From Acephala macrosclerotiorum (taxonomy: Eukaryota > Ascomycota > Leotiomycetes > Helotiales > Mollisiaceae), in the NCBI GenBank assembly GCA_014904845.1, contig MU119316.1, forward strand, positions 104,264 through 168,263: 64,000 nucleotides of DNA, in the 5' to 3' direction. How positions within the stretch are numbered: position 1 is the first letter of the stretch; the number at the start of each line of letters is the position of its first letter. The translations under genes were made by a program, and so were the position numbers. The notes under the pieces were generated by a model. That model did no database searches, had not been told where the DNA came from, and was given only the letters and a program-made list of their open reading frames with translations. This document shows positions 1-64,000 of this stretch, in pieces.

Positions 1-263
1 TTTCGATACTCGATACACATTTTGCTCTGCAGGCCTCGCAAAGGCGCTCCTGCGAAGGGCTACAAAGTCTTCGACTTTAGTAATTTACTCTTATTTTAAG
101 TTTCAAGCTAAAAGCTCTTAATTTGAGCGTTCTATAAGCATTTGAAATTGGAATAGTTTTATTGAGATAAAGTTCCAGATTCTGCCGAGCGGTAAGAGCC
201 GATAAACTGATAAGCTCTTTAGTGCCTAAGGCAAAAACGCACTTCCTGCGAAGCCTCATATTA

Positions 264-282
264 CCAGGGGGACACCCCCTGG
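264..282. repeat. GC-rich hairpin, first of four
   Basis: CCAGGGGG and CCCCCTGG pair perfectly across a 3-nt ACA loop, followed by GGACCCCC. The same element returns at 483-501 with one stem mismatch (C to T). Confidence 0.85.
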
Positions 283-353
283 GACCCCCGTCTCTTATAT
301 TAAGTTACTACGATCGATTCAATCAATTTAAATCACTTTACTTAGTATATATT

Positions 354-371
354 CCAGGGGAGACCCCCTGG
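354..371. repeat. GC-rich hairpin, second of four
   Basis: CCAGGGG, loop, CCCCCTGG form an inverted repeat followed by GGACCCCCC. The decayed partner in the next repeat copy is at 574-592 (CTAGG, then CCTAG at the outer stem). Confidence 0.8.
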
Positions 372-617
372 GACCCCCCTCGAGAGCTGCGCAGCTGGAT
401 TTTTGAGTATTTTTACAGCTTGGAGCCTTAGTGCCTTAGGCAGAAACGCACTTCCGGCAGAGCCTCACACTAAAAGAATACTCTAGGGGGACACCCCCTG
501 GGACCCCCGTCTCTTATATTGAATTGCTACTATTGACTCTATTGATTATAAATAGTTATTACGATTATATTTACTAGGAAGAGACCCCCTAGGACCCCCC
601 TTGAAAGCTGCGCAGCT

Positions 618-1070
618 ATAGAGATATCCAGCACTTAAGTAAGCAAGTGCCTTAATGCCTAAGGCATAAACGAACTTAAGCAGTTTTGCGGTCGCGATTT
701 TTGCTGAGTGCGACTCTATTTATTGATTTGCGCAACAACGGATTAATAGAATAGCTTGAAACTTGGAATCTGGCGGTATTTAATTGAGTTTCAACTTATT
801 TGTAAGTCTTGTATGATTTGGATTAGCTGATATATTATAATTGTAGGCGCAGCGCGGTCGCACGTAATCGAGCTTTTGGTGTTCTTCACCGGATCGGCTG
901 CATATAAGTCCGAAGCTGCTGCGTAACTACCCCTGCTGTTAAATCCTTAATGGACCAATCAAATCGCTCCATTTGGGCACCTCGGTTAAATTTGAGCTCA
1001 TTGTGAGAAGTGTTGATGTCACGTGCATATAGAAAAGTTGACATTAGTCCTTAAGTCGGACAGGCAATAA
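618..1070. other. Low-AT flank without a recognised gene
   Basis: Base composition is much closer to normal fungal DNA than anything to the right as far as 4730. It includes a C-rich stretch around 928-990 (ACCCCTGCTG, GGGCACCTCGG) and shows little RIP damage. No open frame beyond about 70 codons and no RNA gene is seen. Composition collapses to extreme AT at about 1070, so that point is a real junction. Confidence 0.6.
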
Positions 1071-4000
1071 ATAAAATAATATAATTAATATTAAAATAAA
1101 TTTAAATAAAAAAACTATTAATAAATTTATTATATATAGTATTATAAATTATAAAAATATTTTAAAAAAAATTTCGAAAAATAAATCAAAGAAATATTAT
1201 TCGTTATAAAAAAAAACTTCGTTTAAAATTTAAAAAATCTCTTATACGAACGAGAAATTTAAATACTAAAAAATAAATAATCGATTATTAAAAAATTTAA
1301 AAAACTTAGTAAAAATAAAAAGTATTATAAATAAATTTTTTTTATATAAATATAATAAAAAATTTAATAAATAAAACTTTTATTCAAATATTTTATTTTT
1401 ATGAAAATCGATTTACGAATTATAATTTTAATAATTTTTAATTTAATAATCGAATAATTAATATTTCGATTAATTTTCAAATTATAAATTTTTAAATAAA
1501 AACTTTTAATAATATAATAAATATTATTTGAAATAATTTTTAAAACGATTTTTAAATTAATATAAATAATAATTAAACAAAATACAAAATTAAAACATTT
1601 ATTTACTTCGATAAATAATTAATATTACGATATTTTTATTGTAAAATAATAAAAATAAAAATTGTAAAAAATATAATATAATAAAATTATATATTTTTTT
1701 TTTAAAAAATTTTATAAATAATTAATTTCGAGAGTAATACTAATTACGTATTTTTTAATATATAAAAAGTTTTTACTTATTATAAACTAATTAATAATTT
1801 TTTTTATTTTTATTTTAATTGATTAATTAATTAATTAATTTACGAATTACGAATTATTTCAAATAAATTTAATTTATTGATTTATAATTAAATTTTTTTA
1901 TTTTGTATTTTATTATTTTTTTATATTAATAAAACGACGTTAAAAAATAAATTATTTTAATAAATTTTATTAAAAATTAATTAATTATATTATTTGAAAT
2001 TAAATAATTTAATTATAAAATTACAAAATTATAAAAATTACATATTAAATTACTTGAAATAATTAATATTAAAATAAATATAAAAAAAAAAATTATTTGT
2101 AATAATTATTTACAATAATTAATTTTATTTTTAATAAAAATTGAAATATAAAAAAAGAAATTATTTTATTGTTTTATATTTTAATTTTAATTTTTTTAAA
2201 AATCGCAATTCGCGAATTATTTATAATCGTTTTTAAATTAAAATAAAAAAATTAAAATAAAAAACTTTAATCGAAAAAAATCGATTAAAAAAATATTTAT
2301 TTAAAAAATACATTTTATTAAAACGAATAAAAGAATAAAATTTTAAATAAAAATTAAAATAAATATTTTTTTACAAAAAAATAATATAAATAAAAATTAA
2401 TTTTCAAAATAAATTTTATTTAAAAATAATAATTTGAAAATTTATATTTTTAAATTATCAAATTAATTTTTAATTTAAAAATCAAAATTAGTAAATTATT
2501 TATATTAAAATTTATTTTTTTCAATAAAAATTTTTTTTATTTTAATTATATTATTAATTTTTTTTAAAAAAAATTTTATAAATAATAAAAAAAATTTTTT
2601 AAAAATATAAAATTTCGAAAAATATATATTCGTATTAAAATTATAAATACTTTTTTTTGAAGTTTTTAAAATATTTTAATTCAAAAAAAATAATATTACG
2701 ATTTTTTTAAAATAATACAATAATATATACAAAAACTATAAAATTATTTCAAAAATCAAAAAAATACAATTTTTATAATATATTAATTCGATTTACAAAA
2801 AGTAAATTTAATTTATATTAAAATATAATATTAAAAACTATTTAAAAAAAAAATTTCACGAATACAATTAAAAATATTATTAAATAAATATAAAGTTTTT
2901 ATATAAAATTATTAATCAATTTATAAAAAAACTTTTAATAATAAAAATATATATAAATTTATTCGATTAAATATTTAAAAAATTAATTAAACGAAATAAA
3001 TTAAATAAATAATATTAAAAACGTAAATTTATAAAAAAAAATTTAATATATATTAAAAAACGAATTTTCAAAAAAAAACGATTACAAATCAATAGAAATA
3101 TTTATTTATAATTATAATAAAATATATAAAAAAATAATTATTATATATAAATATAAAAAAAAAACAATAATACAATAAAATTAATAATTTAAAATATTTG
3201 AAAATTTAATAAAAATATTTAAATATTATAATATAAAAAATAATTTTAAATACAATTAATAATTTATTATTTTTTATTTTATTCGAATTATTTATAAAAA
3301 AAATTCAATAAAAAATATATATAATTACTAAAAAAATTTATATCAAATTTCAATTTTCGATTTTACATATTATTTAAATTTAAAAAACTCAATAAATATT
3401 TATATTAAAATTTTTAATTTAAATAAATAATTTTATTAAAAAATTAAAATTTTTTTTTTTTTGAATTATTTAATAATTTAAAATCGCTTTAAGCGTTAAT
3501 ATTATAAAAATATTTTAAAAATTAAATAATATTATAATTTTTATAAATTAAAATTAAAATTAATTTGTTTTTTTTACGAAAATATAAACGAAAATTTTTT
3601 TTAATTATAAATAAAAAAAATATAATAATATAAAAAAAAATAAATATAAAATTTTATATAATTTAATATTAATTAAATTTTTGTAAAATATATTATTAAT
3701 TATTTAAAAAAATGTAATAAAAATCAATATTATATATAATAATTAATAAAACGAATAATATTATTTCGAGTATTTCAAATAAATAAAAAATAAAAAAATC
3801 GATTTTTTTATTAATTATTTTTTCGTAAATCGCTATTTATTTATAAATAAATTAATTAATCGTAAATATTATTATTAAAAAAACGATTAATAATATTATA
3901 ATTTTTAAAATCGTAATCGATTTTTATAATCGTTTATATTTAAAAATAATTAATATTAATATAATCAAATTATAAAACAAATAATTAAAAAAAATTTTAA

Positions 4001-4729
4001 TTACAATTTTAATAAACGTTTTAAAAATATATAAAAAATATAAAAATTTATTCAATTTATTATTTAAAAAAAAAATCAAATTAATATTAATAAATTCTTT
4101 TTTAAAAAAATCAAATTTATTATTATATATTTTTAATAATAATAATATTAACGTTCAAAGTTTTAATAAAACGATTATTAATAAATATAATAATAATAAA
4201 AAAATAAAAAATAAAATTCAAAATACACAAAAAAAACAAAAATAAAAAACGAAAATAAAAAAAAAATATATATATAATTATTAATTAATAATAAAAAAAC
4301 AGTATTTATTATTTGATTTTAATAAATATTAAAATTATTATAATAAAAAAAATATTTAAAATTAATTTTATAAAAATAAATTTTTTGTTATTAATTAAAA
4401 AAAAATATATTATTATTATTTTTAAATTATATTTTAATTTATTTAAATTAATTAATTGAAATAAAAAATACGAAATATTAAATATTAAAATAAAATATTA
4501 TATTATTTTTACGTATATAATTGGAAATTTTAATAATATTATTATAAATATTAAAAAATTTTAATTGTTTATTATTATTAAATAAAATTTCGAATTTGTT
4601 GAAATAATAATTATAAAAATAAAAATTGAATATAAAATTAAATATAAAATTTTTTTTTTTTTTATAAATAATATAAATTTTTTTTTTAAAATAATTATTT
4701 GTTATTACAATAAAAATAATAATTTGTAA
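1071..4729. repeat. Extreme AT block, heavily RIP-mutated repeat (left arm)
   Basis: Almost every remaining C or G sits in TCG, ACG, CGA or CGT, plus a few CAA/TTG. There are no readable frames, only long A/T runs and short palindromes. CpG survival argues against methyl-CpG deamination and for RIP-like CpA/CpT targeting. Both edges (1070 and 4730) are sharp. It is presumably an old repeat mutated over several rounds; the original element cannot be recognised. Confidence 0.7.
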
Positions 4730-4750
4730 ACGATCAAACGACAAAATCGC
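4730..4750 (+). repeat. Putative left terminal inverted repeat of the 55 kb element
   Basis: ACGATCAAACGACAAAATCG (first 20 nt) aligns with the reverse complement of 59977-59997. It is 15/21 identical, and four of the six mismatches are transitions as RIP would make. It lies exactly where extreme AT sequence changes to the milder interior. TAA (4727-4729) precedes it and TAA also follows the right copy. Confidence 0.45.
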
Positions 4751-7188
4751 ATGCGAAAACCGCGATCGTCGTATCAAATAAAGCGCGCGCACGGGTCGAG
4801 CGCCGCTTTCGCGGAGTATAAAGTTCGTGCGACGTTCTTTTTCTTTTTCTTTTCTTTTTACACAATTCAACAATACTTGTGCTCGCGACGCTAGACTTAC
4901 CTTGTCCACTCCTGTACGCGCTTTGCTTTCGGCCCTTCTATTTAGTCCAAGCTCACTTAGTGAGTTACACTACAATTGAGATTCATGCGTCGAGTAAGAT
5001 TTCTCGATCGCCTCTCTCAAATTTCGATACTGCGGACTTTTTGCGACGCCGATAATCGCTTTAGATTTGCCTCGCATTGACTCAAATACAAACTGAGTTA
5101 GCGCTAAATACTCTCGATTTATTTCGTCGTTGTACTATCACGGATTTTATACTATAATCTCTCGAAGATTGAGATACTGCGAGACTTAGTCTACACGCAT
5201 TGTAATACGGCAGTCAGTTATTGAAATGTTTTATGGTGACGCGATCTGATTTCTGTTTAGTTGCGCCGTTAGTAAATGACGTGTCGAGACGCTTTTTAAT
5301 GAGTTTCTTTGTCGCAGTACGTTTCATATTCGTTTTGATTACGCGGATTTGGATTAAATTCGAGACGACAGAATATCGAACTACGTTCGTTATAAGATTA
5401 GCAATTGAGACATCAAACGACGAGAAAGACTTAGATTGTACCAGTTTGCCTGGAATCTTCGCACGGGCGAATAGAGCAATATTCGAAGTCATGCGATTTC
5501 TTCTCGCGTCAATTGCTCGCATAAGAATTGAGATACCGACGACGAGAATACTTGAAATGTGTAAATCTATTTAAAACCTTCGAATAAGCGAATGCGATAG
5601 TATTCGAGATTATACGACTTCTCTATTTTTTCGATTATTACTACTTTTTTATTCGACTTTTCGCGACCTCGCCAATGATCGAGAAATGATACTAAGATCG
5701 GTCGATTGTAGTGGATAGCGAAGGATAGTAACTGCGGATGGACATTTTTCGGTATAAGAGTGCAAAATCGAAGATCTTAGGATTTTGCAACTGCGGTGAA
5801 TCTCTTTAAGCGAGAGAGAAGTAGTATTGACGCTAAAGCATTTTTGACAGTAAAAAACGTTAAGAGAGAGAAGAGAATGGCACACTAAGAGCGTACAGTA
5901 GGTCGCAGAGCGTATTCCGATTTTGCGAGAGCAGTGCGAGAAACCTAATATGAATTTTTTGATTTTCCTTTTTACTATTTTTCTGTAGTTCGATTTGTGT
6001 AATTAGTAGTGAACCGAGAATTTCTTGAATACTTTCAATCGTTTTTACGCGCTCGAAATAGATACTTTTGCTTTTAAACCGTATATTTATGTGTCAACTT
6101 TTCTACGTTTTAAGAGCGCAATAAACCGTCGCAAACTTGCCTCGAAATCAGTTAATATTTTCGACAAACTCTAGTGCACTAAATCGAGTAATACAAAACT
6201 CAGCACGTCGCAATCAATAGTAGTAGTTAGCGAGCTTGAAATTCGAAGTAAATTCTGAGATCGAGATATTTAGACTAGTAGTAATAGTAATTAACTTTGG
6301 ACATTTGAACAGAGAACGGTATAATTACCGATGAAAACGACGACGATTACGATTTTTTTTTTATCGAACAATTGCTATATATTACGCTCTAGAGAGAAAG
6401 CTTTACAGTAAAGAATCAGCGTTCGAATAATACAGTTTTCAGGATTAAGAATGCAATTGTAAAAAAGAGAAACGGCTCTTTTAATAATAACGAGTCGATA
6501 CTAAGTAGTAACTCAGGCGATAGTTTAAGTGAATACGCTTTTATTACTCTATATCGTGAAAACAGACGACTAGTTTCTCTAATATAGCGTAGAAGATCCA
6601 ATTGTGCAATTGGACAATGACGACTCAAATGTCTCTGAAACCGAAGTCGATGACAATAGTTCTTATATCGAAAGCGCAACGATAGACGAGGACCTTCTCG
6701 ATAATTCAAAGACTATTATCGAGTCGACAATTTCGATCTTTTTCAGCAATTTTAATATATAGTACGATATTAACGATTTTTTTAAAACGGTACAGCGTTC
6801 GCAGCGCTTTAAACGAAAATTTTCGACGTCCGATTTTATACGTTTTTATACTTTTTCTTTTTTTCGTGCATCGAGCGAGTTATTGTACGATTACATTAGT
6901 GCAACAAACCAATATACGGTCTACGCCAGATTCGAGATCACGATATACTCTTTTGCTTATTATTATCAGTTTTCACTTTGTATTAAAGCGTTACCAAAGA
7001 ATTAGTTTATTCATAAGAATTATTTTTACATTAATCGAAATTCAGTAAACGAATACGAGTTGAAAATGCTTAACTCTATACTCGATACCGATCTCGTCGA
7101 TAAAAAGAAGAAATAGTAATAAGAATTGAAATAAAGAAAAAACGAAGTCTATAGTAAGAACAACGAATTGAAATAAGAAATAAATAAT
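4751..7188. other. Left interior segment, no gene recognised, short direct repeats
   Basis: A CpG-dense stretch at 4745-4830 lies just inside the terminal repeat, followed by a pyrimidine tract (4838-4860). The segment starting CTTCGCACGGGCGAATAG at 5457 returns, changed, at 5578 (CTTCGAATAAGCGAATGC), a 121-bp offset. Frames at 5214-5574 are open on both strands at once, so neither can be trusted. Ser/Asp-rich frames near 6450-6720 may be the N-terminal part of the MYB/SANT gene downstream, but they do not join cleanly. Confidence 0.5.
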
Positions 7189-8290
7189 TTGATAATAATA
7201 ATAACGACCGAAAGCGTCGATAGTACTTATTCATTCGACGAAAATGGAAATCTAAGATTAATTGAGCGACAGCGGTTTTTACTTTCTCGCGATCTTTTGC
7301 CAAAATCAAGTTATAACGAGATAAAGAGTCGCAATAATAACGACGAAAAATTTAATGACAACAAAGTCGACTCAAAGAAAAATAATGAAAAATTACGTTT
7401 TATAAAGTGAAAACGATTGTTTTCATTTTACGACGATTTAATGCAAAAAAAGCGCAAATACCGTTTTTAATAAAAGTCTATTTACTAACATAGACTATAC
7501 TCCAAGTACTATCGACGCTCTTTTAAATTTTACTCTTTTTATAATCAAAGTTCGACAATCGCTGCGATTTCTAGTATCAAAAGTCAATTATTTTCGTTAG
7601 CGCCTTTTGTACTACACGCTATACATACAAACATATCGCTCGATTACTACAATTTTAATCGATCGTTCAAAAGCGTTCTATCGACGCTAATTGAAATTAC
7701 GTTCCGTTTACTCTTTTCACACTATTACTTTTTTATAGTAGTAATTCGAGATAATTGTAACGAGTGAAAAATTTCTTTTAATTAAATCGCTCGATTTATC
7801 GAAAGTATCGATTATATAGAGAAGATCGACGATTTTACTATTAAACCGATAAAACAATATTCGTTTTATTTGATTGGTTTTAGTCGGTATACTTTGTTCC
7901 AATTTTCGTTTAATAAAGAAATTGTATCGACGACGCGTTCTCGATCTCAGGATAGTAGAGCTATTAATACTGGGATTTTTACATCGCGAAATAAGTCGTC
8001 AAATAGTGACGACAGTGGATTGAGCGATAGTAATCTCGAGTCTAGTAGCGACGATAACGAGTATTCGAGCGGGGACGAATAGAGCCGTTCGAGCACGAGC
8101 AAGTATAGTCGATGGAATGGCATAGACGAGCAGCGCTTATTAGTATACAAAAAAAAAGACAAGTTTTAGAATTGAATCTTTAAAAAATTTCCAGACAGGA
8201 CTTCGATTGTAGTATACACACGTTGAACTATAGTATAGCGCAAAATCAAATAAACTTCTTTCTATAGATAAATAGACGGCAGTTCAAGTT
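7189..8290 (+). pseudogene. MYB/SANT-like DNA-binding protein, decayed
   Basis: One reading frame runs the full length with only scattered stops. The first ~290 codons are low-complexity, ending in a Ser/Asp-rich stretch (DDSGLSDSNLESSSDDNEYS, about 8008-8070). A C-terminal SANT-like domain follows at about 8110-8250: RWNGIDEQRLLVYKK, then IFKKFPDRTS, then TR-stop-TI. Two of the three conserved Trp positions of the helices read TAG and TGA (KF*N*IF), and the third, after TR, reads TGA. This is what G-to-A change of TGG codons gives. Such a domain usually binds DNA in the nucleus. The gene is the first recognisable one inside the left end of the element, opposite the DUF3435 gene; MYB/SANT genes are, as I recall, recurrent Starship genes at the end away from the captain. 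The true start is not known. Confidence 0.72.
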
Positions 8291-8589
8291 TTATATTTAT
8301 TTGCTTTTAAGTCTCTACTGGAACGAATATCTAATGAGAATCTCGTTTTTCTATCGGTTAGTTTCAACGCGAAAGTATAGTACGATCGAGAGAAACGGCG
8401 TTCAAAGCGAAGAAAATTGAGTATTAATAGAATTGGATAATTATTAAAACAAAAATAGAGACGAGTAAAGTAAAAGCATTGGTTTTCTTACTATGTATTG
8501 TAATAAAAAGTACTAAGATTATTATAAGAATCTTCTCTTGATTTATATTGTATTAAATTTTTAAATTATTTGTATTATTATTATTGTTA

Positions 8590-8762
8590 TTCTTTCAATT
8601 TTTTTTATTTTTTTTCATTTTTCTTTATTTCTTTTTATTTTTTTTCATTTCTTCTCATTTCTCTTTATTTCTTTTTATTTCTTCTCATTTCTTCTCATCT
8701 TTTCTTATCTCTTCTCATTTCTTCTCATTTTTTCTCATTTCTTTTCATTTTTTTTCATTTTG
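8590..8762. repeat. Pyrimidine low-complexity tract (TTTCTYATTTC)n
   Basis: About 170 bp of imperfect TTTTTCATTTC, TTCTCATTTC and TTTTTATTTC units. Open frames over it (Phe/Ser-rich) are products of the repeat, not a gene. Confidence 0.85.
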
Positions 8763-11066
8763 TATTGCATTTTCAAATTCAAACAATAAACTAAAAATAG
8801 AAATAGAAATAGTATTACTACTAGTGAAATGCTTTTTTAAATCCAAATTCCGCGGTTTATTATTTCTCTTATTATTATTTTTATTATCGTTACTTTTTCT
8901 TTAAAACTTATCATTATTTTTAACGTTCAACTCATTGTCAAATGCGTTACACTCTCAATTAATCTAGTATCCCTAATCGGTTTCATAGTTTTAATTGTTA
9001 TCTCTTGTCTCGTTATCGTTTATAGAGACTATAAATATCAAATTTGACGATCTCGACTTAAATAAAAATTTAATAGCGTGAGTATTTATAAACACATCTT
9101 ACTAAGCGATGTTTGCAATTCGCTTTCTTTATATATCGAATACAACTAATGAAATCGTAATCGAAATATTTCGTTTTTCAAAAAGTTTTCTCACAGATTT
9201 CTATTTTCAATTTCAATCGTTTTAATTCAATTTTGACTTCCAATTTCAACGCTTTTCAAGCTATTTATTTCTAAGAATTTTTTCGCGTAGATTCGTATAT
9301 CGATCTATTACGACTAATATTTTGAGATTAGAAAACTTATTATGAAATTGCGTACTTTTAAACTCGTATTTAATAGTATCAATAAACTTCTTTAAATTAA
9401 CGTTAGTAATTATCTCAATATAATTAAACAAACATTAATCAAAAATAAAATCTCGTCGTCAAAATAAGTCTATAAATCGAAAATTGTAAACGTCGTACTT
9501 CGAATTAAAGTAAATTATTCTTTTAGTGTTTTTCGATTATGTTCAAAAGAAATAAATACGATAAAAGTAATCTCGTACGAAAATTCGCGATTTACGATAA
9601 ACGTATAATACGAGAAATATTAAAAGCGAATATATTTTACTGTTTTGAGACTTTAAAAGTAAAAAAGTATTGCTATCGAAAAATCGTAATTGAGAAAAAG
9701 TTTCTTCTCATATCAAATATCGAATTTCGATAGGCAATTTTTAAAAACTAAAGAAACTTTTAATCTTTTTACAATAGTTCAAAAATTTTAAAGCATTTTG
9801 TAATAATTAATTTCTTATTTTAATGTTTTAATTCGTGTTTTTAGAATTATTGATTTTTTTATATTACGCGTTATTATTTGTTTTTATTCTTTTTATATTT
9901 GAGATACTTTCATTGAAATTTAGTACAATATTTTCTTTTAATCGCTTTAAAATTCAAGAGAAAAAAAAATGCTTTGTTTAACTCGATAGATTTCTATAGA
10001 CGACTAATACAAAAATTATACAAAAAACGTTTTTAAAAAATCTCGTGTCAAAATTTATTTGTTTTTTCTCTAATTACTTTCTTTTTCATTTCTGTATTTT
10101 TTTCAATTTTTGCTTTCTACTTTTTTTCGAAGTACTCTACTAACAAATAAAAGATTTCAAAGATTTTATTTAATGCATTTTTTGAACGTCGTAATTCTAC
10201 AATATATAAAAATATAAATAGAAAACAAAAAGACTTTTCGACTATATATTTTCTACAATCAACAAAATTGTCCTTTGAATTGATAATATTCTATACTCTC
10301 GAAGACTCACGAGACTAAAACTTTTATTTGAAAAGAATCAAATCTATAGTTATTATAGAATGTACATTTCGTAGAAAAATGAAATATTGTTTGACGTTAA
10401 TAATATATATTATAAAGAGATTTCAATATATTTCTACAAAACGCATAAAGTAATTTATCAATTTTTTATTTACACTCAAACATACCAAAGTATTATCAGC
10501 GAACTTTGATTACAATTTACTAATATTTTTCAAGTATTCGCCGTTCGAAAAAACGTTTACAATTGAGATCTCGATAAAGAATCTGTCTACAAATTCTGTA
10601 TTTGATTTTATCAATTCCTGCGAAATATTTTTTTAAATACTTTTTTAGAGAAAAAAATCGATTAAAAAAAGTATAAACTATTTTAAATCAATCTCGTATA
10701 CGATTTTCGATTTGAAACGTACATCTAAAATTGAAAACTTTTAATCGACTAATACAATGCTAAAGTATCGCTTTTTAAACTGTTGTGCGATCGAATCAAA
10801 GAAAAATCGAAAGATTTCAAAGAAATCAAACGAAGTATCAAAGAATATCGCGATCGATATTATTCAACGTAGTAAAAACTGTTAAAAGAACAATGTTTAC
10901 TTATTTATATTAGTAATACATAATTCTCATACAAAGACAAAAACTTGCTTTTTCAAGCAATAATAATTAATCAATTACTATTCTGTGCTTTTGAGCGAGT
11001 TGAACAAAGTTATTGCGGAAATTGAGTAGTGCGTCGAGAAATTCTAAAATAATATTACATTGATAC
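8763..11066. other. No gene recognised
   Basis: AT-rich RIP-type sequence. One 64-codon frame at 9539-9733 (plus) is Lys/Ile/Tyr-rich and matches nothing I know. There are no repeats of note. Confidence 0.5.
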
Positions 11067-11788
11067 TTATAGCGTTATACTATTCAGTCTAGAAATGTAG
11101 ACTTGCAAAATACTAAGTAAATCTAATAATCGAGTTTTTCGACGACTACGAAAATATTTGAAAAAAACAAAATCGAAAAAAGCTAATTTTTTTTCTATTT
11201 TAAAGTATGTAAAAACGGTCTTCGTTTGATAATAATCACGATTGTCTCCGCCGTAAATAATAAAGAGTCGCAATAAGATTCTTCGATAATTTTATCTCGA
11301 TAAAAGAATTTCAAAAAAGCGTTTAATTAATTTCTCGATCTTTTAGAAAATAAAATAATAGCGATCGTAAAATTTGAAAAAAAAAAAAATTTAATAATAC
11401 GTATAATGAAAAAGAAATCGTGTGAGATTCGAAAGATTTCTATAATTGTTTTTTTCTACCAATGAAAAAAATTGATAATAGAATAATTAAAAAGAAATAC
11501 TATTAATAGTCGGTCTATCGTTTAATTAGTATCGAGTAAATAAGCGCTCGAAGAAGTAGTCGTTTCGTAGATAGAAAAAGAGATCATCGATTGTTTTTGC
11601 AAGTAAAATGCAAATTCCGAAGACGATATAATAGTGGACGCTCTAGTAATAAAAAGAAATAAAATCTGTAGTTCGCAAATAGAGAAGAAAAAGCAATAAA
11701 TGGAAAAGCAATTTGCTTCGTTTTGCAAGTATTTTTTATATGCACTATTTATTTTAACGTTTTCGTTTAAAATCGTCGCTAGAGACAT
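11067..11788 (-). pseudogene. Unidentified decayed reading frame
   Basis: Two open pieces lie on the minus strand: 11522-11788 (88 codons, including ITRASTIISSSEFAFYLQKQ) and 11067-11273 (68 codons, including YGGDNRDYYQTKTVF and FRSRRKTRLLD). They are in different frames and separated by a stop-rich A/T run. The basic and acidic residues are distributed as in a real protein rather than random AT sequence, so they are likely two parts of one RIP-damaged gene. I do not recognise the family. Confidence 0.35.
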
Positions 11789-11956
11789 CGAATTTCAAAC
11801 TCAGATCAAGAAATGGATTAAGACTTAAGAATATTTCTCGAGCGCTTTCTACAATTAAAACCAATAAAAAAAAGAGAAACAATTGGTAATTATAAGCGTT
11901 GAACTCATACAATGGAAATCAATAAGCAAATATAATCGAAACACGCTGTATTAATA

Positions 11957-12047
11957 CCTAGTGCACTTTAATAGTGTTTAGTGTACTCTGGCAATGTTTA
12001 GCGCACTCTGGCAATGCCTAGTGTACTGTGTCAATGATTAGCGTTGT
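11957..12047 (+). repeat. 20-bp minisatellite array A
   Basis: Exact 20-bp period at 11957, 11977, 11997, 12017 and a partial unit at 12037. The best unit is TTTAGCGCACTCTGGCAATG (11997-12016). Units differ mostly by transitions. The same unit, reversed and diverged, forms array B at 15330. Confidence 0.85.
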
Positions 12048-12711
12048 ATTCTCACTTGAGAGTTGAATTAGAATTGTTTGATAAAGAATATTCGTTCGAG
12101 ATATTACAATATCGCAAAAAGATTAACTAGAAACGAGTAAAGCGCAGAAAAAACAAATCATTACTCTATAAAAGAATAAAACAAAACAATTTGTCGAATA
12201 TATTTAAATAAGTGTAATAATACTAATTCTATGTCTCGAAATTATAAAAGTGATTTCTTTAGTATTTTAACAATACTAATAAACTATTTTCAATTGTATT
12301 TCTTTTTACTGTACAAATAACCAGTAGTAAAAAGCAGTAGTGAAACGATTTGCTAATAAGATATTAGTCTCAAGAGAAAACCGAAGCAAATAATTCTACG
12401 TAGAATAAAACGTAAAATAAAAAATTCAAATAACGATATTTGTTTAATAATACTGGAAAATTGTATAAAAAGAACGTCTATTTACTATTATTTGTCTTTA
12501 TATATACATTCAAAGGTCAAGTTTGATCGTTTCTCGAATATGTATACAGATCTAATATTCGTTTCTCAAGTACTTTTTTGTATGATCTTTTACAAATTGT
12601 ACTATTTAAAACGTATCAATTAATAAAACGCGAAACGGCAAATCGATTTATATAGACTTCGACCAGTGAGAAAAAAACGATTGATTTTTTCTACTTTTTT
12701 TTATTTTTTTT

Positions 12712-12713
<2 letters not shown>

Positions 12714-12756
<43 letters not shown>
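12714..12756. repeat. 43-nt homopolymer T run
   Basis: An uninterrupted T run sits inside a longer T-rich tract (12686-12773). On the minus strand it would be a poly(A) tail, so it may mark the 3' end of a retroposed element lying to its right, but no such element is recognised. Confidence 0.8.
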
Positions 12757-12758
<2 letters not shown>

Positions 12759-14075
12759 TTTTTTCTTTTTTTTAAATCAAAAAAAGAACTTTAAATAATA
12801 TTAAAACAATTATTCGAAAGTCATAATAATGATCGTTATTATAATTTTTCTTTGTATAATTATTATCGATTTTATCTCAAAATATAAATAGACTTTTGAA
12901 ATCGGTATTTAATTACAAATACAACAAAAACGAATAAAGTATCGAATAAAGGATTTTAACGTCGTTTATTTCGTCGTAGAATATTAGTTTTCAATTTAGT
13001 AAATCGAGAGACTTTTTTTATTTACTATCGTTTACATTTTAAATTTTTCGACGTTTTATTTATTTTTTACTATTTCGTATATCGCTCTTCGCAATTATAA
13101 TAACAATTTTGCATATTAAATATAATTGCCTTTTTAAACAAATTATATTGTTTGCTTTATTAGGATTTTAGTCTTATTAAATGCGAGTTTAAAAAGATAT
13201 TTTAATAATAATCGAAATCGAGATTGTAATTTAACGATTAATCTCGTAAAAAGTTTTTAAAAAAGCACAAAACAATATTAATACTACAAAATCTCTTAGT
13301 AATTTAACGCAAGTTATTAATAATATAGCAAATTCTATTGTTTAAATATATACGCAAAGAATACTATTAATATACTTTCGTCAAATACAACAAAAATATA
13401 ATTGTCTCGATTTAAATCGCGCGTTTGTAAAACTTCGAATAATACTCAAAGAAAAAACATCTCTAGTAAATAGAATAAGAAACTAGTAACGTCGATAATT
13501 ATTCCGATTCACGTATTGACCACGCGATATTATTAGTATTTGATTAGAGATTAAAAGTTTTTTGATATTATAGTACGCTATTTCTTTTAATCAAGGAGCG
13601 AAGTAATATCGTCGATGACTAATTTCACTAGATACTTATCACGAAATTAGTTAGACTCAAATATCAAAAAAAGCTAAACAAGAAAATTTTAGCGACAAAA
13701 TCTAGTGAGAAGAATATTATATTAGAAGATGTGCAAAGTCATATAAAAAGTAAATAGAAATATAAAGAGACTTTCGCTGACTATAAGTAGTTCGATAAGA
13801 GAAATTATATTATCTATTAACAAATCGAGCAAAATATAATAGATGTAAATTTGACAATTACGAAATGTATTATTTTTCTTATTGGAAATAAATTCAAAGT
13901 CGACGAAAAACTAGTAATTATGCGAAATGAAGAATACTTAATAGAAAATAAAAAAATAATTCAATTGCAAAGATATATAGTCGTTGTAATTATCGATCAA
14001 AATTAATATCGTTCTTTATTAATTACGGACTTTTAAAGTTGAAAACTATTTTGCTTTTGCATTTGTGCGTTTTGA

Positions 14076-14400
14076 GAATCATATTTGTTAAATCGACTTC
14101 GCGTGAAATCTCGTTCTGTGAATAGTCATTGTGCGTTTTAATCGATTTGAAGTAGTTCGAAATTATATTTGTAAAATCGATTTTATATAAATTCTTTTTT
14201 CGTGAATTTCTATTGGAATTGCTCGAAATTATATTTGCGAGACTAGTTTTGTATGAACTCTTTTTTCGCGAACTTCTATTGTCTTTTTAAGTCTATCGAT
14301 TGTAATTGCTAAGAATTATTTATATTTATGTGAGATTTCGTGTTTTGCAATACAATCTATTGTTTTTCTTAGTCCGATAATAATTGCTATTGTATATTAA
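14076..14400. repeat. Degenerate tandem repeat, units of ~66-88 bp
   Basis: The motif GAAATTATATTTG (or GAATCATATTTG) begins units at 14076, 14159, 14225 and, weaker, 14313. Each is followed by a similar TTTTCGTGAATTTCTATT-type segment. Neither strand gives a clean frame. Confidence 0.5.
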
Positions 14401-15329
14401 TATATTCGAATATTGAAAGATTTTAATAATTCGAGAGTATTGATTGTAATAAGAAAATTAGTAAAGGCAATAATAATCGGCACACTATTGAAAGAGTAAT
14501 ATCGTCGGCGAATAGTAATCGTAATTCAATTCGAAGTAATTTTTGTGCAATAATATTCGATACAAAATTTAATTTCTTTTTTTTATTGCGTTGATTAATG
14601 TTTGATAAATCGAGATTTGCGATTAAAAAACTCGATGAAATCTTTGTATTCATTTATAATTAGTAGTAGTTTAAACAGTAGTAAATAATTACTACGAATT
14701 TTTCTTTCGCGTTCGAAATCTAAGCAAATAAGAAAACGAATCAAAGACGACACTTTTTATTACGTGCATTAGTAGAATGATAACAAAAGTAAAAAAAGAG
14801 AACAATACACGTAAAGATTAAAAAAACTTCTCTACAAACTCGATTAAAGCGATTTTTTTAAAGATTATTTGAACATTTTTGATCAGTGTAATCAGATCGT
14901 TGTTTGAAAGTGAATCGATTTCACGGAAAAGTTTGTAATCGTTTTGTTTTGTCGCGATACTAAATACTACAATTTCGTACTTTTTTCTATACTCAAAAAA
15001 AAGTTTCTTCGTTCGACTTTTGAGTTTCTTTTGACGACAAATTTCGAGTATTGATCGATAATGCTTTAATTTTTTCCAAGATTATTTTAGAGCGAAATAA
15101 AAAACGCTTTCAATTTAAAGTAAAGTAATATTAATAATTCGAAATTGAACGTAACGAATAGTTTCAAATAATGCATTACGTACTATATGAGGTTTTTTGA
15201 TAAACGCTATAGTTACTTTCAGATTTTCGTCAAACGAATTTTGAAATCTCAAAATAATTTTAATGGACGATCGAAATAGCGTTTTTATTTTCGTGAATAT
15301 AAAAAAATGAAAAACACAAATAAATCAAA

Positions 15330-15409
15330 CAATGACAAAAAGCGTTAAACAATGATAAGAAATTCTAGTCAATAGCAAAAAGCGCTAAACAATAATAAAA
15401 GTGTAAATA
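15330..15409 (-). repeat. 20-bp minisatellite array B, inverted relative to array A
   Basis: Units start exactly at 15330, 15350, 15370 and 15390. On the minus strand the unit at 15370-15389 reads TTTAGCGCTTTTTGCTATTG, 14/20 identical to the array A unit and with the same 20-bp period. The two arrays face opposite ways, 3.3 kb apart. Confidence 0.75.
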
Positions 15410-16356
15410 TTTGATCGCGCTAAAACTCGATCGTCAAAAAATTGAATCTTTACATTATTTTTGAGTGACTTTTGTTATTTCTATATGTATTACGCTACAT
15501 TGAAACACAAGTGCATTTTGTCGATTTTATTGTATATAGAAATAAAAGTCATCGAATTTGAAATGAAAATAATAGTAAAAGTATATTTAAAATCATAAGA
15601 GAAATATTTATTGAAAAAGAATTACATTTTCTACTAATTCAATTTGTCAATTTTTATCAAAATTATGTGTATAAAATAGAAAATAATATTAAGAATATTT
15701 ATCGCAATTGCGATCAATTCGAATTTATTATTGTTTTAATTTAACTCGAATTCATCGATATTATATTTCGAGAAATATCGAATTTATTGCAATTCTATTT
15801 CAACAAATCACATTACTTTGTCTAATTATACTAAGTTTGACCGCTAATTGCAAGTAATGTTTTTTGTAAAAAGACGACAAAGAAAATAAAATATTAATTC
15901 TTCGAGAATTAATCTATGACGCCAAAAAAGCAAAAAATATAAAACGGCAAAATCGGCGCCATGCTTGTTATTATTCTAAAAGTAGTTCGTTTTGACGATA
16001 TGAGTAATCGATACTACTCGTTCAAATAAAACGTACAAAAAATCGAATCGTAATCTTTTTACTCAATTGTACATTCTATCAACTTTTCAATTTCTACTTC
16101 TATTTACAGCGAACTTTGAATGACTTTTTCAATTAGTAGATTTTTTCATTCGTAATATTAAATATTAACTAGTAAAAAAAGATTTTTACATTATATTTTA
16201 TTAGTATTGATTAAAATTAAAACTTACAATAATCATTAGTAATTATCAGCAGATATATACATTCGCATGATATTTGCCTCTTCGTAATATTTGCAATAGC
16301 GATAATCTATAACAATTAAATAACTCGATTTATAACTATATACTAAATCTGTTGAA

Positions 16357-16584
16357 TTGTTTAAAAGTAGCGTTTTTTACTCAAATACAAATCTTTATTT
16401 CTTCCAAGAAAACATAGTATTACGAACGAATTTCAAAGTCCATAAGCTTATCAAGATTTCATTTCAACAACCGTTCTACAATAGAATTTATATTGCGAAT
16501 ATTTACATCGAAATAATTGATTTTAAAAAGTACGAAATCGTCGCACTAATAGAAATTGTTCTCATACAAAAACATTTTCTTTGA
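16357..16584 (+). pseudogene. Unassigned small open frame
   Basis: 75 codons, hydrophobic and aromatic, including HKLIKISFQQPFYNR. It starts on TTG and is followed by stop-rich sequence. It may be a remnant of a longer gene, but there is no recognisable domain and it could be chance. Confidence 0.2.
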
Positions 16585-16965
16585 AGACTAATAAACTCTA
16601 TAATACTCTACAGTAATTTAAACATGTAAAAATGTACTATCTATCTACTTTTATCATATTGAATACGTATAGACACTAATAATACAAAACTAATTATTTT
16701 AATAGTATCGAGACATATACTCAATACATTGTTATTTCTCTACAGACTACTATACAATTGAGTATAATGCATTATTCTTTACTTGTTTTGTAGAATTCGT
16801 GCGCTACTCATTTGCCTCGTAATTTATTAGTACTTTTTTTTTCGAGTGAATCGATATTTATACCATGCTTCCAATTGAATTAATACGTGAAATATATATA
16901 TAATTCTTAGCGCTAATTATTAATAGCTTCGAATCTTAAACTGTTTGTATTCTAAACGTATATAT

Positions 16966-17808
16966 TAAAAGCTTTGTTTCAAATTATTCAATATAAATAT
17001 CGTTTCTCGAGAAAATCTATTACAAAAGCATTTCAAAGAAACTGAATTCAATATTGAGTACATATTATCGATCTTTTGACAAGTATACTTTCAGTGGACT
17101 TTCTATGAAACAAATATTTACTCTGTGACGTCTGAATCGTTTTCAAACGACTCGCGAAAAAAAGTCGACCATATAATAAAAAGATACGATTTTAACTACT
17201 ATACTTTCACGGCGTTACTTTAAATCGAATGCAAACGCCCTATTAGTAGCGTACTAAAAATCGAAAATCAAGTACTAAATGCAATTTTGCGATACATAGA
17301 AACTAACGACTTGTTATAAATCTATACAATAACTACGATTGGTCTCTCGTTTCGTACTTGGATTGTCTCAAACGACACTAGAGCTTTTCAACCATTACAT
17401 AGCACTATAGTAATAGTAAACAAACGACAATACATCGAAACTAATACAAATAGTATTTACGAGTTTACAAAGACAATCGATCTAGTCAAAATCTAGACTT
17501 TTTTGCGATAAGCGCCCGTTGTACCAAGTCAATCTATAGAGAACTACTCCGCGGAAAACTATTTTGTGAAGAAATACTTCGTGAATTCATATGTAGAAAA
17601 GAATTCTAAGTAGTAAAAATTATTTTCTTATGTGACAACAGAAATTGAATCGCCGTATAGTGACAAAACGACTAAGAATACAAATAGTAAAAAAATTGAA
17701 CGCTATATAAAAGTCAATATAACAAGGATTACTCACAGTTTCCGTGCTAATAAATACATTTTCAAAAATAGTAAAAACTACAGAAAATCAACTATTAAAA
17801 ATAAATAG
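16966..17808 (+). pseudogene. Unidentified decayed gene, ~280 codons
   Basis: One frame continues across the whole stretch with few stops, for example at 17060, 17221 and 17299. Pieces that look like real protein include LLQKHFKETEFNIEYILSIF, then QVYFQWTFYETNIYSV, KKVDHIIKRYDFNYYTF, SFRTWIVSNDTRAFQPLH and ENYFVKKYFVNSYVEKNS. Composition is balanced with Trp retained in several places, unlike random AT sequence. An open frame at 17744-17944 in another phase may be its continuation after an indel. I do not recognise the family. Confidence 0.45.
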
Positions 17809-17944
17809 AAACAAATCCAATACAATGAAAACTAAATATAAGTATATCGTGGAAAAAAAACAACATACATTAGTAAAAGATTTAAATGATGTTTTGTTTA
17901 AAGTGCAAAGAAAAAAAGGCGTTATTACTAGTTTTTTTGAATAG

Positions 17945-19353
17945 AGTTCAATAGTTTTTCATTTTATCAATTTGAAATATTATATATTCAATAATTCTAC
18001 AAACAATTTCTATATTTCTAATCATTTCTCTACTCAATCGCACTGTGTTTTCATATTTATAACTTACTACAAATTTTAATTCCGCTCGTTCAATATAGTC
18101 CCTAGAGTAACGTTTGTTTTTACGAAGAGTTTACTTTTTGTTTTGAAAGTCTATTGATCGAATAATAAACACTATAGAAACGCTCTCTTAATTGTCGTTA
18201 TAGAGCAATTTACATCGACAATGTGAAAACGACCATTCTAAAGTTCTATTTCAAGAAACGTCAAATCAAAAAAAGAAATCGCGATCGGCAAATAAACACA
18301 TATCGATATATACAACAAACAGAAATCTTTTTTTCATCTCTTTAATATTTATATGCAATTTCCTAGTTTAATTAATTTCAATAGATTTAAACGCTTAGTT
18401 TAAACGGAATTGTTCTATACAAACTCAGTACTTGTTACTATAATAGAAAAGTATACCGATGATAAGTTTATAACAAATCGTTTTATCAATACATAAAGTG
18501 ATTTCTATTATATACTCCATAGAACAAAAAAAGTAAAACTACAATTCGTTGTATATTGTTTGAAAGTATAAAAATACAAAAACAAGCGATTTTAAATAAA
18601 ATTATAGTATTATTAACTCAATACGTTCAAAGTCTAAAAACTTGATTTAATTTACTACTAATATTGAATTCTATTCATTGAAGTATATTCGCGATCGATT
18701 CTTTGATAGAGTATAAATACGATTGAATTGATAGTCTTCTTTCGAGAACGGCGGTAATATATAGCATTTAAATAAAGTAATTCGTTCTCGATTGGTAATA
18801 AACTAAAAACATTCAAATTAATCATATAATCGGAGAATAGATTATTATTTTCTTACTATTAATACAAAAGAATTCAAACTAATATGCGTGAATTCGAAAC
18901 GTTTGCAAATCTTCGTTATATACTCGCTTTAATTAATAAGCATATATATTCAAACTATTGAATAGTCAAAGAAAGAATCGATTTCCTTGTAAAAAGAGAA
19001 ATCCATATTCTGACCATGCACATATACGGTAGTAGTGCTCACTCTATTTGTAGTCACAGAGTATTCGATTGTGTATAAGGCATTGCATTCGAAAAAGAAC
19101 ATCCGAAGACTACTCGATGCATTCTGTGAGCGTTAAAAGTTTGCAAAATCAATAATTGTAATAGTAAATACGGAAATTGACTAGTAAATGTGAGCGTACG
19201 AAATAGTACTTTATTCTTTGCTAATAAAGAAATTCTTGATTTTCAATCTTTGATCTGATATTAGTCTCTATAAAATGCGACAATTTTTCTTGAATTCATA
19301 TCAGTTCTGATCGAGATCTTTGAGATATCGCAAAGCTCGAAAAACTGTCTCTA
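17945..19353. other. No gene recognised
   Basis: AT-rich RIP-type sequence without long frames, notable repeats or RNA genes. Confidence 0.5.
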
Positions 19354-20028
19354 CTATAGTCTTAGTATACTAAAATCGAACTTAAACAACTCATTTCCCG
19401 ACGAAGATATTTGTACGTATCTAATATCGAGATAATTTTCTCTAATGTGAATATTTCGAATATTGCGAGTTATTTGAGTATCAAGTAGAAACTTTTCTCT
19501 CGACTCGATTATCGATCGAGAAGCATTTCGCAGGCTTTTGATATAGCGAATACTATCAATTACAATATAGCAAATGTACACGTCTTAAGAAAAGTCAAAA
19601 ATAGAATTAATTGAATTATTCTGATTTGCTAGTTTTTGAGCGATAATAACTGCACATTTCCGTACAAGAAATCCAATTATCATTCGATATAGTTCATTAG
19701 AAAGCTCTTTTGCCCAGGAAACTTTTACTTTTTTCGTTAGAATCCGCAGTATACGATCCGTTCGCTGTCGTTCTTTAAGAACAGATGATCGAAAGCTGTA
19801 ATTTGTAGTGGCAAAAAACTTTGATAATACTGTGTAAAGTCTAAAATCGTAATACTTGCCATAAAAACAAGCGTTTCGACGACCACGAAACTCGCAAATA
19901 CTACGACAATACATATAGAATTTGATTTCGAAAATCTCGTTATCGTAGAAAGTCGTATTTCGAAAGAATAGAAATTCAAACGATATACGTCGATTATCGA
20001 TAATTGAAAACATGTAAATAAACGTCAA
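19354..20028 (-). pseudogene. Unidentified decayed frame, 224 codons with one internal stop
   Basis: The same frame runs from 20028 to 19354, broken only by TAA at 19585-19587, a likely former Gln codon. It includes YCRSICEFRGRRNACFYGKY, then VLKERQRTDRILR, VKVSWAKELSNELYRMIIGF and a C-terminal Ile/Arg-rich part (RNIRNIHIRENYLDIRYVQI). Five cysteines lie in the first 130 codons. It is one of the least damaged frames in the window. There is no credible ATG at its 5' end, so it is probably an internal part of a longer gene. Function unknown. Confidence 0.4.
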
Positions 20029-20459
20029 TAGATCATATTAAAAAGCGCATTTGCAACAATTAGTTCGTCTTTTTTTAACTCAAATTAGTATAGTCTATAG
20101 CGACGTTGTAAAATACAATAATATGAAGTATTATTTTCTTTTGCTATAGCGAGCAAATTAAAATAGTATGTATTAGCGCGAATATAAGTGAGAAAGATAT
20201 TGAAATGGTAAAGCGAGAAAAATATTAAAATAACGATACGAGAAAATATTTCATCTCGCTTAAAGCGCTAAATCTAAATAGTACTAGTACTAATTTACTT
20301 TTCTATACAGTAAATAAAGTTCACATTCTTTTCTCTCTTAAAACACGCAAATAGTAGATCTTCGAGGCACTTTCGATCAAAGTTCTTATCGGTAGTTTAC
20401 AATACTAAGAATGTCAAATTTGTAGTATACAGTAGAATCCAGTAATTCGCTATACTTTT

Positions 20460-20960
20460 CTAAGTTCTAACTCTTTTTTTTGGCCTTTTTCTCTTCTTGG
20501 GAGATAGAGTTTCATTAGAGCTATTATGATTTCTTTGTAAAACGCTATCGTTATATACAATATTTGTATTTATAGTACTATTATTATTATTATTGTCGTT
20601 TTTCTCTAGTTTCTCTTTATTTTTTTTACTCTTTTTTTCATTCTTTTTATCATTCTGATTTTCAGTCTTTTTATCATTAGTACCGCCTGCAAAACTCCTT
20701 TTATCCATTTCTATTATCTTTTCAATTACTAGCGTTTCTTTATTAGAAGACAGTTTACGCTTTGAATGTTTTGAATACTTGAATCTTCGAAGGACCAAAG
20801 CATTATCCATAGTCTTTTTTAGTACCGTCCAATTAATTTTCTACTCAGTGTAATAAAGTCTGTATTCCAATTCAAATCTCATTCATCTATACAATATTCT
20901 AGCGCCAATTGCATTCACAGTTTAGTATGCATATAAATAGTAGCGCCAAGTTCACTACTT
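20460..20960 (-). pseudogene. Unidentified decayed gene with Lys/Asn-rich C-terminal tail
   Basis: The frame begins upstream of 20810 with a readable stretch around ARILYR-stop-MRFELEYRLYYTE-stop-KINWTVLKKT and continues without a stop from ATG at 20808-20810 to 20460 (116 codons). The tail is strongly basic and low in complexity: KKTENQNDKKNEKKSKKNKE, an Asn run, then SPKKRKRPKKRVRT. Such a tail suggests a nuclear protein, but the domain is not recognised. It may be the C-terminus of a transposase or a DNA-binding cargo protein. Confidence 0.4.
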
Positions 20961-22121
20961 TTCTTCTAGTATAAAAATCGTATAATCACAGAATTCATTA
21001 TTAGATTTCCTTGGAAATCAGATAAAGAAAAAGTAGTTTATTTGTATGATAGTATGTCGTTCTAAGTGAAAATCAGTTTCTAAGCTTTACAATAAGAATC
21101 GAGTAAAACTTACTAGTCATAATATTTAGCTATTTAAGATTACAATTTCGAAAGTCGATGTTTTTGAGCTTTAAATGATCAAGAGAACTTCGAATAATTA
21201 ATAAAAATTGTAATTAATAATAGAAAAAGAGTTTTCATAAAACTTTGTTTGTTTTTAAGAAAAGTACTGTGTAATACAGAAAGCCTTGCTTAGCTCGATC
21301 AAGTAATTCTAACTTGTGTAACTCTGGCCTAGTAATAATAGAGTCTTATATTATTCATTTGAAAACAATGACTATAATTGTATTTGATCGTTGCGTTTTG
21401 AAGAAAGTAATAGTTCTCGTTGCGTTTAATTGTTGCGTTCTTGAGAAGACAAAACTTGAATAAAAACTGATCAAAAAATTGGTTTACTTTGACACGTGAC
21501 TAGTCTTATTTTATTACTCGGCAATTTGAGTTTCTTTTTCGCTTTCAGATTTAGAACGAAAGTCTACTTATTCAAATTCTATCGACTGCTTTTCAAATTT
21601 CTTTTTCAATACTGCGTTCTTGATTCTTATTTCTACTTCTGCGAAGTGTATTATCTATCGCACGATCTAGAAAAGGCTTTGCATTCTCATCTAGCGAAAT
21701 CTCAATATCGGTTATTTGCTGAGTCAATTGTTGTACTCTTTTTCGCAATTTAAATCAAAGTATCGCTTCAATAATCGCCAAAAGCATCGCCGTAGTAATA
21801 ATAGCTATAATAATCTTTCTCGGGTTTTTTAAGAACTGATTATCAATATATTCAATAGACTACGAGTAGTAGTCCGATTTGATAGTAATATAAATCTCGA
21901 GACTTATATAGAGAAAAAAAATTACTCAATTCATATACTTTTCTATTAATCGTAGAATATGCTTTTATTTTATTAACAACTATACTACGAAACACTACAC
22001 GCCGAGCAAAATGTAGTATACAATCACATAAACAACTATTTCTGCGTTTTTCGTTTGCGAAAACAGAAGTACATATATTTCGATATTATTTTCTTTATTT
22101 ATTATAGTAATAATCGAGACT
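20961..22121. other. No gene recognised
   Basis: An 85-codon plus frame at 21496-21753 is Phe/Leu-rich (including SHDLEKALHSHLAKSQYRLF) but has no known match and no flanking continuation. Otherwise AT-rich sequence. Confidence 0.4.
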
Positions 22122-23220
22122 TTGAATATACTCTTTATACTCGCAATTCTCGATTTCTTCGCTTTTTCTTTTTTTTCGATAAAGAAAACAATCTCGAGTA
22201 ATTTTTATACTTCGAGTAATATAAATAAAAAATCGAGAAAACCAATCGATTCAAAGAAAAAAGCGAGTAAAACGCCAAATTTGATTATACTAATAATTAC
22301 GATTATCGTAAAATCGAGATATTAATCGATAGTAATTTTGAAAAGAGAGAAAATAGCGCTAGTAATTGCTTCGACGAAGAAAATTACGAAAACGAAAAAG
22401 TCGTCGATATTGATTATAGCGAAAGTACTGTATACTGTTTCTATTGATTTATCGAATTGCATAATAGTAGTATTAACGAGATCGATTATCAGTTTACAAT
22501 TTGGCGATCGAAAGAAGGAAAAGCGTTCGCGAAATAGAGTTACGAGAAAACAGTTTTAAGCGATTGTATTTCTAGCACATAAACAACAAACAGAAAATAT
22601 TGAGAAAACGTATAGAAAAAAGTTTAATCGATTGAAATTTGAAGAATATTGTTTAATTGTTGAGAGATATAGACGTGAACATGTGAACGTATAAGTGCAA
22701 AGAAGATTGCCGTCGTAATAGTCTCACAATCGACCTTGTAATTTGGTCTGAGACTCGGATCGAGTGACTACGCAGAAAAGTGAAACTAAAATAATTGAGT
22801 GCATGCGATTAGCGCATATAGAACTTCGCGTTTTAATTGAAACTTCAATCATTTTTTCATTTTACAATCAAGATCTCGCTTAGATACTTGCTCAAGTTAT
22901 CGATCTATCACTATATCAAATACCGATTTTGACAAGGAATAAGTATACGTTATTTATCGCGAAGTTTTTAAAAATATATTCGCAAAACTAAAAAAACAAA
23001 GTAAAATTCGCAATATAATAAAAAAGTACAAAAATCACTATCAAACAAAAAATAGACTGAATTGAGAGTCTTGTTATATCTCTTGCAAAAAGCGTTTATC
23101 AACTTTTTAAAGATTGTAGTGCGCTTGATTCTAAAGAAAACTTTATTGTTATTATTGATTACTTTGATATTCAAATATTCTCAATCCAGTGCTTAAAAAA
23201 CATTATTGTCGATAGTAATA
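22122..23220 (+). pseudogene. Unidentified decayed gene, ~365 codons
   Basis: One frame spans the stretch with about a dozen stops, nearly all TAA or TAG where Gln would fit. The first ~145 codons are Ser/Lys/Ile-rich and look like a disordered region whose Thr, Pro and Ala codons have been shifted to Ile and Leu. The second half is more protein-like: KTYRKKFNRLKFEEYCLIVE, RYRREHVNV, RPCNLV, then ECMRLAHIELRVLIETS and QILAQVIDLSLYQIPIL. No domain is recognised. Confidence 0.42.
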
Positions 23221-23959
23221 ACTTATTATAACAATTGTTAATCGAGACTATAGAAATTCCGTATAAAGAGAGAAATAAAGCGAGCAAAAAGAGAGAAATA
23301 GCGAGACGAGAATTACTTAGAATCTGATTGTAAATACGCAAATAAATAGAGTTTTAAAATAGGACTTTATTTGAAGTACTGAGATTGCGACTTTTCTTCG
23401 AACTCTTTTACGAAGTATTTCTCCGCATGTGCGAAATATTGGCGACACTTTTCGAATACATAGAGAAGTGATAACGCAATTCGAATGACAATAGACATGA
23501 GTTCACATTCTAGTATAAAAATACCGATTGGTGCGAGATTATAATTTGATATGAATTCATATTTTGCTACAAGTAAGAAAATAATAAACATTCAATCGCA
23601 CTATCTCTATTTGCTTCTTTTTTTGCTTAGACTGTAATTTGATTTAATCAGAGATTTCCGTGAATCTAATTCTCTTTTCGCTTTCAGTCTCTCAACAGTC
23701 GATTATTCTCTCCCAGGGATTCTACTGAGTTCTCCACGTAAAAAATTCATATTTCGACTTTCATGCCTTAAAAAAAACTGGTTCTTTAATAAACTTCTTA
23801 GCGATAATAGTATCGAACTATTGAATCTTCGAGTGCGTTATCGTTGAATCTCTTTAGTAGTATTGCCCGCCAGCTCGTTCTTTGAATTAAAAAACTTTGA
23901 CTCAATATTTGCTACAATAATCGCTCTTTGATTTGATTAAAGAATATAATCGAAACAAA
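23221..23959. other. No gene recognised
   Basis: A 74-codon minus frame at 23367-23591 (VFEKCRQYFAHAEKYFVKEF) has balanced composition and may be a gene fragment. The 3' part of the neighbouring coiled-coil gene may extend into the right side of this stretch. Confidence 0.35.
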
Positions 23960-25469
23960 TCAGAAAATTATTAATTATTACTCGAGAAAAAAAAGACATA
24001 ATCGCACTAAACTCGTCGAGTCTAAGCACTTTTTGATCTAAAAGTAATTAAAGCGTCGTATCATATTTTTCATACTCGCTCTAATTGCTGTTTTGCTTAT
24101 TCTCAATAAATCTCTTTTTCGCGCTTTTTTGAATGTGTCTCTAGAGATCTACAGTATCTTGTAGAAGTTTTTCGAACTCGAATCGAAAATCTCTTTCGAC
24201 ATTTAAAGCAAAAAGTAATAAGTCAAGAAAGTCGACTATTTTGTTTATTATTGATTTCACGATACTCGTCATACGACTCTATTCAATTTTAGATTTGATA
24301 GTACTAAGTAATAGCAAACGAAAAATAGTTTTTTTGCGAGAATTTTCTTTGTAAAATTGATTTAATATTTTCTTAATCTCGTCGGATTTCGACAGATAAT
24401 ACTATCGAAAAATGTGACTATCGTATATCGTTGAAATGATTTTCTCGACTATAGTTATACGAAGATATTAAAACGCTATAGAATTAAACAAAAAGAATTT
24501 TCTTAGAATAAAATCGAGAAAATTGCACTAGTATAATTTCGCCGAAATATTCTTCTTGAAGTTTATTAGTATCGTAAAGAAGTTCGAATACTTGAAAGTG
24601 TTTACTCAAGTCAAGTTCTTACTCTCTATCAATTCAGTGAAAAAAAATCTTCTAATTAGTTTATAGTTTGTTTTCACAAAAACATTGAATTTGACGGTTC
24701 TATTAACGAGTTACTATAGATCTTTAAATAGATAATATACTCACAAATTATTGAGATCCAAGTTCTCCAATTTCAACTTTTGTCTCTTTTTTTGTAGTGT
24801 ACTTTTACAGTTCTTTATTCTCGTTCAAATTTCATCCAATTCGATCTCTTTTTTATCCAATTTCTCTATCACGCTTTCAAGCTTTTCTTGTAGTTTATGC
24901 AACTCATTTTAACGCTCTATCAATTACTGTTGAACGTTTGTAAATGTAGTCTCAAAAGCGTTAATTCTCTAGTTTGTCTAAACAAACTATAGTTTAAGTG
25001 CGACTATTTCGTTCTCGAGATTTTTTTGTTTACTCGTCTTAGTATTTTAGATTTTATATTCTTTTTCAAACTCTTTTTTCAATGTAATCTTGTCTAATTT
25101 GAGCGTTGCGTTCTTTGACTAAAGTATTACTTTCGCTGATTTGAGTTCTGCGATCTCATTGTTTTTAATCGATCGAAGTAACGCAATCTCGATCTCTTTA
25201 ATTGCGAGTTTTTCGTTCAAGACTCTGTTTTTATTCTTGATCTCACTAAAATCACTACTAATCTTCTTTTTATTAAAGATTTTTTTTAGAATAATATAAA
25301 GATTTTTTATATTTTCTGTATACGTTGATTCAATAAAAGATTTAAAAGATTCAATTTTGTTACTATCGCTATTTATATTTGCGCTTTTTAGTATTATATT
25401 AATACAACTCGAATTCAATAAATAGATTAAAACATAGAAAAAATAAATATTAATCGTTTGAAAAAACAA
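23960..25469 (-). pseudogene. Decayed coiled-coil protein gene
   Basis: The N-terminal ~235 codons (25469 to 24760) are in one frame and form a clear heptad-type coiled coil: EIKNKNRVLNEKLAIKEIEI, then KKEFEKEYKI, KLQEKLESVIEKLDKKEIEL and KNCKSTLQKKRQKLKLENLD. Stops fall at positions where Gln fits. After a less clear stretch, a helical region follows: SDEIKKILNQFYKENSRKK, TSIVKSIINKIVDFLDLLLF, ALNVERDFRFEFEKLLQDTV and RHIQKSAKKRFIENK. Length is roughly 500 codons. The architecture (long coiled coil, then alpha-helical C-terminal half) is seen in many fungal proteins of unknown function; I cannot name the family. Confidence 0.5.
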
Positions 25470-26475
25470 AATCGTTTAATACTTTAAATTGCTTTTTTTC
25501 AATCAAGTTCGCACTAAGTCGTAAGATTACTAATAAATTTCGAATGACAAGTTTTTTGCTCTCGATAACAAGTTTCAAAAAAAACAAAATAAACTATTCT
25601 AAGAATCTATTTATTATAAACTCACATATTTTTCAATGTTTTTTTCTCGTTTTGTTTTTTAAGTTGAATATTCTCGCAGTACGAACTTATACTTTATTAC
25701 TATATTTGATTCGAAATCGATCCAATCAAATATTTGTAGAACGTTCGTACTTGATCTAGTACTCAGTAGATTAGCGACAAAATGGTTAATTGTTCGTGTA
25801 GTTTTGTTTTCTCAATAATATGCAAACTAAATAATAGTAAACCGTTCGTTGTATCAAAATATGCAACTTTGATTAGAAGCTCGAAGTCACAGTATAAAAT
25901 CGCTATTCTTTTGCCGTATTACGAATCTATTCAAGTTCGTGATTATCGATAGATCCACTGGTTGAACTTCCAGAAAAAGAGCTTTGTTCGATGATTACGC
26001 TTTTTATTTGATTGAATTGTATCAATTCTTCTATCGAATAATTAGTCTTGTAAACAATCACTAAAAGCAATAAAAGAATGTAATATAAATCGCTGGATGG
26101 GATTTTTTTGTCTAATTTCAATTTGTTCTGGCAAATTACACTTATGCCTTGAAATAGCAAATTCTGATAATTAAACGTTCGCGTGGCTCTAAAATGGTTT
26201 GCAAGAGATTTAATCGTTTTGAAAGCTCGACTCAATAAGCCTTTCTCTCTCTTTCAATATTACGCAGTTCACTAAAGAGATTTAATTGTCTAAATCGTGG
26301 AAAGTTGACGAGACTAACGCGTATGACTGAAATTTGTAAAACATTCTAATAATTCTATTTAGTAGTTGCACTTACAATTAAAACTCATTTCAATGCGAAA
26401 CTATACATTTCATAGAAGAATAGAATTCCACTTGCGATTCTGCTTACTACGCTCATTATTACTCACTCTCGAGTC
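25470..26475. other. No gene recognised; one minus frame
   Basis: A 102-codon minus frame at 25927-26235 ends SFSGSSTSGSIDNHELE and holds YKTNYSIEELIQFNQIKSVI. It lies downstream of the methyltransferase relic on the same strand, but nothing shows it belongs to it. Confidence 0.35.
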
Positions 26476-27660
26476 TCAATCGCTAATTGCTATAACTATT
26501 CTCTCTTTAAGTCTCTGCTCATAGATTATATGCAACGGCATATGACTATGAATCTGCTTATCTATATACTTCTTTCTTATCTCCACTAATCGCATTTCCA
26601 CTTGTTCTCGTCTCCACTTTAAGCCTCTAGTCATCGACCCCAGCGCAATCGCTTGAGTACTATCAAGCAAAACCGCTTTCCAATACAATTCTACCGTTTT
26701 CAACGTTTTATTATTCGGCCATCTATTTATCGGTACATAGAAAATTCTTGTCGTTACATTAGTAAATCTTGTATCGCGCATTATATCGATTAGTAGTATT
26801 GTTGCATCGAAGTTGATACTCAAACTAACGAGTCTATCGCTAACGAGACTTTAGTATTCCGCGATTGAATGATCTGATAACATGCTTTTATCGTGGCAAT
26901 AGAAACAGTAGTGGATTTCTTGCATTTTTATTTACTCTCTCGACTTGAGATGTCTATTTCAACGTCAGAAAATGCTTGATCTTATTATAATACACTAAAC
27001 TCACTTCAATGTTTAGCGTATCAATTTAAACCAATCTCGAATAATTATAACTATATATCGAGAGTATATATAATCAAAGTAATGTCTTGAGTAGAACTAT
27101 AGACTTTCGATATCATCGATTATAAATCTGACGTTCGGCGGAACTTAATTGAATTGAATAAAATTTAAATCGATACTTAAAATGTTTGTACTTAGATATT
27201 GATCTCTTACTATAAAGAAATTAATTCAAGTTTTATCCAAGTCTCGCTGACTAAACTTACTAGTAATACTCCATATTCCAATTCCAGTACTTATATTTAA
27301 AATGTTTTGTAGATTTATTTCTATAGAAACAAAATAAAATCAGTAGTAAAAACTTATTACTAGAGCATGTATCATATTCTCTCTATTTTACTCTAATTTA
27401 TCATTCGAAAAATTGTAGCTCTTTTCGCGAAACTTGTAATATCGACGACTATTCTCGAATACGTAGTTTTTAATACTCGATACTAATAATATTGATACCG
27501 TTTTAACGCTATCTATTTCGTAGTTTGCATCGCACATACTAACGCTATTATCAATATCGATTGAAATCTCTACTAATTGTAGTGTTTACTGTTCTTCGAA
27601 CAATTCTATATATATAGTAGAATCGCTCGAGAGAATAATCATAGAAGCGACTATTGCGAG
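26476..27660 (-). pseudogene. SAM-dependent methyltransferase (TAM domain, LaeA/UMTA-like), decayed
   Basis: Reading leftward from 27660, the expected landmarks of this fungal family appear in order. A Ser/Asp-rich N-terminus is followed by IKNYVFENSRRYYKFREK, the usual segment before the SAM fold. Motif I reads NILNISTGIGIW (family form ILDIGTGTGIW). Next come QYLSTNILSIDLNFIQFN-stop-VPPNVRFIIDDIE and a C-terminal part (YVPINRWPNNKTLK, then QAIALGSMTRGLKW and QIHSHMPLHIIYEQ) that ends at 26476. Gly-to-Ser changes and stops are RIP-like. A 51-bp GT-AG intron, 27210-27260, must be removed to read through motif I. Family members act on secondary-metabolism regulation or substrates; the substrate here is unknown. 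As cargo it is not a transposon gene, yet it is RIP-damaged. Confidence 0.85.
27210..27260 (-). other. 51-bp intron in the methyltransferase relic
   Basis: Donor GTAAGT at 27260 and acceptor TATAG ending at 27210. Splicing joins IWSIT to IRDQYLSTNIL, matching the uninterrupted family sequence. Length is typical for ascomycete introns. Confidence 0.75.
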
Positions 27661-30600
27661 ATTGTATTTCTAATAGATATTATAAGAAAAAAAGACGTTA
27701 AAAAAAAGAGTACATATTTTAATTTGTTTGATATAATATATATTAGAATTCGAGATCGAGTTGTGATATTTATGCGTTTGTTTGCTTTTTTGTAGAATTA
27801 ATCGATGGCTATTACCGAGTTCTGGGACGGCAATTGCCGTATTGCAAAGTCTACTATTTAGATTAGAATTAATAAAAAGTAAAAAGCGTAAAATGAGATA
27901 TAATAAATTGCAAATCTTATTGAAAAGCATAATCAGTGTACTAAAAACGCGAATAACAAAAATTGTCGACTTGAAAAAATACAAATAAATGATTTTTATA
28001 AAGTTGAACTCTATAATACGTTCGCTTTTGACTGTTTTCACTAATCAATTCGCTCTTTCGAGTTGTCTAAGGCAGGACACTAATAGTCGCTAGTAGTCGC
28101 TAGTAGTTACTGTTGTATATCGCTAAAATAATCAATCATAAGACTTTTCTCGGCAAAATCTCACAAGGCGTGTTCCATGGTTCTCGATATATGTCGCTCC
28201 AATAATCTTTCTTTAATACTTTAAAAAGCATTTTGTTCGAGCTTTTTCGATACGCAATAAAATTTTCTTTTCATTCGAATTTAAAATCCGAGACCATGGT
28301 TCTCCAAAGGCTGATAGTCTATAGTAGCGCAGTCTTTATTTACAACGCTTTTTATTTAATAAGTTGCACGTTTTATATTGACGCCAAACAGAATAATTAA
28401 AGTAATTGAGCGAAAAAATATTATATACTTAAAAACTTATTCGAATTTCTTTACTTCGATACACTACTACTATTCAAGATTTTCTATCAAACTTTGTATC
28501 AATTGATCTATAATTCTAATTCTCTTTTCTCTTCGCTCGCTGATTTTTTTCGAGGTTCTTTTCTCTGCAATTTGAATCTCACCATTTAATAGATTAACTC
28601 GAAGAATATTACAATCCGTATCTGAAAAAAGCAATAAAATAATTCAATCATTAAAAACTTTGTTTTTTGAATTATTGCTTTATTTACAAAGATTATACCA
28701 AGTATTAATCGCTCGTTTTTGCGCAAACGTTCTACAAGTGACCTTGTAATAATCTATCTATACCGATAATACAACGAGAAATTTGAGTTCTTCGTGACTT
28801 TCTTGGCGCTTTTTTGCTCTCGAATTAGTATAACTCATCTCGATAGCGTCGATTCTCTTACAGATCAGATTTATGATTTGACGTACAATTAAATTGTCAT
28901 TTTAACTTCGTATTAACATTTATTAATTAAAAACTTAGCCATATATTACATATTTCATTTTTTCCAATTGTAACGTCAATTATAAACTTCTATTTATTTT
29001 CTTTTAATATATTGACTTTAAACTGAAATCGCATAATCGGATCTTTTATCAATTTGATTTTACACGTATAATCCAATTTAAATATTAAATTTTCGATAGT
29101 AATCTCCAAGATTTTTTTAGCGACTAGTGTAATATTAATACTGAAAGTATAGAGATCGACGAAAATATTAGAATCGTTGGCAAAGGCCTTAATATCGCGT
29201 TATTAGCTCAAAACGTGTTTCACGTAATACGCTACATATTACATACGAAAACGGCTCGATTACTCGACGTGCAAAAAGTTGAAACTCTCTATTATATAGT
29301 ATATATTATTACTTTACAAAAGTAATATAGTAAAGCAAAATTTGATAATCGAATATACTATCAAATATAGTCTTTTTAGTTTTCACTAATAAAAAGCGCG
29401 ACAAAGACTTCCAAGAAAAGACTTTTGATTCAAGTTCTCGATATAAGTTCAGCAAAGCAAATCCAATGTAACTTCAAATTTTTAGACTTATTTGAATTAC
29501 TCAAATGAAACGTAAAAACACAAATCTAATATTAATTTGAGCGATTATTCACTCAATTGATTCTTATAACAATATTTTCTTGCACTAAAACGTAATAAAT
29601 AGTTCGAATAATATTTCCAAAGTCGTATTATGCATATATTAAGATTTAATTAAATATTAATATTTTTTTTTTTCGGTGTACTATAAGTCGAAAAAAGTAA
29701 TAGTATTGCGAAAATAAAGAGTTTTAAAGTAGTTATAATCTTTGATTTATTCATTTAAACGCTTATTATAAGTCTTAAAATTTGCGCTTACTTTTTAAAG
29801 TATTCTTTATTTGCAAATAACTAATAATAAGAATCAAATTTGTTGACTTTTGATACTTTTAGTATTTGGACTATAAACTCGCGAAGTTTATTTTGAGAAT
29901 AATTTCGATTTTGCTCGTTTGTAAGTTTAATATTTGAAGTATTTTAAAAACTGGCAATTTACTAGTAGAAGTAAATTCACGCAGAAAAAGCGTTATATGC
30001 ACGATAATAGTCGTTTAATGGACTCAGTATTCATGTTCAATATAGGATACTATTGCGAAGTATCGAGAAAATATTATTGATTCTTATTATTGTTTACATG
30101 GAACTCGGTAAACTGATAAGTCGATAAAGGAAAATGGTTATTGCAATTGTTTAATTTAAATACTATCAAGTTCGTTAGTAAGCGATGATTGAGTGTTTAA
30201 ATGAACGAAATATAGTGAAAGAACACAAAAAGAAAAGCAAATTCACAATCTCTTATAGCGAAAAAACTCTATTTCTATATTAAAATCATACTATTTCGTA
30301 GAATATCTCAACTCATGTTTATTGACTAAGACTCAAAAGTTCATTATCACGAAATCTATACAGTAAATACACAATTCAGAAAATATATTAGTCTTTTATT
30401 ATATTAGATCTAGATATACTTATTAAAAGAGAATTTCTTGAATTACGCCGATTTTCTCGAATATTCGTTCGATTAGAAAAAGGCAAACCGTGTAAAATAT
30501 TCAACGATTTCTACGCTTTTATTTGTGTGTTTATTTTTAGTCTTATGTGCGAATAAAAAAATGAAGTAATTATCAAAACTGGACCGTCGATTGTAATATC

Positions 30601-31599
30601 GTACACTACAACCTTAGATTGCCTCTCGCTGTTCGTAAGTATATTATAGTCGAAAATAATATTTACTCGATTTTGCTTTTTCTCATTTCAGATTTTTGTA
30701 ATTAAACAACAAACGTTTATTGTATTCGTGATATACAATTCTATGCAGACTTTTTCAATCAATTTCGTATCGATTTGATCGAAAGAAAAATAGATCTTCG
30801 TAAGTTGATTTAAGCGAGTACAAAAAAAAACTCGTACTAGAGACTTAATTGAAAATAGACTTATGATTAAAAAAATCTACAGCGCTTGAATCTTGAATCA
30901 GCAATTACTATAGTTCTATTTGCAGATATAGAGCTTACGATCAATCTAATTATATCGCTGTATATACAATATCAAAACTTTGAATACATATATATAGTTT
31001 AGTTAAAAGAGTATTCTTTTTAGACTATTGAGAAAAAAATACGTAGAAAAAAGTATATTGCAAACAAAAAAAAGAAAAACTATGAAAATAGTTTGTAAAA
31101 TAAATACTTTGAATTTAGAGCTAGAGAAAAAGTCATACGTAGTAAACATAAGAAGCAAAAAAAGATAGAAAAGTGCGTTTTGTGATTTGCGAATGTAACA
31201 ATGATCAGATTTGCACGATTATATATACTTTGTAAGTTTTAGCGGTTTTCGAATTTCTTGATTCATAAAATTTTTAATTGCAATTTACTTTGATTGTAAT
31301 CACTTTAATTTCAATTACTTTATTTACAGTCTCGATTCTATATCTCTCAAAAGAGTATCAAGAAACAGCAATTATATATTATATTTTATTACGTGAAATT
31401 AAAAAAAAAATTAAATTTTTCTTTTATTGAACATTTTTACATTTTAATAAAAAACGTATAATTTATTGAGTGAGAATTGCCAGGGACAAGTCTCTTACAA
31501 GACTATCGATATTCTATTTTTTATGACTTTTTTATTCTTTTCATTTTTCTAGAAAAATTCTATTTCTTTTGTTTTTCTTAGAATTGCACTTTTCTATGT
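27661..31599. other. No gene recognised; weak frames only
   Basis: Most of this 3.9 kb is AT-rich without readable protein. A plus-strand piece at about 29153-29500 looks like former coding sequence (ENIRIVGKGLNIALLAQN, YILHTKTARLLDVQKVETLY) but matches nothing I know. Frames at 27670-28041 overlap on both strands and are not trusted. Confidence 0.4.
28084..28110 (+). repeat. 10-bp tandem repeat TAGTCGCTAG
   Basis: About 2.7 units, the last one changed (TAGTTACTG). Short and local. Confidence 0.7.
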
Positions 31600-31914
31600 C
31601 TTGTAGTAATATATTCTTCGGAAGAAAATAGACGATTTACTAGATTAATATCAGTACTAGTTGTATATATCAATCGAATGTCTATTTACAATCTCTACTA
31701 TAAGTAGCGACTACGACACATAATCTCTAGATCTGTACGTAGTATATCGACTATACTTGCAAATAATCAAAACTACGTCAATATTATCGAATTGCTTTAA
31801 TTCGTAGACTTTTTTAATCAAAGTATTTTTTCTTTTGTTTATATTCTCATTTTTTCGTTTTTTTTTAATTTTCTCGTTATTGCGTTTAATAATTTTAGTA
31901 TTCATTTTATACAA
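31600..31914 (-). pseudogene. MADS-like (SRF-type) DNA-binding protein fragment
   Basis: The frame runs without a stop from 31914 to 31713: a Lys/Arg/Asn-rich start with ATG at 31903-31905, then KRKNTLIKKVYELKQF, DNIDVVLIICKYSRYTTYRS and RDYVS, followed by TAG where SW is usual in related fungal proteins, then SLLIVEIVN. The order KRK-x-TLIKK-x-YEL, then DVxLII and a short Tyr-rich strand, is the MADS-box layout (basic N-terminal helix, then beta strand). Typical function is nuclear, dimeric DNA binding. It is truncated to about 70 codons plus a damaged tail. Call based on pattern memory, so moderate. Confidence 0.55.
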
Positions 31915-32990
31915 AATTTAATCCAATAATCGAAAAACTTTCTCTATATTACTTAAGCGATTTAAAAGCCGTTTTATTGTTTAAAGCGTTGTTTTATCAA
32001 AGATTCTCTATTATTAATAGTTGTTTTTGAAAATTCTCTTGTACTAATAGTCAATAAATGCACTAGAAACTAGATATAAATGCCGAATTTAAACCTGTAA
32101 AAGGGCTTGATCAAGTTCTCTAAATCAATATAGTTAAAAACCGAATTTGAATCTCTCAATTCTAAGAATAGACTTCTCGCAATCAATTTTCTCTTTTATA
32201 ATGCGCGGTTTCAGCTTTTCTCGTTTTTGCTCAGTTCGTTCTTTCGACTACGTTTGAAAAGCCTTTTCCACGATCGATCTTCTTTCGCACGATATCACTA
32301 CTCAAGAAACGCGCTTCGAAGAAGATCAATTCGCTTCGCTTGTTATAAGCGATAAACGAGAAAAATTAATTACTTTGCGAGAGAAATATTGTACTAATTT
32401 GAAAACAAGTTTCAAAGAAAATCAAACTAAAAATCAACAATTTTAAAAATACTTTTAATTTGTATTATTTGTTTCATTTTTTTAAGTCTTTTCTATTTTA
32501 AGTATTTATTCAATAGTAAATATAAAGTTTTACTGTTTGTATTCTATTGATCTTGAAAAGTGTTTCTCTATTATTGATACTACCGACGACTTTATTTACT
32601 ACCAGCCTCTTTTTGCGATTTTACTTCAGATAATAATTGAGAAACAAAAGACTTCAATTTTTCGTTAATATCGATCTTTTTCCTTGGAATCAAAAACAGT
32701 ATATTACTTCCGTTGACGATCGCAACTTGGAAACACATTAATAGAATCAGAATATTCAAATCAATATTATACAATTTTATCTGTTTTTTTTTCTTTATGT
32801 ATTTTACTACTATTCGCTCGATTTTGAACGAATCAGAAAAATCAATAAGAAGACTTTGAACAATTCTCTATACGTCTCGTTCTCGTACTTTGAACGTGAT
32901 TCGAATAACGCTCGAGTTCTCTTGAGTTAGTAGAGTTGAAATCTGTAGAAATAAACTCGTTGAAATAAATAATAGAGAATATAATCGTAC
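31915..32990. other. No gene recognised
   Basis: A 60-codon minus frame at 32592-32774 ends in LKSFVSQLLSEVKSQKEAGSK and is less damaged than its surroundings. It lies just downstream of the DUF3723 relic on the same strand but is not joined to it by any visible frame. Confidence 0.35.
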
Positions 32991-35900
32991 TTATTGCTTT
33001 TTAGATCTAGTAGTTTCTATTGTCTCCGATTCTTGATCGACTGTAATAATAAAACGCTTTTGAGATAACTCTATATCTCTCTCTAATTCGATTGTTTTCT
33101 CTTCTTTTTACCTCACTTGATCTCGCTTCTCTTCTCGCTATTTCTCTTGTTTCTATCGATTTTCTTTACGTCTTATTATTTTCTTTTTCTCTTGTTTCAA
33201 TTTCTTTTGCTCTCGTAGTTTTTATACAAACTCTTCGTACAACTTTTTTCAATCAAACTTTTTTTATTTTGAGTTCTTCTATTGCCCGATAATTAGATCG
33301 TTTACCGAAGCCTGCGAATTGTAAACAACACTTGAACTGAAGTCTACTACTACCGGTTCTTGATTTGATCGATCATTTGTTTGAACTCGTCGCCGTTTTT
33401 GTACTTGGCCGACAATAGACAAACTCATTTGATTTTTAGTAGCACTAGAAACAACGCTCTCTATATCAATTTGTATGTAACGCTTTCTAGTTCGCTTCGA
33501 ATCTTTGAGTGACTTCTCTTGATCCCGTCTATTCTGTTCTCAAATCTTTTGTCGTTGCGTTTCTTTTTCTTGCTTTTTTTACTCTTGCTTCTCTTGTGTC
33601 TATTGATGTCTCTTTTTTTGTTTTAAGTTTTCTTGTACTTGTAAAATTTATTCCAATTTTTCTTACAAGTTTTCTCGCTTTAATCTCTTCTTTATTCTCT
33701 CCAACTTTAGTCTCTTCTACTCTAGTCTCTGTTTCTCTTACTCCAATTTTTCTTACTCGATTTTCTCTTGTTTTAGTTTCTGTCTTTTTTGCTTCAGTTT
33801 TTCTTGTTTCAATTTTTTCTACTCCAATCTCTGTCTTTCTTACTCAAGTCTCTTTTGCTCTAACTTTTCTCGTTCGATTTTCTCTTACTTTAGTTTCTTT
33901 TGCTTTAGTTTCTGTTTTTCTTGCTTCAGTCTCTTCTACTTAAGTCTCTCTTGCTCTAATCTCTATTTTTCTTATTCAAGTCTTTTTTGCTCAAATCTTT
34001 TTTATTTCAATCTCTCTCGTTCGATTCTTTTTTACTCTAGCCCCTTTTATTGCTTGCTTACTTGATCGTTTACTAGAGGCTATAGATTGCGAGCAGTATC
34101 TGAACTAAAGTCTACTACTACCAGTTCTCGATCATTTGTCTAAGTTTATTGACGTTTTTGGCCCGTAGCAAAGAAACTCTTTTGATTTCCGACGGCACCA
34201 AAAACAACGCTCTTTATATCAATTTGCGTGTGACGCTTTTTAGTTTGCTCGAAATCTTTGAGTGTTTTTTCTCGTACTCGTGCTTTTTTTTCTCGCTTTT
34301 TTTATTCTCGTGTCGCTTGTCGCTACCCCTTCTTTTTCCGCCTCTTTTGTTCTCACTTCTTTTGTTTCTACTTCTATTGTTCTCGCTTTTTTTGCTCTTG
34401 TTTGTCTTGTTCTAATTGCTCTCGCTCTCGTAGATTTTGTGCCAATCTCTTTTGCAACTGCTTCTACTTCAGTCTCTACCGTTTCAACTTCTTTTAAACT
34501 TACTACTTTTGATCTCGCCGTTTCCGCTTCTCGCGCTCTAGCCGCTCTTGCTCAAGTCTCTTTTGCTTCTTCTCTTGTTTCAGTCTCTTTTGCTCTTGTT
34601 CCAGTTCCAGTCTCTCTCGCTTTAATCTCTCTTGAACTTGCTACTCTTATTCCCGCCGTTTCCGCTTCTCGCGCTCAAGTTTCTCTCACTTTAATCTTTC
34701 TTGTTTCAGTCTTTTCTACTCCAATTTCTCTTATTCCAGTTTGTTTTGTTTCAGTCTCTTTTGTTCTCGTCGCTCTTGTTTTTGTCTCTCTCGTTCTTGT
34801 CTCTCCCGTTTTTACCGTTCTCATTACTTCGCTTTCGCTTTCTCTAATTCTTTACACTTCAATTTCTGCTGTCCAGACTGCTTTATTCTATTCACTTCCG
34901 GCTTTTGAGATACTGATAGTCCGATTCGTTGAACACGTTGTTCCGAGAACTGGAAGAGATTAAAACCGCTATTTATACCAAGATCCGCCGATTTACCGAA
35001 AAAAGTCAAGTATACAAATCGACGCACAAAAAATAACGTGATCTTTTCGCTTTGCTTATTACTTTTATAGTGCATATGTAGTATAAAGAAGTACTTACTG
35101 TTTTGTTACTGAGTATTCTCGTTTAGAAACCCGCATCGCTTTCTTGCCGTATCAAGATTGTTACAAACGAGAATTAAACTCGAATACTCACAAGAAAACG
35201 AAATAACTATCGCAAACAATCTTACGATTTGCACTACATTAGTTTCCAAGACGGTCTAATCGTACTAATAGCGATCAGGTTTTCGAGCTTTGAGTAGAGC
35301 ATTAAGCGCAATCTCACTATCCGATGATCGTTGCTTCAAAGTATCGATCTCGTCAAATACAAATTCTACTCGATAAACTAAATTCGCTTCTCTTAATAAG
35401 ATCTTCTCGTTCGCTCTCTAGATTTCAGTTTTGACGAACAAATCTTTACTCTTTTTTTTTGCGTTCGACGACATCTCCTAGTAATCTCGTATCGCGAAAA
35501 GTCACAAGTGCCGATATTTTAAATCGAAGCGATTTACAACTCGTTTTAATCTGTCTACGATAATGAACTCGGCAATTTCAACGACATATTAATCGCTTGC
35601 CTTTTCCGTATAAAAGAACTTCTTATTAAAAACGGTGCGAATTGTGTCTCTACGCGATACTTTTACTGATCGCTTCAAACAATCGATACACGCGTAAAAG
35701 TATTTGAGATTCTCAAAGAAAGTGAAAAGCGAAAAGATAAAATAGTCGATAAAGTGCAACTCACTTTAAATCGCTTCACGCTTCTCTTAATTAAACAAAC
35801 TGCAAATCTAATTACTCAGTATTTACTTTTGCAAGATTCGAGCGTCTCGCTTAAAGTATCTCGAGACTTTGAACTCGAATATTTTAATAGTAATTTGATT

Positions 35901-36826
35901 CACTCTTTGAAAAGCGGTCTCGTTTCTACGAAGAATTTTGTCGAAAACTCTGTAAAAAGTCTTTCTAATAAGCTCGAAATAGTGTAGAGCTTTTTGTACG
36001 TAGTATAAACAAATAAACAATCCAACGAAGAATAAACTTATTTCGTCGCACTTTATATCGAGTATTTTATACACTGTACTAATTCTCATGCCGTTCCACA
36101 GTCCGAGAATATCTAGCAACTTGTCAAACGCAACAACGAACTCTCTATTTCTATGATCGCAGAACTGTCGAAAGTTCTACCGCTTATAGTCGAAAAAATG
36201 GACTTTCTACCGTTTCTTGAAACAAACGTTGCTTTCTCGCTTATATTACCGGATCTTGCGATAGATTTTTTTATCGGATAATTTTTCTTCGTTCGAATAT
36301 TCTTCAATTAGAGTCGTTCTAAGCTCCGGGTTAACGTTTAAAGAAAGGATTAATAAGTCTCGTTTTTGCGTCTTTAAAAGATGCTTATACTTGCGAGATA
36401 TAAATCAATCGTTTACTATACATCTATCGAAAATAAAATCTCTCGAGCGGTCTGAATGCGATAACGTTTATAAAAACACGTAAAGCGATAATCCGCGGCA
36501 AATTTCAGCACAAAAAAATCGTTATCGAGATTACTTAGTAATTTTTCCGACGATATCTCAAAAACGAGAATAGTATCGTCCAAATCAAACTGTTTAATTA
36601 CAGTAAAAATATAATTTCGAGAGTTTAATCGATGGATGTTCTTATATGATTTCTTGTTCTCTCGAAAGATCTCTTTTATTCTCTCGATATTCTTCCGATT
36701 AAACTCTCTCGACTCGTTCTACTGGAAATGAAATACTTCGAGTCTAATACGTGCGGTATTTTTATACTTGACAAATCGCTCTATCTCGAGTCTTAACTCT
36801 TGTTTAAAGAACCGAGATCGACGCAT
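32991..36826 (-). pseudogene. DUF3723 family protein with C-terminal coiled coil, decayed
   Basis: Starts at ATG 36824-36826 (MRRSRFFKQELRLEIERF). Family landmarks follow in order: ARIRLEVFHFQ-stop-NESREFN, RKNIERIKEIF, YRIQTAREILFSID, then TAG TAA where family members have WW, then TIDLYLAS; SDKKIYRKIR-stop-YK; FDKLLDILGLWNGMRISTVY and KILDIKCDE. The last ~650 codons are an Arg/Glu/Gln/Lys coiled coil (KQEKLKQKRQKLKQE, with TAA or TAG where Gln is expected), ending near SQKRFIITVDQESETIETTR and TAA at 32991. A length of ~1,280 codons fits the family. The biochemical role is unknown; DUF3723 genes are reported as recurrent Starship cargo. A -1/+1 indel near 36400 and an internal in-frame duplication (separate entry) are visible. 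Its start is 185 bp from the divergent kinase-like relic. Confidence 0.85.
33300..34275 (-). repeat. In-frame internal duplication in the DUF3723 coiled-coil region
   Basis: The segment holding TNDRSNQEPVVVDFSSS (33300-33500) recurs as TNDRELVVVDFSSDT (34065-34275). Anchors are offset by 753 bp (ACAACGCTCT at 33451 and 34204) and 768 bp (AGTCTACTAC at 33341 and 34109). Both offsets are multiples of three, so the copies stayed in the same coding frame before RIP. Confidence 0.75.
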
Positions 36827-37011
36827 TTTACAAATATGTATTTCAATTACATCGAAAATTCATCATATTTTAAAACGATAATAGAAAGTATTTAAAAAAA
36901 GGAAAAGAAAAGAGAATAAATAGAATTATCAATTCGAGATAAAATAAGAGAATCAAATTCTATTGCTTTCTATCTCTAATTCAATCAAAGTCTTAATATA
37001 GTAGTCTCGAC
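36827..37011. promoter_or_regulatory. Divergent intergenic region between DUF3723 and kinase-like relics
   Basis: The 185 bp between two oppositely oriented gene starts are A-rich and contain AAAGGAAAAGAAAAGAG-type purine tracts. It presumably once held both promoters; no specific site is recognised. Confidence 0.3.
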
Positions 37012-38180
37012 TTGTATAAATCTTTAAGTACTTTTCAAATTACACACAACAAAAGTACACGACGTACTTTTTATTCGGTTCTTTACTCGACTTCTCTTCT
37101 TTCTACGTCCTTTTTATTGTATATACGCACTGGCTTTTTAATTTCATTACTTATTCACGCTTCCAAAATAAATCTCTTTAATAATCGTCGCACACAGATC
37201 GATATACTCGCATTAGCAAAAGTCAAATCGTCAATTAAAATTACAAAGCGTACTATTTTGTACGATTCACTTGACTCGACTTCTAAAAGTAATACTTCGA
37301 GCAAAACGAGAGTTTACTCTCTAGTAAACAAATTAAATGCTACAATTGGAACTGAAAAAACGCAATCGAAAACTGTCAAATCTGCGACAAATAATTCTTT
37401 TTAACTTCGAGTAACGTAAAAATCTCCGTGGGTAAAATACGAAAAGATTTATGACATTGAACTCGATAGCCCTATAAAAGTAATTATTCGAAAGATTTTT
37501 TTCATTAAACTCGTCCATGTGAAAATATTTTCAATTCAAGTAACTATAGAAACGCTGCATATATTTCGACAATTTCAGTACTACAATCTCGTTTTTACTT
37601 TCGAGACTTTCACAATCGACGATAGTCTTTATATTGTTCTCGAGTATATACTTATTTCTCTCGAGCGAATCGTAAAATCGCCAGCGTATTCTAACGAACG
37701 GCAACTCGCGACCATTCTCGAACAAATAAATTGTCGTAGTTTATTTAAAAACATATATTGATTACAGTAGATCGTAATTGATATAACTTATTTCACGACA
37801 AAAAGATTCGAACACTAATTTTTTACTTGCTCGAACATTCTACTAAATATAAATAGCGATATAAAAATCGGTAAATAGACTTTTTAATACGAGTAATATA
37901 TAAATTAATGCAATCTCACAACAAATCAAAAATGTTGTCACGTAATCTCACAATCTAAAAGCGAATCTCGTAATATCAAAATCAAAACTTTCTCGTTTAT
38001 CACGATAGAATTGATACAAAAATACGTTAAAAAGAATAAAACTATCGATATCAATAATCTAGATCGCTAGTCTTTAAACTCAAACGTTATCAAATTCCTT
38101 TTCGCAACGACATTAATCGCTTCTACGACGAAACTATTCGAAATATATTATTTCTCTTTTTTCACTTTTTAAAAGACTAA
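37012..38180 (+). pseudogene. Fungal protein-kinase-like domain protein, decayed
   Basis: Frame 1 runs from 37012 to 37761 with few stops. After a Ser/Thr/Lys-rich N-terminal part comes the kinase-like N-lobe: PWVKYEKIYDIELDSPIKVI, then IETLHIFRQFQ, DDSLYIVLEYILISLERIV and KSPAYSNERQLATILEQI. The C-lobe continues in other frames: RFEH-stop-FFTCSNILLNI (near 37810-37850) and IELIQKYVKKNKTIDINNLD (near 38010-38060), ending near 38180. The order matches a fungal kinase-like family in which the catalytic loop is degenerate (EHxSLTCSNILLN instead of HRDxKxxN), so the ancestor was probably a pseudokinase. It is cargo, not a transposition gene. Adjacent and divergent to DUF3723. Confidence 0.8.
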
Positions 38181-38821
38181 TTCTAACAATCGCAGTATTC
38201 GCTTTTAGTCCGTTTATAGTAGAAAAAATCACTTATCGACATAATATCTTTAGTCCAAGTCTGTATACGTAAGCGTTACAAATATACACTAAAAAAGTAA
38301 TCTTTGAATTAGTAATTGAAATTGTATTTGAATTCAAAAACTTATTGTATTACGTTTTCGTTGGATTACAAACTTTCCAAACTTGATTTCTATTCCATTT
38401 TATTCTATTCTAGTTTATTTATTTTGAATTACTTTAGTCTCGTTCAAACTCTATTTAAAGATTTTATTGTCAAGAAACTCTTCTTTTTCTTTTCTACTCG
38501 GAAATACTATAAATACAAAAACAACGTTACAATAAAAATCAACGATTGTAGTACTTAATGTAACTTTCTGCTTATTCTCAAAACTATAATTAGAACGATA
38601 CGAGAAAGTCAAAACGAGTATTTGTGCAAACCAATAGTCAGTTCTCATTCCAAGAAATAAAGAACTCAAAGTCAAAGCAAATTATACATATTTTAACTAA
38701 TACTAAGTTCACTATTGCAAATAATAATTACAATATTACTATTTCATTGTATAGTATTCTTGAGCTCAAAATTATAATTATAATTTGTTTTGTACGAAAG
38801 TACTAAATATTAAACGAATAC

Positions 38822-39742
38822 TTAAAAAAGATTTTTAAAATTAATTATTTTAGTATTTTGATTATAAGTAGTCCATGCCATTATACAATTAATTGAGGTT
38901 CGCGGCATATTCATAAGGCGTACTAGTAAATTCTGATCTCGAGATTGATTTAAACATGTAAATACGAGATTAAATGTATTTTTGAGAGAATAATCGATAA
39001 ACGAATCCAAGTCGAAGAATTCTATATTACTTAGATTTAATCGCTGCAAATCGCTGTCTTGAAAATCCAGAAATTCTTTCTCGCTAGTAAACGGTCGTTG
39101 TACACGTTAATTATCGTTCTAAGAATAATAGTCTTGAAAATTAAGAAATTTTCTATTATATTCTAATTACAATTGTACAAACTTATTATCGTCTTTAAAA
39201 CAAAAAAAATCTTCTATAAAACTATTGAACTTTTAATTAAACTCTTAGTAATAATCGGATTTTTCGTGACATGTTAATAAATGTACAAACTTACTATAAT
39301 CCGTAGTAAAATTAGATGAATTTCTGTTCTCAATCTCAGTATTAAAAGAGCGCGATCGAATATTTTCAAATGTACAGTTTGAACGACTATTTTAAATTGA
39401 CTTTATCGTGCTTTGAATATAAAATACTTACGGATTTCTGTTCTCAAAATCTGCACTAAAAGAGCGTAATTAAAGACTTTCAGATGTAATTTGAATATAG
39501 AACTGCTCATTAGCGCGCCTTTGATTAAAGAAAGAATTAATTATCGCATCGATTTAACGAGAATCGATAATATCAATATCGAACTTGAAAAGTTTCTTTA
39601 AGGAACTATTTTTAAACTGTGGCAATAAATTAGAAGTGAGTATCTCAAGTACTAATTTTCGTGGTAAAAACCGATTGTTTACTATTTGTAAAAAAACGGC
39701 AAACAAATTGCAAATTTGCTTCTTTAGATTTAATCGAATCAA
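38822..39742 (-). pseudogene. Unidentified decayed frame with ~114-bp internal repeats
   Basis: Open pieces at 39554-39742 and 38822-39049 are linked by a region that reads with scattered stops (FNTEIENRNSSNFTTDYSKF, FLDFQDSDLQRLNLSNIEFF). TTTCTGTTCTCAA recurs at 39321 and 39435 (114 bp, 38 codons) and TGTACAAACTTA at 39173 and 39282 (109 bp), so the middle is a degenerate tandem repeat. No domain is recognised. Confidence 0.35.
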
Positions 39743-39942
39743 ATCGATATAATCAAAGAAAAATAGTATTTGAGATCGCGAGAGTCCATAAAAACTGAAT
39801 TATAATTAGTAGAACAAAGTATTATACTAATAGTAAATCAAAAACAAATTTACTTTTTATTAATCAATTTTTTAAGAAAAAGAAACACGATAGTAATATC
39901 GTAGCGTTGAATTATTCTCGCCAGCGACTCTTTTAATACTAT

Positions 39943-41340
39943 TCAATAATCAAGTTTTTTTTTGACGTTTTTTTGTAAGTTTTTTTTTTCAATTATTTGT
40001 ATATTTTTCGTTTTTTTATTTAATTTCTTCTTTTTATATTTGATTATATCTAAAAAAAAAAAATCAGTAAATTGATCTTTCGGCGATAATTGAAGCAATT
40101 GCTTTTTTCGTCTTTTTTTAAGTACTATTCTCTTGGTATTTCTTTTCTCAATATATTTGTTTATTAATTCTACTAAAACTATTCTCTTTGAGATACGAAT
40201 TACTATTCGTCTATAATTTACAAACTTCTTTTTTTTCTCGTTTCTAACGATGCGATTTTTGAGCTTTTTAAGTTTTTGATTTGAGGTTGAGATGATATTA
40301 AGACTTGAATTTTGTTTCGAATTTTCAATGCAATCGTTTGCGAAAAAAAGCGAAGTTCGCTTGTAATTGAAATAATCTCAAACAATTGCGAGTATTGTAG
40401 TATCGACGATTCTCTTTAGTTTTGCGTACAAAACCGCAGATAATCGAATGAATTTATTACTTTCTTCGTTCGATAGATCAACGTCGAGAAGTACAGAAGA
40501 AAAACACTGTAATCTGACAATCGTCGGCAGAATAGTCGCGACTATCGAGAGTCGATCGTTTTTGCGAGCTTTCGATATCTTAGACTATTGGTTATGCCTT
40601 CCGTTTTAATCGGTTTCAAACAGAAATTCGAAAAACCTAGAAAATTGGAGATTTCTACTCTTGAGCTCGATTTTAGTAGTATCGATAGTCTCGATATAAA
40701 GACGTTTTGAATCTCTTTTTCGCTTTAAGTTGTATTTGCGTTTTCGAGATAAATATTGTGAAATGTTTAACTCGTTTTGTGTTAATAACGTGATCATTTG
40801 TTCTAAAGACTGATCGTTCAAACGAGCATTTTAATCGTAGAAATCGTTACTGTAATCAATTGAAAATCAGTTGTCGAGACTCGTCGAATATTGAGAACTA
40901 ATACTCTACTCGCTTTCAAAGTCGTCTACAGTCTCGATATATGTATCTTTTGACGATCGACTTCTTTGCTCGAACTCGTATTGAGCAATTAGTAAATTCT
41001 CATCGTGATACTTTTCAGAAAAGTTTTTGTACTACTCAATGAAATTATTACAATCAAACGATTCTTCTCGTACAACGTACTAAGAGACTAGAAATGTAGA
41101 AATCTAATCGTCATAATCAGACTCTTTTTGTGTGATATGTTGAAAGACTAAAGACGTAAGAATTTGCTCGCCGAGTGTATTAGAATTGCAAGATATCAAG
41201 GCAAAAATTGGAAAAAACTTCGACCGTATCACTTTCTGAACTGCGATCACGATCGCATCACAAGCGATTGAATTGTCTTCGAAATATCGAATAATGATTT
41301 TGTTCCGTAGTCAGCGAACGACGTACTTGAACACTTAACA
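39943..41340 (-). pseudogene. Unidentified decayed gene, ~465 codons in a single frame
   Basis: One minus-strand frame holds from about 41340 to TGA at 39943-39945. The last 144 codons have no stop at all but also no start codon. Pieces include DAIVIAVQKVIRSKFFPIF, LLTQNELNISQYLSRKRKYN, KLKRIVDTTILAIV and KLKKLKNRIVRNEKKKKFVN. Two neighbouring 20-codon units (LTSLVFQHITQKESDYDD and STFLVSQYVVREESFDCN, 41041-41160) look like a tandem duplication. The C-terminal third is strongly basic. Stops are TAG, TAA or TGA at positions fitting Gln, Trp or Arg. Family unknown. Confidence 0.5.
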
Positions 41341-43689
41341 GACTATTAGAAATGCTCGATCAAGAAAAAGAAAAAAGAAAAGAAAGTACTATACTTAGTC
41401 TACTTTTGCGATATTTCGAACATTCGACTTTGATTCTAAATCGAAAAACGCTATCTTATTAATCTGAGATTGTATTCTTACTACCTTTGAACATTTGTCT
41501 ACTCAAAGATCGTATAGTGTAGAACAGACGGTCTTAAATGAGATGTTCGCAGTGTATACAAAATCAAAATTTCTAATCGATAGAAACGGTTAAGAATTTG
41601 ATCTTTGCATTTTCCAACGCTAATCGATTCGAAAAGCGTATTCAGTTCTCATTCTAAAAATACTTTTAATTTCTAATCTACACTGAATAAAGAAATAATA
41701 TATATAATTAGTTAAAGTGAATATTTTGAATGCAAACTACTTTTAATTACTTTTTTTTAAAACTACGAAATAATTACATTTGAATTTGCAACTTTTTATT
41801 AAAGAAAATTCTCAAATCGTAGTAGCGAAAGAAATCCCACTATTTTTCTTTGTAGTTCGATGATTCTACGAGAACTTTACTTTTTCTCAATTATTCGTCA
41901 AATCGCTAGAAATATATCACGAGCAATAGACAAATCAGTACGCTTAAATAAGAATCTAAATATTTGAATTATCTATTCTAATAACTCTTCAATTAAAAAA
42001 ACTCGCTCTAGAAATATAAATGCATTTCTATTGTCTGCTTTGTACTATGATTCAATAGTACGCTTCGAGTCATATAATTCAATCTAATTATATCTCTAAT
42101 CTTATCGCGTTGTACTAGTTTGATTTTCGACGTTTGTACAAACAACTTCTTTTTCAAGAAAGTTTTCATTACTAAAAAAGACTACCACGTTTAAATCATA
42201 TTATAATTTATCGAAAGCGATATTTATATAACTTCGTTACGTTTTTCGATTCCGTGGAAAAAGTTCTACGACACTTTTTTACTTTTTTCGCATAATAAGT
42301 AGATTGTAAGTACGAAAAAGTTTATAGTTTGATTTTTATCGTTCGATTTCACTCGCAAAATCTCGTCTTTTATCGTGAATAAAATGACGTTCTTACAAGT
42401 AATACAAATTAACACAATATAGATTTTTCGATTCGAAGAAAAAATAATCCAATTATCTATTTCGAGTTCAAATTAATAAATAATGCGTCAAACAACGAGA
42501 TTTGAAAATTCGATTTCAATCGTATTCAAAGATTGGTACTGTCTACTAACGATCGTATAATGATTCAAGCTTTTTAAATTACTCTCTTTTTAGAATATAG
42601 AAACTACAATTGAATAAATATTAATTAACGTTTATTTCTACGTATCGAAAATCTCTGTATACCGAAAAAAAAAATAAATACTTTGATTTTAAGTATCTTA
42701 AAATCTGTGTATACTTTAATATTTTCTATAATTTTTTATAAGTTATATTTTATAGCCATTTTCGAATACTTTAAATTCCTTCTACTAGAAAATCACGTTC
42801 GTATTATCGCTTTTACGTTTGATTTGCAAAGAGTCTCTTTTTATAGTATAATAGAATTCTTTTATTATAGTTCTACTATCGAGCTTATATTATCTCTAAT
42901 ACTTATAAAAGAGTTTTATTCGAGTTCTAAGGTCTTATACTTATACAGGAAATCGTTATCAGTCTTGTAATTACCGTAGCGCGCAAATTCATATATGATC
43001 GCTACACTGATCTATATCTCGAATTAAAGCGAATAACGATTTTGATTAATGCGAAACAATCTCACAATATTTACGTCGTAATATCAATTATAAAGCTTTA
43101 AATATAAAAACCAATAATAGCTGGAGATACTGTAGTACTAGTGCACTATATTCAACTTAGTAATAACTTTTATGTTTATTTGGCGTAATTAGTCCAAGTA
43201 CGAAAATCGCAAAATCTTGAACATAATAAACTATGTATTTAAAGTCGCATTCAAACTAGTATCCACTTTATCGTCTCGCATTTATCAAAATCTCGCATAC
43301 TAAAAATCTTTAAGCATACTACTAAGTGGCGACTAGACCAGCTCGTACAATGTCTACTACTCTCAAGCTAAATCACCGGAAACTTATTATATACGAATCG
43401 ACACTTAAAAAAAATGCAAATATTATTAATTAAACAACATATTTTGAATTCAAGCTCTTGTTAAGTACTACTTGAAACTCAACAATCGAGACACTTGTAT
43501 TGTCAATGCAAAAAATCAATAGATTCGTAGCAATTTCAATGTCTGTATATCTATCGAGATACGATCGACCCGCTTCTACGAGAAACTTCTCGATACAATC
43601 TATCAATCTCGTCGCGATAAACTGTCTTTAAAAAAGCAAATACTCCGACGAAAGAATCGCGTTTAAATATATTCTGTGACTATTACATA
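41341..43689. other. No gene firmly recognised; may include upstream LINE remains
   Basis: I looked for reverse transcriptase motifs upstream of the LINE C-terminus and found none I can defend. A 95-codon plus frame at 42683-42970 is hydrophobic and Ile/Leu/Phe-rich. The LINE is either 5'-truncated or unreadable here. Confidence 0.4.
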
Positions 43690-44131
43690 AGATCTTACGA
43701 TTATACTATAACTTAAAAAAATAGCAAAGTACTCTACTTATTTAAATGCGCACAGAGAAAATTGAACTAAGAAACTTTCGTAGAAAAGAAGAGTACTGAA
43801 AGTCGACGATCTCGAATGCGACTGCGACGAAGAACGGCAAACTGTAGACTACATTCTATTGAAATATCGAACAAATAATGACGTATAGAGAAGAGTATTT
43901 GAAAAGAAAGAACGAATAGATCTAAAAACAATCTTGAACAAACTAAAATCAATTACAAAAGCAATCGAATTTATGGAACAAATGCGTCTTTTTAAACAAT
44001 TTCGAAGTTGCGATATAGCGCAAAGAGACGAAATGAAGCACTGGAAGAAGACTGAAAGTACGAGAATACGAAGTTTCTTATCGCCGTCAAATTACTCTAC
44101 GTATTTAATTAATAAGAACTCTCTAATTTGA
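43690..44131 (+). pseudogene. C-terminal end of a LINE (Tad1/I-type) reverse transcriptase protein
   Basis: It reads STLLI-stop-MRTEKIELRNFRRKEEY. A single-base frameshift near 43801 follows, then DDLECDCDEERQTVDYILLK, RRVFEKKERIDL and KAIEFMEQMRLFKQFRSC. This is the terminal region of fungal LINE proteins after RNase H: QLRTGKIGLxxFL, then a CxC...H zinc-knuckle-like CCHC (here His has become Tyr, and the last Cys is not seen), then a helical tail. LINEs copy themselves by target-primed reverse transcription. The upstream ORF is missing or unreadable, so it is probably a 5'-truncated copy inside the larger element. Confidence 0.75.
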
Positions 44132-44754
44132 TTATCTTTACTAAAAGCTATTCATTTGAGACTTATATAAATAGTAATCAAACTGAATATTTTAAAAGTT
44201 TCATTCGCGGAAACGAATTCACAATTACATAAAAATAAAAATAGTAAATTAACAAATTGCCAAGAAGTACTAGTAGTCCAATTAACGGTCTACGATCGCG
44301 ATAATAACTTGCGTAGATTTTTGAACGAGAAAAGTTTGAATAGTACTATTGTAATAAATTGTTTTTAATTGTATTTATTACTTGAACTAAGCAAAAAAAT
44401 GTAAATAAACCGTTGTATAAAAACACTTAAACAACGTAGAAAGCGTACGCATAAAGAGATCCTCGAATCCAAAGATTTTAATATCGCGAACATAACGTAT
44501 AAATATAATTAGTTAGTGCGCAGTCTTTGCTATACGAATGTTCTTTATAATTATAATGTTTTTATTTTGAAAAAATACTGCGTATTAGTATATTTGAGTT
44601 GACAGTAACGACTAATAATTAAAGAGATTAAATATCTCAAAGAGAATAATATTCAATTTACTGCGATCGCAAAAAGTACAATTCAATCTTTTAATAATAT
44701 TGAAAGCTTTTATCGAAGTCGCTATTGCGCGAGCGATAGAGTCTCAAAATAATA
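44132..44754. other. No gene recognised
   Basis: AT-rich sequence that may contain the LINE 3' untranslated region; no tail or target duplication is evident. Confidence 0.4.
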
Positions 44755-47030
44755 TTACGCAATACGTCGCAAATTGTAAGAAAATGAAAAAGAATTATTA
44801 GAATCGTCGCTAAAACTCGAAACTCGTTGATTGCGACTAGATCGAATAATACTAAAAAAATTGTGAGAGACTTTGAGCGGGCGAAAGTGAATTAGACTGA
44901 GTGAGAGAAAACGAACAAGAGAAATTGAATCGTGAATTTTAAAACAGTATTCTAAGGAATTGATTACTTTCGCTGACTCAACATTTCCCAAACATTATTT
45001 GGAAATTCGCTATCGCCGATTTATCATTTATTCGTTTCTACGAGCGCATATCCCACTGCAACTCGCCATACTATCAGTGGCAGCGCTAGTAAACCGTTCA
45101 ACAGTACTTCAAAATAACAAACTACAAACGTGTATTTCTAGATTGTTGAGTATCGATAGATGAGTAGAACCGATTCTGTGAAATCTCTTTAGAAAGTTCT
45201 ATTATCGAAGAAATCTCTAGACTATTCGATCAATAGATCGACAGCATCTTCTAAGCGTGTAAATCTCCTATGAAATTCGAATAAACAGACTATTGATTTG
45301 TCTCTTATTTATCACTATCGAGTCGAAATACGCCGCTAGAGAAATGCACTTTTTAATCTTATTATTATACTCGAAGATATTCTTTTCGTCACGATCGCGT
45401 CTAATACTAATACACCGTTTTAGAGCTTTTCTTAACGGCCTGAGAAACGTTCTCGACTAAACAATTACACGAGAATGACGACACGAAGCTCGAATAGAAC
45501 GAAAAAAATCTCTTCATTGAAACGTCGAAACGGATCTCGTTAGAATTCCTCGCAAAAGAAGATCGACTCGCTCAATCTCTCAAACGATTCCGATCACAGT
45601 ACATCTCGAGGCACTTCCACGCAATCGAATAATAATATGATTCTTTCTTCGAGTCAATAACAGAATCAACTAAAGTATTTTCACTCTAATACCTACGGTC
45701 TGACTCGAAAGTATACAAATCGATCGTCCACTAACGATTATTAGTATCATGAAACTGCTGAACAGCTTGATAGAGAAAGCTATAAAAGACTTCTAAAGAT
45801 ATCTAAATTCCCATACCTTTGTCGCACGCTCTACTTTCGAATCTGGCTCTTTTCACCTTTATGCTTTCAAGAAGTATACGTAAAAACATATTTAATATTT
45901 GGTTACTCAAACTACTTCTCTCTATTCAACTCAGCAGAAAATCCCTTAAGACTCAATAACCACGCCGCAAGTTCTCTCTACCTCTTCTTCAGCTCCGCAT
46001 ACTCTGTCTCCAATCGCCTCTGCACTCAATTCTGCTTCCACTATTTCGACGCCTCGACACCTGGTCTCTCGATATACCGCCCTATTATCGGATCCAGTCT
46101 TATAGTATAATCTGCCAATCAAAGTAGCGCGAAACATATTAAATTCGACCGCACAAACATACTTATATTCGTACGCGTATTGCTCGTCGTCTCTCCGAAG
46201 GCGAAGTAATTGAGACTAATAATCATAGATGTGTAGTTCGCGCGGTATAGCGTATGCAATTGTTCTGGCGTGGCTCTCGAGCGTAGCTCCAGTAGCACGG
46301 GACGACATAATATCCACTTATTGATATCTATTGATTGTTGGTCTAGATTAAATCGAAATCATGTGTACAGTGACTTCTTTTGAATATCGAGAAAAATAAG
46401 CGATAGTTCCATTGCGACGTTGCGAAAGTCTTGAGAGAGAGTGCCGTATTGCTCATCGACGGATTTAGCGTAGTACGACCGCATAACTTTATTGGGCCTA
46501 AAAGACCACGTAGAGGAATTTTCGAGCTCGGCGCTGATGTGAGTATGCTTTTTATTGCGTGTGATTCTTCGCCTTATTTTGAGTGCGTCGTCGAGATCAA
46601 AGACGTATTATATTGATCGTAGACCTTTGCTGCGTCTTAAAAGGCCGAATGCAAAGCAAAAACTTTCACTATTGTATTTATCAACTGTAAACGAGCGAAA
46701 AGCCAAGAATCCGATGAGCAAACTATTGATAGCTCTTGAGACACGTCGTCGAAAATTTTCTCTCTCTCTCTATAGAAGAAATACATCGCTAGTCTCAGTC
46801 TCAAGATCGTTATTATATACGCAAAGTCCTATAAATTAAATCGAGTTGTATATCAAAGACTTTTTATTTTCTTCAAACTTCTCTAATAGTACTATAAAAT
46901 CTTACTATAGTTCTTTTGATAAGTTGAGCGCGAAACTCTACACATTCGAGGCCGTAAACAGAGTTTTATTCGTTGCAAGTTCATCGGTTATCCGTTTCCA
47001 AGTCGTTACATTACTACACATATTCTTATA
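44755..47030. other. Less AT-rich block with several competing frames
   Basis: GC content is visibly higher than elsewhere inside the element, especially 45950-46600. The minus frame ending at 45946 has 63 codons from ATG (46135-46137) and continues upstream in the same frame for 27 more (QLLRLRRDDEQYAYEYKYVC, then AVEFNMFRATLIGRLYYKTG, then Glu/Ala/Val-rich EIVEAELSAEAIGDRVCGAE). Plus frames at 46431-46616 and 46555-46839 overlap others. The plus frame near 45480-45620 (FIETSKRISLEFLAKEDRLA, then SLKRFRSQYISRHFHAIE) also looks like protein. I cannot decide which strand was coding, and no family is recognised. Confidence 0.4.
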
Positions 47031-49899
47031 AATAGCTCGAATAGTCGTTCTACTGTTTCTAGTCTATACTAGCCAGCGATTCTCAATAAATCTACGATTT
47101 CGTTAAATTGATAATGCATATCGAACAATCGTAATTGTCGTTACTATAGACAGAGTCAAAACACTAAGTGAATCGTTATTGTTATTCGAGAGAAACGATA
47201 AAACGATCAAAGCGAACGAGACGACGAGTAACGTAGAGATAATTGTTCACTACTAATGCTCGAAACGGGCGATACGGAAACGAAACGTCTACATGCTCTG
47301 ATCTATAGCGACGGCAACGATAGTCGTTACTAGGTCTTGTAGTAGAGATGTTACGACTGCGAGACCGATAAAGCTCTATAGTAAAACTGTGCGATCGGTA
47401 GCGTTGGTAAAGTGAGCCGTGGGACTATTACTAGATAGCGATTAGTATTCGCTTATTGTAACGAAGAAGCAAATAGTGTACAACAACGATAAATACATTT
47501 TAAAAGATTGTTTAAATATCTTGAAAGAGACGTATAGTCTCAATTATTGTATTTACCGATCGCAAAAATAACTAATAAAAGATTTATGATTAATTTCGTC
47601 AAACAATAACAGCGCAAAAAGCGACAAATTCTGCATACTAGTAAGAAAAAAGAAATGCGAAAATGCGTTCGAGTTTCAGTCACAGAACTTGATCTAATGT
47701 CTTGGTAAAAACGAGATAGCGAGATGGCGAAATGAGTAATCTCTCGTTTCTCCAATTTTCAAAGAACGATTATTCGCTTGCAATAGTCATAAAACGTAAT
47801 TATACGAAACATTATTAAATACGTTCTGAATTAGTACGAACTAAACAATTTATCAAAACATATTAGCGAATTCTCTATAATCTCTTTTTACTACAGTTTT
47901 TATCGACTTTTTCTATTCACGTTTCAGAGTATCAGCGTACGCAGCGCGCGTTACTAATTAGAATACGAAGAATTGTTTTAATCTTTTTAATATTATAGTA
48001 TAAATCACGAAATTTGTCATATATTAAGAATTATAAATAATGACGTAATAATCGGAATAATATTAATAAGACTTAAAACTCGAAAATAATTAAAGTATTT
48101 TGTACTTCGTACAGCAAATTTTAATGTAATTATTTACTAATTATTTTTAAACTAAATCTACTTCTGATTTTGGATTTTATTTTAATTTTAATACTCTAAT
48201 TTGAGCTTTGTTATTTCATTTTTGGATTAAAACGATTGAATAGCAACTTCGTATAGAATTAAAAACGTAATTACCTGTAGAAACTTTTAGAAGAACGCTA
48301 TACTTTTACGTAATATCTATAAAATGCGTAATAAAATACGATTAGTGTAATTATAAATACAATATAGAATAAAAACGATAAATTTTTTCTCGTTTATTAA
48401 AATGCTTAGTATTTTGTGTACTTTTTACTTTTGTTCGAATAAATTCAATAGATAGATTTCTTTGTATTTTGTATTTTCAAACCTTGAAATTATATTTGAA
48501 TTCAATAGAAACTCTATATTACGACCTCGAATTTTAGAGACAAATCGATAATTATAATAAAATAAAAAATAATATTTATAGTAGTTTTTTACGTTTTCAA
48601 TAAAACGATCGATAGTATAATCAAACTATAGTATTTTTCTAATTACAAGTCGATTTCTTATAGAGAAATAATTAAAAAACAATAGTAAACTGATTATAAT
48701 TTTATATATTTATATGGTAAAGATTTAAAACTCTCAAATTATATAGTTTTTTCGATACGCAAAGTTTTTCGACACGTAGAAATAGACGTTAGCGAAATAA
48801 AACATAAGTAAAAGTATTCGTACAATCGAGACCGAGTATTCTCGCTCGTTTTTAGTATATACGAATTTTTCTATTCATTATTAATTAATATGAGATAACG
48901 TTATTATACTTTAACGATTTATTTTGTTTCTACGATCTCAATTCAGCGTCGGTTCGCGTTTCAAATTGTAGTGAAAAAAAGCGAAATTCGTCGAAATCTG
49001 CGATAAGAATTACGAAAATATTGAACGATCTTTTGAGATTGATAATTCTCACGCTGTAATCGTTTTAGTAAATTCGACTGTTTTGAAAAAGATCTCGCGA
49101 ATCAAATGATCAATCCAATTTTCCAAAATTATTTCTTTTTATCTCGACGACAATTTTTATGTTCTAGTCAATTCTGAATTTCGCACGCTTAAAAATTATA
49201 CGATTTATCTATATTTGAAAGAATTTTTACTACGAATATACTATTAAAATCAATCGCTTGTCCGATTTAAATCTTTATAAAAACTTTAAAAAAACGTTGT
49301 AAACGATTCAAATTCTCTCTATAATTTATTTGTTTTATAGAAGCAATCGATTTTGATTACCTTTGATAGAGAAGTCTCTATCGAAAGACTTTAAAATAAG
49401 CAGTATCCAGTTTAGACTTTTTCTAGTTCAAATATTTACATTTTAAGATCACGAGATCGCACATTTTGAATAAAAATAATTATCGATATTTGTTTGAAAT
49501 CACAAAGCAACTATTTTTAACTTGCAATTTTTTGATTGAGACTATCTCTCAATTCTAGTAAATACAGAGATTTCACTATTTTCTTTGCAATTCGATTTTC
49601 TTAGTAAAGTCTTATAATCGTTTTTTTATTCGATTCTCAAATTTTTTTTTTTTTTCTTTTTTCTCGAGATCGATCTTATTCTCGCTTTATTTTCTATAAT
49701 CGTTTGTTTTTATCTGTATAGCGAATAATTATTCTCGTTTTCGCTTATTAATTATAGATATTAACTTTGTATATACTATTGTTATAAGTAGTAGTTTCTG
49801 TTTTTTTCTACTTATTAATAGTCTCTTTTTAATTGTTCGTTTTACTAAGTATTTCTTTCTTTTTATATCAAAGCATTTGATCTACCGTTATATTTTTTA
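47031..49899. other. No gene recognised
   Basis: The 47100-47520 part is richer in G and C and opens in more than one frame. A 71-codon minus frame at 47540-47755 (HFAISLSRFYQDIRSSSVTE) has no known match. The rest, 47760-49899, is AT-rich and stop-rich. Confidence 0.4.
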
Positions 49900-50640
49900 T
49901 TGATACCGATTTCTAAATTCGTAGAATCGAATCGATATTTTAGTGCAATTGATTTACATTGCAAGGAATATATATTGCTTCGAGTTTTGAGATACAATTA
50001 TTTTATAAGTCGAATTTCGAGTCGAGATACTCGCGATAATCAATTTAATTCCACTGTTCGCAGTTTCTTATTTCGGTACTCTCGCAAATTTACTAAATGT
50101 AACTTTTAGTACATTTCGACAGATTCATCGATCGACAAATGTAATGGCGATTATACTTACTATTTTCCATTTGTTAATCATAATAATCTCGTAGTACTCT
50201 TTTCTTTTAAATCTGTCCAAAAACAAATTTGCAATCATTGTAAGTAATCTTTTGCCGACATTTCTCCACTAACAGTCTACATAAAAAAAATCATTACTAG
50301 AGTTCATTATTCTGCTTTTTTTATTTCTTTTTCGCTGGCTTTTTTACGAACTCTTTTTTCGCATCTACTAAACTTTGATTGCGCTCGCTATTTACTCTAT
50401 CTAGCGGTATTTACTCTCCGAGAAAGCCTTTTTTCGCATGTATTTATACATCTCAATAAAACTGTTTTTATTTATATGCATTGCTCAAAAATATATAATC
50501 ATTCGCTGAAACGATGTTTTCCGTTACAATAGCGCGCGAACTTATATCGCCCACGAATATAGCGCAATCAAAGTTCGCGTACAATTTCAAAAATCGCTTG
50601 ACGTCAAAATTGAACAAATAATCAACTTGTGAATATAAAT
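49900..50640 (+). pseudogene. Decayed frame with possible C2H2 zinc fingers
   Basis: A single frame runs through with few stops. After a 69-codon open piece it reads QICNHCK-stop-SFADISPLTVYI, a C-x2-C-x4-F-x5-L pattern with His changed to Tyr, followed by Phe/Leu/His-rich stretches (SHLLNFDCARYLLY, SHVFIHLNK) that could be further damaged fingers. It lies ~1 kb upstream of the hAT frame on the same strand, but I do not see a link to it. Weak call. Confidence 0.3.
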
Positions 50641-51410
50641 GTTTTCTATCAATTTCTAATTCTTCTTACAAAGTCATTCGCAGTCTTGAGCACGGTATTT
50701 CCGGTAAAAACCGTGACTATACTAAATAAATAACTTATTCTTTACTCGTTAAATAAATAGTTATTCAATAATTTAACGATATTTGAATAATTATTTGAAT
50801 ATTCAATCAAATGATTCGTAAAATTGTAAGTTCGATCTCGCAATCAATAGAATTGCTCGATTACTTTTTAGTTTTAAATAGAATCTCGTACAAATAGTAG
50901 TACTATAAAGAATTATCATTATTAATACTACTATTTACAGTTTATTTATAGTCTTTATTCTATCTAAAAACGAATCAAATATATCTCGATAACTTTTTAT
51001 TACTTTTTCTAGTCTTTTTAAAAAAAAATTGCACTTTTGAGAATTTTTTCAAACTTCTTCGAAACGGAATAGAATTCTTACTTCTTCTGATTAAAATGCA
51101 CTTATATTACTATTTTACAATCGCTTTAAGAAGAGAATTTTTTCTTTTAAACCTATGAACGCGTTTCTCTTTAAAGATTTACATTCTCTTTACAATCGCT
51201 CCATTTATAAGTCTAATTACTATATAATGATTGTAATATGTTTCTAGTCAAAATATACGATTTACGAGTTTAAATTTATTAATCGTTTTTTGACAAAAAC
51301 AAATAATTACAAAAACTACTATTAAAAATATTATTTAATAATCTCTTTAAACTAAAAAAAAATCGATAAATAATTCAAAATAAAAAAAGCTAGTAAAAAG
51401 TTTCATTTTC
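50641..51410. other. No gene recognised upstream of the hAT relic
   Basis: AT-rich. A BED-type zinc finger would be expected upstream of a hAT catalytic domain and may be hidden here, but I cannot read one. Confidence 0.35.
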
Positions 51411-53386
51411 AGAAACTCGAATTCAATCAAACTTATAACGAACAATATCGCTTTTTATTACTCGAATAAATCGTCAAAAACAATTTATTTTTTTCTATTA
51501 TCGATCAATCAAAAACACGAGCTTTGATCAAATTTCTTTTTTTTACGACGAAACAAATCTCTCGCAAACTATTAATAAGCGATTTGAAAACATAATACGA
51601 AGTAAAAAAAAAAGAACAATATAATATTTTTTAAATACATATAAAATCTGATAAACGCGTTTTTTTTACAACGAATAAATAATCTAAAAACAATAAATTA
51701 AATTACTCTATTGTAATAAAATATATTATCACGAAAATAGAAAAACATATTTCTATTCTTTTGAATATTATTAAACTTAAAAAAGCTTTTTATAATAGAA
51801 AATATTTCTACGAGAAACTCTTAATAATTACAAATCGATTCAATATTACTCATACTATTATTGCTATTACTCGAGATAATACTATTTCTAATAATACAAT
51901 ACTTGAAAAGTTTGAAATTATTATCGAAAAAAAATACAAAAAAATAGAAAAAATAAACAAAGTATTTAACTTTCTACGATTTAATCGCTCTAAAGAAAAC
52001 GTTCACTACTATACGTATATTTATAATATTGCGATTTAAGCAAATACGTGAAATCTGTCTTTTTTCAATGTCGAATCTATTTCTTACTATACAATTTATA
52101 TAAAAATATAATAAATCAAATATTGCAATAAAACGCACTCAATTTCACTCGATTCACTTTAATATTATAAATTATATTAAATATTTAAAATAAGTGAAAA
52201 TATATTTTAATATTTTCCAATTTTTATAACTATCAAATTTGAATTTAATGCACGTTATTCATATTATACTTAGACTATAAAAAGAGTAATAAATTCTATT
52301 AATAATAATAAATATTCTATTTTTTTTATTTTTCATTGTTTTATTTTTATTTTCAAAGATAAAAAATTATTATATTAAAAACTCAAAAGAATATATAAAA
52401 GTTTAAACATTTCTTTTAACGAATTTTTTAACGATATATTTATTCGCTAAAACTCTATTAATAAATTAATCAAAATTTTAATCAAAATAGAAAAACTTTT
52501 ACAAATCGTATTACAATTCCAAGAATGAAACGCGTTTATTCGTGAGTACTTGACGTCAATTGATGAAAATTAAACTATATTAAAACAAATCGCGATTTTC
52601 TTTAATATTTTTCGACGATTTACGATTCAAACTCAAATCGAGAAATATTCAATTTTTCACAATACAATTCTCGATTATCTCTATATATTATAACAATTGC
52701 GGATTTTTTAAACTTAAAACGATAAACCGTTCTTTCAATTTATTGCTATTACTAATTACAAAGTTCTCGAAAAATACTATAAAAAGTTTCTCGCAATACG
52801 TTATTCTTTCGTTGCTTTGATTTACGATTCTCGATATAAATTTAATTACGTTTTTTATATGTACGATAACGAGAATAAAATCAATGCAATACAATATAAA
52901 AAAATGAAAACATACTTCGAATACGTTTACAATTAATACAAACGTAAATTTATCGCGATCACTATAATTGTACGAGAGCGAAAACAAGAAATAAAGCGTT
53001 AACGTATCGCGCAAAATCAACGAACTTTTTCTTTTATCGAAAAAAGCAACGAAAATTGAAAAAACAATTTATATTACGACTATACAAAATACGTCGTTAT
53101 TTAACGCACTGAAAAACTTCTAATTATCGCTAATACTAAACTTGAACAGTAATTTAAAGAACTCGTTTTTAATATTAAAATTATTCACGAAAAAATGAAA
53201 AATTATTTACTTAATAAAGTTTACGAATATTTTATTATTTGTCAAATAACTCGCGATTTTTTCGCTATTCTTATAATCTTTATTTTCTTCGAACGCGCAT
53301 TCAATTATATTGGTTTTCTAATTTTAAAACGACAAACAAAAATATCTAGTAAAAACGTGCAATACGTATTGTATTTAAGAAATTAA
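51411..53386 (+). pseudogene. hAT superfamily transposase, decayed
   Basis: Pieces follow hAT order on one strand: EQYRFLLLE-stop-IVKNNLFF near 51440-51500; RVFFTTNK-stop-SKNNKLNY (family TxDxWTSxNN) at ~51660-51700; NITHTIIAITRDNTISNNTI (family ITxDNASNNxTM) at ~51837-51896; ENVHYYTYIYNIAI (family HCxAHxxNL) before 52039; then, after a damaged gap, YSFVALIYDSRYKFNY (family AxxLDPRYKxxY) near 52805-52850. The C-terminal dimerisation domain is ARD-like TRDFFAILIIFIFFERAF, then NYIGFLILKRQTKI and NVQYVLYLRN, ending at 53386. Gln, Trp and Cys codons are changed as RIP predicts. hAT transposases move DNA elements by cut and paste with 8-bp target duplications; I did not find its termini. Confidence 0.9.
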
Positions 53387-56300
53387 AAGTTTTTAATTGA
53401 AATCGATAATAAAAAAGAGATTTTCTTTGATAAAAATAAAAATATTATTCCGTTTATAATTTCTATTTCTATTGTTTTTAGCGCTACTCAAAATAATTCT
53501 TTTATTATATAATATATTTTTATTTCTCTTTTCAAAAACCGATATTTCTAAATATTCAATCAAAACCGTTTTTTTTCTTCTCAAAATTTATATTCTTATC
53601 GATTATTTAATCCAAAAAATCTTTACTAAATAATACTAATAATATCGAAACCGCGCTCAAAACTGGTCATTCGTTTGTAGTGATCTCGTGAACAAAGAAA
53701 TCGCAAAATCATTTAAATTTCTTTATTGAGTCTCAAAAAGACTTGATTAAAGAATTTTTATACTATATCAAAAGTAGACATACTATGAACTTTTGAGTAT
53801 TGTTTAGTAAACTTCACGAGAAGAGTATTTCTATAGACGACTATGAAAACATTCTTATAATAACTAGTAATTTCGAAATCGCGATATATTTACTATATTT
53901 AAAGCAATTCATTTACGACTATAATACTCGTGAGATTCGCGCTCGTCGAATCTATTTAATCTAATAGATTCGAGACATCGATAAATCGTGACTTTTTTAT
54001 TTTCTTTTGAATAGAAATCTAACAAAACCAGACGTTACAATCGCGGTCTAATCGCTTTTTAACGGTGTATTAAACGAAAATACGCTAGATAATAATTGAA
54101 TACGTATTGCAACGATCGTAATTTTCTTAGTTTTACTAATAGCGAAAAATAGATTCTGATTATTTCGATCTACTGCGAATCGAGCGATATCAGTAAAACA
54201 TTCTTTAGAAAACGTACAAAAGTTTATTCGAGTAAAGCTCTATTGCGAGATATCTTTAAAGCAAAAATTGCAAGAGAATATATTGAGAAAAAGTCGATAA
54301 ACAATATTGATTAGAATACAAAGATACTCGTAGAAAAAGAATTTGAATCTGGAGAACAAACTAAGAAAAATAGTCAATTACTTGTTACAAGTAAATTGTC
54401 CAATCTATCGTTTTGATTGTATTAATAAATAAAAGTGTCTAATATCGACGATATTCGAGATAAGTTACGAAGTATTGTACGAGACTATCTAACGAATAAA
54501 ATGAGTTTTTTTGAATTTGATTATCAATTTTCGCAAAAGTGAAACAAACGAAGTAATTAAATAATATTTCTTATAACGTGATTTAATCTTTCTTTTTTGC
54601 ACTTTTTTTTGCTTTTAAGTAAAATATAATTTTAAATATTATATACATCGAATTGCGCTCATTGTCGTCAAATAATATCTGTGAAAAAAATGCATTAAAT
54701 AAAAAGTAAATACGTGTTTTATAATTGCATCTTTTGAATCTCAAAAACTCTTTTATTCTATTGAAATAGCGTTCTCGATACTTATCGCGACGTATCGTTA
54801 ATATAGCGATACAATAAAAACGATTGTTTCAACGCAGAACTTTGATTGAAACTACTTTCTTATGACTCTAAGAATTCCAGATTTCTAAGACTACTAAATA
54901 ACCCGCCTCAAATGTAAATCGTTTCTAATTGAAAGATCTTAGTTTGAATTGTTATTTGGGACTTTCTATCTAGTCTTCAGACCGTTTCAAGATTCCCATA
55001 ATTACAAAAGGAAATCTGTCGTAAAACGATAAAGTATATAGAATACTTCTCTTACGACAAAAGCCGTTCTAAGTAATTATTTGATTTAGATGACTTGTTC
55101 TAAACATTCGTTTGTTCTAGGACAAATGAATTAAAACAGATTCTCGATTAAAACTATTTACTTAGTACGTTTAGTATACTAAGACTTTTTAAATTACAAA
55201 AACCGTGTTTCATCTAATTATCTATAATAAAACAATTGTTTTAAACTTTATACACCGTAAGTAAAAGCTTTAATCGTCTAAATACATTGATACTTAAAAA
55301 GAATGCGATCAATATTGAAATATTGAAAGTATTACAATATTACCAAGATCGCTTACGTTACAAAAATAGATTGGTTCGCTATTTACGCGCTACTTTACGC
55401 GCTACTATCTATTTATTCAACTCTAATAATAAACTTTTTTTCACGCAATATCGAGTCGAAATTTGATTAACTATATATACGAAGCGTTCGTTTATAAATA
55501 GAATTCTCATTGTCAAAATACGAATAAATATAGTGCTTGTACTATACGTATAAGTAATTGGCGATTTATCGGCGTTTAATGCGACAAGTTTTACTAAATA
55601 TAAAAAAAAAAATCTCGAGTATATATTTTTTTATTTTTTTTTTAATCAAATTTAAAATCAATTTTATATAATTTTCTTAGTAATACTAACTCAAAACACG
55701 TAATATTATCAATTACTACTGTCGTTTCACTAGTAGACTTTCAGCGTTTTACTTTGTTTACGAGTTTCTTTCTCGAAATCCGTTTTATCATATAGCGATT
55801 AAGTTTTTCATTTCGCGTCGTCGAGATTCTTGCATTTAATATCTGCACTAGTTTCTATTCGCAAGTCGCACTTCCAGTTGCACTGCACGTATATCGGGAA
55901 TCGAAATAAGCAATCGAAATACTCTATTTCAATTGTTTCGAGTTATTTCTACAATTTAAAAAAATGCGATTCAATTTCGATCTCAATATTCTCTATTTAA
56001 ATATTAATCAAAAAAAGAAAAATTTCTATCACTTGTTCGAAATTTTAAAAGAAATTGAATTAACGCGTTTAAAATATGTCGCGCTTAATAACGCGTATTA
56101 TACCGAGATAATCGATTTCCATTTGACGATAGCAACTCTAAAAAAAGCATTAAAAACTATAACAAATCTAAAAAAGTTAATAATCGTTTATAACACGAAT
56201 TCAATCTAATAAAACTTAAAGTAAATTGAAAATTTGCATAGAGAGTATTAATAGTTCTTTCAATTCCGTAGTAATTATAGAGTCGATATCAATTAAACGT

Positions 56301-56998
56301 AGATTAGAATACAAAAACACTAGTAAACGACGAGTCTATGTATTACGTTTTACTTCTCTCTAAATATTACCTCTAAAAATATCTCTATTAACGTTGTTTG
56401 CATTTGTATTAACATTCAAATAACGAGTCATCGAACGCTTTTTTGATTTCGGCGTCTCGTAATAATAAAAAATTTCTTGTATTTTACAAAGTCGTATGAG
56501 ATTTTCGACGAAATCGATTCGCACTTGAAAGATTTAATCTTCAATCAAACTATTAAATAGCTCGAAAAGCAATTCAATCGCCGTCGTCCGCTCTTTGAAC
56601 TCGTACTCGATAATCGACAAAGTAAGAATATCTATTAGACGAATACTCTATAATAATTGATCGATTTCGATCGTATAAACTGTTTGCACGTTCGTTAAAA
56701 TTGTAGAAATTCGCTCGTAACGAGTTAATCAACCAGTCAACAACTTGACCACAAGATTTCTTATCACATAACTACTGAAAATACCAAAAACGAGAAATAA
56801 GCAAAAATTCAAATTCGAATTTTCGACTTTAATTTTAAATATACATATAAAAAAGAATAAAAAACGAATAATTACATTATATAAAGTAATACGCTACTAG
56901 CGCCAATCTGTATTTAACAACTTTTAATCGCGAGAAAAAGAAAAAAAAAAGCAAGATTTAAACTATTTAATTATATCGTTTAATACGTTATCGAAACA
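53387..56998. other. No gene recognised
   Basis: An 81-codon plus frame at 55964-56209 starts at ATG and is acidic/basic mixed (HLFEILKEIELTRLKYVALN, TIATLKKALKTI), resembling a structural or gag-like protein piece but unassigned. The stretch 54290-54540 reads partly as protein (SNIDDIRDKLRSIVRDYLTN). The rest is AT-rich. Confidence 0.4.
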
Positions 56999-59220
56999 TT
57001 AGAAAACGATTCTATAGATACTCAGTACGTAATTCTAGAGATGCGTTTTATACTATAAAAACATTTAATAAACTTTGCACTTGAATTGATCTCTTTTTTT
57101 AATATGAATCAAATGTTTTCACTTGAAGTACTTTGTCAAGTCTCTCGAACTAGTAAACTTGTAAATACGCTTTTCGAACGGCAAACTCTATTTCTTTAAA
57201 TAGAGAAAGCAAATAGTAGTTTTTTTCTCGGTAAATACTAATAATATAGCGTCACTTAACGCTTGCTTTTTAGTTTAAACGACTACCAATTGAAAACTGG
57301 TTTCTTTCGACGGTATTGAACTCGTTCGTCGCGTAAACGACTTTTTGCGTAGTAAAGTAGCAGTTCTCTCCTTCTGGAAGTGGCAATAGACAGCGATTAC
57401 ATCGATACTCGCATTGCGACGACAAAACTCTTTTTCAATAGTCGTGCTTGAAAGCGTTATTATCGTCTTCGCTAAGCGTTTTTAGAGCGAAAACATCTCA
57501 TCGTTCTAATTCAAAGTAGTCTTCACGTCTTGACTGAGCTTGAGCCCAGAGAATTGTCGCTCGATCTCGTCGATTGAATGTTCCAAATCCCAGCGCTCTT
57601 GAACGTACTTAAAAAGCGCAGTTTTTAATCGCTGTCTAGTATTGAAAATCGCGCGACCGATAATTCGATACCCAGGCTACCGTGTCGCCGTACTTTAGAA
57701 ACGGCGCTTTTACTTCTCCCGTTTCGCAACGAGACGACGAACGACGAGATCCTAATTGACGAACAGAAATTCCTCGAGTATAAATTCTTACGACCGATTA
57801 AAATCGATTTAGCGAATCATTCGACAAATCGCCCGCATCAAATCGCACTAAAGTTCGTAGTCAGAGACAATAGCTCGCGTATCAATAGTGACCGTTCGCC
57901 GAAAATAGTACTTGATAAAAGTATCAATTTTAGCGTGTTGTATTATCATATTCTAAAGCGCGTCGCTCACGTTATTTGTCAATTTACGATTAGTATATTG
58001 TACTGCGAATAAAAGCGGGATTGCGAAAAAGAAATCGCATAATACGCACTACTCTAATTGAAAGCATTATTTGCACCGTATCGAAAGTAGTACGAACGCG
58101 TAATCTGCAAGAACTTAGTAAGTACACCGAGTCGCTTTATCTATTTCAAGAGAGTCGTGTACAACAATAGTTGGTCGAGTGAAATCTTTTAATCGTACGA
58201 CGTTTTAATAGACTTGCGAAAAACAAAAATATTAATTATTTTCGATTTTAGACGTAAAAGCAACTGCTTATAGTCAGATGGAATATTTAGTTCGCTGATC
58301 CTCTCAATCGATGTAAAACTCGAGATTAAAAACGTATTATCGACAAAAATAAAACCTAAAAAAACGACGTACAAATTGAGAATCAAAGACGAATCAAAAA
58401 TAATCTCGAGAAATACAAACGTATTTCTAGTTTCTATGTAAATTGCATATCTCGATTAAAATAAAAGAAAGAAAAGTTCAAAAGAGATAAAAAAAAATTC
58501 AAAGTTCAAATTTACGTATTTTTTGTACCGAGATATTTCTTCGTAAACTCGCACGTAAACTCGATCAAAATTCAATAAAACTCGTTATTAGAATCCCGAA
58601 GTAAATTCATTGCAATATCACTATAGCGGAGTTTTAAAAACGTTGAAAATCGATTTGCGAAGAATATAATTAGTTGACAAAAGAGACTAATTTGAATCCG
58701 CTGTCGACTATATATATATTTCTGTTTCATCGTGATCAAATTGATCTATAGAACGCTTGCGAGATTCTCGATATATATCGCAACGTTATCGCGCTTTTTC
58801 GTCGACAAACGATACTTCTTCGTCAGTTTTCTAAAAACTTGCGACAAATGTTTCATTAGCTCTCATTTACGATAATTCGAACTAAATTGAGCGAGCAAAT
58901 AAAGAACACTACTCACTCGATGCATGTAACGATTCATTTTCTTTTCGATCTTTTCTTTAGTCGCTCGTTCGTATACGAGTCGAAAAACCTTCCAGTATAT
59001 CCCGAGCGTGCTAGTCGACTAAATACCTACAAGTCTCTTTTCACTTTTCTTCTGACGTTGATTCAATATTTATTCGAAGAAGGCCTTAAAAGTACGACGA
59101 GAGACGGTCTACATTACTCGAGCAAAATCCTTTCGTATATACTTGCAATACTTGTGAAAAAAATCAAATTAGCGATTCGATAGCAGAAGACGACAAGTAA
59201 AAAGAAAATAGAGTATTTAT
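56999..59220 (-). pseudogene. DUF3435 tyrosine recombinase (Starship captain-like), decayed
   Basis: From about 59180 leftward: FARVM-stop-TVSRRTFKAFFE and TSTLGIYWKVFRLVYERATK (core-binding part); TKKYRLSTKKRDNVAIYIEN; SRQRIQISLFCQLIIFFANR, then LKLRYSDIAMNLLRD and EFTCEFTKKYLGTKNT, the DUF3435 signature with the first catalytic Arg (CGA near 58650) kept. After an 89-bp intron: TFVFLEIIFDSSLIL, then VSDAL-stop-NMIIQHAKIDTF and IKYYFRRTVTIDTRAIVSDY (catalytic Tyr region, near 57905), and EIERQFSGLKLSQDVKTTL. Two C-terminal C2H2 fingers follow (TICFLYLKK...KYFK-stop-KH and CKVY-stop-MFL...THL-stop-N), ending at TAA 56999-57001. At ~740 codons it has the usual length. These enzymes integrate and excise giant elements. 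It is the gene nearest the right end and reads inward. At least a dozen stops make it inactive; the exact start is uncertain. Confidence 0.9.
58427..58515 (-). other. 89-bp intron in the DUF3435 relic
   Basis: Donor GTAAAT at 58515 and acceptor AACTAG ending at 58427. Splicing gives GTKNTNTFVFLEIIFDSSL, which matches the family (NTFPIPEIIFDPSL) without interruption. Confidence 0.75.
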
Positions 59221-59976
59221 CGATAGAAATTTCTCTCGATTATATTTAAAAAGAAAAAACTACTATCGCTATAGTTTTCATCTTTATTCTCGAATTCGTT
59301 AGAATTGTTCTTTTGATCGAGATAGTACTCTGACGAGTAAACGTTCTTTTCTCTAGCGATCCACGTCAAATTTGCCTTATTATATCCGTCGATATTATCG
59401 ATATCGATATCAACGTTCGTTCGCTCGATATCGATATTAATTTCCTTTCGCTCGTTTTTTGTATTGAAACAATTCTCGATGTTTGATTTATTACTATCGA
59501 AAAAAAAAAAGTTTAATATTGTTTGACGATATCGTATATCGAATTAATCTATTGAAAGAAACGAAAATAATAACAATAACAATAACGATTAATTCAGAAA
59601 AAAAAAATAAAAATATTGAAAAGAATCTATTGTCCAAAGAATCGTATTAAAAGGGAAAAAAGAAATAAAGCGAAAAGTAATTAAATATAAAAAATTTAAA
59701 GAAAAAAAAATAAAAAAAAAAAAAAAAATAAACAAAAAAATAAAATAATCACCATCTTGAGTCATTCAAAAAATAGTAAGCAGTCATTTTCTACTCCTTG
59801 AAAAGACTCCTCAGAAAGTAGAAACGAGAACAAAAAAGCGATTGTCAATTTTGAGTGGTTCTTGCAATCGACTAGAATCGTACCGCCTTGACCACCAGAT
59901 ACGCGAGCGTTAAAACAGCGCGAGATTTTAGTAAATTGACTGTAAAAAGCAGCGATCAAACCCCCTGAAAACAGTA
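59221..59976. other. Right end of the element, upstream of the captain
   Basis: Presumed promoter or 5' region of the DUF3435 gene. It contains an A-rich tract at 59690-59757 and then a less AT-rich, CpG-holding stretch (59760-59976) with a 65-codon minus frame starting on TTG (RVSGGQGGTILVDC). That frame is probably not a gene, because the start is not credible and nothing continues it. Confidence 0.45.
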
Positions 59977-59997
59977 GCCAATTTACCGTCTGGTCGT
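59977..59997 (-). repeat. Putative right terminal inverted repeat of the 55 kb element
   Basis: On the minus strand it reads ACGACCAGACGGTAAATTGG (first 20 nt), matching 15/21 of the left end at 4730-4750. It is followed on the plus strand by TAA (59998-60000), and extreme AT sequence begins immediately after. Confidence 0.45.
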
Positions 59998-60000
59998 TAA

Positions 60001-63000
60001 ATTGAATAAAATAATATATTTTAAAATTTCAAAGATTTTAATTTTATTTATACGATTATAATTAATTTTTTTTTAAAAATTTATTTATATTAAATTATTA
60101 GAAATTATTATATTTATATATATTTTCAAATTAAAAAAATATTAAAAAAAAAAAAAATATAATATAAAGAATTAAATATTATTATTATTAAAAAATAATA
60201 TAACGTTAAAATTCGTAAACAATTTTTATATTTAATAAATTTATTTTTATTTTTAATTTTTTATTAAATATTTTTAATATTATTTTATATAAAATAAATA
60301 TTATTAATTCAAAGAAAAATACAAATAAAATAATATAAAAAATAAAAATATTTTTTTCAATTTTTTGTAAAACGTTTTTTTTTAATAAAAAAAAAACAAA
60401 TAAAATTTTAAATAAAAAAATAAAAAAATATTTTTGTATAATAATATTATTATTTTTAAATATAAATATTAAAAAAAAATATTTTAAAAATAATATAAAA
60501 CGTTAATTATTTTATTTTATTAAAAAAAAAAAAATTAAAAAATTTTCAAATATAAAAATCAAAAAAAAAAACTCGAATAAAAAAAATAATTTTATTATTA
60601 AACAATTTTAATTTTAATTTATTTAATATAAACATTAATACAATATATAAATTTAAATTTAAAAAAATACAATTTATTGATTTAATCGATAAAATTAAAA
60701 AAGTTTTTAAAAAACAAAAAAACTAATTTAAATAATTTAAAATACGAAAAATACTTTAAAAATATATTAAAAAATATACGAAATATTTATCATTATAAAT
60801 CGTTTTAATATTAAAAAAATTACAATTTATTTTTAAATAATTAATATTTTTATTTATTAAAAATTGATTATAAAAATTTGAAAAAAAAAATATTTAATAA
60901 AATAATATTTAATTGTAAAAAAACGATAATATTTAATTAAATTTTTTTTTAAAATTTATAAAAATATTAATTCGTTTGTTCGTATTAAAATAATGTAAAA
61001 TATAACGTAATAAAATTTTTTTTTTATTATTTTAAAATTTTATTTTCGATTATAATAAAAATACTTTAAAAATAATTCGATTGTAAAATATTTAAAAAAA
61101 GCGATAATTTTTATTGAAATTTATAATTTTTAATTATAAAAAAAATTATTAAAATTTATCGATTAATTAACGCGATTATAAAAATAAATTTTATTATTTT
61201 AAAAAATATTAATATATTTTTTTTCGTAAATAAATTTTTTGAAAAATTTATTAAATATTTTTATATTTTTTTAATAAATTTTTTTTTTAAATACAATTAA
61301 TTTATTTTAAATATTTAAAATAAAAATATAACAATTTTTATAATTTTTTTAAGATTTTTACAAATAATAATATCGTTTTAAAAAATAATTAATTTTGTAA
61401 TTTAATTTATTAAAATTATTATAATAATTTTAAAAAACGTATTTTTTAAAATTGTAATACTATTTTTAAATAACGTAAAAATCGAAAATTTTTATACGAA
61501 TTATAATAATAAATTAATAGTTTTAAAAATTCGTTAATTCGTTTTTAAATATATTTAAAATTTAAATAAAACGTTAAATCGAATTAAAAAAATTTAAATT
61601 AATATGAAATTTAAATTACAATTTTATAAAAATAAAATAATTATTATTAATTTCGATTATAATTTTAAAAAACGTTTTTTTAAAAACGTAAAAATTATTA
61701 AAATTTTAAAATAAATTAAATATAATAATATTTTTAAAATTAAAATTTTTATTATAATTTGTATTTATTATAAAATATAAATTTAATATTTTAATATTAT
61801 TATCAAATTATTATATCGATTAATTAAAAAAAACGAATTTTTCGAATAAAAAAAAACAAAAAATTATTATAATATTTTTATAAAATAAATTTATAACGAT
61901 TTTAATATTTTATAAAATTTATTATAATTTTATTAATAAATAAAAAATAATTATTTTAAATATTAAGATTAATTAATAAAAATATAAAAAAATATTCGAT
62001 TAATATAATAATAAAAAACGAAAATAAATAATTTAATACGAATTAAAATTTTAAAATATTATTAAATGAAATTATAATATAATAAAAAAAAATATCGAAA
62101 ATTTTTAAAATATTTTTATAAATTATAATTTTAATTATATGATATTTATTTTATTTTTAAAACGAATATTAATACGTTTATCGTTTAATTAAATTGAATA
62201 ATAATAAATTTTTTTAATATTTTAATTATTCGTTAATTCGTTTAAATATAATTATTCGATTTTAAAATCAAATATATTAAAAAAAATATTTATATTACTA
62301 TAAACAAATTATTTAAAAAACCGCGAATAAAAAACAATAATTTAAAAAAAAAAAAAATATTAATAAATTTATTATAATCGAATTTAATTATATTAAAATA
62401 ATTTTAATTTCAATTAAAAAACGCAAAATTAATCGAAAAATTGAAAATAAATATATAAAATAAAAATATTTATTTAAATTATTAAATGAAATTTAAAAAA
62501 ATTCTTTTAAATTTAATATTTTTAATTTTCAATTTTCGATATTAATTGTATATTTTACGTATATTATATTAATTACTTTTTTTAAAATCAATAAATTATT
62601 AAATAATAATAATAATAATATTATTTTTTTTGATAATAATTATTCGAATTATTTTTAAAATATTATTTAGTATTTAATAATTTTATAAATTAATTCGAAA
62701 ATTCGTTAATTATAATATTTAAAATGTAATAATATAAAAATTTTTTATTAAATTTTATTTATTTCGATTTATTTTAAACGATTTAAAATAATATATAATA
62801 ATTATAATTAAATTATATAATAAATTCAAATATATTAAAAAAAAAATATTTATTATCGAATAATTAATTAATATTATTAAAAAAAATATTATAAAAATAT
62901 TTCAAACTTTATAGTAAATTACAATAATTATTAATATAAAAACAAAAAAAAATATAAAATATTTTTATATTTTTAAAAAATAATTTTATTATTTTATTAT

Positions 63001-63968
63001 ATTAAAATAAATATAATTAAATTTTTATAATATAAAGTATTTAATAATTTAATTATAATATAAAATAATTTTTTTAATTAAATTAAAATTAAATTAATAA
63101 AAAATTCGATTTTTAAAAAAATTATTAAATTTATTTATAATAATATTATTTATAAATGCGACGTTTTTAATTATATAAAATTAAACGAAAAATTTAAATT
63201 CAAAAAAATTATTATCAAAAAATTAAATAAATTCGAAATCAAATAAATTTTTATTTTTATATATAATTTAAAAACAAATAAAATAATTAAATAAAAATAT
63301 TAATTTATTATTATAATATTAATTATTTTAATAAAAAAAAATTTAATTCAAAAAAAAATTAATTGTTTTATTTTGCGAATTAAATAATTATTTTATTTAT
63401 TAAAATTCGATTTTTTATTTAAAAACTTTTCAATTAAAACGAAATATATAATTAAATAAAAAATTTTGAATTAAAAATTAAACAAATTAAAATACGAAAT
63501 AAAAATATAATTATAAATAAAATTAAATATAAAAAAAATTAATTCAAATTTTTTTTTATTTTAATATATAATATTAAATTTATTAATTAAAATATATTTA
63601 AAAATATTAAATTATTATATAAATAATTAAATTTATATTAAATTTATTAAAAAAAAAACATTTATTTTTTTAAATAAATAAAACGATAATTTGAAAATTA
63701 TATATTAAAAATCGTTTAAAAAAATTTATTAAAAAAAAAAATATTAAAATTTTTTAAATAATAATAAAAATAAAAATAAAAATATAAAAAAAAAAATAAT
63801 TAAAAAATTTTATAATAAATAAAATATTTAAAAAATTGAAAAAAAAATTAAAATTATAATTCGTATTTTCAAATTCAATAAAATCAAAAGAAATAAATAT
63901 ATATAATTTTTTGAAAATTAAATAAATAAAAAAATTTATTAAATTTTAAAATAATAACGATTTTTTAA

Positions 63969-64000
<32 letters not shown>
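60001..64000. repeat. Extreme AT block, heavily RIP-mutated repeat (right arm)
   Basis: Composition is the same as 1071-4729: long A/T runs with nearly all C and G left as CpG, and no readable frame. It runs to the window edge. It may be the other half of the repeat into which the 55 kb block inserted; this cannot be tested by eye. Confidence 0.7.
63975..64000. repeat. T homopolymer at the window end
   Basis: 26 consecutive T to the last base. It could be a retroelement tail on the minus strand or an assembly edge; the window ends here. Confidence 0.7.

Follow-up and report, generated by a model that had tools for sequence, protein, structure and literature searches.

The window, i.e. the entire 64,000-nucleotide stretch of Acephala macrosclerotiorum DNA analyzed here (on contig C115), contains an element of 55,278 bp, nested inserts included, whose edges were placed by comparison with further copies and with empty sites. 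The kilobases just inside ~4.73 and ~60.0 kb have a GC content of ~0.31-0.39, which falls to 0.05-0.07 beyond these points, confirming the sharp compositional borders described in the first-pass annotation. The features are listed by position.

1081-4727, no strand: left flank, AT-rich (6.7% GC) and RIP-mutated; its last 400 bp are part of a high-copy repeat
4726-4727, no strand: GT of the target, the left member of a 2-bp direct repeat (empty-site alignments; the C48 and C209 insertions obey the same rule)
4728-60005, minus strand (captain-first reading): whole Starship-like element
4730-4744, plus strand: left (3') terminal inverted repeat, ACGATCAAACGACAA
6309-8250, plus strand: terminal Myb-like gene remnant, reading inward, Myb domain 3'-terminal, aligned in three pieces with the C610 homologue (tblastn), which together hold 20 in-frame stops
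23040-23162, minus strand: SUMO/Rad60-SLD-like gene fragment, cargo (Pfam PF11976, E 1.6e-6)
34995-36335, minus strand: DUF3723 gene remnant, 14 in-frame stops (Pfam PF12520, E 1.5e-82)
42629-48788, no strand: nested terminal-inverted-repeat element, ~6.2 kb, missing at the same spot in C174, C198 and C87
50681-53665, no strand: nested hAT-like transposon, ~3.0 kb, missing at the same spot in C174, C450, C282 and C87
57005-59552, minus strand: captain (DUF3435) remnant, inward-reading, ~450 bp from the right edge and the gene nearest to it
59983-59997, minus strand: right (5') terminal inverted repeat, which reads ACGACCAGACGGTAA on this strand
59998-60005, no strand: TAAA and the variable tetranucleotide TTGA, between the right repeat and AT, missing in all 27 empty copies read
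60006-60007, no strand: AT, right member of the direct repeat, with the G of GT changed to A (empty-site alignments)
60008-64000, no strand: right flank, AT-rich; its first 400 bp resume the repeat interrupted at the left flank

Edge genes and cargo

The inward-reading DUF3435 gene, which the first-pass annotation had assigned to one edge, was found at the right edge, and the 5' end of the element therefore lies on the right. The C-terminal Pfam match alone (57395-58772, minus strand) contains 10 in-frame stops, and the rank as first gene refers to the minus strand, to which the Pfam scan of 55600-59800 was confined. The role of DUF3435 proteins as the captain tyrosine recombinases of Starships is taken from PMC12134995. 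A search of solved-structure sequences with a captain profile returned no recombinase and nothing else of relevance, and the predicted structure of a captain homologue was an unusable model (mean pLDDT 44.9). The inward-reading MYB/SANT gene proposed for the opposite, left edge was borne out through its homologues rather than by the window alone: Pfam gave no match at all in any of the three forward frames of 4731-9532, whereas homologous open reading frames from two less damaged copies scored 18.0 and 17.6 bits against PF00249, short of its cut-off of 24.4, and a profile of 20 homologues matched solved Myb structures (best E 3.3e-6).

As had also been noted, DUF3723 is located between the two edge genes. 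It was the only Starship accessory gene found, with no NLR, patatin or ferric reductase in the frames scanned with Pfam (both strands of ~9501-55599, the plus strand of 4731-9532 and the minus strand of 55001-59802). Weak matches to SRF-TF and MIOS, both below the cut-off, were disregarded, and long low-complexity repeats were set aside as AT/pyrimidine tracts. The hAT-like insert is flanked by an 8-bp duplication, GTCATTCG, at 50673-50680 and 53666-53673.

Family copies, empty sites and decay

The terminal inverted repeats at 4730-4744 and 59983-59997, likewise seen at first pass, are common to other copies, since an inverted repeat ACGACCAGACGGCAA (transitions allowed) is shared by 17 left and 13 right ends (41 of 68 loci scanned). 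Both ends are present on five contigs, where they span 55.3 kb (C115), 47.3 kb (C174), 63.8 kb (C209), 30.9 kb (C409) and 105.3 kb (C48). Copies stopping well inside the borders would have spoken against a whole element, but many copies in this genome reach the borders exactly. The earlier borders of 4730 and 59997 hold as the points at which copies begin and stop, whereas the empty sites place the insertion edges at 4728 and 60005. The sister copy on C174 agrees with the window at either end and also in two interior checkpoint segments, 13001-16500 (84% match in both C174 and C198) and 38501-41500 (83% in C174, 85% in C198), and the distances between matches in these two copies differ from those of the window by at most 2%. 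An interior private to the window, or swapped cargo, had been considered from 17.5- and 16-kb queries and was dropped when short queries, covering 13001-16500 and 38501-41500 only, found C174, C198, C545 and C87. The matches of C198 and C450 abut at window positions 49136/49140 and may therefore be halves of one insertion; the match of C282 also starts at this point.

The empty-site check proposed with the first-pass annotation gave continuous sites for three family insertions, including that of the window, all of them paralogous repeat copies of a single strain rather than alleles. The joined flanks of the window align unbroken, at 82-88%, with at least 40 copies of an AT-rich repeat (next by score, 69%), and all 27 empty copies that were read lack the extra 8 bp at the junction. 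Similarly, 24 continuous places (81-89%) were found for the C48 junction, all 14 of those read being continuous, and one empty site was found for C209. A search of the genome recovered no empty site for C174, nor did a crowded query for C409. The G+C content was below 19% in 27 of the 30 flanks read; against a background of 3.5% G, position -4 of the left flanks (n=17) is G in 12 and A in 5, while in the right flanks (n=13) position +9 is G in 10 and A in 3, and +10 is invariably T. When the flanks were compared all against all, no common repeat emerged. A 3-bp TAA target duplication (4727-4729), shown by all ends found, was replaced by GT after empty-site alignment, because the right flanks resume with GT or AT after the carried 8 bp and only some have TAA. 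The element entered an older copy of the AT-rich repeat as a single unit, beside GT, leaving a 2-bp direct repeat.

Compared with C87, the window copy shows 589 transitions and 3 transversions, with C-to-T and G-to-A accounting for 569 of the 592 changes. The mutated fraction was highest in CC (214/347, 0.62), followed by CT (176/383, 0.46) and CA (139/312, 0.45), and was lowest in CG (40/438, 0.09). The CpG/CC skew is raised in 28 of 28 element bins (3.5 to 21.6, relative to 1.1-1.3 in three little-damaged copies), so that the mark spans the entire 55 kb, both nested transposons included, while the standard RIP index stays near zero (CRI -0.28 to 0.53 in 1-kb bins). With CpG spared and CpC favoured, this CpA-based index misses the decay. 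The C-to-T transitions in repeats on both strands that characterize RIP are present and the CpA preference of classical RIP is missing, and we therefore call the process RIP-type; it converts C to T outside CpG. The RIP damage claimed earlier thus stands in its C-to-T form and not in its usual context. The GC content of the same end ranges from 0.16 to 0.58 among copies. Duplication of a Starship-like element followed by RIP-type decay is shown by the sister on C174 and by the transition excess; "fossil", the term used at first pass, is too strong, as other family members are nearly undamaged and the transversions suggest recent copying, ~0.1-1 million years ago under assumed rates. By such a transversion clock, an element that looks like a fossil can still be young.

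With discrete ends, direct and inverted repeats, and a length of 55.3 kb with cargo (DUF3723 and the SUMO-like fragment) that lies within the 15-700 kb given for Starships in PMC12134995, the element is in our view a Starship, i.e. a giant cargo-carrying DUF3435 element belonging to a multi-copy family in A. macrosclerotiorum (probability roughly 0.93). Two unrelated insertions, a DUF3435 element on the right and a Myb-bearing element on the left, might instead bound the region by chance, and on most end-bearing contigs just one of the ends was indeed seen (8 of 13 with a right end, 12 of 17 with a left end), while for the Myb copies on C227, C337 and C95 this terminus was not found. However, all five two-ended contigs keep one order and orientation, which speaks against the unrelated halves named at first pass as a refuting case; the two termini are mutually inverted repeats, C174 and C198 share the interior checkpoints, and the outer flanks are joined in empty sites across the whole 55 kb, a finding that already contradicts chance bounding and makes it extremely improbable. 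The decay could also reflect ordinary mutation or a heterochromatic base composition, in line with the near-zero CRI and with CpG, not CpA, being the outlier context. We regard this as improbable, given that the changes between copies are nearly all C-to-T or G-to-A, vary from copy to copy and obey a neighbour rule.

The tetranucleotide at the captain end

According to the empty sites of the window and C48, the tetranucleotide at the captain end does not come from the present target. It varies among some near-identical sisters: between C115 and C174 three of its four sites are transversions, compared with 2 of 2694 beside it, while C174 and C450 have the same tetranucleotide. At C209 the carried tetranucleotide is only one transversion off the target. 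In C409, C237, C48 and C348 it is identically TAGA, and its sharing by C48 and C409 despite 55 transversions in 2491 between their ends is easier to reconcile with a fixed element end than with a coupling sequence. Bacterial tyrosine-recombinase elements of the Tn916 type carry 6-bp coupling sequences, and the tetranucleotide is perhaps of this kind. In this reading the element, excised and probably circular, would be joined by the captain to a target that contains GT, through tyrosine-recombinase chemistry with a short crossover region of ~6 bp; the tetranucleotide between TAAA and GT would be a crossover (coupling) sequence carried over from the earlier site. The target without the element would then read TTCGTAAAATAATA, lacking TAAATTGA, and the circle junction would be GGTCGTTAAA-NNNNGT-AAACGACC, with NNNN derived from the donor site. 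The terminal Myb protein would bind the element, perhaps at its 3' end. That captains cut a ~6-bp NNNNGT and carry the NNNN of the old site as in Tn916, with the 3'-terminal Myb protein as part of the transposition machinery, is a tentative proposal about which we are more doubtful than convinced. If coupling is true, the element retains a 4-bp record of its origin. A succession of jumps, reconstructed by pairing identical left and right hexamers (e.g. AAACGT, left in C198 and right in C174/C450), was rejected, as ~5 chance matches were estimated by hand.

Alternatively, the tetranucleotide may belong to each target as part of a longer duplication that was later hidden by small deletions in the low-complexity flank. 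The flanks are full of short, slippage-prone repeats; a 19-bp unit missing in the left flank of the window is present in 25 of its 27 empty copies, the other two matching the flank, and one of these two (L095) reads GTAAATTAAT at the junction, one base off. Furthermore, TAAATTGAA occurs ~30 bp upstream of the junction in several long-form empty copies, so that a local rearrangement retains some probability. Such an origin would nevertheless require indels to have arisen separately on each side of the window insertion, and the equivalent to have happened independently at C48, where 11 of the 14 continuous copies have (C/T)GT at the junction, and a genome-wide search for the continuous form gave 3 pattern matches compared with 5 for a reversed control. 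We consider this origin unlikely, though deserving of weight.

Comparison with known systems

The coupling proposal would liken the family to Tn916-type elements in having, at one end, a variable sequence of a few bases unlike the target, but here a tetranucleotide is combined with a fixed GT and is known from sequence rather than from a circle or heteroduplex. The insertion rule points to a testable recombination chemistry. In the literature searched we found no description of a terminal Myb gene on a Starship or of a coupling sequence for Starships, either of which could exist outside it; within these limits RIP-hit Starships are already known, while the end structure and the terminal Myb gene look new, as does the CpG-sparing spectrum on a Starship, judged from searches on neighbouring topics.

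Starships have an inward-reading 5' captain, terminal inverted repeats, a short direct repeat, DUF3723 and tens of kilobases of variable cargo (PMC12134995, PMC12506042, PMC12153272), all of which recur here, whereas the 3'-edge Myb-like gene in the copies seen, the GT repeat with a variable tetranucleotide at the captain end and the low G+C content of the flanks set the window family apart. For the Phoenix family, direct repeats of TTTAC, TTTACT and ATTAC are given in PMC12257634. The 3' junction of the window, read captain-first, is GGTCGTTT followed by AC, i.e. TTTAC, a likeness of the repeat and not of captain phylogeny, but only AC derives from the target. In the Leotiomycetes Botrytis and Sclerotinia, RIP affects CpA and CpT (PMC4352252). 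C-to-T mutation likewise extends beyond CpA in the window, whose most mutated context is instead CpC, nowhere mentioned in the text of that paper, and whose least mutated is CpG. RIP-hit Starships may therefore be under-counted in fungi with CpG-sparing, CpC-favouring RIP, since the standard CpA-based index misses it.

RIP-mutated derelict Starships have been described in P. variotii and Spiromastigoides (PMC11623301) and among GtA elements (PMC12134995), and transitions far exceed transversions in Limos, a RIP-hit Starship of Fusarium (PMC12257634). The window element resembles them as a Starship with RIP-type damage, and shares the transition excess of Limos, but differs in its mutational context and in the presence of sisters, little-damaged relatives and empty sites within one genome. 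With numerous ends of the Starship family and dozens of empty target-repeat copies still present in a single genome, the insertion rule becomes readable at single-base resolution.

Extent, unity and gene content of the element

By the features tested, the element is a Starship, with the captain (DUF3435) at its right edge, the 5' end. When the genome (69.66 Mb; window at C115:104264-168263, C-numbers denoting contigs) was searched with 2.7 kb from the right end and 3.3 kb from the left end, many copies began or ended at the identical base as the window edges, confirming the borders drawn in the first-pass annotation, and a scan of 41 of 68 loci recovered 17 left termini, one of them divergent (C54), and 13 distinct right termini. 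The terminal inverted repeats noticed earlier were recovered as ACGACCAGACGGCAA, present in less damaged copies at the left end (C361, C610) or the right end (C87, C409), and both window ends differ from it by transitions only. Both ends were found on five contigs (distance between the ends: C115, 55.3 kb; C174, 47.3 kb; C209, 63.8 kb; C409, 30.9 kb; C48, 105.3 kb), in all of which the left end preceded the right end in one orientation; by a simple estimate, this agreement would arise about once in 1000 if the ends were independent. An interior checkpoint at 13001-16500 was matched in C174 (84%), C198 (84%) and C545 (81%), and another at 38501-41500 in C174 (83%), C198 (85%) and C87 (79%). The spacing from 16500 to 38501, computed from the matches, was 22,001 bp in the window, 22,109 bp in C174 and 22,000 bp in C198, the intervening DNA being compared by long queries alone, which overlook true copies. 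The five two-ended contigs and the interior matches in C174 and C198 thus bear out the claim that the left and right halves form one unit. The window copy is longer than that of C174 because it contains two nested transposons.

Features of the element (window positions)
6309-8250, plus: Myb-like gene, inward from the left edge
23040-23162, minus: SUMO/Rad60-SLD-like fragment, cargo
34995-36335, minus: DUF3723
42629-48788: 6.2-kb nested element with imperfect terminal inverted repeats
50673-53673: hAT-like nested transposon, including an 8-bp duplication GTCATTCG, itself RIP-mutated
57005-59552, minus: captain remnant, inward from the right edge

The captain and the Myb-like gene accordingly lie at opposite edges, both reading inward with DUF3723 between them, as first described. 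The Myb domain stayed below the Pfam cut-off in both single sequences tried; a 20-sequence profile matched structurally solved Myb proteins (lowest E 3.3e-6), and the Myb ORF of C610 was 100% identical to BDZ45DRAFT_423262 of A. macrosclerotiorum over 69% of its length. Both terminal genes have named homologues in Calycina, Hyaloscypha, Cadophora, Lachnellula, Geoglossum and Trichoglossum, among others. In three foreign cases a captain homologue and a Myb homologue are listed with equal longest-contig size (88414, 70923 and 56003, the last being Bisporella sp. PMI_857), so that, judging by the listings, both genes probably lie on one contig in other genomes as well. In Rhexocercosporidium, Calycina marina, Hyaloscypha and Trichoglossum hirsutum, parts of the captain match at 87-92% identity, with 41-80% of the query covered, a hint of horizontal transfer.

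The hAT-like transposon has at least 10 other near-full-length copies among the matches listed, and the 6.2-kb element gave no Pfam match in six frames. A pyrimidine-rich tract at 33000-35000 carries two plus-strand open frames, 144 and 233 aa long, that are rich in Ser, Leu and Phe.

Empty sites and target

When the window flanks were joined, at least 40 places aligned unbroken at 82-88% identity (the best 40 of 3617 first candidates), the next by score reaching 69%. The joined C174 flanks gave at most 71% across the junction (long matches, self left out), which shows the background level of AT-rich DNA. In the 27 of these 40 places that were read, (C/T)(G/A)TA(A/G)A links the left flank to the right flank with no extra bases; a 19-bp unit absent from the window's left flank was present in 25 and absent in 2. 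For the C48 junction, 24 places aligned at 81-89% across, and all 14 read were continuous, 11 of them with (C/T)GT at the junction; the C209 junction gave one empty place (85%). Empty sites, which the first-pass annotation proposed to look for, were thus found in continuous form for three insertions. In the alignment all three show the target as far as GT (AT if mutated), then AAACGACC...GGTCGTTAAANNNN (the element ends as spelled in less damaged copies), then GT or AT with the remaining target behind it, which places the element at 4728-60005.

Flanks were below 19% G+C in 15 of 17 left and 12 of 13 right cases. Outside TAA, G occurred at -4 in 12 of 17 left flanks and at +9 in 10 of 13 right flanks (background G, 3.5%), with T at +10 in all 13 right flanks. 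The sole left flank above 23% G+C was that of C361, whose copy lies next to a 2EXR-family ORF (locus L043, 3894-4577; E 4.2e-19) in 45% GC DNA. The flanks of the window and those of C48 represent two AT-rich repeats of high copy number, several of whose members lie close to contig ends, and the flank comparison found no likeness between the two. Window positions 1-1070, adjoining the AT-rich isochore, are unmutated (43% GC) with repeated GACACCCCCTGGGACCCCC motifs.

RIP-type decay and age

Over 2695 sites compared with the less damaged C87 copy, the right-end 2.7 kb of the window copy had 589 transitions but 3 transversions, and 569 of the 592 changes were C-to-T or G-to-A in the direction from C87 to the window, in agreement with the RIP-type mutation originally proposed. 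Hit rates in this direction were 214/347 for CC, 176/383 for CT, 139/312 for CA and 40/438 for CG; pooled over C115, C174 and C450, CCG and CCT were highest (0.58) and CAA was lowest outside CpG (0.23). The flanks had decayed furthest (6-7% G+C), where CpG held about half of the C that was left and CpC next to none, and the conventional composite index was near zero. Since a raised CpG/CC skew extended over all 28 bins, among them those of both nested transposons, RIP probably acted after these had entered.

RIP damage is no clock. Between the window and C174, 4 transversions were counted in 5960 sites at both ends (6.7e-4 per site; 95% 1.8e-4 to 1.7e-3), and if the yearly rate per site is assumed to be 1e-9 to 1e-8, with transversions making up one third, this would amount to about 1.0 to 0.1 million years, the full range being 0.03 to 2.6.

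The variable tetranucleotide and known Starships

At the captain end, between TAAA and GT, lies a variable tetranucleotide (NNNN).

NNNN by copy
TTGA: window
AAAC: C174, C450
ATGC: C87
TTGT: C282
AATC: C314
AAAA: C209
TAGA: C409, C237, C48, C348
TAAA: C247, C238

Before GT, the target has ATTC at both the window and the C48 locus and AATA at C209, where one transversion is the sole difference from NNNN; NNNN is unlike these letters and therefore does not derive from the present target. Pairs of five near-identical sisters differed by 0-3 transversions in the 4 NNNN sites versus 2-9 in the ~2,695 adjacent sites, with P at or below 0.015 (uncorrected) in 9 of 10 pairs, the C174-C450 pair being equal. 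We infer that this excess may be explained by crossover-region sequence travelling with the element, similar to a Tn916-like coupling sequence. That TAGA stays the same across a second, diverged group speaks against NNNN being freely exchanged.

The literature searched yielded neither a terminal Myb gene on a Starship nor a carried tetranucleotide serving as coupling sequence, both of which other papers may describe. Starships hit by RIP are already known (PMC11623301, PMC12257634, PMC12134995), and in Botrytis and Sclerotinia CpA is mutated together with CpT (PMC4352252). Read captain-first, the element has the 3' junction TTTAC, and the direct repeats of the Phoenix family are alike (PMC12257634).
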